NCBI GenBank assembly: GCA_021234155.1
Contig: JAJEKV010000071.1
Span: 7,047,054-7,111,053, forward strand
Reading direction: 5' to 3'
Source: Isoetes taiwanensis
Lineage: Eukaryota; Streptophyta; Lycopodiopsida; Isoetales; Isoetaceae
DNA length: 64,000 nt
Shown: positions 1 through 64,000 of the stretch, piece by piece
Layout: the number at the start of each line of letters is the position of its first letter
How positions within the stretch are numbered: position 1 is the first letter of the stretch
Position numbers and translations under genes: made by a program
Notes under the pieces: model-generated
Seen by the model: the letters and a program-made list of their open reading frames with translations, nothing else
Databases searched by the model: none
What the model was told of the DNA's origin: nothing

Positions 1-1559
1 CCCGTCCTTACGATAATAAAATAAAGTCGAATGAACTGAAACGAGCCAATTCCAGCATAGCGTCAAGAACTTCACGGAAATCGTGGTAATGAAAGACTTT
101 GGTCATAATTCAACAATCGTGGATTGAGCATTTAACGACCTGTTGCAGGAGATAAACCGGCAAAATCGGTTTAAAATTCCAAACCGGCTTTATCCAGTAA
201 TGATCCATAACCCAATAAAATAAGCCCGGAAAAGTAATTTTATAACGTTTGACGACCAAAAATACTTAAAACAAAGGATCAAGATTTAATATTTTATCGA
301 GAACTGGAAGGAAATCAAAACGTATCATTCGACAATCGAAGATCCAAAATAATCGCGAATCGAATTGAAGACAGCCATAAATAAATCGCAGAAAGAATTA
401 GAAACCAACCTGGTCGTAAAGCGAAGCACAATCGACAGCCATAATAATATCATTCTCTTTGCCGAAATACTTTGTGGTCCGTAGTTTGGCGAATAAAAGA
501 TATCTAAAAGTGAAGAAGTCGATGATCGAAATTTTGATAACTTTATGATAACTTAATAATGATCCGTAATCATAAATCGAAACCGAGAAACGCTGGATAT
601 GACAAACAACCAATTGATATCGATGATGACTAATGAAAATCTGTATTGCTATTGGCAACAAAGAATTTTAGATAACCTATCGTCCGGACTTTATTAACCT
701 GTCCATCATATCGAAGAGGTTTTGAAGATTTGATAACCTTTGTTCTCAGAGATCCTATTGATGCCCTGCGATGACTTTGATCTATTTCCCTTTGATTCTG
801 ACTTTCTAATCTTCCACCGATTTATACCGATCTTTTTCCTTTTCCATGTCCTTTAACTTTTCCCGACCTTTTGAGGAAACTTCCCAACTTCTTTGATCCG
901 ATAACCGGATTTCATATCTTTTCATCATTCTAATCTTTTCCCTTGTGGTTCTTTATCTTCCTTTTCTATTGATGCCGACGACGATTATTTTCCCTTTAAT
1001 CGATCCCGGTTTTCGCTGATGGACTTCAATCTCGGTTCACGATTCTTCAATCGATTATCGATGACTACGACGATGTTCTAATTCTCGACCGATGACTTTG
1101 TTTCAATTTCAGGAAAGATTTCATGTCGATGTCGACGGATCTCAATAATCGTCAATATTTCAATTCCCCTTTATCTGTCCCTTTTTCGTTTTCTCCGTTT
1201 CCTTTATCTGCGGTTTTGTTTTACTTTATTCTTTTCCGCGATCGAGCATGGCTAATCACGAAGAAGCGATAACTGGCTCTTCAACGTAACTGGACACCAA
1301 TTACCCAACAATTTGATTGAAGACATACCGCTTAAAACTTTAATAAGATGATAAGTTTCATGATCTCTAACAACTGGCCAATGTCAAAATCGTTCAATCG
1401 AAGATGCCCCTGACCTTAAACGCAAGTTCATTGCGTGATGTTGGCTGTAAGTCTGAACCTGGCAAGCATAGCGCTTCAAGACAAAATGTTGAACTGATTG
1501 TGAACATTACGGAGACTACTGTTCCAATTTATTTAGCTTTATAAATGTGGTATGACCCG
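1..1559. other. Degenerate intergenic DNA, no gene recognised
   Basis: No open frame with recognisable protein features was found on either strand. Roughly 770-1230 is pyrimidine-rich on the + strand but is not a pure tract. The region runs directly into Copia-like reverse transcriptase remnants, so part of it could be eroded upstream sequence of that element. No integrase or gag motif was seen to support this. Confidence 0.5.
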
Positions 1560-2065
1560 GTGAATGATAGAAGCAATGAAACAAAATGAATCTTTTTTAA
1601 AACTTTGGATACACCATGATGTGTTGTGGACGGCTAAGGCAAAATATTGTAGGGAAACAAAATGGATTTTAAACTAAAGCCGTGGATTGATGGAGCTAAC
1701 CCGGCGCATAAAGCCGTAATTTGTTGCTCGTGATTTTCACGTAGGCAAATTAGATCTCATGAAGAAACATTTTCGCCCATAGTCAAAATGACTAATATTA
1801 GAATTTTACTACATTAGCAGTTAAGCGCAAAATCTAGAAGCTCATCACATGGATGCTAGCAATGTACTTTCTCAATGCTAAGTTAGAAGAAGAAATCTAC
1901 ATGAAGGAAGCCCCGGCTTTGAAAGTGGGGAAAACAAGGTGGAAGTTGAAAAGAGCAAGATAATGGCCCGGCAAGCCCCTAGACGTTGATATTTCAGATG
2001 GACTCTAACAAGAAAGCGTATTTTAGTAAACTCAATTGTGATGGGAACCTATATGCATACAGACA
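1560..2065 (+). pseudogene. Eroded Ty1/Copia reverse transcriptase remnant
   Basis: Frame-hopping translation of the + strand gives successive landmarks of a Copia reverse transcriptase in the right order. They are a VGNKWIFKLK-like segment with HKAR near 1650-1720, FSPIVKMTNIRILL at about 1768-1810, an HHMDV..FLNAxLEEEIYMK-like block at about 1845-1905, then PGFEVG, WKLKRA and a GLKQ/PR.WY-like stretch to about 2000, and a CDGNLYAY-like end near 2060. Many stops and indels break it. The intact family member would copy element RNA into DNA in cytoplasmic particles. No LTRs, integrase or RNase H were found beside it. The same family, much better preserved, is at 60.4-63.0 kb. Confidence 0.75.
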
Positions 2066-2779
2066 GGTAAGGAACTTCTATTATAAAATTAGCGTCCGTC
2101 TCTATGTTGCCCTAAATCGGACGATCTAGAACAGCTCGGCCCGTACCTTTACTGCCACGATTTTGCATCTCCTTCAACTTCTGATGGCTTCGGGGTTAAC
2201 GGTTTTGCATCTCCTCTTCCTCGGCCATCTGGATGGCTTCAAGGCTATTTGGGTGGAAGCTTCGTGAATACAGAGGCCCATACTCGCTAAGAAAAGGATA
2301 ACAAAGAGCTTTTCCTCCTCGTGAGTATGGGCGCCAAGCTCCACTATAAGGATGGTCGCCAGAATAGTTTTAATTTGCTCTTCAATCTCAACTCAAAGAC
2401 GATCAATTGGGGAAGGAGCGAAAGTGGATTTTGCACATCAAAGATCCTCAAGAACTTGGACTTTGGTAGGACCGGATACATATTTTTAGCTATGGCCTAG
2501 ATCGACAATTCTAGAAACTCCATTTCTTCCCATTTTTTTATTTCAATTACGCTTTACGCGGCAATTTATAATGAAGTTTCAGGCTGAATTTCAATGATGA
2601 CCTCCGTCCTAGGTCATCCATCTCAAGCCATGATTTTGATTATTAAATATTCGAATATTCACCATATGCATAAGGGTCTCATACAACTCTTTGGCGGAGT
2701 TAGCGGTATTATTGCTCTTTGCCTTGATTTTTTATTACGCATGTTTTAAATGCGTTATATATGGTTGAAACACAAAGGT
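2066..2779. other. No feature recognised
   Basis: Mixed-composition sequence after the Copia remnant. No coding frame, tRNA or clear repeat is seen. It could contain decayed RNase H or LTR sequence of the upstream element, but nothing diagnostic remains. Confidence 0.4.
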
Positions 2780-3480
2780 AAGCTCTTCCGCGAAATAGTT
2801 GGGTCGCAAGTCTTCAACCAAATCCTAAACTAATCGCTGCAATGCGATCTCGCGATAGGATCGATAAAGCCGCCAGTTCCAGTCAACCAGGGAAATGCCA
2901 AAAAGATACTCCACAAAAATCAACTCCAAATAAGTAAATGGAACAAGAAAGTCTTCGAAAAATCCTCGCAGTAAAACACAAGACACCATGGCCCTCCTCC
3001 CAAAACCCATGAGGGCTATCCCATCCTTGGTAATGGTAGGGCCAAACAAAAGCCACACATTACTAGGCCAGCGATGCTAATGCCGCTTCACACCACAAGT
3101 CCGCTTATAAACTAGAGCCACACATTAGCCATCCACGTCGCTTCAAACCACAAGGGTTTCTACGCACTTAAAGAAGGCCTGATGCGTACCATAATAAGAA
3201 AGCCACACATTAGCCACATGTTAATGTCAGCTTCCACTAACAACTCCGCATTAAGGAGATGGATCGGAAAGGGAAGCGGTGGGTGGGGGAAGAATGGCCG
3301 CTTAAACGGGAAGGAGATGCATGAGTCGATGGGGATGGAGAGAGAAGGTGGTATAAAAGCGAGAAAACCTAATCACTAAACCGCCACGCAATGGTGAAAA
3401 GCCACATCCGGGCATCTCCACTAACAACAACAAGAGATACAAATAAGAAAGCCAAGACCGGGCATCCCACTTAACAACAA
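2780..3480. repeat. Direct repeat copy 1 of a ~0.87 kb unit with TATA-like block
   Basis: This block matches 3656-4430 in order. Shared landmarks include GCTCTTCC/AATAGTTGG at the left, ATCAACTCCAAATAAG, ACCATGG(T/C)C with CCCAAAACCC, GAGCCACACATTAGCC, CACCATAATAAGAAAGCC and CATCTCCACTAACAAC at the right. Offsets between landmarks are about 853-880 bp, rising to 960 bp at the right end. It contains several copies of the short word AGCCACACATTAGCC. A TATAAAAG box lies at 3352-3359. The nature is unknown: tandem repeat unit or decayed LTR pair are both possible. Confidence 0.8.
3352..3359 (+). promoter_or_regulatory. TATA-like box inside repeat unit
   Basis: TATAAAAG follows a purine-rich leader (GGGGATGGAGAGAGAAGG) that is also present at 4180-4203 (box degraded to CATAAAAAG) and at 13686-13703 (box TATAAAAG at 13709-13716). 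Conservation of the block in three copies is the only evidence that it is a promoter. No transcript start can be seen. Confidence 0.35.
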
Positions 3481-3655
3481 GATACAATGTTCGATTGGTC
3501 GCTGAAAACCATTATGGATCTGGATTAAAACTCAGCTCTTCGGTTTCGAGGAAAAACTCCGACTCATATTAGTGGCACTAACCAAATAGAGATCTAAAAT
3601 GTACAAATGTAACAACAAACTTAATAAACCGATCACGCCGAAGTTGTTACTGCTG

Positions 3656-4430
3656 CAAGCTCTTTCCAGAATAGTTGGCCGCAAAGCCCTCAACCAAATC
3701 CTCTAACCATCGCCGCGGGTCGCGATTCCGGTGATAGATCGAGCAAAGCCGCCAGTTTCCAAGTCAACTAGGAAATGCCAAGCGATACCCACAAAAATCA
3801 ACTCCAAATAAGCAATGTTCAAGAAAAGCCCAAAGAAAATCCCTTCGCAGAAGTTCACGCTACACCATGGTCTCTCCCAAAACCCGCGATGAGGGCTATC
3901 CATCCGCACGAGGGCCAAACAAAAGCCATTACATTAGCCAAAGATGCTAATGCTACTACACTAATAAGTCCGCTATAAAACTAGAGCCACACATTAGCCA
4001 TCCGCTATCAATGTCGCCCAAATCGCTGCGTCACACGGCATAACATGCACCATAATAAGAAAGCCACACACATTAGCCATACGTTAATGTCAGCCTTCCA
4101 CCAACAACCCGCACGCGGAGATGGGAATTTGAAGGCAGCGGTGGGTGGGGAAGAATGGCCGCTAAACGAAATATATGCATGGTCGATGGGGATGGAGAGA
4201 GAAGGTGCATAAAAAGGCTTAGGAAAACCTAAACTAAAATCGCTTAATGGTTTTGATAATTACATTTATCTTCTTCATCGCTAAAATGTAAGATAAATTC
4301 AATCTGTCAAAACCGCCAGTTAAACTGGAGGTAAAGGGTAGAAGAAAGCATAAGAGAAAGAAAGCCACATCCGCATCTCCACTAACAACAACAAGCAGAT
4401 ACAAATGCGCCAAGTCACGGGTCAAAATTT
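3656..4430. repeat. Direct repeat copy 2 of the ~0.87 kb unit
   Basis: Second copy, diverged by scattered substitutions and small indels from 2780-3480, with the same order of landmarks. The segment between 3481 and 3655 separates the copies and has no counterpart elsewhere in the window. If the copies were LTRs, an internal region of under 200 bp would be too short for an autonomous element, so a tandem unit or a solo/TRIM-like structure is more likely. Confidence 0.75.
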
Positions 4431-5811
4431 CTGCGGGGAGGGAGGAGTGGCGCGAGTCCAAATGCAAAGCGGGCTAAAGCTTAATCGGTTCTCAGAGGAC
4501 TCCAAAACCTAAGGAACGGTCGCCAAACGCTGTCGCAAGGAAGGGCAAATATAACCATCTTTAGCGTAATTCGCAACCTACGCATCATGTGCCTTTGAAG
4601 ATCCTATCCGAACATTTCAAAGCGGCCGGTGGTTCTTCTTGGCATCGGGTACCAAAGACACGCTAGCATCTTCACCAATAGCGTAGTGCTGACAATGCCG
4701 CAGCCTCAAGTCCTCGAGTAGAATAAGAAACGTATTTTCCTCAAAACAACCATGACGGATACCCCCGGATCAAATGGCCAAATTTCAAATCAAGCATCTA
4801 TTATATCTACTCTTCCAGCAAAATTACCCAAATTCAACAATCTTCCGTATATTAATGGCAATAAGGACCAGAGATACGGTAATAGAGAATCTGTGCAACT
4901 AACCCCCAACCGCACCGGTTTTGAGGGAATGAATGAAAAAGGCTCAAGGCGGTATCCAATCAAATACATTCATTCCAGCAAAGATAGCAACTCCTCATCG
5001 CGAGGGAATGCGATAAAGGTAAGAACAAATAGTCGTATTATCCCATAACGTCCAAAAGCAGAAGCCGCAGGATGAGCAAATTGGTCGTAAAAGCTTCAAG
5101 CGGATCATAAGGAGGAAGAATGGGTTGTTTCTGTTTATTTGCGGGATAAACCTCTTAGCCACCGCCTCGCAAGAGCAACTGTGGAGGATGATCCAGAGGG
5201 TTTCGCAGCTGAAGAATGATAAAAGCAACAAACAGCGAATGCAGAGTCGACACGCCAATGGATTAGAAAAGGAAGACATGAGGATCGTGAGAAAAAGGTA
5301 AATAGTAGAAGCTAACCGCTATAGGTAAGCTTTTGTGGGTTCTTGGACTTGCACCAATTCTTTTGAAAAGATTCCAAGCATGTTGATAACTCTCAAAAGT
5401 ACTTCAGACGAAGATACCGTAATAATCGCTTTAAAAACAATTCTTCAACTCAAGCAAGTCACCGTTACCATCCAAACATTAGCTAAAACTCAACAAAAAC
5501 ATCTCGCAAAGAACAACAAACTCAAATCTAATTCAGTAATAAATCAACCGGCAACGTTAATAATAGGACCTGCTGGTTTCCTCGCCAACTTGTGATGATA
5601 CGCGCTTAGGTACAAGACTTTTCCCACCAAATAGGCAGTACAATGATCTGCTAATCTTTAAATCCCATCTTCCCTCCAACATCGCCGCGAACAAGCGATT
5701 CATTAAGCAATGTAAGACCCGCGATAAACCCCAGCGGAGTACGGAAGGGTTTCTTTTCCATGTTTTCGCATTTCCATACTAGGCTTCTAAACTCCTCTAA
5801 TCGGCTATCTC
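4431..5811. other. Anonymous region with two short open frames
   Basis: Open frames at 4752-5048 (+, 98 codons) and 5335-5595 (+, 86 codons) show normal amino acid mixtures but no domain I recognise. The second is rich in K, T, Q and L. They could be fragments of a decayed retroelement gag, but no zinc knuckle or protease motif is present. I do not call them genes. Confidence 0.3.
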
Positions 5812-8639
5812 CTGAAAGTAATACTCAGAAGGTGCTCTACCGCTGCCGGGCATAAGTTAAAGTAATAAATGCTATGCACGCAAATGATAAAAGCCGCAAA
5901 CTTAATACGCACTACGACAACTCTTCAAGCCCCTACCAATCGTAAATGGCATAAGGAGCAAAACAATTTCCTATGCAACCTTGTACCTAGGTATATGATC
6001 TCGTTTGGTACATTTTAAAATGTCCTTTAAATGCAAAAAAAATTATAATATTAGAGCTGACCCAACATTTAAAATGTCAAGGGCCAGTTTGCCTCACAGC
6101 AAGGGTTCTTTTGCTCTCACGCAGCTTGGGCAATAATTTCAGTCCATTAGCAAGTATTTTGTACCGCTTAGTTTGGTGAAAAGCTTTGCAATAATAATCA
6201 GATAAGACTTCAGATAAGCCGCTTCATACGTTAAAAAAAAATATACCTAATCGCATGCCGCTTGCCAATGCAAAGCTACCTTGTATGCGTTGCCATTTCC
6301 ATTATCCATGATAACGCTTCTTTCTCTATCTTTGCCAATTTCACCACGGCACTTCAACAACACCCACCAATGTTCTTAAATCCTGGTTTTGCATCGCAAC
6401 CGTTTCAACATCTCGAACTCGCAATGTTAACCCAAAAAGTACAATAAGTAGATTGCTTTCCAATGGCAATTGCATTAATAAGTGATGCAACCAACTCAAA
6501 TAACGATCCACATTTGATTACATCAAGGTTGAGTATTGCTCTGTGTTGTTAACCAATAATAACTGCAGATACGCTATAAAGAAATGAGAGTACAATTCAA
6601 ATACTTTTATTAATGCATAAATATCCATAATGTTACAGGAATCTCTGCGAATTTTTACTCTATGACCTTTGTTGGATGATATATAGGAATTTCTTTTTGT
6701 ACTGAACTTATGTGGCAAGATTATAGACGGCTTTGTGCTAAACGACAAACTTCTATTTTTCAAGATCATAGTGCAATTTATGAGGTGTATCTAACCAGAA
6801 TTAAATGATGCAATCCTGAAAAGAGAAACGCCTAGAGGTTAAATGGTTGTACCAATAAATAGAAATTGTCCTATTCTAAGCCCTCTAGCTTAGCTGTTCA
6901 AAACAAATTAAAAAGCAAAGCAAAGCCTACCCCAATTTGCAGCTTCGGATTTAGATTCAGAATAGCTTTTTTTTCCAGTTCAAACATGAATTACTCAAAG
7001 AATGTAGGCCAATTTAATGTAGATCAGCTTAATTTCTTTTGAAACAACACAATTGGCCTTGCACCGCTTTGATGGGACAGACCCGGCAAAATCCACACTC
7101 AATGATAATCCTAAAACATTACTAATAGCCATTATGCTCTGCAGTAATTTCATTGATGCAGCAACAACAATACGCTAAGAAAACTTATCTAACTGCCAAA
7201 ACGACAATAAAGTTAAAACCCCATAGCCTTATTTAGCAGTTCAAAACATGGATCATTCAGATAGCTTGCATTTACAGTTCAAAACATGGATTATTCAGCC
7301 AAAATGTGACGCCAATCTCCCTCTCCTGAAACAACATAACTGGTTTGTTAACTTTGACGTGACAGACCTTTCGCAACTTCAAAACACCAAATTTATCAAC
7401 CCATGCAGCCTCAGTCGACCTCTAACAGATCCCTGAACCTTTTGCATATTTACATCGACATGCTATAATGCTACAGAGATACCTGTATTTACCTTCACAC
7501 GAAGCAGAAGAAACGGCGTACGCTGCCCCACACGTTTGCTGCGATTTGCCGGCCTATGGATTTGCTACGGGTTTGGTGGTTTGTTGGTTTATTTGTTTTA
7601 GTTGCTTTTATAAGAAAATGCAGCGTTAGTTGCCTTTAACCTAACAAAGAAAAGCTTCCAAATCTCTTTATCACGATAGCAAATTACAGTCTAACAGTGG
7701 TAGAAATTGATGCATCCTTAAGCTAATAAAGCAAATTAAAATACCTCATCCTTAGATCCATCCAAGCCAGTATATGTACTCTCTTTAGTCACTGCAGATC
7801 AACCCCACAGGCCAATATTACATAGTGGTTTCCGCCTTTGAGAGACAGGGAGCCTATACCACCAGCGGCAATCTGATACGAAGGAGCATATATCTCCCCA
7901 ACTCCAGTTTATCCAGACAATGCCCCACTAAGAAACGACACTGTTTTCAACAAAACCCAAAACGAAAATCAGGAGTCGGACCAGAAGATACCCAATCGAG
8001 GTTCCAGATAGTAGCCAAGGAATCTGTGGCCATATGATCTCAAGCAATATAAGGCCTTGGTACCGTGAAGACTTCGGCAGAGAATATATCCATGCTAAGT
8101 GCTGGACATGGCATCATGCCATTTTATACTTATAATAAGAAGCCAGAAACCGGCCCCAGGAATCCTGCTTAGAAACCGTTTGAATAGAGGTTTTGTGAGA
8201 TGAACCCTCATTATCAGTTTGTCTCTCCTCCGAATATCTACCTCAAAGCCAATGACAGGCATGAAGCAACTTGCTTCTCTGGCGAGAAATCCTGAAAAGC
8301 CAAGCTAAAAAGGCATTACGAAGTCGCTTGCTTCTCCTCCGGAAAATCCTGTAAGCAAAAACGGCCATGGGGCAAATCCACGAATCGATCAAGGCCTGGG
8401 TTGCTGTACCTACAGCGGTAGCTAGGGTAAGGAAAACGCGGTTTTACAGGCTGATGTGGTCATGGCCGTCAGATTCCTCGGAAGGCTTCGCAGAATAAAG
8501 GGCATTTGACCATCGAAAAGAGATTATATTTAAAAAAGGGGTTTCTGTTTCAATCTTCTTCGATCCGTTAAATAATCAGGGCCGCCCGATCTAGGTACTG
8601 ATCCAAATCCAGAATTACGCATAACATTATAATATATGA
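5812..8639 (-). mobile_element. Probable Helitron (minus strand), ~2.8 kb
   Basis: Read on the minus strand, the right end (8639) begins TCATATATTATAATGTTATG, matching the 5' terminus of the other Helitron-like elements here (TCYTATATTATAAWG). The left end carries the family's 3' subterminal words in order: GGCTTTTATCATT, a degraded AGCATTTATT, TTTAACTTATGCCC, CACC and ATTACT. The last few bases are degraded, so the exact 3' end near 5812 is uncertain and the hairpin is weak. No RepHel helicase is encoded, so it would be non-autonomous. The interior holds an imperfect internal duplication (6964-7090 and 7237-7380). Confidence 0.5.
6964..7380. repeat. Imperfect internal duplication, period ~280 bp
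   Basis: Segments starting near 6975 and 7274 share CAGTTCAAA(A)CATG, ATTACTCA/ATTATTCAG, GAAACAACA, AATTGG/AACTGG and the end word GACAGACC. GTTCAAAACATGGAT also occurs twice within 40 bp (7237 and 7276). The arrangement looks like a diverged local tandem duplication inside the element. Confidence 0.6.
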
Positions 8640-11600
8640 CTTTCCGCCAGCGTGCTTTTTCCAACAGCTTTGGCGTGACGCATATAGTGCTTTTTCCACC
8701 TTTGCTAACGGTATTATACCGCGATGAAGGTGAATCCCCCTGGTCGGAAGGGTCGGGCCACCATGGAGCCGGACTTAAATGAAAACCACTGTGGTGCAAA
8801 TACCGGCTTTGTGCCCCAGCAAACGAAACGCTTTAAAAGTCAAGGCCGGCGGGGAAAGCGGCCAGCCATTTGCACCATTCCAAGACCGAGAAAGCATCCG
8901 GAGGGCAAGGACTCGATAGGGTGCCAAATAACTGAAAATTAGGTAGGAGATGATCGGTCTAAGTTAGCAAAAACGATCCAAACTCATGGGGTCCCTGTGC
9001 TAGGTCATTAATAAAACCGCCAAACTATATTACTGTAAAACCTCCTCGCTCTTTAGGATAAGACCGCCTTAATCGATTGAGGGCCACGGGAACTGCCGCT
9101 TCAGATGATGTTATGACGCATATGAAAGATCCCAAGATTACTGCATAATGGAGGGGTGGGATCCGAGCCCCTTTGTTCAAAATAATATAGAAGCAATTTA
9201 AGGAGTCTCCATATGCAAGGTGCCTTCCAGTTCAAAGATGAAGCTCAAGGAAATGAGCTGTGGTCGAAGCTCGGGTCAGAGATGATAAAGATTGCTCCTA
9301 TTTCATCAAAAGTCCCACTAAACCTCATTACAAGAAGATTACGAACCCACACACCCCACCCAGAGCCATCGCATCAGCTGAAATCATTGTGATAAAGCCG
9401 GGTTCAAATGAGAGCATAATCTGCTCAAAATCTAACCATCGTAATTCTCAAGCATCAATCTCAACGACATAGCGGGCTCCGCGAATAACTGTGGGACCGT
9501 ATAAATGGAAGCATAAAGATTCAAAAGGTTAAAACTAAGGAGTTACAAAGGACCTCAAACACACTTTGAATGAAGCTAATCATACCTGTGAAGGAAGCAA
9601 ATTTGCGAGCAGCACTCTAGTCTCTTTAGAAAGTTTAATTTTTAAATCCAAAAACTTTTAGTCAGCGCTTGTGGTACCTTATATGAAAGTCCTCAATTTG
9701 AATTGATTCTCACTCAAAGAGAGCCTGTTGATACTTGTGTGGAGCAATACAACCCAAAGAGAAGCAAAGCCAAAGAAAAAGCACGTGAGAGTAAAATGTT
9801 CAAAGAAATTTCCATCAGAAAATGAAGGGCCATCCACATAGGGAACATAAATCTAATGGAGTTAGCCTAAACATGAACAACTGGACGACCGGGCTTTAGT
9901 AACACATAGCAAGCAAGGAGTACCCAAAGCGGGAGGCCAGAACATATAAGACTTTGCCCCGGAATTGGAAACCCAAATAAGTCCAAGCCGAAGGATGCAT
10001 AGCCACAGGAAAAGCAGATAGCCTACTTCCAAAGCACCATGGTAATAACATCACCCCTTCTCGCAAAACCTGGCAACTCACCGACATGGTTTCAGATTTA
10101 AAGCCTTACACCTGAATCTCTGCTTATATAATCCGGGAGGTCCAAGATCAAACGTAAATTCATTACTCCGTATGGGGACCACCCTCTAGGGAGAGCAAAT
10201 GAAAGGTAGAAAGAGACTCCCAAACCTACCGCGACCCGGGCCTTTAATCAAGTCCTCAATGGCAAGAGTGCACAAAGGAAGAGTGGCGAAAGCAACAAGC
10301 TTGTTTATGGCTTGGTTTGCACTAAGTTGTGAAGGAGGGGAAAACAAAATTTCAAGGGAGATTGTAACCATTCTTTATCCAATCCAACACCATAGGTTAT
10401 TATAAATAGATCAGCCAAAAATGGAAAAAAATGATCTCTCAAGCCGCATCGCTGGCGCTAAGGGTAGCAAAAGTAGCTAGAATCTACATCAACATCCGAC
10501 ACAATAAAAACATCACAAAGAAACGCTCAACCATCGAAGTTAGTAAATTAATAAGTGCCAATAAATATAAAAAACTTAGGAGAATCTAAATCACCGGAAA
10601 AAGGATGTGAAATGAAGATAAACATGGGTGTGTATACAAAGGAGTAGATTGTGGAGGACGCTAATGCAAGAGAAACGATAGAGAAAATATAGCTGAATAA
10701 AAACGGATAAAACAAATGTAACGAAAATAGTGTGCGTTAGAAGGCCAAGATGATAGCGAGGGTTTATGAGGGCGAAAATTATAGAGTTGAAGGAATGCAA
10801 TCATAACAAGTAGAGGCCCGCGAGAAAATAACTAAGGGTGCAGAGGTTCGAGTTGCAAATTAAAATTAAATGGATGGATAAGACGTGCAAATGAGAGGAG
10901 GTTATCTCCATCATATAAAATTGTGGAAGTGAGAGAGAAAAGATGGAAAAGTAATGTGGGAAAATCCATCACGCCAGTTTGCATTAAAATGGAGGGCCAA
11001 GATTTCTTTAGGTAACAGGGCAATTTAGGCGCCTCCCTATGCATTGATCCCGCCTAAGACTTTGATTGTGCAATTCTTAAGTCAAAGAATGAAAGTCGGA
11101 GTAGTGTTTTAGGCTTTATTCATTTGGACGGTAGATTGAGAGCCGCAAAGCTGACAGTGTTGTATGGAGATCAAAGCTTAGAAAAATCCTTCTGGCGTAC
11201 AACCGTGGGCGCTCTTTTCCGATATGAATAGGCTTGCCTCGCTCCGGGTTGGATTAAATCACGTGAACTGGAATACATCACCCAAATTCGCTGATTTGAT
11301 CATAGGAATCCCGCAGCTGACAGCCTACCCGGGGCCAAGATTTCCACGACACAAGCCACGTCATTAGGTTGCCACCCGCCATCATCCTCACATGTGCCCA
11401 TTTCGGCCCGTACCCAAAAGCCTAAGCATTAAACTCCTTAGGCTTCTCATTGCAATTCGATCCATTTGGCTATGGCATAGATTCCCTTCAATATTTTCAT
11501 AAGCACAACCGGATAATAAGGGTTTCTTTGATTGAAAATATGAAAAATCGCGAAGGTAGGCAATAGCATAGGGAAGTCATCCATTGAGACAGTTCCTGTT

Positions 11601-12688
11601 TCAGAGTAGTATGTTACTAAGCAAGGGATTATATCTTGGGATTATGGGACAAACAAGGCAAAGGTATTATATAATCTAGTCAACAAATTCGTGGAGGGTC
11701 AATAAATAAATGTCACCGATCTCTAAATTTTACTCAACATTCTTCATCTTATTTACATTAAATAACCTTTATCATCCTTATTGAATTCAATCTCGATAAT
11801 AAAATTCCGTGATAATTACAGCTATTGAGGATCATTAAATAAAATATCATCGAACTCTTTCGTGACTAAATAACTTCTTTACTCATCCTTTATCTAATAC
11901 ATCACTCACATCAATTTCAAAACCTTCGACTATAGCGCAACGCCATTTAATTCATCGCCTTGTATGGTATATAATGGATAAGGAATATGTAGCGAAAATG
12001 CGACGATGTGTGGAAATGGAAGAGTGGGAAAACAAAACAAGTGGGAGACAATTAGGTAAACCAAAATGCAAAAAGAAACATGCGGTAAAAGCGCAAGAAA
12101 GAGCAATACTCGAAAGAACGAGAAAATAAGCATTTAAAGTATTGTTAAATCAATTGCATTTAAAATGGGGTGTAGAAGTAATATCAAATATATAAAGATG
12201 ATCCTAAATTGAAAAATACAAAACACATTTTGAACTTTGAACTCGAAAGACTACATTCAAGATCTATCGTGAGAAAACAAAGATTAGGATTTGAAGGCGT
12301 TGATAGCGCACTGGCCGAGCAGGAGAAACGTAAAGATTTAGTAGGGCACCGTAAGTGTTTTCATATGCCCTGCCCTCCGCGATAAAACATAAACTCCGGC
12401 TTATACCAAAGATCTCTTCTCACTTAATTCCCACTTAACCCTATCTAAGGGCTATTAGTTTGCGTACCGAATTTCAGCCTCTTATCATCATTTGGCCAGA
12501 CTCCAAGTTCAAACATTCCGGCCAATTTAGCCCATCCCTATTCCTTTATGGATTACCAATTGCTTCCTAAGACAATCAAATCAAGTACCTTTTATCAATG
12601 CTCAAGGTACGTATGGTGGTAAGTGCCGTGATCCCCAATTTGCCTCATTATCCGCAAAGACATCCCTTTAAACTTCATTAAGAAAAAA
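8640..12688. other. Anonymous degenerate DNA
   Basis: No protein family, tRNA or clear repeat is recognisable. Short open frames such as 10199-10405 (+) and 10186-10371 (-) overlap on opposite strands and have no family features. From 11.7 to 11.9 kb the sequence is AT-rich. Nothing here is supportable as a gene. Confidence 0.4.
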
Positions 12689-13069
12689 TCAAAATATTCT
12701 CAAACTTCGCCATTGAGTTCTGACTTCTTGCTTTTTCCTCTCGATTTCTTGTCGCGAATTGCATTCGTGATCCAACTTACCCAAACGTATCATCCCTATT
12801 TGAGGCTGCTCAATACCCATCCCTTGGCCTGGCCGGAGTCTCGGATCATCACTTCCAGTCCCAAAGTAATCCCGGGCGAAGATCGAGGCCCCCCTAGAGG
12901 GCGCTACTCCAGCCTTTAATGGCTTCGGGTTTCGATATACCTCTTCGGGCAATCCGGCATCAGACAGACGCGCTAAGAACCAGTCCGCGAAGAAACTAAA
13001 TGGCTCTGCATTTGTGCTTACCCTCGCTTTAAGATCAGAAGCTGCGTCCGCTTCTTTACAAAAAATCAA
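12689..13069 (-). other. Uncharacterised 126-codon open frame
   Basis: One of the longer open frames outside the purine tracts. Its translation has a mixed, protein-like composition (for example FADWFLARLSDAGLPEEVY and GIEQPQIGMIRLGKL). No domain, signal peptide or membrane segment is recognised. It could be a transposon gag/pol scrap or a chance open frame in a locally GC-richer stretch. I see no flanking splice sites or partner genes. Confidence 0.25.
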
Positions 13070-13149
13070 ATAATCTGTTTGTACTGAAACAGATGTGCCT
13101 TAAGCGAATAAGAGTCCTGAACAAGACGGTCTCATGACTAAAAATGCTA

Positions 13150-13162
13150 CCACGGACCGTGG
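13150..13162. repeat. Perfect 13-bp palindrome
   Basis: CCACGGACCGTGG is a perfect inverted repeat with a one-base centre. It sits between two copies of the word GTCTCATGA (about 13129 and 13189). It could be the centre of a small decayed inverted-repeat element. No other evidence supports a function. Confidence 0.4.
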
Positions 13163-13424
13163 AAAGCCATGACAAAAAATAGAGTCTTGTCTCATGATTT
13201 GCCTTCTAAAAACCTGTGTAAGTTTCTATTGTCAAATCCAAGCAGAACAATGCAAAAACCGCCGAACCATGAAGTGCCCTAAGAAAGCAAAAATAAAACA
13301 CAAGTGGATAATCAGAGAAAGGGCAAACGACGGGCGCTTTGTCATCGATTTAATTGCCAAGATCAAACCGCGAGCTCGCCTTTAGGGTTCCCGGTTAATC
13401 CAACTGCGCCGCCAAAAAACCTTA

Positions 13425-13830
13425 AAACCTCGAGATTAACCAAAGCCCTGTGAGGATGCCTGGAAGCTAGCAAACGACCGTGGAGGGAGGCGGCACGGAA
13501 CGGTGAAACAAAACGAGTAAGCCATCAAGGGAAAACTGATTGGAGTAAGATAAACATCAACCGGCAACACAAAAAATAGGCAAAATTTGGGAGTGTTGTC
13601 CGGCAAGGTGGGCAGAAAAAACACTCGTGGCGAACTCGAAAGGTCAGCGAAACGCTCTAAACGGAAGGAGATGCGTGATGAGCCGATGGGGATGGAGAGA
13701 AGGCGTGGTATAAAAGGCGTGAGGAAACCCAACCGCCAAACCGCCGTGATGCAAATGGCCAATTACATTAAGCCAAACGGTAAGAGGAGATGGATGTGGT
13801 GTTTTGTTGGGAAACATTATCCACTCCTGC
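13425..13830. repeat. Partial third copy of the 2.8-4.4 kb repeat
   Basis: The block around 13660-13750 (ACGGAAGGAGATGCGTGATG, then GCCGATGGGGATGGAGAG, then a TATAAAAG box at 13709-13716, then AACCGCCAAACCGCC) matches 3301-3395 in the first repeat. ATTACATTA(A)GCC and GGAGATGG follow, as in the second copy. The rest is diverged. Confidence 0.6.
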
Positions 13831-15277
13831 GGTTTCTTTGATGTGTCAGTAGGCTGCCCATGATTTCTTTTACGCTTACGCTTGCCAAAAGTTTCAAGAC
13901 GCTGGCTATTCGTGCATTGAAGGGCACCAAGAAGAATAAAGGTAATCTACCATTCTTTTGTTATTATACATCCGATAATCTATAAATTTGATTTCCATGA
14001 CGTCACATGAAACAAGGTTGATGGAACTAAAGCAAAACGATAACATCCTAAGCGGAGTTAACATGAAGTCAGAGCGTTTCTTAAATCGAGTTTTGCTAAA
14101 GAAACCGCGGCAAAGTTGGATATTGATCCGGATCGATCCCAAAGTCCATTTGCACTTCTTATCATACGTTGGATGGGCATATATGCTTCATGTGAATCGA
14201 AAAAGAAGAATATATCATTGGCTGTGAGTAAGGAGTCAAAAAACATTGTGCATTGTTTATTTTGGTATAAAACAAATCCTCATTGTTGTCGCATTTAGGA
14301 AATAGAAATGCCATACTCTCTCTTCCATTGATGGCTATATTTGGCCGGAGTTTTGTATGGTGTACGTCATTGAGGTGACATGATCGCTAACCCGTATTCC
14401 TTTAAATTGAAATCCAATCCTCGTGAGCATAGTAGGCCAATAGCTTTTTAAATTTGGGAACTTGAGATTTTTTCTAAGACTTTTCCATCAATAAATTCAG
14501 GGTAATCCTTGCAATTAATGCCTTCATGGTATTATTCCTCGCTCACACTGGGCTAAGGATAATGAGCTTCTGGCGTCTACGATTCATCGTGAGGTATAAT
14601 ATTACAAAATATTTATTCTAATCTACCAAACAATCCTTTGGTTCAACATAGATCTCTCTCTCATTTGCTTTGGATTTGGGCGTAGATTGAGATGTTTTTC
14701 AAAATGCGTGAATAGTTGGGAGCAGCCATTTCTGTTACCGCACACAAGAGTCGAGACCTGGGCGTATAAGAAAAACCTCACGGATTATCTATCCTACATG
14801 TAAAAAAGATCATCTCTATTTGGCGTCAAGAATCAAGTGAGGACGTCGCCCTTACCAATTTCCATTTTGAACATTTAAGATAGCATGCAAAGCTTGAGAT
14901 GGTTTTGCATCTATATCTATGTACTTTATAATATAAGCATTAATAAGTTCCATTAAAGTAAATATACCGAAGTATCGCCTTGCTTCAAACGTGAAATTCA
15001 TATTTTTCAACTATCCCCCAAGGAATATGGCAAATATAGTGTTGAATTGTTAAGAAAGCATTACCTTATGTCAAATATCATTTCACCGATGTGCTGAATT
15101 TGTTTGAATTTATTCTAAAATTACTCATTCCTTTGAGTTTTGGAGAAGGCCAAAGGGCCTTATAGGCTTGCATCGAAAGAATTGAACGATTCGGTGCGCT
15201 AACTAATAAGTATATGCATATTTATATTGTCATTAAATAAAAAGACGTGCAAATAGCTATGCTGAAAACTCTCATAA
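13831..15277. other. No gene recognised
   Basis: Overlapping short open frames at 13906-14298 lie on both strands without family features. The 14.3-15.2 kb stretch is AT-rich single-copy-looking sequence within this window. Confidence 0.4.
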
Positions 15278-15545
15278 TAACCTTAGGAAATAAGCTCCCA
15301 AAAAATAAATAAGCTCGTGGAGATGAGCAATAACCTTAGGAAATAAGCCCCAAAAAATGGGGCCAGGCTCAGAGATAAGCCAAGCAAAGGCAACATAAAT
15401 ATTCGCTTAATTGTCAAGCTCCAAACATTTACATGTTACTAAATTGAAATATGCCCCAACAAGTTTAGTTTTTGATTGCATGTTCCAAACATTTACATGT
15501 TACTAAATTGTAATATATTCCCAACACGCTTCGTTGATTGCACGA
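15278..15545. repeat. Two adjacent short tandem duplications
   Basis: AATAACCTTAGGAAATAAGC followed by TCCCAAAAAAT / CCCAAAAAATG occurs twice between 15278 and 15360 with a period of about 52 bp. Immediately after, CCAAACATTTACATGTTACT with AAATTG(A/T)AATAT occurs at about 15421 and 15484, period about 64 bp. Both lie just 5' of the Helitron start at 15609. Confidence 0.75.
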
Positions 15546-15608
15546 AGCTCAACATTTGGCGATAAAGAGTTAACTGGTGCTCAAAGAACGTGGGCAATCG
15601 TGAACTAG

Positions 15609-17960
15609 TCTTATATTATAAAGTTTTAGCCGCATGTCAAGTGAACTCAAACCTAATTTGGATGGTTGAGATCAACTAATCGTGATCCAAGACCGGATCA
15701 ATACACTTTACTCCCACCATCATGATTGGGCCATGCCCCATCGTCCGGGTGAAAGGAAGCTGAAAAGGAAAAGGGAGGAGAAAGGCAAACGAAAGGCAAA
15801 AGGCAATCTAAAAGTGGGAAAAGAAAGAAAGGGCGCTGAAAGGGAAAAGAGCAATTAAAAAAGGAAGGGAAAAATAAAGAAAAAGGACACTACAAAAAAT
15901 GAGAAGATGGAAAGGATGAGGATAGGAGCAAAAGGAAGCTGAAAAGGATGAGGAAAAGGCAGAGAGGAGGAAGGAAAAGAAAAGGAAAAAGAAAAGAAAA
16001 AGGGAAAAAGGAAAAAGAAAGGGAGGATTAGGAGTTTAAAAGGAACATTGGGAAAGGGGAAGAGGAAAAAGGTGGGGAAAAAGGAGAAAAAGGAGAGAAA
16101 AGGGCAAAGGAACGCGAAAAGCACGGTAAAAGGGAAAAGAAATGGCAAAAAGCATAAAAAGAGAAAGGAAAAGAAAAGGGAGAAAAAGAAATGAAAAAAG
16201 GGACAAGACAAAAAAAAGGAGAAGAGGGAAAGGGTGAGGACAGGAGTAAAAGGGAAGGGAAAAGGGATGAGGAAAGGGTAGAGAGAAGGGGAAGGAAAAG
16301 GAAAAGAGAAAAGAGGAAAAGGCAAAAGGAGAGAGGAGGAGGGATGGTAAGCAATGGGAAAGGGGAAGAGGAAAAAAGCTGGGAAAGGAGAAAAAAAAAA
16401 AGAAGGGAAAAAAGGACACTTAAAACAAAAAAGGAAAGCAGATAAAGTGGGGGATAAAAGGATGGAAAGGGAAAAGGGAGGGAGGGGCAAAAGGGGAAAA
16501 GGCCTTAGGGCAAAGAGAAATAAAGGAATGGAAAAAGACATGAGAAAAGAAAGGGAAAAGATAAGAGAGGGAAATGGAAGGGAAAAGGACACGAATAAAG
16601 CGAGAGAAAGGGGTCGAGGATATAAAAAGGGAAGGGAAAAAGGCCATTAGTAAAAAAAAAGAAAGAAAAAGACAAAGGAAAAGGGAAAAAAGGGGAAAGG
16701 GAAGCGTATGGGGATGGAATGGGAGAAAAGAAAAATAAAATAAAGTAACCGAAAAAAAAAAGGAATGTGGAAATGGAGGGTGGGAGGAAGGAAAAGGAAA
16801 TGGAAAATGGAAAGGGGGGAAATGGAAAAGGAAAGTGGAACAAAAGGAAGAAGGAAGGAAGGAAAAGAATGAAAAATGAATGGAAAACCAAGGAAAATGG
16901 AAGGAAAGGAAAGATGGAAAGAAAAAGGAAAGAAAAGGACCCAGGAAAGAAGGAAAAGAAACGGAAAAGAGGAAGAAAGGAAAAAAAAAAGGACCACAAA
17001 GGAGGAAGACCAACACAAGGAAGGACAAGGAGGAAAAAGAAGGAAAAGGAAAGGAAAGGAGGAAAGGAAAGGAAAAAGAAAGAAAAGACCACGGAAAAGG
17101 AACGCACGAACGGAAGGAAAATGAAACGGAGGAAGGAACGGAGGAACGAAAACCCAGACAAAGAAAAATGGAGAAAGAAGGAAGACCTGGCACAAGAAGG
17201 AAAAGGAAAAGGAAAGAAAATGGAACGGAAAGAGGAAAGGGAAAGGAAAAGGAAAACCACAACGGAGGAAGTGGAAGGAAGAAAAGGAAATGGAAATGGA
17301 ATGGAATGGAAAAGGAAGAAAGAAGGAAAAGGTGGAAGGAAACCGGACGGCCGGAAAGGACGGACGGAAATAACCCGATGGACAATGAAGGAAGAATGGA
17401 GGAAGGAGGACGGAGGGATGGACAGGGATGAGCCGAACACGAGCCGGAAATGGAATGGACGGACGAAGGAAGACATGGAAGACCGGAACGGAGGAAGGGA
17501 GGAGGAAAAGATTCAAAGGACCAACAGAATGGATAAAGAGGATGGATCGACGAAAATGAAGAAATGGAAGGAATGGAGTGGATGGAAGGAAGGACGAAGG
17601 AAGGAGTGGAAGGAAAGAAAGGAGGAAAAGGATGGAATGAAAAGGAGCAGTGATGAATGGATCTTAGGGACCTGGATCAGATTAGAAGTCAACATCTCAT
17701 TTATGAAGGACGGATCCCCGGAATGGAAATGGAGGAAGGAATGGATGGAAATGGAATGGAGGAAATGAAATGGACGGAATGGATGGAAAGAAGTGGCCCA
17801 GTGGATAGGACATGGAATGGAGGAGGAAGGATGGATCTTAATGAAAGATTGGATGTAATGGAAGGAATGGAGGGAATGGAATGGATTTAACGGCAGATGG
17901 AATGCCAACTTTAAAGACTGATGAGCCGCCAGAATATGAAAACCATTCTCGGCTGGTCCA
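15609..17960 (+). mobile_element. Helitron-like element with purine tract, 3' end unresolved
   Basis: The 5' end TCTTATATTATAAAGTTTTA, the subterminal word CCTAATTTGGATGGTTGAGA and the later CCACCATCATGATTGG word match the elements at 32279, 34548 and 40723. The interior aligns with the 34548 element for roughly its first 1.1 kb, including identical non-purine markers such as AAAAGGAACATTGGG. Further right the tract becomes GGAAT/GGACGG-rich. No CTAG terminus or hairpin was found downstream, so the given end is simply where purine bias stops. It is probably truncated or its end has decayed. Confidence 0.7.
15757..17890 (+). repeat. Polypurine tract, GGGAAA-type changing to GGAAT-type
   Basis: About 2.1 kb of almost pure A/G on the + strand. 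Left of about 16750 it is built of AAAGGGAAAAGG-like words. From about 16780 T and C appear in GGAATGGA, GGACGGA and GGAAATGG words, giving a pentamer-like texture up to 17890. Open frames here (up to 333 codons) only spell E/K/R/G on one strand and F/P/S/L on the other. Confidence 0.9.
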
Positions 17961-19519
17961 GAACCCGACTGAAAAGCTTCGCCGTATTGTTTCACCCGTT
18001 TTGATCGCTTTCAATACTTAATTAGATTGTGAAACCTGGTATCTCCAGTTTGACGGTCTTCCAAACGGAAATTAAAGGACCTCCCTGTGATCGGTTTCGT
18101 GACCCGATAATGAGAAATGCTGGACCGCTTCAAAATGATTGGTTTTGATCAAAACCATGGATATAAATCGAAATCCCACCTAATTAACGGCGGAAGATAA
18201 CTGATAATGGTTTTGCCGCGAAAACCCTTCATGATGAATCTTATGGTTTATGGTTCAGGCATATGATGTTGATGATGCAGTTTAACGCAAAAAATATCCG
18301 AAAGAACCTTAATTTCAAGATACACGTTGTATGATGCATTGTTCAGTCTTGAGATCCAGTTTATCGATGTCTATAATTAATACCCAATTTAACCTTTCCC
18401 CGCTTTGATGACGTATAAACATAAATCTCATATCGGTTCTCAATATCTCACCAACAACCTCGTTAATCTTTACAAGCAAATGTTTGTCTTATTAATTCTA
18501 CTATTTCTTTGCAAAGACCTTTATGGCGCTATCGTAAACCTTTCGATTCTTTCTTCATGGTTTCAAAATGATCCTCGAGGGAAAATTACCAACGGTCGAA
18601 GAAGAGGGTGTTTTTATGACCCAACATGTCTTTATTTACAAAACCGCGATTTCATTATTGTATATTACTATAGTCAAGCATCCTGTCCTTCTTCTTCTTT
18701 AGACATGGACGAGGAATAATGAATAAACAAGCAAAACATAAACAAGAAATTGCGCGAGGCGTAATAACCCTTCACCGATATGTTGTTAAATTATGATGAA
18801 ATTTTATAGCCAAATGGATAATCATTATTCTTAATTTCTAAATTTTAATACAAATAACATTTATGTAACCCCACCTCAATGCTACTTCACCATAAGTCCA
18901 TTTCCATAATGTCTTCAACACCCTTTCGGCACGTACGCGTCCCCAAAATGAACTGATTAAAACCTGCACGGAAAACCAGCTGATTTTATAACAATTCATT
19001 ATGTCAATAAAACCAGCGGTCTTTGATGGTAAAACAGTCCATAATTTTTTATACTAATTTTAAAATTTTAAACTAGTCGGTAAAATTATCACTTCAGTTT
19101 ATAAAGATGGTTTCACCATACTGATTTTGTAAAATCATTGCCAGTTCATATTTAATTACAATAAATTTCGACAGTATAATGGTTTTTGAAATCACCAATA
19201 GTTTGAAAGATGTTTTAAGATATGTTGATTTTGGTAAACGTTAGTTCACCATACTTAATTATGCCTGGCCTCATCTTTAAATGGTTTCTTTAAAATCATC
19301 ATTAATTTGATGCTTTACATAATGTTTTCACATTATAATTTTAGATCGGCATGTTTTGCTGAAACAAGCATTACATATGTTTTTCAACATAATTTTAATG
19401 TATCAAGTTTTGTTGTTAGTTCAAACTATGTTGGTTTATTTCCTCGTGGCGTTTGTTAATATTTTTTTGCACCTAGTTTTGTACCTATTACACAATTGTC
19501 CCCAGCCCTAACATCATTA
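17961..19519. other. AT-rich spacer, no gene recognised
   Basis: 18405-18719 (+) is an open frame of 104 codons without recognised features. From 18.98 to 19.45 kb the sequence repeats loosely related T-rich phrases (TTTTACCATACTGATTTTG-like, TTCACCATACT). They may be a heavily diverged tandem array. Confidence 0.35.
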
Positions 19520-21313
19520 CTAACTGTAATGTGTCAGCCAAGGTTGAGCCCTGAAATGCTTTGGATGAGAAAAAGCCCTATCCTTCCCTTTATTCTTATC
19601 CCAGATTTCTATTTTTCTTATTTTCATTTCATTTCTATGTTTCCTTTGTTTTCCTTATCCTTTCCCTCTTCCCCTTCCCCTCTGCCCCCGATAACTTTTC
19701 CTTCCCTTTGTTCTTTCTCCACCTTTTCCCCCTCTTTCTCTCTCTTTCTTTGCCCTTTTCCTCCCCCTCTTTCTCTTTTATGTCCTTCTAATCTCTTTTT
19801 TCCATATGTCTTCCTTTCTTCAACCTTTTACTCTTTTCACTCTTTTTCCATGCTCTATTTTTCTTCCTCCCACTCTTTTTCCTCCTTTTGTGTGCCATTT
19901 TCCTTCCATTTTTCTCCCTCCCCCTGCCTATATGCCCTTTTACCTTCCCCTCTTTCCATCTCCCTCAATCTCTTTTCCCCCTCTTCCCCTCTTTTTCCAT
20001 TTCAACTTTTCTCTCCTCTTTTTCCATCTTCCCTTTCCTTTTTCCCACAAATTTCCTCTCTCTTTCCCCCCTCTTTTTCCATTCTATTCTTTCTCTCTAT
20101 GCCCTTTTTCTCCTAATCTTTTCTTTTTCTTTTCCATTTTTCCTGATAAGCCTTTTCCTAATCTTTTCCCTCCTCCCCAGGTAATTTTCCCTTTTCCTTA
20201 ACCCTCTTCCTTTTTCTTTTCCTTTCCTCATGTCCTTTTCTCTTCTTCCTCTCCCTCCATCACTCCCCTGCTTCCCCTCCCCTTTCCCCCCCCTTTTTCC
20301 CCGCTTTTCTCTTGATTTGACTTTTCTTTCGCTTTCCTCCCCCCATGGTCAATCCTTTTCCTCAGACTCTTTCTCCCCTCCTTTTCTTTTCCTTTTCCCT
20401 CCCCTTTTCCATGCATTTATTTTATTCCTCTTATTCTATAACTCCATTTTCCTCCTTTTTCCCCTATCCTTTCTCTGTCTTCTTTTTCTCCCTTTTTCTC
20501 TTCACCACTTCTCCCTTTTCCTCCTCTTTCCTCTTCCCCATGCCCGTCCCCCCTTCTGCTTTCCCCTCTTCTTTTTTCCTTTGTGACTTTTAATCTAGGG
20601 TTCCTCTTTCCTCCCTTTCTCCCTTTCTCCTTTTCTTTCTTTCCTCACTCTTCCCTTTTTCTATGTCCCTTTTCTTTTTCCCCCTCCTCCCATCCTTTTT
20701 CTTGTTCCCCTCTTGTCCCTTCCCTTCCTCTCATCTTTTTCCAACCTTTCACTCTTCCCCTCTTTCTTGATTGCTGCTTCCTTCTCCCTTTCCTCCCTTT
20801 TTTCCCTTTTTCCTGCATGCCATTCTGGTTCCCTTCCTTTTTCCTCTTCCTCAACGCTTTCTCTTTTTTCCCCTTTTCCCATGCTCCTTTCCTTTTCCCA
20901 TGCTTTTTTCTCCCCTTTCCATGCTTTTTTCTCCTTCATTTTCTCCTTTTTTCAACCTTTTTTCCTCTTCTCTTTTTTTTTTCAGTTCTTTCCATTTACC
21001 TTCTTTTCCACTTCACCTCCTCCTTCCCTATGCCATGCTCTTCTTTCCTCTTATCCTCATCTTTTTCTTTTCCTTTTAATTCCTTTTTCCTTTTTCCCTG
21101 TTTTTGCTCTTCACATTCTCTCTCTCTTTCCACTTCCGCTCCTTTTCCCCTTTTCATTTAATTCCCCTTTAAGAGATCAAGCATGACCAATCACAGTTGT
21201 TGCGGTCGTGCAATAAATCTAGGGCCTTCTCGGATGATCCCGTGATGATCTCTGGCCATTCTAAACAGGGGCTCGATGTATCTACGACTTAAATATAACA
21301 TTGAAATACAAGA
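19520..21313 (-). mobile_element. Helitron-like element with purine tract, inverted
   Basis: Read on the minus strand the element begins at 21313 with TCTTGTATTTCAATGTTATA, followed by CATCGAGCCCCTGTTTAGAA, GGCCAGAGATCATC, CCTAGATTTAT and TGTGATTGGTCATG. These are nearly the same words as at 27096-27230. The base before TC is A. At the other end the minus strand shows CATCCAAAGCATTTCAGGGC and TCAACCTTGGCTGACACATT, with the last hairpin and CTAG decayed (about 19520). It is the only purine element in the opposite orientation, and its purine strand is also inverted. Confidence 0.75.
19600..21165 (-). repeat. Polypyrimidine on +, i.e. polypurine tract on the minus strand
   Basis: About 1.55 kb of almost uninterrupted C/T on the + strand (CCCTTTTCC-like words, with occasional CATG). 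The purine strand is therefore the sense strand of the enclosing element. Phe/Pro/Ser/Leu open frames of up to 206 codons here are composition artefacts. Confidence 0.9.
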
Positions 21314-21853
21314 TTTTTAAGTACGGCTAACTAGTACCAACAATCACTATGTTCAAATCTTCTGAATGTAAAAGCACTATTTTTCTAAAACAGCGCCCTT
21401 TGCTTTTTTGCTGCCCCTTAGGGGCGTAAACCCTTTGTTTATAGCTTTTGCACATCCGGCGCCAATATCCCTACGAGTATGTTGCGACCGCCTAAACCTT
21501 CTATCTCAAACCGTACACCCCGGTAAAGAACTCGACGCCCCATTTTGAAGCGCTTTCCTTTGTTGTGCTCCTAAGGTGCTTTCTGTGGAGATCGGCAGTG
21601 AGAACCGGTTGAATCGCACTTAGGTAATGTTATTCTTCAGATTTACTTTGTTTTAGGTTGAAATGATGTTAGGAATTATTTTCCAGTGTCGGCAATGGAG
21701 CCCGAGTGATCAAGGTTACAAAAGCGTTGTCCTCGTAGTAATGGGTTAGATTCATACTCCACCTTAGATGACAATCTTATCCGCCTCTTTGCTTCCTATG
21801 GATGTTTACTTGAGGCCAATCAAGGTTTTAACGGAATGGCAAAACCAAGCATA
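21314..21853. other. Spacer between two elements, no gene recognised
   Basis: About 540 bp of mixed sequence between the inverted purine element and the exon-carrying Helitron. No tRNA, repeat or protein feature was recognised. Confidence 0.4.
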
Positions 21854-22194
21854 TCCTATATTATAATGTTTTAGTGTGTGTCTTGAACATTGCCCTAAAA
21901 TTTTCAACGGCCCGGTTGACCTAAGATTTTGGATTCGTGTGAATTTGTTTAGGGTTCCCGCGGCTTGATCGAGGACCCGGGAGGAGGAGGTAGAGGCGGA
22001 TCTGCGCTTTATCACAATCTTCTAAAGCATGAATGCGTTGGCGGCTAGCTCAGTTTTTGCTTAAAATTAAGCGGTCCGATAGCCCGGTCTTACCATTCTC
22101 CGTCTGATTTTCCTACCTATTCAAGCAAATGAAAAACACGCGTGGTTATGAATTCTTTGCAGGTTAAGATATCACAAGCTCTTCTTTTCTAAGA

Positions 22195-22976
22195 GGCTTA
22201 TCTGCCGCAGATGTTCATGACATGATAGAAGGCATCGGCCGATCTATTGAGATGTTTAAGTAGCTACGCATCCATTTTTTTAAAGATCAGAAATTATTGT
22301 GTCTTTTGGGCAAATCATTAGAGCAAGCAACCTTCCATTACTTTTTACAGGTAAATAACTTCTCAGCTCTTCATATTATTATTTTAAACTCTTCACATGA
22401 TGGAATTAGTCATAAAATTTAGGTTTCTATGCAAAGCTGAAGGTTAATCTATCATATATCAAAGTGTGATCTTCTTATGTCTGCATTTAATAGGCCTAAA
22501 GAAAACAGAAGATAGTCCTCCTTCCGGCACATATCAGAAGAGAGTACAAGCATATGAAGGATCTGTCGATGATTTGCAGGTATGTAAACATGATTGATGA
22601 CCTTCAACTATTGATCTAACTCCATTGCCTAGAGATAAACTCTCGCGTTGTTTCTAAATATATGGTAAGGAAATCATGTGATATCAAATGAAAGCTCAAT
22701 ACTCAACTCTTTGAAACCCAATGACATGACGTAGATCATCACAATTGGAGAATTTATAAACAAGAAATTGTAATTGCAAAATCATGTGTGCACCTTTTCT
22801 TTGAAGCTTTGCCGCACCAACAGGAAAACGAATCTGCAAACAATGTATGGCATCTTCTATTCATAACAGATTCTGGCATAGAAATAGACCCTTAACTTCC
22901 ATGGCCTTTGTTGTAAAAGTTAGCAAAATCAGGCGGGACTTTCTATGCACTTGGAATGGTGTACCTGCATAACAAG
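22195..22976 (+). pseudogene. Exon-like fragments of an unidentified gene inside Helitron
   Basis: Five short open segments fit exon structure on the + strand. They are 22195-22260 (GLSAADVHDMIEGIGRSIEM), 22279-22350 (FKDQKLLCLLGKSLEQATFH, ending CAG|GTAAAT), 22494-22579 (after TTTAATAG, ending TTGCAG|GTATGT, with ..SGTYQKRVQAYEGSVDDLQ), 22807-22844 (..LPHQQENESANN, then GTATGG) and 22920-22976 (LAKSGGTFYALGMVYLHNK, then GTAATC). Segment lengths and splice-like borders argue for captured exons with introns rather than chance frames. I do not recognise the parent gene. The absence of a start and of a continuous frame suggests a non-functional passenger. Transcription from the donor context cannot be judged. 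Confidence 0.5.
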
Positions 22977-24290
22977 GTAATCAGCTCTGTCTAAAAGTAA
23001 AAATTATGGACTATAACAAGCAAGATCCCCATGATGAAGTTCAACAAATCATAGAGAGTCTAGAGATATTTGACATTTCGAGGCAATAGCTAGCGATGAA
23101 ACGTGACCCATAGAATTGTGACCACGAAAATGTCAAAACCGTAAATTGCTTAAAGAAGCAAAGACGTACATGCACAAATGTGCATATTGTAAATTTGTTG
23201 TAAATAGACTGATGTAGAGATGACTGAAGAAAGATAGGAGAGACAGACTTCAGACATTACAATGTGTTTTTCTATATGTGATGATAATTGTCAATAAGAA
23301 CTTCTGTAAATGATAGACTATTGCATATTAATGTGTTGATTATCTATTAGCAAAGAAGTTGCTGATACGAGTATAAGACCCAGCAATAACAACATCAATC
23401 TTCAGTCTAGGCATCTTATCCTGCATAACAACAATCAGCTACCGATACACTTGGAGCACATGAGCTTGCATTATCTATGTATCTATGTTTAGTTAATCTA
23501 AAATAACCAGCTAATAGTCTGACTTCTGTATAGTGCCATAGAATGACACAAATCATATTCCTTTCAGAATTGTGCTTTTGATTATCACACAAAAAACCGA
23601 GGGAGATTCTCGATTGCTGGGTCACCAAAACTTTTTAAAACTCGAGGTATGTTGATTTGCTTACAAAGAAAAAAGATGTTGAATGTTCTTTGTTATTGAT
23701 CTTAACGTTTCCTTGCTATTGATCTTGAATCAGTTGATGAGCTAGAGAAATCAAAGCGAAATGCATACCATCGAGAATGGTATGCAAAGTTCTCAGGACC
23801 AGAATGGAGAGTATGAGAATGAAATTAAATGCATAGCAAAGCACATGTTATGCAGATCAGCCTGCGCACAGAAAAGACACCTTAAAATCGAAGACGTGAT
23901 CTAATGCAACAGAACAGTGACAAACTGGCAAGGACCCATCTCTGCTGCATGCTACAGTTGGTGAGACAGACACCAAAACTCTATGACAATCAAAGGTAGG
24001 TTTTGCCTGGAGCACCTCCTGTTCTTCACATATTGATTTCGGCAATGGTAGAAACTGTATATAAATTTCTTGAAGTTTTTACCCATCTGATCTCAAACAC
24101 AGTTTTTTCTTCTAGGTCCATTTTGGTGCTAATACAATAGTCTTATAGTGCTGTATTGCTGAGGGTTAGGACGACAAATTGCATCAAGGTCTTCATGATA
24201 TAAAGCACTATACAAAAAATTGAAGTCCAAATTGCACATCATTAATGTTGTATGAAGCTTACAATGTTGGAGCCAATAACTGTCTTAGAG

Positions 24291-24319
24291 CCCAACAATG
24301 TTGGGCACCATTACTCTAA
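24291..24319 (+). other. Internal relict Helitron-like 3' terminus
   Basis: CCCAACAATGTTGGG is a perfect stem with a three-base loop, followed by CACCATTACTCTAA. The family's real ends read hairpin, then CACC(A/G)TTACTAG. It therefore looks like a former or bypassed 3' end about 780 bp upstream of the current one. Confidence 0.55.
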
Positions 24320-24619
24320 TCAAAAGAAAGTTAGTCCGAGAAATAGTTATATATTCTGTGAGTGACATGATGTCCCGGGTTTTAACTCATCATTACAACA
24401 CAATAGTGAGCCGCATTTCAACTACCTGTAATTTTATTACCATGTTTAAAATCTAACTCCATCTCCAAGGTAGCCTTACAAGCAAAATTTCAACTCAAAT
24501 TGCATAGATCAAGGTATAACATGGCAAGTTCCCTTCTAATAATATTCTTAAGTTAAGACACAGGGAACCATTGTTAGAACTTTTTAGAGAACAAACACTA
24601 TTGCACATATTGTTTACAA

Positions 24620-24790
24620 CTTTGGTTTATATTATCTACAACTTTGATTAGTGATATAATTTATGATTGTTGACACCCCAATCTAATCATCATGTTGAAA
24701 CCCAATTGGTTTATACCATCTGCAATTTTGATTGATGATATAAACTATAATTGTTGAGGCTCAATCCAATCACCAAACTTTAATTGTCAC
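24620..24790. repeat. Short tandem duplication, period ~95 bp
   Basis: TTGGTTTATA(T/C)(T/C)ATCT.CAA.TTTGATT(A/G)(A/G)TGATATAA occurs at about 24622 and 24707, each followed by ATAATTGTTGA-like and CCAATC words. It is a diverged local duplication in the 3' half of the element. Confidence 0.6.
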
Positions 24791-25094
24791 CACGTATTAC
24801 AATGGATCCAAATTGTTGCATGTGTGAATTTATGGTTGTGGATTTTGTAGTCTTACTTGGTGCAACTTATTGTAAGTTACGTTGCTTTATAGACAACAAA
24901 CTACCTTCAATGTAATTCAAATGCATGATATTGTCAAGTGTTGACCTTCGAGCATTAGATATGCGCTATTACAAAATATGGATCACAAGTGCATGGAACC
25001 GTCACTTGCTTCTACTATTAACAAGCTTTTCTCATTGCCGCCAAAACATTTACAGCTTGAACTTATACTCAGCAACGCTGGGCACCGTTACTAG

Positions 25095-25964
25095 TATACA
25101 TGGAATGTTGTCATTTGTGCAAACAGCAAGCTTGGACAATGTGACAGTTGATTTGTACACCAAAATGCAGTTCTCAACTTACCGGTAAGGATGTATGAAC
25201 CAATGCTTCTTATGGACGTGTTTTTCCTCATTCAGAAGACTCAAGTATTCGAGTTTCAAACCATATTTAAAATCTTCATCAGCTATTATTGGTTGATCGG
25301 TTTGACTTATTTCATCAATGCCAAATTATTGTTTGAAAATTTGTCGGCAAAGATGAACACAACTTCGATATGCCTTTTTTTCTTTAAGCGGCATTGCGGC
25401 ATCAACTTAGTATAGCTAAATATTTGCGAGCATACATGTCAAGTGATTAACATGGGGAAGTAACTTCAGATTTTAGATGCATTTTAAAGTTTTGGAGTGT
25501 TCGACATTTGGTTTTCGGAAAGAACTGTCTTACTTTTGTAACCTAATTTGATTGCAATGGCTTACCTTCACAACATTGCAATCCAGCTTTCTTTTGGTTG
25601 TCTTTGTCATATTGCTCCTATCACGCGCGTTCTTTTTTGAATATGTAACTTAAATCCGGAAAATGTGCATATCATCTCGGGGTTGTTTCATTGTGCATAT
25701 ACGGGTAATAAATCTTACGGTGAGGTTAAAATGAGCTTCATAAGGAGGTTTGGTAAGAGTTAATATTTGAAAGGGCAATCGGTTAATCTATATATAGCAG
25801 CAGGGGGTCTTCATGTGGGCTGCAGGAGGCTTGTTTGAATGCATCATTGGTAAATTTTGTTCTCCGATGCATTCGAGGGCGCTGTTTACTTCTTGCAATT
25901 TTGTTTGGATTTTCAAGTGTATATCTCAAAGCCTAGACACCTGAAGCTTGGCCCTTATGTTGAC
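25095..25964. other. Spacer, no gene recognised
   Basis: AT-rich sequence with short open frames (25191-25415 +) lacking family features. It lies directly 3' of the exon-carrying Helitron and may be the original host sequence at that site. Confidence 0.35.
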
Positions 25965-26363
25965 TTATGCAGAAAGTGCTTTTAGTATTAGTCTTTTCAA
26001 TGTGTAGTTCATTATAGGTCTTACGTTAACGTGGGTTGCTTTATTTTGTGGATCCTCGTTTAAGAGAAAACGAGCAAGGACCCCAACACCTGGGAAGTAT
26101 CTTGGTGCCAAGCAAACATTATGAATATATACATGACAAGCTATCTCAAATGCTAGTTTCGGTCTTACAGAGATAAAATATGCACCTATATGGTCTTGAA
26201 CAGCTCCAAGAAACAAAGGATGACACCCTCCCTTGTCAACCAGAGATAGTCCAGTGTGTAAACTGGTCCATATGGTCAGAAAATATGGACTTTGTGGTAT
26301 GTTGGTTTTGACATGAGTGTTTGAAAAATAGGATCGAGTGACAGTTTGCAGATAATCAGGCAT
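25965..26363 (-). other. Uncharacterised 132-codon open frame
   Basis: This is one of the longest open frames outside purine tracts, retroelement remnants excepted. The translation has balanced, protein-like composition, with stretches such as HPLFLGAVQDHIGAYFISV and YIHNVCLAPRYFPGVGVLA. No domain, signal peptide or transposase motif was recognised, and no splice sites are obvious. It may be a fragment of a retroelement or host gene, or a chance frame. Confidence 0.3.
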
Positions 26364-27095
26364 GGTTCATGGGGCCTTTGGAAATGTAGGCACAAGGTCT
26401 TCCTTGGGCACTACTTTCTATTTAGAAGCATGTGGCATGTACCTTAGGGATCTAAGTGGCCACATTGCAGTTCTTAAAATCATAGAATGTGGCCATTCAT
26501 CGGAAATGCTTTAGGAACTATGGGTTAAGTCTAGGAATAGTAGTACATGATGGACAGGTCTAGAAGGCCGAAGGTCTTAACAGAACTTGTATAAGTGGAT
26601 GGAAAAGTCCCGGGTTTGGCCTAATATAACTTGCATAAGTGGATGGGAAATGTCCCAGATAAAGACAAGTAAAGAAAATAGATTTTTCTCTAGTTATTCT
26701 AACCCTCGTAGGTAAATGGGAAAGCATGGACAGATAATGCTGGTGGAATAGGATTGAAATGTGGAACATGGGCATGCCCAAATAGAGGGTAGGGCACTAC
26801 AAGAAGCAAAGTTGACATGGTACGCTGAAACAAGGTACTTTGAAACATGGAGGCTGGATTTGACATGGTCTCTCATCTTCCTATTTCAAAAGACAAATAA
26901 GGGCTAAATAATGGGCAAGGATAATGCACGAAGTAGGAAGTGGCAGTGGGGGTAAGTAGAGAAACCAAGAATAGCATGGTGAATATAAATCAGGGAGCAT
27001 AAAGAGACCCTTGGGCCGTTGGGAAGTGTGGAAATTTCACTTTGAAATTTTATTTGGGGCATTGGGCAAGGGACTAGTGCTCCGATTGCGAGAAA
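26364..27095. other. Spacer with a short duplication
   Basis: ACTTG(T/C)ATAAGTGGATGG followed by GAAAAGTCCC / GAAATGTCCC occurs twice between 26585 and 26660 (period about 44 bp). Otherwise no feature is recognised up to the Helitron start at 27096. Confidence 0.5.
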
Positions 27096-29209
27096 TCTTA
27101 TATTATAATGTTATAACGTAAGTGCGTAGTGCATCGAGCCCCTAATTTGAATGGCCGAGATCATCCGGATGCATCCGGCGACCTAGATTTATCATGAACG
27201 ACTTTACCAACACCGTGATTGGTCATCACGCCGATCTCTTAAGGGAAAGGGGTAAATGAAAAGGGGAAAAGGAAAAGAAGTGGAAAGAGAGAATCTGCTA
27301 AGGGCAAAAAGGCATGGGGAAAAGGGAAAAGGGTAAAGGAAAAGGGAAAAAAGAAAAAAAGGGAAAAAAAAAAAGGAAAAAAAGAAAGGGTGGGGAAAAA
27401 AAAAAGGCATGGGAAAAAAAAAAAAGGCAAAAAAGGAAAAGGAAAAAAAAAGGAAAAAAAAAAGGAAAAAAAGGAAAAGGAAGTGGAAAAGAGAATGTGA
27501 AGGGCAAAAAAGGCATGGGGAAAAGGGAAAAAGGGTAAAAGAAAAAAAAAGGAAAAAAAGGAAAGGAAAAAGGGAAAAAGGAAAATAGGAAAAGAAAAGG
27601 GAAAAAAAGGAAAAGGGAAGTGGAAAGAGAGAATGTGAAGGGCAAAAAGGCATGGGGAAAAGGGAAAGGGTAAAAGGAAAAGGGAAAAAAAAAAAGAGAA
27701 AAGAAAAGGAAAAAGAGAAAGGGTGGTGAAAGGAAAAAAGGCATGGGGAAAAGGAAAAAGGGTAAAAGGCATGGGGAAAAGGAAAAGGGAAAAAAGGAAA
27801 AGGTAAAAGAAAAAAAAGGAAAAAAAAGGAAAAGGAAAAAAGAAAAGGGAAAAAAATGAAAAGGGAAGTGGAAAGAGAGAATGTGAAGGGCAAAAAATGC
27901 ATGGGGAAAAGGGAAAAGGGTAAAAAAGGAAAAGGGAAAAAGGGAAAAAAAAAAGGAAAAGGAAAAGGGAAAAGAAAAGGGAAGTGGAAAGAGAGAGATG
28001 AAGGGCAAAAAAAAGGCATGGGGAAAAGGGAAAAAAGGGTAAAAGGAAAAGAGAAAAGGAAAAAAAGGGAAAAGAAAAGGAAAAAGAGAACGAGATTGGT
28101 GAAAGGAAAAAGGCATGGGGAAAAGGTAAAAAGGAAAAGGGAAAAAGAAAAAAAAGGGAAAAAAAAAGGGCAAGAGAGAAAGGGTGGGGAAAAGAGGAAA
28201 ATGGGTATAGAAAATAAGAGAATAAAAACAAATGTGCAAAAGGCATGGAAAAAGGAAAAGGAAAAAGAAAGGAATGGAAAAAGTGCACGGGGAAAAGGAT
28301 CGGCAAAAGGAGGAAAAGCGGAAAAAAAAAAAAAAATCCATCAAGAAAAGGAAAAAAAAAAGGGGAAAGGGAAAGGGAAGGGATTGATGGAGGGAGGGAA
28401 AGAGAAAAAAGGACATGAGGAAAGGAAAAAGAGAAAAGGAAAAGGAAGGGTTGAAAGAAGGGAAAATTGCACGGGAAGAGGGAAAGGGTAGGAAAAGGAG
28501 GAAAAGGAAGCACCCGGAAAAATAGAAAGAAGAAAAGGGTGGGAAAAAAGGGCATGGGAAAAGGGAATAGAAAAAGAAAAAAGAATGGAAAAGGGGGAAG
28601 AGAGAGAGGCAGGGAAAAAGGAAATGAGGAAATGGAAAAGGGAAGAGAAAAAGGAACATGGAAAATGGAAAGAGGGAAAAGGGTGAGGAGATGGAAAAAA
28701 GGAAGGTAAAAAGGGCATGGAAAACGGGAGGGAGAAAGAAAAATGGAAGGGAAAAGGCACACAAAAAAAGGGAGGAAAAGAGTGGGAAAAAAGGAGGAAA
28801 AGAGAAGGGAAAAATAGGCATGGAAAAGGGCGAAAAAGAGTAAAAGGTTGCGAGAAAAAAAGGGAAGACATGAAAAGGGAAAAAAAGAGAAGGAAAAAAA
28901 AAAAAAGAAAAAAGGGAAAGGGGAAAAGGGCAAAGAAAAAGAGAAAGGGAAAAGGTGGAGAAAGGAGCAAAGTGAAGGGGAAAAAAATTATCAGGGGAAC
29001 AGGGAAGGGGAAGGAAAGGGATGGGAAAAACAAGGAAACATGTGAGAAAGAGAAAAGAAAGAAAAGAAAAAACAAAAGTAGAGAAATAAAAAAAATGAAA
29101 TCACGGGATAGAGCAAAAGGGAAAGGGAAAGGGATATGGCTTTTATCATTGCATCCCAAAGCATTTATAGGCTCAACTTATGCCCAAAGAACGCTGGCAC
29201 CATTACTAG
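27096..29209 (+). mobile_element. Helitron with polypurine tract, both ends clear, 2.1 kb
   Basis: The element begins A|TCTTATATTATAATGTTATA at 27096. CATCGAGCCCCTAATTTGAA, GGCCGAGATCATCCGG and CCGTGATTGGTCATC words follow, identical in order to the inverted copy at 21313. After the purine tract it ends with GGCTTTTATCATTGCATCCC, AAAGCATTTATAGGCTCAAC, TTATGCCCAAAGAACGCTGG, CACCATTA and CTAG|T at 29209. Both ends and the A..T target agree with Helitrons. No protein is encoded. Its closest relative in the window is 19520-21313. Confidence 0.85.
27238..29135 (+). repeat. Polypurine tract with repeated 40-bp seed
   Basis: Nearly pure A/G on the + strand. A marked seed (AAGTGGAAAGAGAGAATGTG, then AAGGGCAAAAAGGCATGGGG) recurs at about 27275, 27481, 27619, 27867 and 27982. 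The tract therefore seems to have grown by local duplication of its 5' edge. The reverse-strand open frame of 564 codons (27239-28933) is an artefact of the composition. Confidence 0.9.
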
Positions 29210-30841
29210 TTACATGGTAAGAACGTTGCAAATAGGAAATAAGTCAAGGCGGTATTGACTAAGGGAGAAGCCGGACATGCAAATAGAAGTAATGATTTAT
29301 GATTTTATTTTCTATGGCATTTTGAAATTAGGAGGTATGGACATAGCAAAAATCATGCTTATGTTCTAGTGGTGTGTCCTCGGCTTTGTGCCTGGCGATC
29401 TTAGCCATAATAGCGAAAGGGTGGGGATTGACCCCTTAATCGGCGTAAGGTGCTCCCCACCCAACCGCGAACCACAAATTTATGATTATCATCTCTACGT
29501 ACCGGTTTATCACAGTTCGGGAGATTCGTGAGTAATGCAGAAGATCTAATTTGGCATCCGGAATCTAATTAATTTATCACGGCAGGTTCGCAGATCCGAG
29601 TCAATTAACTGGCTTTTATCACAAATGTACTGACCCGGCGCATTAATCGTCGTTAAGTGCATGTTATGCCCTATCATTGTATTGCAATCAACGGTGGGCA
29701 ACGGTTGATCCGAAGTTTCCACCGGGTTAAGAGTAAATGAACAAGCTTATTGTCTTAAGTTATTTGCAATAATAAAACCATGGTGTGGATTGCCCTATGT
29801 AAAATGGACTTGGGAAAGGATCGGTGATGCTTTAATCCTACGGTACGACATGTAAATATATATTGGTTATACTCCTCGTGTATTGGAAAAATGACATACC
29901 TGGCTTATCTGATCGGACGGGCTTCAAGGTTTAACAAATCTTTGCGCTAGGAGTTAGGGTTCTGTGGAGGTTAAAAACCCTAAGCGCCTTTTGTTTAGAC
30001 ATACCTCATAATGTTGAAGGAGCTCTTCGAACGGGGAATATAACCTATCCCATGCAGTACATCATGAGAAAAGATATGGGAATAGGATGATTGTTCTAAG
30101 ATGCAAGGAAGTGATAGGGCTGATCCGGGCAAGAAAAGAAAAAACACGTGGTTAGGGGCAAGCATTTTACGGGCGATAAAAAGCGGCTATGGCGCTTCCT
30201 CGACGGGTTGAGGTGAGCATACAAAATATGAGGCAAAGCAGTATAGAGCATTTGTTCTCCATATTAGGTTTTGCTCGCGGGCATTTGATTAATCGCTTTA
30301 TGTCCATCACCATAGCCTAGGATCGGGCCCATGCATCTGTGAGTCAGAAGCAAAAACCAATGGTTGAGGGAGGAGCTTTGCCTCATCTTTTCAAGCATCT
30401 CGACACCGGATAAGCTTTGTATTATTTCGCGGCCGCGGAAAAAGATGAATAGGTGCTTCTAGATGTTTAAGGACATCGGACATCTTTAAGTAGTAGATGC
30501 TCTTTTAAGTAGGAGGTAAAAAACTATAATTTACATTCATTTTTCTTTCTCCATCAAATTGTTTTTCTTTTTGTGCAACTACAATTTTTCCTTAATAAAA
30601 TCCATTATGATCACATTGTCGATTTTTCCCTTCAGTTTAGTAATTTCTATTTTAATCATCTGATTATTTATTCATACTTTCTTCCTCAATTTTGTTAGGT
30701 CTCCGAACATGGACAATCACGGTCCAATTTTGATTAAGATTTGAAGGTAAATACGGATTTTGTTTATTACTTCTATAAATGCCGATAACAAATTTTGATT
30801 TTGTTGCTCAAGTCTCTTTATCTTTGGCAAGGGCTGATAAA
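29210..30841. other. Mixed spacer, no gene recognised
   Basis: No coding frame of interest and no tRNA. The 29.4-30.4 kb part is somewhat richer in G+C than its neighbours. Confidence 0.35.
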
Positions 30842-31110
30842 GGCTAGATGAGATAATATGGAGTTCGCGGATAAAAAAGGATGCACAAGATAAGAGAACT
30901 AGCAGGATAAATTCGACCGTTTTGCCTATTTTCTAATAAATTGGATTGATTTATTTATTTTTTCGTTTTATGTTGTACATATGCTTCTTGAAAACGCTAG
31001 ATGAGATAATATGGAGGATCACGGGGAAGGATGCACAAGATAAGAGATTTGAGGTAAATTTCATTGCCTATTTTGTAAATATAAAACGCTTTGATTTATT
31101 TGTTTTGAGT
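30842..31110. repeat. Tandem duplication, period ~155 bp
   Basis: GCTAGATGAGATAATATGGA, then (GG)AAGGATGCACAAGATAAGAGA and TTGCCTATTTT, then GATTTATTT.TTT, occur in the same order from 30845 and from 30998. The two copies differ by small substitutions and indels. Confidence 0.75.
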
Positions 31111-32278
31111 AATGATATAAAACACATTTTCGTTGTGCAAACAAGAGTCTTGGTGTGATTTGGGAGGACCACAAATAAATCTGTGCAAAGCGATTGAAAA
31201 TAATCAAAGTCATGTTCACCTTTTAATTGAATGTGCTATGCCATATCACATGTATTAGATCATGTATGTCATCGTACATGTATCCGCCGCTTTTCATTCA
31301 ATGGATTGTTCCTGTTTAATCCCAATCGCCTTTGTGAATAAATGGCATTCTCCTATGTTTCCTTTAACATTGTATGGCTTAAAAAGAATATCCATCCTTC
31401 ACTATATTGGTTGCGTGTCTGGCCGAAATAGTCTTTAAATGGCATTTCATAATAAAGGAGATATAGTGGAGTTTCATTGCCTTTGTCGAATCTCCACCTC
31501 GGGATGGTATATTAACAAGAAGGAATTTGAAGTGAATGAATACGTTCTTGTGGGCTGCTATTTTTTCTTCGGAATTTTTTAAATCCTAGATTTCATGGTC
31601 CTTAATTTTTTCCATCAAAAGGATTAAAGTGATGAAATCAAACCAATTCCGATGGGATCTTCGCAAGCAGTTCTTTATCCGATACCTTACAATTGTTGTT
31701 CATGTATCACATTGTTTGTTTTGGCAATTAATTGCTCACATAATACCCTTGTATACAAATATTTTGACTGGGACAAAGAAACATGTAGTATTTGTTTGTG
31801 ATTCTAAATGACATAGAAATACATTTTCAAAAATTGGTAATTTTTAATTAGTTTTGGTTTTTATCTACTGAACCATCTGTAGATCACCAGCGGATTTTAT
31901 GCGTGACAAAGAGAAGGATGATCGTAGGACCTTCAACCCCATTGTTAGTGCCTTAGAGATTTGTAGTAGTACCCACCTCCATCACTCCCAATGGTTGCAG
32001 TATAATTTGATGACTAGTGGGAGAATCTTTGCGTTGAAAGAGTTGTTTATCTATACAATTTGTCGTTCAGAATTGTACTGAATTTTCGAATATTATTAGA
32101 ATAATAAGAGAACGTTTGAATGCCTAATTCCAAATGTTGTCTTATCTTTGTCCTAAATAAAAACGAGTAATATTGTTTCATAAATGAAAGCCACCAATCA
32201 ATAATTGGTACTTATTTAATATTTTATCATGCTCCAATATCATATCACTAAATGCCACTCAGAAAGCACTATTAAATA
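31111..32278. other. AT-rich spacer, no gene recognised
   Basis: Short open frames at 31629-31811 and 31899-32081 have no recognisable family. The sequence directly left of 32279 (ACTATTAAATA) does not match the tRNA-array junction that flanks the other side of the next element. Confidence 0.35.
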
Positions 32279-33717
32279 TCTTATATTATAAAGTTATGGC
32301 GCATGTCATGAACCAAACCTTAATTTGGACGGTTGAGATCATTTGGTTACATTCGAAGGCCGAAATGTATTGCAAGTCTTCCCACCACCATGATTAGCCA
32401 TGCTCTAATCTCTCAAGAGGAAAGGGAAAAAAGAAAAGGGCAAAGTGAAAGGCAAAAAGGCATGGGTAAAAGGGAAAGAAGGAAGAGAGAAAAGGAAAGG
32501 GAATTCTTCTTCTAAAAAAAGGGAAACGAAAAAGAAAGCCAAAAAAATGGAAGGAAAAAAGACACATGAAAATGAGAAGAGGGAAAAGGGCGAGGGACAG
32601 AGTAAAAGAGAAGGGAAGGGGGGAAGAGGAAAAGGATAGAGAGAAGGGAAGGGAAAAGGAAAAGGTAAAGGGAAAAAAAGGGGAGAGGAGGTGGGAGCAA
32701 AAAGGGACACCGGGAAAGGGAAGAGGAAAAAGGTCAGTTAAAGGAGAAAAAGGAAAAGGAAGAAAAGATTCCTAAAAAAGGGAGGGAAAAGGAAAAAGGG
32801 GGAAAGGAGAAGAAAAAGGAGGGGGAAGTGGGGAAGGGAATCAAAAACATAGAGAAAATGAAAGAGGGTAGGGGAAAAGAGAAGGAAAACAAGGAAGTTC
32901 AAAAGAAAAGGGGCTGGGGGAAAAGGGAAGGTATGGAAAAGGAAGGGAAAAAATAAAGGAGAAGGAAAGGGAAGGAGAAAATGCATGAAAATAAAGGGAA
33001 GGAGGGTACCTTGAAAAATCGGAGAAAAAAAGTGAAAAAAAAGGATATAGAAAAAGGGAAATGAGAGAAGGGAAAATGAGGGGTAGAGGGAGAAATGGGA
33101 GAAAAAATGGTACATGAAAAGTGGAAAGAGAGAAACCACTCCAAAAGGAGGAAAAGGAAGGGAAAATGCCATCGAAAGGGAAAAAGGAAAGGGGAAAGAG
33201 AAGCGAAGGGAAGGGGAGGGGAGGAGAGGGGATGGAAGAAAAGGAAAAAAGGGAAAAAAAGGGGATAAAAGGAAAAGGGAAATGTGGAGAAGAAAAAAGA
33301 GAATGAAGGAAAGTAAAATGAAAAAAGGAAAAAAAAAATGAAAAAAAAGGGGTGGAGAAAGGGTGAAAAGGGAAAGGAAAAGGATAAATAGAAATGGGAA
33401 AAAATACGAAATTAGGAAAAAAAAAAAAAAAAGGGTGAAGAGAAAATCAAAAAGGGAAAAGGGAGATTGTATGGAATAGTGGAAAGAGAAAAAAGATAAA
33501 ATGAAAAAATAGAACGGGAAAAGGAAAAGAAAAAAAGAAAAAGCATAGAAAGGCAAAAGAAAAACGAAAAAAGGAAGGGGAAGTGGAAGGAAAGGAAGTG
33601 AAAATGTGGTCAAATGCTCTTAATCGTGTGATTGAAGAACTTGAATTCATTTAATAATTCGCGCCAGTGTATATTTACAGTTCCTAGCTATACCCAGCAA
33701 CGCTGGGCTCCATTTAG
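32279..33717 (+). mobile_element. Helitron with polypurine tract, 1.44 kb
   Basis: The start is A|TCTTATATTATAAAGTTATG at 32279, with CCTTAATTTGGACGGTTGAG and CACCACCATGATTAGCCATG. The end shows CCCAGCAACGCTGGG, a 15-base hairpin (33693-33707), then CTCCATTTAG|T. The usual ATTACTAG is shortened to ATTTAG. The sequence after 33717 is exactly the tRNA-array junction (TAATGACATAAGGATAATCG), whereas the sequence before it is not array. The interior aligns along its length with 40723-42210. Confidence 0.85.
32405..33600 (+). repeat. Polypurine tract
   Basis: A/G-only stretch on the element's sense strand with rare C or T markers. The marker block around 33200-33290 (AGCGAAGGGGAGGGGAGGAG-like, then GGGGATGGAAGAAAAGG and AAATGTGGAGAAG) recurs almost base for base at about 41665-41755, so the two tracts share ancestry. 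Confidence 0.9.
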
Positions 33718-33907
33718 TAATGACATAAGGATAATCGAGCAATCACGTAACTATAGTGTGAGAAAATGAGATCTAAGCTAATCTTGTCGGGTTGCTCTTC
33801 CAACCATCAAACATCACAATGAGAGAGAGAACAAATGACTAGCCAAATCCTATCCTCCTAAATATTTCAATGATCTAAGAAGAAACGAGGCATTCCACAT
33901 GTCGGCC

Positions 33908-33988
33908 GTGGATGTGCAGTGTTTATTGGGCATGACTAGAAATCATGTGGGCTTTGTTCTGATAGGTTCGAATCCCTCATCATCCACG
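33908..33988 (+). pseudogene. tRNA-Ser(AGA)-like, slightly damaged
   Basis: The acceptor stem GTGGATG/CATCCAC pairs perfectly. The anticodon arm TGACTAGAAATCA carries anticodon AGA, and GTGGGCTTTG marks the serine-type long variable arm. The D arm is shortened (TGCAGTGTTTATT instead of TGCCAGAGTGGTTATT) and the T arm has an extra C. A T5 run lies just downstream (about 33998). It is probably non-functional. Confidence 0.75.
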
Positions 33989-34401
33989 TGTAGGAGCTTT
34001 TTCATTATTTTATAGTCCCTATCACATACGCCCGCTCGATTAATACTTAGAGTTTATTCATATCTCCCACGCACTCTTCCAATCGACGCAATATTCTAGG
34101 GTTTATGCATAGCCCCCTTAGTGGCACACCAATGCTCAACATTGTTACTCATTCACATTTAATTCTTTCAATTTTTATGATATCAAGTTCTTTGCCATGG
34201 AAAAACACGGTGATTGAGCAAATCTTGTTGCTTTATACCTTGGCATAATCATTTGTTTGGACTTATTAGAAGAACAACCATTCTACACCTTATTGTAACT
34301 CACGACCTCGGGTATTTTTGAGAACTCGGATTATGAGATGCATTTGATTGAGTTGGTTGTATGTGTTGTTAATTAAGAAGGTATTCATTTGTATTATTTG
34401 T

Positions 34402-34471
34402 GCATTGGTGGTCTAGTGGTAGAATAGTACCCTCGCCAGTGATAGACTTAAGTTTGATTCTGGCTAATGCA
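34402..34471 (+). pseudogene. tRNA-Gly(GCC)-like, damaged anticodon arm
   Basis: GCATTGG at the start pairs with CTAATGC at the end (one G-T pair). TGGTCTAGTGGTAGAATAGT is identical to the plant tRNA-Gly D-arm region. The anticodon arm reads ACCCTCGCCAGTGA, shifted by an indel relative to ACCCTGCCACGG, and the T arm is TTTGATTC. It forms a pair with the Ser copy at 33908. Confidence 0.75.
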
Positions 34472-34547
34472 TCCTGGTGGTTCAACTCTTCTAATTTTGT
34501 TCTGGCTAAGAGCCAAAAAGAAGATTTTATGCATTAAACCATGTTGA

Positions 34548-36798
34548 TCTTTATATTATAAAGTTTTAGCATTAAATGTCATGAATCAAACCCTAATTTG
34601 GATGGTTGAGATCAATTAATTGCATCCGATAAGACATAAGATTTATCAGCAACGACTTCCCACCATCAGTGATTGGCCATGCTCTAATGTGCAAGAGGAA
34701 AGGAAAAGGAAAAGGAGGAGAAAAAGGAAAAAATGAAAGGCAAAAAGGCACGTAAAAAGGGAAAGAAAGAAAGGGAAAAGGAAAGGAAAAAGAGCACGAA
34801 AGCCGCGGAAGGGAAAAATAAAAAAAAATGACACTAGAAAAAAAATGAGAAGATGGAAAGGATGAGGATAGGAGCAAAAAGGAAGTTGAAAAGGGGATGA
34901 GGAAAAGGGTGCAGAGAGGAGGGAAGGGAAAAGGAAAAGGAAAAAAAAAAAGAAAAAGGAAAAAAAGGAAAAAGAAAGGGGGAGGATTATTAGCCCCAAA
35001 AGGAACATTGGGAAAGGGGAAGAGGAAAAAGGTGGGGAAAGGAGAAAAAAAGGAGGAGAAAAGGGCAAAGTGAAACGCAAAAAGGCACGAGTAAAAGGGA
35101 AAAGAAATGGCAAAAAGCACAAAAAAGAGAAAGGAAAAGAAAGGGAGAAAAGAAAGGAAAAAGGGACAGTACAAAAAGGAGAAGAGGGAAAGGGTGAGGA
35201 CAGAGTGATAAAAGGAAGGGAAAAGGGGGATGAGGAAAAGGGGCAAAAAGGGAGAGAAGGAGGGATTAAAAGGACAATGGGAAAGGGGAAGAGGAAAAAG
35301 GTCGGGAAAGGAGAAAAAAGGAAGGAAAAAGGACACGAAACAAAAAGAAAGAGATAAAGGGAGGGGAGAATGGATGGAAAGGGAAAAAGGGAGGGAGGGG
35401 CAAAAGGGAAAAAGGGCATTAAAAAAAGAGGAGGAAGAAAAAGAAGGAGAGAAGCGGAAAAAAAGGAAGAGAGAAAAAAGAGGGAGGAAAGCCGGAAAAG
35501 GAAAAAGAAAAGAACAAAAGACGGAAGAAAGGGAAAGAAAAAGACTACTTAGAAAAAGGGAAGAGGGAAAGGATGGGCAAAAGTTAAGGGGAAGAAATGG
35601 CTCCAAAAGGGGGGAAGAGAAATAAAGGAATGGAAAAAAAAGACATGAGAAAAGAAAGGGAAAAAAGGTAAGGAAAAGGAGGCGAAGAGAGGGAAATGGA
35701 AGGAAAAAGGACTTGTTAATAAAAAGGGAAGAGAGAAAGGGGTGGAGAGGAGGAAAAGGGAAGGGAAAAAAAGGCCATTAGTAAAAAAGAAAGAAAAAGA
35801 CAAAGGAAAAGGAAAAAAAGGGAAAAGGGACACCAAGGGGATGGAATGGGGAGAAAAGAAAATAAAATAAAAGTAAAAAGGAAAAGGGAATGTGAAAATG
35901 GAGGGAAAAAGGGAAAGGGGAGATAGAAAAAGGAAAAAAGCAAGGAGGGGAAAATGGAAAAGGCAAACGTGGAAAAGGGGGAAAAGCAAATGGAAAAAGG
36001 CAAAAGGAGGTAAAATGCGAAAATAGAAAGGGAGGTGAACAAAAAGAAAAGAAAAAAGAAGGGAAAAAAAGGAAAAGGAAGGGGAGGAGGGAAAATGTGA
36101 AGATTGGGGGAAAAGAGGAGAATAAAACAAAGCATGAAAAAATAGAAGAGAAAAGGGACATGACAAAAAAGGGAAGAGGGAAAGGGTGAGGAAAGGGGGA
36201 AACCAAGGAAAATGGACATGGAAAAAGGGAAAGGGAAAGATGGAAAAAGAAAAAGGGAGGGGGGAAGGAAAGAAAAGGGCACTAGAAAGAAGGGAAGACA
36301 GGAAGCTCTTGGGCAAAGGAGGAAAAGGGAAGGGAAAAAAAGGGGAAAAAAAAAAAGGTAGGAGAAGGAAGGGAAAAGGAAAAGGGAAAAGGGAAAGGGG
36401 AAAGGAAAGAAAAACTTAGAAAAAAGGGCCGAGGAAAAGGGGAGAGGGAAATTGGAAAAGAGAGGTGGAAAATCTTGAGGGAAAGGAAAAGGGCAACCAC
36501 AAATTGAGAAAAGGGAAGGGGAAAATAGAAAAGGAAAAATGGGAAGCAAAAATATTTTGAAAAGGGAAATAGGGGAAATGGAATAATGGAAAAAGAAAGG
36601 GGCAAAGGGAAAATAGAAAAAAAAAAAAAATTAGTAGACAAAGGCAAAAGGAAAAGGGAAAAGTAAGGGGAAGTGCGAAATGTGTTCGAATGCTCTTGCT
36701 TATCTAATTTTAAAAACATGAATCCATTTAACAATTGCTCCAGTATATCATTCACAGTTCTTAGATGCCAAAAAGAAGATTTGGGCACCTTTAACTAG
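34548..36798 (+). mobile_element. Helitron with polypurine tract inserted in tRNA array, 2.25 kb
   Basis: Inserted exactly between CATGTTGA and TAATGACATAAGG of the array unit. The uninterrupted junction exists at 37582/37583. The element starts TCTTTATATTATAAAGTTTT and contains CCCTAATTTGGATGGTTGAG and CAGTGATTGGCCATGC. It ends with TTCTTAGATGCCAAAAAGAA, GATTTGGGCACC, TTTAA and CTAG. The stem TGCCAAA/TTTGGGCA precedes the end. There is no target duplication, only the A and T of the target, as Helitrons do. No protein is encoded. Confidence 0.92.
34690..36680 (+). repeat. Polypurine tract
   Basis: About 2 kb of A/G on the element's sense strand. It aligns with 15757-16760 through shared irregular words (for example ATTAGTAAAAAAGAAAGAAA and GAATGGAAAAAGACATGAG-like segments). 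After that point this copy stays GGGAAA-like while the other turns GGAAT-like. Overlapping open frames of up to 337 codons are artefacts. Confidence 0.9.
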
Positions 36799-36960
36799 TA
36801 ATGACATAAGGATAAATCGAGCAATCGGGACAAACCATAGGGTGAGAAATGAGATCGAAGCTAATCTTGCTCTTCCAACCATCAAAAATGACTAGCCAAA
36901 TCCTATCCTCCTAAATATCTCAATGATCTAAGAAGTATCGGAAGTATTCCACATGCTGGC

Positions 36961-37042
36961 GTGGATGTGCCAGAGTGATTATTGGGCATGACTAGAAATC
37001 ATGTCGGCTTTGCTCGCATAGGTTCGAATCCTATCATCCACG
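36961..37042 (+). tRNA. tRNA-Ser (anticodon AGA), best-preserved copy
   Basis: 82 nt, the normal length for plant tRNA-Ser. The acceptor arms GTGGATG/CATCCAC pair fully with G as discriminator. A box TGCCAGAGTGATTATTGGGC is close to the plant consensus, with GTGG changed to GTGA. Anticodon AGA is at 36994-36996 in CTAGAAA. The serine variable arm is present but its stem is weakened (TCGGC..GCTCG). The T arm ATAGG-TTCGAATC-CTAT with B box GGTTCGAATCC is intact. TTTT lies about 30 nt downstream. It would read UCU and other UCN codons after A-to-I editing. It may be functional, but the D-arm and variable-arm changes leave doubt. Confidence 0.75.
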
Positions 37043-37289
37043 TGTAGGAGCTTGTTCATATTATTTTATAGTCCCTATCACATACATCCATTCGATTAAT
37101 ATTTAGAGTTTGTCATTCATGATTTCCCACGACTCTTCCACCGGGCGCAATATTCTAGAGTTTATGCATAGCCCCCATTAGTGGCACACCAATGCTCGAC
37201 ATTGTTACTCATTCACATGTTAATTCTTTCAATTTTTATGATATCAAGTTCAAGCATGGAAAAACATGATTGAGCAAATCTTGTCGCTT

Positions 37290-37303
37290 TATGCCTTGGC
37301 ATA
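37290..37303. repeat. Conserved 14-bp palindromic motif of the array unit
   Basis: TATGCCTTGGCATA (stem TATGCC/GGCATA, two-base loop) lies between the two tRNA-like sequences. It recurs at 38085, 42978, 43039, 46455 and 47392, and with one change at about 34243 and 48280. It is followed by ATCATTTGTTTG in most copies. Confidence 0.7.
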
Positions 37304-37453
37304 ATCATTTGTTTGGACTTATTAGAAGAACAACCATTCCCTACACCTTATTGTACGACCACGATATTTTTTGAGAATCGGATTATGAGATGCATTTAAT
37401 TGAGTTTGTTGTATGTGCTTGTTAATTAAGAAGGTATTCATTTGTATTACTTG

Positions 37454-37523
37454 TGCATTGGTGGTCTAGTGGTAGAATAGTACCCCGCCACGGCATGCAC
37501 CGAAGTTCGATTCGGCCAATGCA
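37454..37523 (+). tRNA. tRNA-Gly (anticodon GCC), possibly decayed
   Basis: 70 nt. Acceptor arms GCATTGG/CCAATGC pair perfectly with A as discriminator. The A-box region TGGTCTAGTGGTAGAATAGT is identical to plant tRNA-Gly. Anticodon GCC is at 37487-37489 in CCCGCCACGG. The 3' half of the anticodon stem (GGCAT instead of GGTAC) no longer pairs well, and the T arm CCGAAGTTCGATTCGG has a loop one base short. Together with the Ser copy at 36961 it forms the only uninterrupted unit. Function is doubtful. Confidence 0.6.
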
Positions 37524-37581
37524 TCCCTGTGGTTCAACTCTTCTAATTTTGTTCTTGCCAAAAAAGAAGCAAGACATGTTG

Positions 37582-37583
37582 AT
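37582..37583. other. Empty Helitron insertion site (unit junction)
   Basis: CATGTTGA|TAATGACATAAGG is intact here. The same two half-sites flank the elements 34548-36798 (both sides), 40723 (left side), 32279-33717 (right side) and about 44224-45903 (both sides, with three extra T on the right). Confidence 0.92.
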
Positions 37584-37759
37584 AATGACATAAGGATAAT
37601 CGAGCAATCGATTGCACCATAGGGTGAGAAATGAGATCAAGCTAATCTTGCTCTTCCAACCATCAAACATCAGAATGAGAGAATAAATGACTAGCCAAAT
37701 CCTATCCTCCTAAATATCTCAATGATCTAAGAAGTATTGGAAGTATTCCACACGCGGGA

Positions 37760-37840
37760 GTGGATGTGCAGAGTGGTTATTGGGCATGACTAGAAATCAT
37801 GTGGGCTTTGAAAAAGATAGGTTCAATCCTATCATCCGCG
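37760..37840 (+). pseudogene. tRNA-Ser(AGA)-like pseudogene
   Basis: The start GTGGATG pairs with CATCCGC at the end (one wobble), and the D and anticodon arms (GACTAGAAATCATG) are kept. The variable arm is replaced by TTTGAAAAAGA, and the T loop GTTCAATCC lacks the G of the B box. This should abolish TFIIIC recognition. Confidence 0.75.
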
Positions 37841-38249
37841 TGTAGGAGCTTGTTCATATTATTTTATAGTCCCTATCACATACGGTCCATTCGATTAATA
37901 TTTAGAGTTTGTCATTCGAAAACGCGAAAGGGAACGGGAAAATATTCTAGAGTTTATGCATAGCCCCCATTAGTGGCACACCAATGCTCGACATTGTTAC
38001 TCATTCACATGTTAATTCTTTCAATTTTTATGATATCAAGTTCAAGCATGGAAGAACATGGTGATTGAGCAAATCTTGTCGCTTTATGCCTTGGCATAAT
38101 CGAAAGGGACTTATTAGAAGAAAAACCGGGGGAAAAGGGATCTTATTGTAGGGAAACCAGGATATTTTTGAGAACCTGGATTATGAGATGCATTTTATTG
38201 AGTTGTATGTGCTTGTCTTATAATATAATGTTTTGATGTGTTGTAGAAA

Positions 38250-38990
38250 AAGCCCTAAAAAAGGAAGAGGAAAAGGGATTGGAAAAAAGACCTAAAACGA
38301 GGGCCATAAGAAGAATGGAAATTGGAAGAGTATTGGGCCTAAAAGCGGTCTCTTGAGGAAATACTTCCCCACCCATTCGTTGAGCTACATTGTATTCTCC
38401 ATCGGGCGGGGAGAAAGCCTCCACGAGGGGTTTGAAAAATGAGGAAAGGTAAAAAGAAAAGGGGGAAAGGGGACCATGAAAAAAAAAAAGGATCTTATGA
38501 AAAGGAAGGGAAAGGAGATTATAGGGGATGGAAAAGGGAAAGAAAAAAAAAAAAGGAAAAGGGAAAGGGAAAATATAGGGAAAGGGATTCTATGGAAGGA
38601 AAAATGAAAGGAAAAATGGAACTTCATGGGAAAAGGAAAGGCTATTGGAAAAGAAAAGAAGGAAAGGGGATGAAAAGCTTGAATGATGGGAAAAGGGAAG
38701 GAAAAATTTCAAACGAGGGTTTTGGAAAAAGTAAAAGGAGGAAGGGAACTCTGGGAAGCTTTGAAAAAAAAAAGAAGAAGGGAAAAAAAAGGGATCAAGA
38801 AAAGGGAAGGAAAGGAGAAATTGAAAAGCTGGGAAAAGGAACGCTCCCGGATCAAAATAAGAAAAGGGAAGGGAAAAGGGAAAAAGGAAAAATTCCACCC
38901 CGAAAAATTTGAGGAATTTCAAAACCGAAGGAAAAAAAAAAGGAAAAGGGAGGGAAGAGGGAAAAGATGGAAAAAGAAATAGGGGAGAAA
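38250..38990 (+). repeat. Polypurine-rich tract, interrupted
   Basis: A/G-rich on the + strand but with more T and C than the other tracts (for example TTATGAAAAGGAAGG and CTTGAATGATGGG). It looks like ordinary sequence invaded by GGGAAA words, or a decayed tract. Confidence 0.7.
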
Positions 38991-38999
38991 TTTCGTTGG

Positions 39000-40500
39000 T
39001 TGTTTTTTGCTTGCATGTATAGAAATGGTAAAAGAAAAATTTTGTTTGAAATTGTATGCGCAAATAAGGTCAAAAAAAAAAGGCATGCTTGCCTTCTAAA
39101 GGGGGAAAGGGTCTTGCCATTCTGGGGAGAACTGAGAAGGGAAAATTTGCCTCAGGATGCTCATGCCACTATAGATGAATTGAGCTCAAAAAGCAAAGGA
39201 GAACTCTTATAGTGAATTTTGATTGTGCTCTTCAAGGGAACTAATAAATTGGCTTTTAGAAAAGCACAAAAAATGGACAAATCAATCGATGAGTATATAA
39301 ACATGGTGTGGGCATTAAGGGGAATCCGATTATGCTTGAATTTGCCCCTCTTCATGGTGTCCATAGGGGATGGAGGCCTCATTTGCATTTGGAATGGAAA
39401 GATGGACACCATGTAAACATGCTAAAAAAGAAAATGAGGGTGCATTAAGGTCTTCTGAAACTTTAGAAAAGAGCTTTGGTGTTCTCCATGAAAAGGGAAA
39501 TTGATATGATAAGATTTTAAACACAAGAAGGTTTGTTTGGGGGATGGTATGCCAATGGAAGGTAAAGAAGGGAAGCAACTTAATTTTTTATATGCATCCG
39601 TTATTCGATCTTATCACGGAAGTTAAAGGCAATGACAATTGACCAAAAGAAAGGGCTTAAGGAAGGCAACTAGAGTGCATATTAGGGAAAGAAAAAAATG
39701 AAGTTGTTAATGGGGATATAAGATCATTCACAATGATAGCATGTGATTGCCAAGATTAGAGGTCAAATGGAGATCCTTTTGGGGCTGAAATTGAAATTGT
39801 TTAAGTTGCCTTTTCAACTTGCATTTGTTTGAAGTTGAGCTTCTTGAGATTGCCATGTATGGACCGGACTCAAACCAACCTAGAGCATTTTGTAGTTGAT
39901 GAAGATTTTATACAAAAATTATTTTTCCTGTCTTTTATGCTTGTGAAATTTCCACACATTTTGGGGGAAATAATTTGAACAATTGTCCGGGTCAATGAAT
40001 TCCGCTAGCACATGCTCAAGGATGTAGGATAATTATAATTCTTTTCTTTTCCATGTTGGTCAATGATGCCTTTTATGGTGTAAAATCCTTTTTACTTTTG
40101 TATTTGTATTCCAAGAAGATCCAAGTGGACAATTCATGTCTTCCCTCCGCAATGGTTTAATATAAGCATCCACGGTAACTTTTCCATTTCTATTAAATAA
40201 TAAATTCTAACGAATAATGAAATGATACAATTTGGCAAATGACAAAAAGGAGGGTTGTTTTCATAATTCCTTTCTAAATGCAGCCCCCAATCCATACTAA
40301 ACTAACTATGTGCAACTATAATCCAAGACACAAACGCGACAAGCCTTGAAAACTAATGAATTGCAACTATTGTAATCTGAGATTCAAATCATATGCAATG
40401 ACAAAACGATTGACAAGCCAAACTAATGAATTGGCAACTATTGTTTTGACTTTATTAGAATTCAAAACACATACACCTTTTTGGCATATAACATATTTTT
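39000..40500. other. Non-tract interior of the atypical insertion, no gene recognised
   Basis: Short open frames (38967-39212 +, 39219-39416 +) give unremarkable translations without motifs. ACTAATGAATTG(G)CAACTATTGT is duplicated at about 40354 and 40423. Confidence 0.4.
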
Positions 40501-40571
40501 TTGATGCCAAAGAATTTGATTGGGCACCGTATGTGCTTGTTAATTAAGAAGGTATTCATTTGTATTACTTG

Positions 40572-40645
40572 TGCATTGGTGGTCTAGTGGTAGAATAGTA
40601 CCATGCCACGCCAGATGCGGACCGAAGTTCGATTCCGCCAATGCA
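40572..40645 (+). pseudogene. tRNA-Gly(GCC)-like pseudogene
   Basis: Acceptor GCATTGG/CCAATGC and the A-box region are intact, and TGCCACG contains anticodon GCC. Four extra bases follow the anticodon arm (CCAGATGCGGACC), making 74 nt instead of about 71. The T arm CCGAAGTTCGATTCCGCC is mispaired. Confidence 0.7.
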
Positions 40646-40722
40646 TCTTGTGGTTCAATCCTTTCCATTTTGTTCTTGGTGCAAGAGCCAAAAAGAAGAT
40701 TTAATACATTAAACCATGTTGA

Positions 40723-42210
40723 TCTTATATTATAAAGTTTTAGCGTATGTCATGAATCAAACCCTAATTTAGATAGTTGAGATATTTGGTTACATTCAAG
40801 GCCGAAATTTATCGCAAGTCTTCCCACCACCATGATTGGCTATGCTCTAATCTCTCAAAGAGGAAAGGGAAAAAAAAAAGGCAAAGTGAAAGGCAAAAGG
40901 CATGGGTAAAAGGGAAAGAAGGAAGAGGAAAAAGGAAAGGGAAAATAGCACGGGAAAAGAGAAAGGAAAAGAAAGGGAAAAATGGAAGGAAAAAAGGACA
41001 CTACAAAAAGGAGAAGAGGGAAAGGGCGAGGACAGGAGTAAAAGGGAAGGGAAAAAAGGGAAGAGGAAAAGGGTAGAGAGAAGGGAAGGGAAAAGGAAAA
41101 GGGAAAGGTAAAGGGAAAAAAAGGGGAGAGGAGGTGGGGAAAAAAGGGATGGAGAGAAGGAAAGGGAAGAGGAAAAATAGAAAAGGAGAAAAAGGAAAGG
41201 AAGAAAAGACACGAAAAAAAGGGAGGGAAGAAGGGAGGGAAAAAGGAAAGGGAAAGGAGAAGAAAAAGGGAGGGGGAAGCGGGGAAGGGAAGGAAAAAAA
41301 ACATAGAGAAAACTGAAAGAGGGGTAGGGGGAAAAGAGAAGGAAAAACAAGGAAGAGGGAAAGTGCGGGAAAGGGGAAAAAGGGAAGGTATGGAAAAAAA
41401 GGAAGGGAAAAATAATAAAGGAGAAGGAAAGGGAAGGAGAAAATGCATGAAAATAAAGGGAAGGAGGGTATTGAAAAAAGGAGAAAAAAAAGTGGAAAAA
41501 AAGGATATAGAAAAAGGGAATGAGAGAAGGAAAATGGAGGGGTAGAGGGAGAAATGGGAGAAAAAAATGGTACATGAAAAAGTGGAAGAGAGAAAGGGCT
41601 GAGAAAGGAGGAAAAGGGAAGGGAAAAATGCCATCGGAAAGGGAAAAGGAAAGGGGAAAGAGAAGCGAAGGGAAGGGGAGGGGAGGAGAGGGGATGGAAG
41701 AAAAGGAAAAAAGGGAAAAAAAGGGGATAAAAGGAAAAGGGAAATGTGGAGAAGAAAAAAGAGAATGAAGGAAAGTAAATGGAAAAGGAAGAAAAAAATG
41801 AAAAAAAGGGGTGGAGAAAGGGTGAAAAGGGAAAAGGAAAGGATAAATAGAAATGGGAGAAAAGGGAATGCGAAATTAGGTTAAAAAAAAAAAAAAATAG
41901 GTGAAGAGAAAATCAAAAAGGGAAAAGGGAGATTGTATGGAATAGTGGAAAGAGAAAAAAGATAAAATGAAAAAATAGAACGGGAAAAGGAAAAGAAAAA
42001 AAGAAAAAGCATAGAAAGGAGAAAAAGAAAACATAAAAAGGAAGGGGAAGGGGAAAAGGGAATGGAAAAGGGAATGGAAAAGGAAGTGAAAATGTGGTCA
42101 AATGCTCTTAAAAGAGCATGATTGAAGAACTTGAATTCATTTAGAAAGGTGCCCGTTGTATAGGAAAAAGCCAAAAAGCTAAAGGGAAAATGAGAAGGCT
42201 CCAAAGGAAG
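40723..42210 (+). mobile_element. Helitron with polypurine tract, array-inserted, 3' end decayed
   Basis: It begins TCTTATATTATAAAGTTTTA directly after the array half-site CATGTTGA. The CCCTAATTTAGATAGTTGAG, GGTTACATTCAAGGCCGAAA and CACCACCATGATTGGC words place it with 32279-33717, to which its tract aligns closely. After TTGAATTCATTTAG (about 42141) the expected hairpin and CTAG are replaced by AAAGGTGCCC and purine-like words. The end is therefore uncertain, between about 42210 and 42290. Confidence 0.8.
40855..42100 (+). repeat. Polypurine tract
   Basis: A/G-only on the element's sense strand. Shared marker words with 32405-33600 run throughout (for example GGAGAAAATGCATGAAAATA near 41430 and 32970, and GATTGTATGGAATAGTGGAA near 41931 and 33467). 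This shows inheritance of the whole tract rather than independent slippage. Confidence 0.9.
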
Positions 42211-43207
42211 TCATATAGAAAGAAAGGGTAAAAAATTAAATGTCATATATTAGGAACTTATGCATACGCACGTCGTTCAAAAATGTATTGAATAACTATT
42301 TGAAATCATATAAAAAAATCACATTAACAAATTTAAACTGATATATCAAATTTCCAAGGACATACCATCTTATAAAACTCAAAATACTAAGCAATTAGTT
42401 GGACTTGGATATTTTGTCTGACAAAAAAGTTTAATCCTAAAATATGTAGGTTTTTAGTACCATGGAAAAAAATAGGGTAAAAAAAATCATATTATCATAT
42501 TTAAGCCAAGATCATTTACCATCTTGTGTATTGGCGGTTAATAGTGTGAGAAATGGGAAAATATCATGATAATTATACGCTTGAAAACCATGTCAATATA
42601 CAATGAAAGAAAATAAATGACAATCAAATACTTATCCTCCTAAAACTTGATGATAAGAAGAAATAGTACTTATCGATAATTTAAGTTGTTACAAAGACTA
42701 GAAAAAATTGGTTTCTTTACCATGTCACAAAACTATCATTGGCTTGTCACCTTAGAAAAATATTTGATGAACCCCTAACACATAATGCCCATTTATGAAT
42801 TTATTTAGACCAATAAACCATATAAGAAAATTCATATTGGTTCAATTTCTAGAGTTTGTGATGCCAATCTATTTGCATAAAAAATTCGAGCAAATAACAA
42901 TAGTAGCATGTTAATTTGTCCAATTTTTATCCAATTAAGTTCAAGCATGGAAAACACTCATTGAGCAAATCTTTGCTTATGCCTTGGCATAATCATTTGT
43001 TTGACTTAAACATGATTTGGAGCAAATCTTTGTGCCTTTATGCCTTGGCATAATCATTTGTTTAAAACTCTAGTAGAAGAACAACCTTCAAATAACAAAA
43101 ATTGACCTAATTATTTGATCTTTTTTTTGAGAAGAGAATTATAGGTATTTGATTGAGTTGGTTGTATGTGTCTCCAGGATGTAGGTATTCATTTGTATTA
43201 CTACGGT
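42211..43207. repeat. Eroded array unit, tRNA-Ser region not recognisable
   Basis: Array words appear from about 42540 (GTGTGAGAAATGGGA, ACTTATCCTCCTAAA, CTAGAGTTTGTGATG, AGCATGTTAATT). The tRNA-Ser position is unrecognisable. TTGAGCAAATCTTT followed by TATGCCTTGGCATAATCATT is duplicated within the unit (about 42961 and 43020). The first 300 bp do not match the array. Confidence 0.55.
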
Positions 43208-43276
43208 GCATTGGTGGTCTATTGGTTGAATAGACCGCCAATTTTGCATTTAATTCGAAGCACTCTCGCCAATGCA
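43208..43276 (+). pseudogene. tRNA-Gly-like remnant
   Basis: GCATTGGTGGTCTATTGGTT opens the copy and CGCCAATGCA closes it, so the acceptor stem survives. The anticodon and T arms are scrambled (GACCGCCAATTTTGCATTTA). Confidence 0.6.
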
Positions 43277-43528
43277 AAATTGAAGCTCAATTCACACAAT
43301 TTGTTCTTGGTGCAAGAGCCAAAAAAATGATTTAATGCATTAAACCATGTTGATAATATGACATAAGGATAACCGAGAGCAATTGTTGTGGATATAGTGT
43401 GAGAAATGAGATTTATTTGTCATTTGCTCTTCCAACCATCAAACATCACAATGAAGAGAACAAATGATAGCCAAATCCTATGTCTAAATATTTCAACTGA
43501 TAAAATGAAATGTTATTCCACGACCTGC

Positions 43529-43608
43529 TTGGATGCCGATAGTGGTTATTGGGCATGACTAGAACTAACATGTGGGCTTTAAACAGAAGTTGATCGTGAA
43601 TATCCACG
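43529..43608 (+). pseudogene. tRNA-Ser-like remnant
   Basis: AGTGGTTATTGGGCATGACT, AGAACTAACATGTGGGCTTT and the end TATCCACG are left. The T arm (AGTTGATCGTGAA) is no longer a B box. Confidence 0.6.
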
Positions 43609-43714
43609 CCCTAGCTTTTTTCATTTTGATTTTATGCTCCCTACACAGGTCATAAGATTAATATTTAGAGTAATCTAAATTCCAACTGACTTTTAAAATA
43701 AACAATTCTAGAGT

Positions 43715-44223
43715 TGATGAAAGGGGAAAGTGGAACCAAACGAAAAAGGTACTCAAAAAAACATGTTAATTCTTGATGGGGAAACGAAAGAGAGAAATGA
43801 TGGGAAAAGGGAAAAAGGGATTGAGAATATCTTGTCGAAAAAGCCTTGGAATAATCAAGGGAAGGAGAAGGGGAAGATTGAAAAAAAAGGGAAGCTTTTA
43901 AGGAAGGAAAAATCATTTGTTTGAAAAATTAGAAGAAAAATAATTCCTACAAAAAAGGGGAACAAGAAAAGGTGAAGGTATAGAGAGAAGGAAAAAATGG
44001 CATGGGATTGAGAAAGGGAAAGGAAAAGGGAAAGGTATTCATTTGGAAAAGGGGTGCATTGGAAAGGGGGTCTAGTGGGAAAAAAAAGTACAAGAAGAAA
44101 ACGGCATGGGAAAAGAGAAAGGGAAAGGGAGAGGGAAGGGGAAAAGGGAGTAGGAAAGGGGAAAAGGGAACTTTGTTCTTGGTGCAAGAGCCAAAATGAG
44201 GAAAAGGAATTAAACCATGTTGA
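43715..44223. repeat. Mosaic of array unit and purine strings
   Basis: Array words occur in correct order with GGGAAA-type strings between or in place of the missing words: TTCTAGAGTTGATG, ACATGTTAATTCTTG, ATCTTGTCG, CCTTGGAATAATC, AATCATTTGTTTG, GGTATTCATTTG, GTGCATTGG, GGTCTAGTGG, TTTGTTCTTGGTGCAAGAGC, TTAAACCATGTTGATA. A tRNA-Gly ghost lies at about 44053-44118. It looks as if the unit were partly overwritten by purine sequence. Confidence 0.7.
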
Positions 44224-45903
44224 TAAGACCTATAGGGTTGTTTTATGGCCGAGGGTATTTTTCCATCAATCCCTAAATCTAATGGTGTGGATTTGATTGG
44301 CTTAATCGAATGGTAATGATTAAATCTAATGGTGTGTGGATTTGATTGGCTTAATTGATGGTAATGATTTTATTGCAATATTGAAGAAAGAAAAAAGGAG
44401 ATACAAAAAAATGGAAAAGTGAAGGGACAAAAGAAAAGGTATAAAGGGGAAGAGGAAAATAGGGGAAAAATAAATAGATAAAAGGGGGAAGAAGAAAATG
44501 GTGAGGAAAAAAAAGGAAGGGAAAAGGGAAAAAGAAAGGGAAAACAAAGAGGGAGAGAAGAAAGGGCAATGAAGAAAGTTTTAGGAAAGGAGGAAAAGGA
44601 AGGGACAAGGGGTTATAATCATGAAAGGGAAAGGAAAAAGAAAAATGAATGGGAAAGGGAAAAAGGAAGGAAATTTGTGGGCATTTGAAAATTTAAAAAG
44701 GAGATGGCAAAAAGGGAATTGGGAAAAAGTGCTATATATAGGCTTTCTTTTGAGAAAAGGGGAAATCTTGTGCAAACTTGAAAAAGTAAAAAGAAAAAAA
44801 AAAGGAGGTAAACCCGGGAAAGGAAAAAGAAGAAAAGGATGGAGAAAGAGGAAAAGTTGAATATGGAAAAGGTGGCGAAAAGGAAACGAGGACAAATGGA
44901 AATTTAAAAGGGAAAAGGAAAAGAAAAGGCAGAAAAGAAAAAACTTTTCCAAAGGGGGGAGGTTAGGGAAAAAAAAGAAAAATGGGCATGGAAAGGGTTG
45001 AAAAAGAAAGGAATAGAAACACGAGGAAAAATGGGGAAGAGGAAGAGAAAAAAGGGAAAGAACGGTGAGGAGCAAATAAGTGATAGATAAAAAAAGGAAA
45101 AAAAAAGGAGAATGGAGGAAAGGGAAGGAAAAAGGTAGGGGGAAAAAAAAGGGGAAGAGGAAAGGGCCCCTATTTTTTGTCTTCAAAGGGGACAAGGAAA
45201 TGTGGAGAGAAGGGAAGTGATCAAGGCATTCAAAAGATGAAAGAGGAAGAAAACAAAGAATCGCCATTTTACATCTTCGGACCGCAAAGATGCTACATAA
45301 ACTGAGGAAAAGGAGAGAGGGAAATAGGGAAGGGAAGGGTTGAAGGGATTTTTTGCTCGGGAAAAGAGAGAAAAGGGAAAAAGGAAGGAAAAAAGGAAGG
45401 GAAGTTCAAAAAAAAAAGGGGAAATTTGATGAGAAAGAGAAGGGCATGAGCTATCGTGGGAAAGGGAATTTTGCAAAAAACGGGAAGAACTGGGAAAGGA
45501 TAAAGGGAAGGAAAAAAACATTTGACCACATCAAAAAGGGGAAAGGCAAAAAGGATCCCTAGAAGTGGAAAAAAAATTGGAAGGGAATGACTAAAAGGGG
45601 GATAAAAGAAAAGGGGATCCATCAAAAAGCTTAAAACTCAAAAAAATGTACAATGACAAAGGAAAAAGAAAAGTGTGTAGGAAAACATAAAAAATAGGAA
45701 AAGAAAAGGGAAATGCAGAAAAGCAAAAGTGCAATCCCAATGTTGATCCCATACTGGTGCCCAAAATCTCTTATAGCCCAAAGCCGAATTGGGCTTAGTT
45801 TCTATTATTTAAGATTTATAAAAAGGAGCTTTGAACCTTGAACACAAAGAAATAACAATGGTTCCCAACTTATGCACAAAGAACCCTCAAGAAGAATTAC
45901 TAG
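44224..45903 (+). mobile_element. Decayed Helitron with purine tract at the array junction
   Basis: The left flank is CATGTTGA. The first bases (TAAGACCTATAGGGTTGTTT) only loosely resemble the family start. The right end has AACTTATGCACAAAGAACCC, then AAGAATTACTAG, followed by TTT and the array half-site TAATGACATAAGG. Position, 3' words and CTAG support a Helitron whose 5' terminus has decayed. A 51-bp tandem duplication (AAATCTAATGGTGTG, GATTTGATTGGCTTAAT) sits at 44272-44370. Confidence 0.6.
44380..45720 (+). repeat. Polypurine-rich tract with T interruptions
   Basis: A/G-rich on the + strand, with T-containing words such as AATTTGTGGGCATTTG and ATGAGCTATCGTGGG. Less pure than the 27-36 kb tracts. 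The reverse-strand open frame 44581-45267 is an artefact. Confidence 0.8.
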
Positions 45904-46089
45904 TTTTAATGACATAAGGATAACCGAGCAATCGCAAAGTTATAGTGTGAGAAATGAGATGGGTTAATCTTGGTCTTCCAACCATCAAACATCACACAAT
46001 GAGAGAGAACAAATGACTAGCCAAATCCTATTAGGTTCCTAAATATTTCAATGATCTAAGAAGAACAGCAAAAGTATTCCACATGCCCC

Positions 46090-46177
46090 GTGGATTGCCA
46101 GAGTGGTTATTGGGCATGACTAGAAATCATCGTAGGGCTTTGTCGCAAATAAACAAAAAATCAAATTATCATCCACG
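46090..46177 (+). pseudogene. tRNA-Ser(AGA)-like pseudogene
   Basis: GTGGATTGCCAGAGTGGTTA and GGGCATGACTAGAAATCAT are intact, and the 3' arm CATCCACG remains. The variable arm and T arm are replaced by an A-rich stretch (CAAATAAACAAAAAATCAAA). Confidence 0.7.
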
Positions 46178-46701
46178 CAGTAGGAGCTTTTTCATATTAT
46201 TTTATAGTCCCTATCACAAACCCCCATTCATTAAAATTTAGAGTTTGTCATTCGGATTCCCCACGCTTACTCTTCCACCGGACGCAATATTCTTTTATAT
46301 TAATGCAATTAGCCCCCATTAGGGGAAACAAATGCACTTACCCTTGAAAATGCTTTATTTACACTGGGCACATTCACATGTTAATTTTCAATTTTTTATG
46401 ATATCAAGTTCAAGACATTGAAAATGGCGCCACCGGATTGAGCAAATTTTACGATATGCCTTGGCATAGTTTCATTTGTTTGACTTTGCCTTCTCTTCGA
46501 TTGAGTTTCGCGATGATTAAACATGATTTGGCAAAATCATAGTGTTTGGACTTATTAGAAGAATAACCATTCCTACATCTTATGGCTTAACTATCTTCGT
46601 AGTCATTTTTTTGAGAACAAGGTGGTTTATGAGATGTATTTGAGATGAGATGGTTGTCACTGTGTTGTTAAGAAATAGGATATTCATGACAAGCAATTTG
46701 T

Positions 46702-46782
46702 GCATTGGTGGACTATGTTTAGAATAGTCACCGGAATACGTGTTTGAAGGCACCCGAAGTTCGATCCGACAGACTTTAGCAT
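46702..46782 (+). pseudogene. tRNA-Gly-like remnant
   Basis: GCATTGGTGGACTATGTTTA, GAATAGTCACC and CGAAGTTCGATCCGAC survive. The acceptor 3' arm and anticodon stem are lost. Confidence 0.6.
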
Positions 46783-47051
46783 GGAGAAGATTCAATCTTT
46801 CTGAATTTTCCATTTCTGATTATGGCAAGAGCCAAAAAAATATTGAATGGATCAAACAATTGTTTCACAAAGAATGACATAAGAAAAATTGAACTACACC
46901 CCCATGTGCTTGAGCTGCTTTTGAGATGGTTAATCTTGATGAGATCCAACCATCAAAAATAGTACAAGGAGGAGAATAATTTTAAATGAACTTGTCTACC
47001 CTAAATTATTGGCCCGATGAGCTAAGAATAACATGGGCTTATTCCATAGCC

Positions 47052-47138
47052 TCGGATATTATCATAGAGTGGTTATTGGGCATGGTAGAAATCATGTGGG
47101 CTTTGTGACATTAGGCCCTAAAAATGTTCAAAAAGTTG
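47052..47138 (+). pseudogene. tRNA-Ser-like remnant
   Basis: AGAGTGGTTATTGGGCATGG, TAGAAATCATGTGGGCTTTG remain. The acceptor arms and B box are gone. Confidence 0.6.
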
Positions 47139-47571
47139 GTAGGAGCTTTTTCATATTATTTTAATTGTCCCTATCACAGAGGGCTTATAGCAAAAGATTT
47201 AGCAGTTTTAAATGAACTTGTCTACCCCAAAATTATTCCTCCGTAATAGCAATACAACATGGGGTTTAAGCTATAGCCCCCATTATTATCATAGAGCATG
47301 GGCCCGGTGAAGATTCATGTTAATTCATTTCAATTTTAAATGATATTGAAAAGTTGGAAAACGATGATGATTGAGCAAATTAGAGGGCTTATATGCCTTG
47401 GCATAATCATTTGTTTGAACTTGATTGTTTGAAGAACAACCATTCCAAGGACATCAAAATATGTGAGAGAAGTTTGATATTTTTTGTAAACATTGGGAGA
47501 GATTATGAGATGCATTTGATTGAGTTGGTTGTATATGCTTGTTAATTAAGAAGGTATTCATTTGTAAAAAT

Positions 47572-47655
47572 GTGCCAAGATAGGTCTAGTGCTTTTTAGA
47601 ATAAAAAGGTTTGGCCTTTTAGGAAAACCCGATGGATTCAATTGGACATGCCAAT
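47572..47655 (+). pseudogene. tRNA-Gly-like remnant, strongly eroded
   Basis: Only GTGCCAAGATAGGTCTAGTG, TTTAGAATA and ATTCAATTGGACATGCCAAT recall the tRNA. It is recognised by its place 35 bp after TTAATTAAGAAGGTATTCAT. Confidence 0.45.
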
Positions 47656-47935
47656 AGCTCATCCCGTGATTTGTTCAACTCTTCCAATTTTATTCTTTGG
47701 TGCAAGAGCATAAAAAGAATTTAATGCATTAAACCATGTTGATAATAATGACAATTGGAAAATCGAGAACCGATTGCACCATAACGTCCGCTGCAAAAAT
47801 GAGATCTGCGGCTCTTGCTCTTCCAACCATCAAACATTCACAATGACCATGGAACAAATGACTAGCCAAATCCTATCCTCCTAAATATTTTAATGATTAG
47901 TAAAATGAAATGGAAGCTTATTTCACATGCCGCCG

Positions 47936-48016
47936 CTTTGCATTTGTAGTGGTTATTGGGCATGACTGGAAATCGAATGTGGGCTTTGCTCACATAGGTT
48001 CAATCCCATCATCCAG
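47936..48016 (+). pseudogene. tRNA-Ser-like remnant
   Basis: GTAGTGGTTATTGGGCATGA, CTGGAAATCGAATGTGGGCT and CACATAGGTTCAATCC are left, with ATCATCCA at the 3' arm. The anticodon loop reads CTGGAAA instead of CTAGAAA. Confidence 0.65.
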
Positions 48017-48448
48017 GGTATTGTTGAAGCTTTTTCATATTATTTTATAGTCCCTAAACATCGCCTTCCATTGATTAATATTTAGAGTTTGTCATAACTT
48101 GTTGTTCACCTCTTGAAGAAGGATAAGTCCTTAATATTCTAGAGTTTATGATAGCCCCATTAGTGGCACACCAATGCTTGAACATTGTCAAAACTCATTC
48201 AGATGGAGAATTCTTTCACCATTTTATGATATCAAGTTCAAGCATGGAAAAACACGATAGATCGGAGCAAATCTTGTTTTTATGCCTTGGAATAATCATT
48301 TGTTTGACCTTATTAGAAGAACAACCATTTACACCTTATAAGACGACCTCATATTTTTTGAGAATTGGATTATGAGATGCATTTGATTGAGTTGGTTGTA
48401 TGTGCTTGTTAATTAAGAAGGTATTCATTTGTATTACGAACCATTTGT

Positions 48449-48545
48449 GCATTGGTGGTCTAGTGGTAGAATAGTACCGGGATACAAAGGCTATATGCCC
48501 AAAGCACTCAACCTTAGTTCGCCAATTCTCTTTAAAAAATGCATC
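48449..48545 (+). pseudogene. tRNA-Gly-like remnant, last of the array
   Basis: The 5' half GCATTGGTGGTCTAGTGGTA, GAATAGTACC is perfect. The 3' half is expanded and scrambled before ATGCATCC. The array ends shortly after (about 48610). Confidence 0.65.
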
Positions 48546-48619
48546 CATGAATGGTTCAACGCCAAAGAAATTTTGTTCTTCGGCTAGGAACCATCATTCA
48601 ATTAAATTGGGATTATGTC

Positions 48620-49838
48620 TATTCTAAAAATCACAGCAGTATAAGTCTTTTATTGACCATTATATTGAATTAACCACACATATACCGGATATGCCCAGTT
48701 CATTTTGGACTAGGAAGGGTTTGCATTTAGTGTTGAACCCAAAAAGGGCATTCAAATAGGGGATTTAGAAGACCCATGAATGAAAGGGGAATGTTGGAAG
48801 GCAAAAAAGTGGTAAAAGGGAAAGGGAAAATTAAAGGACCATGGTTGAGATGGAAAAGCGGAAGATTTATAAGGGGAAATTTTAGAAGGGGCATGGGAAA
48901 AGAGAAAGAGATTGCACAAAAGGGTAGATGAAGTGGTTCAAATGGCATAAAGGGCAAGAGTGCATGGGAAAAGGGTGCATTATAAGGGAAACATAAATGG
49001 GAAAACTAAAAGAGAGGGAAAAGAAAAGGAAGGGAGAAGGATAATGGAAAATCATGAATAAAAAAAGGCTCGGATTCCATAAAGGCATGGAAAGAGAGAA
49101 AGGAAATGGAAAAAGGAAAACGGGAAGGGAAAATAAAAGGGAAAGAAGAAAAGAAAGGAAAGATTTCTAGAACAAAGGGAGAGAAAGGGTGAGGAAATGA
49201 GGAAAAGGAAAGGAAAAGAATGACCAAATAGGGAAGATGAAGAGAATGGAAAAAGGGAAAGAAAAGGGCATGGGAAAAGGCAATTTCATGGAATAGAAAT
49301 TTATAGGGAGAAAGGGGAATTGCCATTTTAGAAAATACAAACAAAGGGAAGAGAAAAGGAATGGGGAAAAACCATACATATAATGTAAAAAAGGGAAGGG
49401 AAAGAAGGCAACCAAAAAGCTATAAGAAAAGAAAATATAGGAAAAAGAGGTGAGAAAAGAAAAGGGAAATTTCATATTCAAACGAAAAAATGAAGAGAAA
49501 AATTTCACGAGAGACATATAAGAACAAAAAGGGTGGGGTTCCCTTTCTAGAAGGAAAGGGAAAGGGAGGGGGAAAGAAACGAGAAAAGTGGTATGGAAAA
49601 AGGGAAAGAGGGAAAGTGTTTGAAAGCAGAAAAAATGGAAGGGAAAGCCAACAAAAAAAGGAAATTTCATGCAAAGACTAACAAAATGAAACATGCATGA
49701 GAAAAGACAAAAGGAAAATATTGAGAAAAAGAGGAAAGTGAAATGGATATAGGAAAAAGAAAAGAGAAAGGAATTGGGCTTTTCTCATTGTGACCCAAAA
49801 CATTTGATTATGCCTTAACTTATCCACCATTACCTAGG
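48620..49838 (+). mobile_element. Decayed purine-tract Helitron at the right edge of the array
   Basis: The 3' part reads GGGCTTTTCTCATTGTGACC, CAAAACATTTGATTATGCCT, TAACTTATCC, ACCATTACCTAG|G. This matches the family 3' end apart from loss of the hairpin. No clear TC start is seen, so the 5' boundary is set where array similarity stops and is uncertain. The following sequence is not array. Confidence 0.55.
48770..49770 (+). repeat. Polypurine-rich tract
   Basis: A/G-rich on the + strand with scattered ATG, TTT and CAT interruptions, similar in texture to 44380-45720. Reverse-strand open frames up to 175 codons are artefacts. Confidence 0.8.
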
Positions 49839-50192
49839 TAATCCATAAAATGTTGACTAAAGAATAGTCAAATATCTTTTCATCTAGTCTATTGACAATT
49901 GGTATGAATGAAGTGCACATGATTACTAACATAAATAATCATCTATTTATTGGCAATCATGGTATCAAAACATGCACTATATGGGATGCGTGTTTTTGGC
50001 CTCAAAAGTGGAACGAGGCCCTAAACTAGTTGTTTATTCACATTCTGGCTAGTGGAACTCCAACCACAAATACCTTCCTTTATACTTGCACATAGTGTTG
50101 ATCAGGGCAGTTTAGGTTCTCTTTTTGTACAATATGTCTTTCAAGGTAATGGAGGTCGTTTTATGTAGCTTTAGAGGATTTTAGTATGTACA
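49839..50192. other. Spacer, no feature recognised
   Basis: AT-rich sequence between two elements. No tRNA or coding frame. Confidence 0.4.
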
Positions 50193-51045
50193 CTAATACT
50201 TGATGCCAAAGATTCTTTGGGCATAAGTTAAGAACATGTAAATGATGTTCTAGAGAACGATGAGACGCCCTAACTGTTTGGCTTTAGAATCAATAAGCAT
50301 CTCTGCACTTACCAAGGACCTTTTCTTCAGTCATTAATCATTGACAAAATAATAACGTTAATATTCCTCCATGTTGCAATAAAGTATTATGATAATTTTC
50401 TTGACCTTAGGAAGTTATTGAATTCAATCCACTTTAAGGGTACACAATATAAAGTATTCTCATTGGTTTTCAATTGTTGCATAGCTTCTATTATCACCTT
50501 ATTTCTTGTGAGCTAGATGTGGGTATTAGAACTTGGTTCTTGGTTGTCAAGGTTTGACAATTGCTAGATATGGCAACATAAGGATATTTCTTTCTTTGGT
50601 TACAATGCATGAGCTAGAAACTTATAAATAATATGCGCGAACAAACGATCATGAATGTCTTGAAAGTATGTAGCACAAAACCACGAATAAGAATCAAATG
50701 GGATCAAATTACATCGAACAAAAGTTGTCAACCATTGTTGAACATACATATCCTACACTTATTTCTTACAAAAATATGCATTGAAATACTGCTGCAAAAG
50801 AGAGACATTGAAACGCAACATGTCTAAATCAACGTATGATAGTCACCTATGGTCATAAATAATTGCACAAAACTTGGTTGAATAGCAAGTAAAATACAAT
50901 AGTTTGCCCTCTAAATTGTAAGATCAAGGTTCCATGTTCCACAACAAAACCCTCATCAGGTTTGCTTGAATAGGTTCTAGCAACCTTTTCACGATGTATA
51001 GATTTCTGAAGCAACCTTTCCATGATATATTCAAAGCACAGGAAT

Positions 51046-51240
51046 GATCATTGGACATTTGTGCCTTGGATATGCCAAGGTCAACTCAGTTCATGTAGCT
51101 CTTTGCATCTGCAAATGACGACTCCTCTTGCACAGTGCTACGTGGTCATGGCATACTATTATCATCACTTTTGAAATGGTCATTAGACATTTGTGCCTTG
51201 GATATGCAAAGGTCAACTCAGTTCATGTAGCCAGTGCAGT
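51046..51240. repeat. Tandem duplication, period ~132 bp
   Basis: ACATTTGTGCCTTGGATATG followed by C(C/A)AAGGTCAACTCAGTTCATG, then TTTGCATCTGCAAATGAC, occurs at about 51056 and 51188. The second copy contains the C-terminal exon-like segment on the minus strand. The first retains a related ..EESSFADAK.. reading. Confidence 0.8.
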
Positions 51241-51649
51241 CCAATGCTTTGCATCTGCAAATGACTCCTCCTCTGGATCAAACTTGTAGTTGTAGTTGAC
51301 TATTAAGAAGAAAACGTGAAGAACAGAATTTAAATAGAAATTGTATATCATAGATACTTGCATAATTTGTGCCTCCAACTGGTATAGCTTTTGGGGTATA
51401 AGAAAAACATGTAATAAAATGTATCCATATTGGATATTGACATCAAAGTCGATCTGTTGTACCAACTCTATACTGGCTGCACAGTCATCTCAAACATTTG
51501 ATTTGTAGGTACACTAACACAAACCATTTCTAGCAGACAGTAACAAATACGGAGGCATTATAGAGGAAGCATGAGGCGCAAATAATCCAAGACGCATAGA
51601 AAGAAGAACTATGGAGGAATTGCATAAAAGAAGTCCCATGCGCTTATAA

Positions 51650-51925
51650 GAATCTGAAACCCTCAAAGTAGGTCTTGCTTCTGGCCTAGCGCCATCATTG
51701 TTGTTGCACACTATCTTTTCTGTTGGCTCTCTTGATTGTACACATGGAATAAATACTTCTTAACTAACGCATGGCATAACTGTGCGCTTATAAGAATCTG
51801 AAAACTTAGTGCTGCCTAACCCTCAATCTGCTGCTGGCCCAGTGCCATCATTGTTGTTACAGGCTATCTTTTCTGTTGGATCTCTTGATTTTACACATGG
51901 AATAAACACTTCTTAACTAAATGCA
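51650..51925. repeat. Tandem duplication, period ~145 bp
   Basis: GCGCTTATAAGAATCTGAAA, CATCATTGTTGTT, CTATCTTTTCTGTTGG, CTCTTGATT, ACACATGGAATAAA and ACTTCTTAACTAA occur in the same order from 51638 and from 51783. Confidence 0.85.
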
Positions 51926-52499
51926 TGAGATGACCACAATTGGACAAATTTGAGAAGCAAAGAATGACAATAAACCACTCATGCTGGCCATAGCTTGTAA
52001 GCTCTGATATTGGTGTTCTTTAGTTTTGATGCTTGAGCACAAGACCCTATAATGGGAAGCACTGAACGTTATAGTTGCAGCATAATATAATTTTCTTAAA
52101 TATCAGCATTTTCCTTATCCATTTCAAGACATGAGAGGAGCGACATCTGAACAACATGCACAACAAAGGAAGCAACACCTTTCTATAATCTATAATTGCA
52201 TAGAGATAAAGGAAGTCATGGACTCCAGAAACGGCCAAAAAATAGTATGCATGTGCCTTAGAACTTATTGGCCTTGAACGCAGATAAGGGGGAAAGCAAT
52301 GCTCACTCAGGTCAAAATCCAACCCATCCCATGCAATAAATTGCATACATGAGCTCATACAGAAACAGGTTGAATAGAAAATTTAATAAGAATTGAATCC
52401 AAATGACGCTTTGTGGATAATTATCTCTGTAATCAATCTAGAGAAAATAAAGAGGAAAAGTACCATGAGGTTGACGTATACTTCCTTGGCATCTTATCG

Positions 52500-52925
52500 T
52501 CAACAACTTCTTGCTAAGCGACTCACTGCAGTTTTGCAAGAAATCCCCACAGCTGATTAAGGCATGAAGCTTCTGGAGGTCAGGTTGCCAATCTCCAGCT
52601 TTGAAAGCTTGAGGTTGTTATGGACGAATAACAACCAATTGCCTGCCCTATAACAATCCGTAAATCAGGCAGTAAACAAAAAATGAAACAAAAAATGCTG
52701 CCTACCTTATGTCAACATTCCACCAAACATTTACAATCCAATAGAATCCCTAGAAACTTGTGACTCTGAACTTGTAATAGAAGCTGGATTGTAATAGAAA
52801 CTTGTAATAGAAGCCGGATTTGGGGTGACACCAGACAAAGAAGAAGGAGCTGGATTTGCAGGCAAACCAGCCAAGCCGCTCACTACAATTTTGCAAGAAA
52901 TCACCACAGTGATAAAGCGCATGAA
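52500..52925. repeat. Duplicated exon-like segment, ~365 bp apart
   Basis: Plus-strand AAGCGACTCACTGCAGTTTT then GCAAGAAATCCCCACAG (52514) and AAGCCGCTCACTACAATTTT then GCAAGAAATCACCACAG (52874) are homologous, followed by GGCATGAAGC / GCGCATGAAGC. Their minus-strand readings both contain CGDFLQNCSE. Confidence 0.75.
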
Positions 52926-54712
52926 GCCGAGCGTGCCTATGTGTATCAAATTTGTTACAACGAATTTTACAGACAGTCTGGTGTTCTGGCAGATGATTGA
53001 TTAGGAATCTTGAAACTACTTGCAATTGCCTTCTACTTTTAATTGTATAGCTATTCTCTGTCCAAGTGTGTCCATCCATTGTGTCTATATTCTGTAACAA
53101 CAATAAATACAAATAACTATGAATGAAAAAAAAAAGGTTAGTTTATGTCCATTTAAACAATCCTATAGTTCCAAACCAAGCCAGATGTGTGTGCAGAAAG
53201 TGCACAAACATCCCTGCTGCTCCATTACCAGACATCTGGCTGCTATTGTTATAGCAGCTAATCCCCCTTGCCGGTTCCTTGATCATCTTTGATCTTTCTC
53301 TAACCAAGGGAGTAAAGAAAACACTTATACAAAGAGAGATTCTTTCAATTTTGGAGTTACCATTTCCTTCTTTGGGTCACAACATTAGAATGAGCTTATC
53401 TCTAGGACGAAAAATATTTGGTTCCCAATTGGTTCTTTGCTTGTGTCATCATAATGGACATATATTGAGCCTATACCTCTGAGGTTTGCAACGACTGATT
53501 TGCGTGGTTTGCATGGCTCCATGTAGCTATAAGATTAGCTGCCTTCGTGATTCTGCAAATTCAGCCTGCTGCAATAATTAGCAAGATATAAAGGAAAAGT
53601 TTAAAGGAATTCCAAGTGGTGCATGCTTGAGAAGAAATTAGATGTGCAATGACAGTAGCTAGTTCGTTGTAATATAACATATGTTGTTATGCCTTACATT
53701 TTCAAATTAATTGCAATATTAAGCTAGATGAGAGTGCTGTACCTTTGCACTGTGATAGATAAAGCAGTAAGTGTTTTGTAGCCTTAAGTTGGTCCAAAGA
53801 GAAAACTGACTTCTCTGGGCAGGAAAAGGTTCAACGACTGGCAATAAGCTTTTTGAAGAGGTCCCAATGAACCCTGAAACAATATCTGCATTATCAAGAT
53901 ATAAGCATAAACCCTGCATCTGAAGCATCTAAAGGAGGAAAAGATATAGAAATTTGAAACAATGCATACTTACCAAGTTGTCTCCCGAATTGGTAAATGA
54001 TCTGCTTTCATAATATGATTGCCATCTAAAACGCATGCAACTTCCACATCTTGTATGAATGGTATTTAAGCGTGCTTAACATTGCCTGTCTATTGTCAGA
54101 TGTCTAGCCTAGAAACTTAGCACCATGACCATCTGTCTCACCATGACCATCTGCCAGAATTACCTTAAGCACACAACGAACTCTGCGTCTCATATAGCTC
54201 ACCATTTACCATTGCTGAGGAATTTGATGCTTGGACTGTGGAGCAAGAGATCCAAGCCCGAAAAAGAAAAAACACAATAATAAAGGAGCTCACATCGCTG
54301 TTGAAGAGGACGGCTCCTTTGAAAACTACAAAACGCCTGCCCATTTTCGCCATAAGAAGTGGTGGCCATAGCCATAACCCAAAGCTTTAACCTGACCTGA
54401 CCGATAACAACTGAAGCCGTATTAGGATTTGGAGTCAGCCGGACATCTTAGCTTCTTTCACAGAGGCCAAGCCACCGCCTTCATCTCTGCCGTACCGATC
54501 TAGGGTAGCAACATAAACGGAACCGGACCGCTCTACTTCAGCTGAACCAAGCCTCTGCTCTGCTCTGATCCATGCCTTGCTCTACTCTAGTCTACACCGA
54601 TGCCCTGCCCTGATCCACATCCAATCCCAATCGTTCAATTAAATCAATCAAATCCTCGCCCTTCGATTTAGGGCTGGGTCCAACACTTACTCAATAACAT
54701 TATAATATAGGA

Positions 54713-55573
54713 TGTACGTTTGCCATGTGCTATTCTGTTTTATGTATAGTACATACAGTACGTTACGTGGGGGAAAAATATAAAGTTCTTTATGTAAATT
54801 TTGCAAATTTGCACTTGAGGTTAGACTTTTTTTAAGAATTTTCTATAAGATCGGTTAGGGAACAAAAGGGCCACTTCTAGAGTGGAACACTGGAACCTCA
54901 GCTTTCTTGAACTATTATTTTAACAGTAAAATGCACTTGCAACAAAGAAACGAAGAAAATGTCACCATAGTTGCCGATCAGTTCTTAGAGCAGTCAAAAA
55001 ATATAAAATGTCATGTGCAGAAATGAAATGGATCGTTACAATGCCTATAAATGAAGGCATCATAACAAAAACACCTAAGATCTGTGATGGCAACATAGCA
55101 CCCAAGATCATCTCTGTCATAATGATTAAAGAATAGGTGGGGTCACAAAATAAATTTGATGCATCTTGGAAGTCTCTGAAAGCTTATTGTCTATGAAAAG
55201 GCCTAGATAAACAAACATTTACGGAAGAACAAACAGGCAGATTAGATGGACAGAGTTCAAATCCAAGGTAGAATATTTGTAGGAGGAGGAAGTTTGAAGT
55301 AACACGGTGCAACTACAACTGAATTTTGACATCTTACATGAACATTATTTCAAGCTGGTGGGATGATAGAGACAACAAAGCAAATATTCAACTTAAACAG
55401 CCCTTCAATTTAGCATTTTTTGTTGGGCTGACCATTTCCAATGCAATGGTAATGTGAATAAAGATCTGCAGCAAGTTTCATAGCAGTGATTTTGGTATTC
55501 CAACCTTCCCATGCTGTATCATTGACAGCTTCTTGTAGGAAGTGGATTGAGTGATGGTTTGATTAATCTAATT
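54713..55573. other. Spacer, no gene recognised
   Basis: AT-rich sequence with no coding frame, tRNA or repeat recognised. Confidence 0.4.
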
Positions 55574-55806
55574 TCACAAAATGAGAAAAATGATTTTGTA
55601 AAATAAACTCACTTTCAGTTCTACAGCTTGTGGCCCTTGAGTAGCAGCAAGGAGTGCTCTATCTTCTTCTGATCCTGCTAGCCAATGCCTAAGCTCGCCT
55701 ACCCTTGGCCTGACTTTCCGCAATTTACATGCAAATAATCCTTGACATAATGCAAATGCCCGATTCCAGTGCTTGAGATCAAAGAACACAAGCCTTTTAC
55801 CAATTC
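55574..55806 (-). pseudogene. Isolated exon-like segment of an unidentified gene
   Basis: On the minus strand CTATAG at about 55807-55812 can act as acceptor and GAACTGAAA|GTGAGT at about 55612 as donor. Between them an open segment reads ..GKRLVFFDLKHWNRAFALCQ.., then ..LRKVRPRVGELRHWLAG.., then SEEDRALLAATQGPQAVELK. Its composition and splice borders look like a genuine exon of about 195 nt. I do not recognise the protein. No neighbouring exon was identified with confidence, so it may be a fragment or part of a gene whose other exons I failed to see. Confidence 0.4.
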
Positions 55807-55812
55807 TCTATA

Positions 55813-57455
55813 GAATACTAGAGTTTGCAGATTAAACTTTTATAGTTCCAAAGCAAAAAAAGCCAGATACAGAATCAGCGACATATAACACTATTATTAG
55901 ACTCCTATTTTGTCATCACCAAATTTATGCATGAATTTACACATTAGATATATCTATCCAGCAATACCGACCATCTTTCCAAACACAACTCAACGCGTCC
56001 AACCCAAAGCATTAAAAACCATTAAATTACAAAGCAAAAATATAGAATGCATGCAAACTGTAATTCCAGAATCAAATCCTTGAGACCTGTTAATCCAAGA
56101 CAAAATACCTGTTTCCTATTACTTACCAGTCAATTGCACCGGGAGTTGTTTCCTCTTTCCAGATTTGGCACCGGAGAATGCAAGAAGGCAATAAAGATTT
56201 CCCCCTTTCCACCGAAAGAATTTTTGCTCAAATTTTGTCACGACCCAATTCCATTTTATTTTTTCCCCTCTTGACAAGATGAGTTTGTCACGAATGCACC
56301 AACTCTCATGCGTGACAAAATATTTTGTTCTTTCAATGGTCTATGAAGCTATTTAGACAAGCACTCAATTTTTAATAATCATGAACTAGTAAGATGACTT
56401 GTACGTCATAGAACTCACCATTCATTATAGTCCACTTAGTAGGAACATCATAAGCTAACCACAATTTCAATTTCACCGCAAGCCATCCAACACCCTGGTC
56501 ATTATAAGTTTTATCTTATAGTCCTCTCTTTCAATTAAATCCAACCCTTGTGAAAGAAGTAGCCATTGTTTACATTTTCTTTTCTTTTCATTTTTCCTAT
56601 AGTATCTAATAAAATATTATTCCTCAAAAGGGACCAATTCGAAAAAAATATCTCAAAAATGAAGGTTACTCCCAGGCTCTAGAGCTAGTACTTCATAGTT
56701 AATGATCCGGTTTGTTCGTGGAATAAATGGTTATTGTAGAAGTATCAATATGAATTCTACTTGAATCAATAGAATGCATATGTTGTCTAGACCAAGCATG
56801 ATGACCCATGTAATCGACAATATGTGTTTAAAAGTGTATGAAGCAAGGGGGCTCATATAGCTATAGCCATTACAAGTGAACCCCCTCTTTCCCCTTAAAC
56901 CATATGTATACTCATATCTAGGGGCTCATATAGTTGTAGCCATTACAAAGTGGAAGGCCCCCACACAAAAAAAACCCTCCGGGCCATGCATGTGGATGTT
57001 CGTTTCTTCCTTTTTGGGCATTTCGAGGGTCGCAAGCTACTATTTGAATGGTATCACTACAACCCCAACATTTGGTCCACGACCGAAAACAACAAGTGAA
57101 AACAAAATACGGATTGTTTTTTTTTGAAGATTTGGAAAAAACCTATAACGTAGTTATCGCAATCCTATAATCGCTCAATCTCAACCATTGATTATGTGAA
57201 TATTCCATGTCATATTCCCAATGCACAAAATGTGGGCGTCCCTTGCAAGTCAAGATGGAGTCACCCCAATTTCCACATCATCCTAAGGTGCACTACAACG
57301 TATTCCATCCAAGTCAACCAAGTACATACACGCAGAAGAAAAAGAAGCAAACACACCGATTTCAATAACACATCTCAATAACAAGCATGAAGAGGCGATT
57401 GTCACTACTCCATCAAAACAGAAAATATGACAAAAAGTTAATAACATGCATGAAG
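55813..57455. other. Spacer with a short duplication
   Basis: GGGGCTCATATAG(C/T)(T/A)(A/G)TAGCCATTACAA occurs twice at 56849 and 56922 (period about 73 bp). No gene recognised. The open frames at 56047-56274 and 56876-57127 lack family features. Confidence 0.45.
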
Positions 57456-57460
57456 AGGAA

Positions 57461-57545
57461 GCATGGGGATTTGAACCCCCGCCCAAAAGGCGCTTCTAGA
57501 AAACCTCAAGATGAAAACCTTAAGACATGACTGTTGAAGCCAAAT
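57461..57545 (-). pseudogene. tRNA-like remnant with intact B box (tRNA-Leu-like)
   Basis: The minus strand contains GGGGGTTCAAATCCCC (B box GGTTCAAATCC), preceded by AGCGCCTTTTGGGCG, CTTGAGGTTTTCTAGAAG and GTCTTAAGG. This resembles a leucine-type tRNA with a long variable arm. The acceptor stem does not close and the A box is incomplete, so it may be a tRNA pseudogene or the head of a SINE. Confidence 0.35.
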
Positions 57546-58224
57546 AGAAACACACTCAGTAAGCGGTGAAGGAAGACGGCTCTAGAAAAAAGGGCTTAAT
57601 GAGCAAGCGGATCGATTGAAGTTTTGGTTATGGCGGGAACTCCCACTACCACACAAAAGCCATACTCCAGAACTTGTTGCACCTATACCTCTGCAAAAAC
57701 CAAAATGAGAATGCTTGTGAAGAAAGAAACACACACCAAGACGAAGATGCTTTTTGGGTGTGCCACAGTCGGATTTTGCATGAGTAACGCCCTGCGCTCC
57801 CCGAACCCTCCGGATTAACCGCGACATTAACCCCTATCGATTAACTCATTGAATCACGCCGCCGCCGGATTAACTACCGCCATATTAATGTGGCTTATGG
57901 TCCCTGACCTCTGCCATCGCCAAGCAGCCGCCCATCTGCCAAATAAACCCTCCCATTGCCAAGGAGCTGCCCATCGGAAGAACTTTGCCATGCCATGTCA
58001 GTATGCGAACCGCCTGCTTTGCTCCATCGCCTCCACGCGCCCACGAAGCCATCGCCATAACAGCACTTCTAAAAATGAGAATACTTCGACCTAACCCAAT
58101 CGACCACTGGAATCACAAAACCCATTCACTGACGTCGGCATTGTAACAATTTGGCCTACGAATACATCCCAAAACCTTATAAAATCTTAAGTTATTCCAT
58201 GCACAAACAACAATTGCAGAACTT
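57546..58224. other. Locally GC-richer spacer, no gene recognised
   Basis: 57849-58094 (+) is an open frame without motifs. It contains CGCCGCCGGATTAACTACCG-like and CCATCGCC-like words. Nothing supports a gene. Confidence 0.35.
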
Positions 58225-58445
58225 AATGGAGGTGTGGTTTTTCAAGAATATGCTGTAGTTTTGCTTAGGGAGCCGTAGCTTTTTTTTTTTTTAAGAATGT
58301 GTGGTTTCTTAAGAAGGTGTAGTTTCTTTTTTAAGGAAGTGTTGTTTTCTCAGGCGGTATGGTTTTTTGAAGGGATATTGTTTTTTAACGTGGTGTTTTT
58401 TAAGGTATTGTTTTTTTGAGGTGTAGTTTTTTATGGTTTTCTAAA
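58225..58445 (+). repeat. G/T-biased low-complexity repeat
   Basis: Irregular repetition of GTGT(A/G)GTTTTTTAAG-type words with runs of up to 15 T on the + strand. C is almost absent. It directly precedes the minisatellite. Confidence 0.75.
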
Positions 58446-58671
58446 AAACCATATATGACCAAGTTGTCCAAAGGCCATTACTTCCACAGAATGGCGGCAT
58501 AAAAGAGATGTATGCATGCTTGACACACTCACTAGCATTTGACTTCATACATGTGTGTGAGCTTGTGGAGCATGAAACTTGAAGACATCCATCACTTGGC
58601 AACTTGTAGAAGATACATTGATACATTGATAGACATTGGTTTGTCATCACATAGGCATTTCTTGAAGGACT

Positions 58672-59745
58672 CAAACATGCCACACCCACTCTAACATGCC
58701 ACGTGGGCTCCAACATGCCACCTAGGCTCCAACATGCCAAGGTGGCTCAAACATACCAACGTGGCTCAAATATGCCACGTGGGCTCCAACATGCCACGCC
58801 GGCTCCAACATGCCGCCGGCTCCAACATGCCACATCGGCTCCAACATGCCACCTAGGCTCCAACATGCTAAGGTGGCTCAAACATGTCACCTAGGCTCCA
58901 ACAAGCCAAGGTGGCTCACAACATGCCACCTACGCTCCAACAAGCCAAGGTGGCTCACACATGCCACCTAGGCTCCAACATGCCAAGGTGGCTCAAATGT
59001 GCCATGCAGGCTCCAACATGCCACCTAGACTCAAACATGCCAAGGTGGCTCAAACATGTCATGCGGGCTCCAACATGCCACCTAGGCTCCAACATGCCAA
59101 GGTGGCAAAAACATGCCAAGGTGGCTCAAACATGCCACGCGTGCGCCCAACATGCCACCTAGGCTCCAACACACCAAGGTGGCTCATACGTGCTACTAGT
59201 TTCCAACATTCCAAGGTGGCTTAGACATGCCACGTGGGCTCCAACATGCCAAGGTGGCTCAAACATGGCACCTAGGCTCCAACATGCCACCTAGGCTCAA
59301 ACATGCCAAGGTAGCTCAAACATGCCATGCGGGGTTTCAACATGCCTAGGCTCCAACATGCCACTTAGGCTCCAACATGCTAAGGTGGCTCAAACGTGCC
59401 ACATAGGCTCTAAGCCACCTAGGTTCAAACACGCCAAGGTGGTCCAAATATGCCAAAGTGGCCACGTGGGATCCAACATGCCACCTAGACTCAAACATGC
59501 CGAGGTTGCTCAAACATGCCATGCAGGCTCTAACATGTTACCTAGGCTCCAACATGCCAAGGTGGCTCAAAAACCATGTGGGCTCCAACATGTCACCTAG
59601 GCTCCAACATGCCACCTAGACTCAAACATGACAAGGTGGCTCAAACATGCCACCTAGGCTCCAACATGCCAAGGTGGCTCAAACATGGCACGCAGGCTCT
59701 ATGGCCACCTAGGCTCCAACATGCCCATGTGGCTTAAACTCGAAA
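58672..59745 (+). repeat. 19-bp minisatellite with 57-bp higher-order unit
   Basis: About 56 monomers of 19 bp. Three variants alternate: GGCTCCAACATGCCACCTA, GGCTCCAACATGCCAAGGT and GGCTCAAACATGCCACGCG. In much of the array they come in that order, giving a 57-bp unit, a multiple of three. Open frames (58884-59162, 58961-59224, 59322-59600) therefore show a 19-residue periodic translation (..SNMPPRLQHAKVAQTCHAG..). There is no start context or other sign of expression, so coding is not claimed. Confidence 0.92.
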
Positions 59746-60349
59746 TGCCAAAAGGAGGCCAGACAGCCAACTTGCTATGTCATTTGCTGCAGAATGTTGA
59801 GGCAATGAGAAATGGTGATTCACAAGGCAAGATATCATTATTAAGTTAAGGAAATCTGAGCAAGTATCTCTGGGATGAATGCATGGAAAGAAGGGCGATA
59901 AGTGTAGTGGGATCCATGCTTTAAAAGACCAGACTAATGCCTTGCAACGGACAGATAATAGATAATGAAAAATGTGTATCATAAACATAAAAAAGAACGA
60001 AAGACGAAACTCTAACCCGCATTTTGTCGGTTTTGAAATTCGAAAGCGATGAGAAAAGTTTTACTCTGCACCAACGAGGCAATCGGAATGGGAAAATTCT
60101 TCCGCTTTGGCTGAATCAAATATCAAGAGCCTAAATCAAAGCCAACGGAAGGATTTCTACTCCGTTCGACAGCAAACAATGAAGAAATAACTCCCCTTTT
60201 CTAATTTCCTAAGTTCTTGAATCCAGAATGGATATCGAACGGCAAAAGGTAAGACCCTAAAAAGTCATTTTGTCCTTGCAATGTTATGGTATGCTACAAT
60301 TACGGCTTAGTAAACAAGAACAAATTGGGTACGGAGACACGAAGAATTG
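59746..60349. other. Spacer upstream of Copia fragment
   Basis: No gag, zinc knuckle, protease (DSG) or primer-binding site was recognised, so the Copia element to the right appears to be truncated at its 5' side. A short open frame with a GGTAAG donor-like site near 60246 is not enough for an exon call. Confidence 0.4.
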
Positions 60350-61134
60350 AAACTTTGCTCGATGGGAAGAGGAAGTTATTTCACGATTTTCTCCATCTTC
60401 GTGCCATTTTTAGCCAATTTACTAATTTCCTTAGGCTGTAACGGGCCCATGGTAGACCGCTTGAGTATTCGAATCTTGAATGTGCCTGTGGGGCGTTCCC
60501 GAGACACCGGAATGTCCGAGGGATATCAGGAAAAAGGTATTTTATTATCTTTATTGATGACTTTAGTAGAAAGACTACATGCATGTGTCTTAGAACTAAA
60601 GATCAAGCCTTTGAGGCTTATAAGTCGCTTGGTCGCGTATGCATTGGAAACAGGAGAAAAGTGAAATATATTCGATCTGACCGTGGTGGAGAGTTTATGT
60701 CAACTGAGTTTATCAGATTTTATAAGGTAAGGGGAATTAAAAGGCAGTCTATATGTAGTCATTCACCACAAACTAATGGAATTGCTGAAAGGAAAAACAG
60801 AACAATCTTGAATGTTGTTAGAGCCATGATAAAGCACACAGGGCTGCCCAATTATTTATGGGAGGAAGCTGTCTTGACTGCAGTGGAAGTTCAAAATATG
60901 TTGCCAAGCAAAGGCTCAATGGAATGACACCACATGAGCTATGGTCAGGGGTTAAACCAAACTCTGAGAAGTTAAGGGCTTTTGGTTGTTTGAGCTTTGG
61001 TCATGTGCCAAAGCAACAAAGATTTAAATTGGATGATCGAGCTAGAATAGCCTTCCTAGTAGGATATGATAAAGAGTCCAAAGTCTATAGGTTATTTGAT
61101 CCATAAAGGAAGAAAATTTTAATTAGCAGAGATG
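60350..61134 (+). pseudogene. Copia integrase domain, frameshifted
   Basis: Frame-hopping translation shows the catalytic core in order: RYFIIF-IDDFSRKTT (first Asp), IRSDRGGEF (second Asp), SPQTNGIAERKNRTI with the catalytic Glu. WEEAV follows, then NGMTPHELW, FGCLSFGHVP and FLVGYDKESKVYRLFDP. This is the usual plant Copia GAG-pre-integrase-less core and C-terminal part. Breaks are near 60555, 60640 and 60915, and a stop lies at 61104. The intact enzyme inserts element DNA into host chromosomes. The preceding gag and protease are missing. Confidence 0.85.
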
Positions 61135-62290
61135 TCATCTTTGACGAATCTCTATGTTATAAGAATATTGAGTTCTCTTCTACTAAATCTAAAGAAAGAG
61201 AGGCTCAGAAGTTGCCTCAGCTCCAAGATGCTAGCATTATTGATGATGATGAAAAAGATGCCACTAAGGTTGACACTCAGCAGGTTGCAGATGGATCAGA
61301 TGATTCGCTTTATATCGGCCGACAAAGGAGCAAAACTCAACAAAAGGTCGGCAGAGAACAAACCGCACGCATTCTACAACAAGAGGCCAATGTAGACCGA
61401 GATTTTTGGGAGAGATATCATGTAGAAGAAAAAAGGTTGCAGAGTGAAGTAGCGGATATAAATCTTGTTGAGATCCTTGCCCTATTGGATACTGAAGTGC
61501 CTAAGTCATATAAGGAGGCTATAAATGCTGCTGATGGAGAAAAATGGAAAATTGCTATGAATGATGAGGTAGATGCTTTTAAAAGAACAGGGACATATGA
61601 GCTTGTAGATTTGCCAAAAGGCAGACATGCAGTGGGATGCAAATGGATATTTAAGATAAAACAAGGTGCTCAATCAAACTCAATAAAGCATAAGGCTCGA
61701 TTAGTAGCCCAGGGATACACACAAAGGAAGGGAATTGACTATGAGGAAATTTTTTCTCCCATAGTCAAAATGGCAAGTATCGTGGATGTTATTGGTCGCA
61801 TCAGAAAGCAAATGCAAAAAAATTGAAGTACATCATATGGATGTATCCACCGCTTTTTAAATGTGACTTAGAAGAAGACATATTTATGATGCAACCTCCT
61901 GGTTTTGAGCAAGGGAAGGCCAAAGTGTGGAAGCTTAAGAAAGCTGTCTATGGGCTAAAGCAGTCACCAAGACAATGGTACATGTGCATGGATTCATATT
62001 TGAGAGAACAAGGTTTTTTGAAACTGAAAGATGATGGTAATATTTATTTGTTCTAGAGATGGAAATGAAGTTTGCTATATTGCATTATATGGATGACAAT
62101 GTCATGATTAGTAGCGCCTTGGTGTGCTACAAAAGTGCAAAAACATTCTAAAAAATCGGTTTAAGATGACTGACTTAGGAGAACTCAAGAAGTTCTTAGG
62201 TATTGAGGTTTCCAAAGATCGAAACAAACAGATTCTAACCTTGACTCGTGGTCAATATTGCAGGCATGCTCAAACGGCTTAACATGGAAG
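61135..62290 (+). pseudogene. Copia reverse transcriptase, frameshifted
   Basis: The 204-codon open frame 61212-61826 covers the acidic linker (DDDEKDATK) and the RT start: CKWIFKIK, HKARLVAQGYTQ and the FSPIVKMA motif. The next frame (61823-62056) has FMMQPPGFEQGKAKVWKLKK and VYGLKQSPRQWY. Then comes the active-site box CYIALYMDDNVMIS (YMDD) at about 62074, and TDLGELKKFLGIEV near 62171. Frames change at about 61780-61850 and 62055, and stops follow 62280. All key RT motifs survive at DNA level, so inactivation is fairly recent compared with 1560-2065. Confidence 0.9.
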
Positions 62291-63043
62291 ATTGTGGGTA
62301 AAGTTAAAACTCCCATGGTTACCGGTAACAAACTCCGTTTTCCAATATAGGTGATCGTAATTATAATGAGAAGCTTCCAATTGGAAAAAGTTCCATATCA
62401 AGAATTAGTTGGTTGTTTGTTATATTTATCTAATTAAAATTGACCCTGAGTATTTTTCGTAGTTAACATCTTGAGTGTGTACGGGCCTTTTGAAAGGAAC
62501 ACTGGCATGCGCTTCTAAGAGAGTTCTTAGATATTTGAAGGGAACTGTGGATTTTGGCATTCGCTAACCATAACATGGAGCCATTGTCTTCATCGTGATT
62601 CCCACCGGGTGGGAGACCTCGATGAGAGAAAATCTACTTCGTGAATTATTTTGCATGCCAGGTGGAGGGCCTATTCTTGGAAATGCAAGAAGCAAAATAT
62701 AGCCCTTCCTCTTAGCGCGTAATATGCGTACTACAACCCTGTCGCAGAAGGAAATAGTATGGAGTGAAAGGTTGTTGAAAGAAGTAGGAATGGAACAAAG
62801 AAAACCTCTACAGCTATTTTCAAATAGTTCAAAAAAGATAGAACCGACTAGAAATCCCATACAACATGAAAGAAGCTGGAGATGCATTTCATAAGGGATC
62901 TGGTAAGTAAAAAAATTATTGAAGTACAATATGTGCAGACTGAGTTGCAGTTGGCAGATATTCTGACTAAGGCATTGACAGAGCTAAGATTTAATAAGCT
63001 GAGACAAATGATTAGCTGCAAAGAAAATAACATGAAGGGAAAG
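62291..63043 (+). pseudogene. Copia RNase H region, badly broken
   Basis: Remnants include RYLKGTVDFGIR near 62530, a TTLSQKEIVWSERLLKEVGM stretch near 62730-62790, and the C-terminal QLADILTKAL followed by FNKLRQMI at about 62950-63012. Between them the DEDD residues cannot be traced with certainty. It would remove RNA from the hybrid during replication. Confidence 0.75.
63034..63043 (+). other. Polypurine tract (primer for plus-strand DNA)
   Basis: GAAGGGAAAG sits immediately before TGTTAG, in the standard place between pol and the 3' LTR. Confidence 0.8.
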
Positions 63044-63360
63044 TGTTAGACAGTGTCGTGTTATTTATGAAGTGTAGACTTGAAGTATAGTATTTACAGG
63101 GTATACAGGTTAAGAGAAGCTAGTCACTAAGGTTTTCAAGGCCAACAATAATGATACCAAGGGAAAGAATGATCATGAGTTAACCTTTGCAATGATCTTG
63201 AAGGATATGGTTAAAGGTTAACTTGGTGACATTTAACAAGGGTTAGCATTATTATTATCGTAACATATATAAATGCTATACTTTCGGCGTTGAGGCATCC
63301 ATCTCGACCGTAGATAAAATAAAAACATATCTCTACCGTCCGTATTTTAGAGAAGGTACC
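63044..63360 (+). repeat. Copia 3' LTR, left boundary clear, right end uncertain
   Basis: The LTR begins with TGTTAG directly after the polypurine tract. A TATATAAATGCTATA block at about 63266 may be its TATA box. No matching 5' LTR is in the window, so the terminal CA cannot be fixed. The given right border is an estimate. Confidence 0.6.
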
Positions 63361-64000
63361 TCCTTGACGTCGTTCAATACCTGCGACCTGTTTGACATGC
63401 GCGGATCCTCTTCTCGTTCTTCAGCTCCTCCTCTTTATCTACTTTGCCAAGTTATTTTGGGTTGGATTTGCTGCCATAGCCAATCAGCGATGGTCTTGCA
63501 GGTGGAAACAGATAGTCTATCGGATATGGAGCGCCTCCATTCTTGCAAGGTAAAGCAGTTCTTCTATTCTTTATTTCTGGTATAAACGAGGAGAAAGAGG
63601 AGTTAAAGAACTTACGGTTGAAGGACTTGCCTAGTTACTCACCATTGAGTGGATTGTTTGAATATTGATCTGTCTATGTCGAAAAGGTTTAAACTTAAAT
63701 TATATATGTGTTGTTCAAGGCCTTTGCTCTGCCAGAAGTGTCTGATGATACAGCTTCCCTAAGCATGGGAAATGTTATCATGGATCAGGTGCTTGCTAGA
63801 TTAATGCAGGGTTTAGAACTTGCATGTCATGATTTGAATAGTGTTAAGATCACAAATACATGGTGAACTTGAAAGCAATGCAGAACTTCTAAGGTAATGC
63901 CAGGCTAGTGGATTTTTTTCAGGTGAGGTACCTATCATATGTTACTGCATCTGCAAAACAGGAATGGTTGGGGAATATCGTCAACATATCATTCTAATCA
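63361..64000 (+). other. Possible exon fragments of an unidentified gene
   Basis: 63502-63552 reads ..VLQVETDSLSDMERLHSCK with a TGCAAG|GTAAAG donor. 63720-63866 is open from a possible acceptor to a TGA (ALPEVSDDTASLSMGNVIMD, then QVLARLMQGLELACHDLNSV). Both are protein-like and on the + strand. No family is recognised, and the structure may continue beyond the window. Confidence 0.35.

Follow-up and report, generated by a model that had tools for sequence, protein, structure and literature searches.

Helitrons with kilobase purine-rich interiors in Isoetes taiwanensis carry the purine strand in one orientation

Introduction

Why does kilobase-scale purine-rich DNA inside a group of Helitrons lie on the same strand in all copies examined? 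The question is raised by a 64,000-bp stretch of the 1.66-Gb genome of Isoetes taiwanensis, hereafter the window. A preliminary description listed nine elements with near-pure A/G interiors, the purine strand running from the TC end to the CTAG end in each, and took this strand lock to point to rolling-circle replication, transcription or DNA structure. Non-autonomous Helitrons of plants start with A/TC (a slash marking the insertion boundary), carry a hairpin near the 3' end, terminate in CTAG/T and insert without target duplication.

Materials and methods

Tract orientation was determined in the window and in 39 fetched genome loci, with 300 bp as the minimum length for a purine tract to be counted. 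Ends were surveyed in genome copies (n = 45 5' ends, three of which belong to elements seen twice in overlapping loci). A 3' end was considered clean if it carried CTAG and agreed with a reference at 20 or more of 28 bases. Two end models were used, one built from six window ends and one from genome copies. At least three related subfamilies of purine Helitrons are distinguished here and named A, B and C.

Results

The window contains the following elements and purine stretches (tract positions with purine fraction).

15609..17342, plus strand: E1, subfamily B-like Helitron; tract 15757-17342, 0.892
19506..21313, minus strand: E2, inverted subfamily A element; tract 21155-19640, 0.891
21854..25094, plus strand: related Helitron without purine tract, 3241 bp, ends ACTCAGCAACGCTGGGCACCGTTACTAG/T; internal control
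27096..29209, plus strand: E3, subfamily A element; TC end 27096; tract 27241-29139, 0.915
32279..33717, plus strand: E4, subfamily B element; tract 32418-33598, 0.891
34548..36798, plus strand: E5, subfamily B element; model 5' end 34551; tract 34693-36670, 0.896
38216..39000, plus strand: E6, mosaic stretch; weak 5' end (E 0.23); 38250-39000, 0.779
40723..42095, plus strand: E7, subfamily B element; tract 40857-42095, 0.914
44383..45905, plus strand: E8, decayed or mosaic purine stretch; 44383-45720, 0.815; 3'-end match
48780..49834, plus strand: E9, decayed or mosaic purine stretch; 48780-49775, 0.804

The purine tracts are not a product of chance, since background 1-kb windows have a purine fraction of only 0.43-0.62 (110 sampling windows; 1-15 kb and 50.5-63 kb). 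The tract-less control ranges from 0.45 to 0.57 per 250 bp. Six of the nine tracts do contain 89-92% A+G, as the preliminary description implied, while the other three reach only 78-82%. As the longest unbroken purine run in all nine is 74 bp and three tracts lie below 82%, "near-pure" in the strict sense fits none of them. G4-type motifs number 99 on the sense strand and 0 on the antisense strand, compared with 72.9 in shuffled sequences (n = 50; s.d. 8.0, largest 89), a modest excess over composition. The long open frames in the tracts were rejected as coding sequence: stop codons are scarce on a strand that nearly lacks T or nearly lacks A, and the frames are open by composition. Complement-type substitution was likewise discarded as a source of purine filler, the replacements going to A and G generally and not to complements.

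Helitron identity is borne out by the A/TC...hairpin...CTAG/T ends, which are also present in genome copies. Among the 45 genomic 5' ends, 41 start with TC at the model start, preceded by A (35), G (4) or T (2); each of the four preceded by G adjoins another CTAG end. The remaining four read A/TCTTTATATT, one base upstream of the model start. A clean 3' end was found in 33 elements, always followed by T, and 12 had none by the same criterion. The hairpin GCCCAGC-AAC-GCTGGGC before the 3' end is exact in 19 of 45 and a one-base variant in several more; it is altered in L011, L013, L033, L034m4931 and L031p500. No hairpin reading was obtained by pattern in 10 of 45, and the readings for L043p500 and L035p500 come from elsewhere than their own ends. 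Each element begins with some 140 bp of 5' sequence, continues with a purine-rich interior of roughly 0.7-3.2 kb and closes with a brief 3' tail bearing the hairpin and CTAG, which leaves just about 220 bp per purine element outside the tract. Much the same ends are borne by related Helitrons without a tract, namely L012 (4381 bp) and the window element at 21854.

Four window elements have a flank in common, which represents one site within a tRNA repeat. Comparison of E5 as the filled site, GTTGA/TC...CTAG/TAATGAC, with empty GTTGATAATGAC tRNA units shows for this one site that the element went in between A and T and that the target was not duplicated. E5 has the site GTTGA/TAATGAC on both flanks and a 3' end reading CTAG/T. 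It forms the 5' flank of E7, for which no 3' end was located, and the 3' flank of E8, which ends in CTAG/T. E4 ends in TTAG/T and is flanked by the site (TAATGACATAAGG) on its 3' but not on its 5' side. The 5' end of E1 at 15609 sits immediately behind a CTAG; no 3' end was located for this element, which continues beyond its tract as GGAATGGA-rich sequence up to about 17880. E3 terminates in CTAG at 29206-29209, followed by T, while the terminal CTAG of E2 reads as not intact. The third C977 copy aligned poorly outside the element.

The window-trained model re-finds 5' ends at 15609, 27096, 32279, 34551 and 40723 on the plus strand and at 21313 on the minus strand, which is circular because the model was built from those six. 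The genome-copy model recovers the five plus-strand ends well (E 1.3e-8 or better) and the ends of E2 (E 0.083) and of E6 at 38216 (E 0.23) weakly. Window-trained 3' ends were found for E2, E3, E4, E5, E8 and E9, of which the genome-copy model finds those of E3 and E4 only; the E9 match, with a terminus reading CTAG/G, comes from the window-trained model alone. No 5' end was recognized in E8 or E9, and no 3' end could be located for E6.

Wherever a window end could be placed, its strand is that of the tract, including inverted E2. The preliminary description is thus right at its core, although overstated. The same orientation was seen in the genome loci. The 39 loci and the window contain 55 tract intervals 300 bp or longer, two of which represent one piece of DNA covered by overlapping loci. 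For 53 intervals a Helitron end runs in the same sense as the tract, and two have no Helitron end nearby. Same-sense ends only were seen in 52; the L019 tract has its own same-sense end plus the end of a divergent neighbour. Whole-element queries, each count including the query's own place, revealed no reversed tract in subfamilies A, B or C. With the A query, all 40 places scored extend across the tract and reach the 3' tail; with the C query, 40 of 40 cross the junction of flank and tract, 39 of them from the first 4 bases; and with the B query, 30 of 40 cover tract and 3' flank and 10 end earlier. The genome-wide orientation check yielded no exception among the window, the fetched loci and the query matches examined. 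Opposite-strand matches outside these counts comprise two tract-only pieces without flank at C1025:10007010-10008171 (B query) and a divergent 66-bp 5' end at C1068:9015010 (A query).

Homology of tracts within subfamilies is clear (A, z 12.7-57; B, z 11.6-62), and the copies inside each share tract ancestry. The E1 and E5 tracts are homologous (z 38.8), that of E7 is almost identical to that of E4 (z 62.1), E3 matches L022 with z 49.6, and E2 matches genomic A copies with z 20.2 and 12.7. Between subfamilies the signal is weak. A-B comparisons gave z 2.2-6.2 with the reversed control near the observed score, and shared words hardly exceed that control (72 versus 68 11-mers; 6 versus 5 18-mers). 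The A-C tract score was 471 versus 444 reversed; B-C scores were 469 versus 437 and 296 versus 333, the latter below its control. Shared 13-mers number 27 versus 7 in the reversed control for A-C and 12 versus 5 for B-C. Tract starts of B and C scored no higher against A than interior stretches in five of six comparisons. On the other hand, a 60-bp subfamily C unit, with AAAAAGGGAAGAGGGAAAGGGTGAGGA or a close relative as its core, is found again in 10 of the 12 tracts other than its own, which are not independent; in these 10, no more than 2 of 200 shuffles score as high. The test failed in E2 (16/200) and E4 (10/200). Judged from this unit, tract ancestry is probably common between subfamilies as well. 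Among 33 elements of 916-3432 bp, the unit-word count ranges from 0 to 7 and bears no strict relation to length.

Ten resident A copies, each about 1-7% off their majority (24 to 129 changes), showed purine-to-pyrimidine changes at 52 of 11466 sites and the reverse at 5 of 1366. Both directions are about equal per site, indicating no purine-keeping mutation bias in these copies, although the spectrum rests on only five pyrimidine-to-purine events in low-complexity alignments. L010 (tract unaligned, 460 differences) and L036 and L043p4972 (repeats of other rows) were left out; a rerun also without L013 and L042 gave 43/9934 and 2/1185.

Discussion

The reading we consider likely is that small Helitrons acquired one purine minisatellite, whose orientation stayed constant through inheritance while tandem turnover altered its size. 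This minisatellite would make up the interior in degenerate form, its purine-rich units including an old one of about 60 bp. An ancestral element would have gained it once, in one orientation that every copy then inherits, and tandem turnover would alter tract length. The purine Helitrons are presumably non-autonomous and may be mobilized in trans by RepHel genes elsewhere in the genome, where the RepHel domain is abundant, with 150 scored matches, all of the matches listed exceeding the cut-off. Given a single acquisition and inherited orientation, the strand lock would be a founder effect rather than a sign of strand-specific function. The acquisition falls short of proof because homology between subfamilies is weak, two unit tests failed and the tracts are not independent. 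The data do not support the proposed link between the strand lock and replication, transcription or DNA structure, tract ancestry being common within and probably between subfamilies. With several elements at one insertion site and no purine-keeping bias in resident copies, the lock is weak evidence for function.

It is rather unlikely that the tract is itself selected, either because a purine strand unable to pair with itself spares the rolling-circle single strand false terminator hairpins, or because G-quadruplexes, R-loops or triplexes aid replication or escape from silencing. The strand is constant across three subfamilies, clean A, B and C tracts keep a purine fraction of 0.89-0.93 despite strongly differing sequences, the G4-type motifs all lie on the sense strand in excess of the shuffles, and each subfamily query returned 993-1491 loose first-look candidates, which are unconfirmed and may overlap. 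Nevertheless, avoidance of self-pairing favours neither purine nor pyrimidine, the tract-less relatives have much the same ends, and resident copies lack a purine-keeping bias, although selection on source elements would be invisible there. There is a similarly small chance that an unfoldable or G4/R-loop-forming tract on the transferred strand raises rolling-circle yield, with selection in source lineages and unit turnover keeping it purine. The evidence favours simple inheritance over such an aid to transposition.

Somewhat less probable still are separate captures of a purine-rich minisatellite by A, B and C, with a bias to one orientation. The low between-subfamily tract scores agree with this, as does the C 5' flank, which fits the A/B model over about its first 62 bp only; the 60-bp unit in 10 of 12 tracts and the similar spacing of some 140 bp between TC end and tract in all three subfamilies argue against it.

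A sequencing or assembly artefact is very improbable as the origin of the tracts: otherwise near-identical window units do differ by purine filler islands (37885-38140 versus 37080-37330; 43655-44240), and the hairpin varies between copies whose insertion flanks are identical (L011 versus L028 and L036; L031p500 versus L031p4805), but the same tracts occur in copies across many contigs and the ten aligned A copies have diverged. Some portions of the window resemble local consensus error, and an artefact can account for local purine islands but not for the family.

The tracts are of practical interest. Numerous, dispersed, kilobase-sized and of known direction, they would provide material to test strand-specific polypurine effects on replication, silencing and sequencing. 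They may disturb long-read assembly, and their composition-driven open frames call for caution in annotation. If the tract were to aid transposition, the Helitron interior would matter to the mechanism, beyond being cargo.

The elements share with plant non-autonomous Helitrons the start, hairpin, terminus and lack of target duplication, and differ in their kilobase-scale, ~90% purine interior. No Helitron family with such an interior is described in the titles and abstract openings of the literature searched. According to the review PMC12628747, Helitron/Helentron elements combine conserved ends with a central satellite-like tandem array of variable copy number, an arrangement like the present one; the oyster arrays described there run in different directions, whereas the present array consists largely of purines and a single direction was observed. 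Tandem Helitrons amplified by rolling circle occur in plants (Xiong et al. 2016, as cited in PMC12628747). The head-to-tail neighbours found here, with 4 of 45 5' ends directly behind a CTAG end, resemble these; however, the preceding sequence is the tail of a different Helitron, and they therefore look like adjacent insertions rather than multimers.

Orientation of the tracts relative to the Helitron ends

The preliminary description reported nine near-pure A/G stretches in Helitron-type elements, locked to the sense strand, which runs from the TC 5' end to the CTAG 3' end. Number and strand hold for all nine (E1-E9) in the window (G000:C1080:7047054-7111053, on a 7.15-Mb contig, one end of which is ∼43 kb away); the purity holds in part, being 89-92% purine in six and 78-82% in three, against a background of 43-62%. 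That the DNA is from a plant is suggested by its tRNA, copia and Helitron content.

Tract orientation was checked genome-wide (1.66-Gb assembly, 1110 contigs) with 154 bp of the 5' flank of E3, ending ∼10 bp within its tract, as query. The best 40 of 1207 loose first-look candidates were scored and 39 fetched as loci of 7 kb each, the fortieth being the window itself. These loci hold 45 full 5' ends, three of them elements counted twice via overlapping loci, and a purine tract lies on the sense strand ∼140-160 bp after the seed 5' end in 39 of 39 seed ends. Among 55 tracts of at least 300 bp in the loci and window, 52 have same-sense ends only. One, in locus L019, has its own same-sense end plus a divergent end belonging to a neighbour. 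The remaining two are without a nearby end when tested with the genome-copy model (built from copies elsewhere in the genome); the same sense is indicated for them by a partial 5' match (locus L042) and by an end at window 15609 recognized by the window-trained model (built from window ends). Whole-element queries, which include the tract and are thus biased towards collinear copies, were scored on their best 40 candidates each: orientation is the same in 40 of 40 places for subfamily A (E2, E3), 40 of 40 for subfamily C, and all 30 of the best 40 places long enough to tell for subfamily B (E4, E5, E7). No tract reversed relative to its own ends was found in the 39 loci, the window or the best 40 places per A, B or C query (for B, the 30 long enough to tell).

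Within the window, the genome-copy model recovers five plus-strand 5' ends well and those of the inverted E2 (E 0.083) and at 38216 (E 0.23) weakly; E8 and E9 have no recognized 5' end. The 3' ends are often damaged, only two being found by this model and six by the window-trained one.

Element structure

Clean copies begin with TCTTATATTATAA, directly preceded by A, followed by a 5' part of ∼140 bp and the tract. After the tract, subfamily A copies continue with a short tail and the hairpin GCCCAGCAACGCTGGGC and finish with ACCATTACTAG, directly followed by T. Subfamily C fits the A/B 5' model over only ∼62 bp and has a 3' end similar to that of A (GCCCAGCAAGGCTGGGTACCATTACTAG, then T). Its 993 loose first-look candidates include a best 40 places with 97-100% identity in the 5' flank, which suggests that C has been active recently. 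Since elements without a tract carry similar ends (4381 bp in locus L012; 3241 bp at window 21854), the tract is not required for possession of these ends. Four of the 45 5' ends (loci L014, L016, L026, L035) lie directly behind another Helitron's CTAG end, and the E1 5' end (window 15609) likewise directly follows a CTAG.

L018 2223-3954, minus strand: subfamily C element
Window 58689-59739: tandem array, 19-bp base unit CTCCAACATGCCACGTAGG, higher orders of 38 and 57 bp
Window 60442-62600: copia-type retrotransposon in broken pieces (integrase core and reverse transcriptase)

Origin and decay of the tracts

Aligned with other tracts of their own subfamily, A tracts and B tracts score far above dinucleotide shuffles and a reversed control. 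Between subfamilies there is no clear excess, the reversed control being close to the observed score and, for B-C, once exceeding it (296 observed vs 333 reversed). When a 60-bp unit taken from C is compared with 12 other tracts, no more than 2 of 200 shuffles reach the observed match in 10 of them; for the other two, E2 and E4, 16 and 10 of 200 shuffles do so. Relative to the reversed control, more words are shared in A-C and B-C, and hardly more in A-B. Given the within-subfamily homology, the recurring unit and the shared words, the simplest reading is that the tracts would descend from one ancestral purine minisatellite. Its inheritance would explain the strand locking more simply than replication, transcription or DNA structure, of which the locking had been thought a sign. 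G4-type motifs in 32 tracts (49,658 bp) number 99 on the sense strand and 0 on the opposite strand, a preference that follows base composition; their excess over 50 shuffles is modest (99 vs 72.9 on the sense strand, s.d. 8.0, largest 89).

Substitution rates show that resident A copies drift towards ordinary base composition. In 10 aligned copies, purine-to-pyrimidine changes occur at 0.0045 per site-row (52 events) and the reverse at 0.0037 (5 events), implying an equilibrium purine fraction of 0.45; a stricter run (8 copies, 2 reverse events) gives 0.28. A tandem array makes up the initial 465 bp of the single C element examined; each 155 bp of this array is 95.5-96.8% purine, compared with 88-92% in the remainder, as expected for purine units born by duplication and later decaying.

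Shared insertion site and sequence quality

One same site of an 825-bp tRNA unit flanks E5 (both sides), E7 (5'), and E4 and E8 (3'); the E4 5' flank does not match it. The unit contains tRNA-Ser(AGA) and a second gene that we take to be tRNA-Gly-like.

Window 33740-34520, 36800-38210, 40480-40720, 43340-44230 and 45890-48620 (approximate): 825-bp tRNA-Ser/Gly unit

Long tandem arrays of the unit occur on contigs C1106, C264, C229 and C675 (179 matches, 31 scored candidates), and on C1106 B-like 5' ends lie 47 bp from tRNA units, twice. The shared site, the arrays and these neighbours suggest that E4, E5, E7 and E8 are probably one insertion amplified along with the tRNA array, plus some rearrangement. 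Because the four have one tRNA-unit site as flank, the count of nine is inflated.

Purine-filler islands (window 37885-38140 and 43655-44240), probably consensus error, lie within tRNA-unit copies that are near-identical otherwise. The hairpin also differs between copies sharing insertion flanks, CAGCAACGC changing to CAAAGAACG or similar in E3 and loci L013, L033 and L034, and comparably in L011. Islands and hairpin differences alike are most likely due to errors of consensus or base calling where the sequence was patched; gene conversion or true variants are less likely. For genomes other than this one, GA-rich DNA has been reported to suffer long-read dropout (PMC9241371), and telomeric repeats to be miscalled in nanopore data (PMC9414165).

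Comparison with known Helitrons

Among the literature matches listed, no title or abstract opening names a kilobase-purine Helitron family. Helitrons with central satellite-like arrays are already known (PMC12628747).
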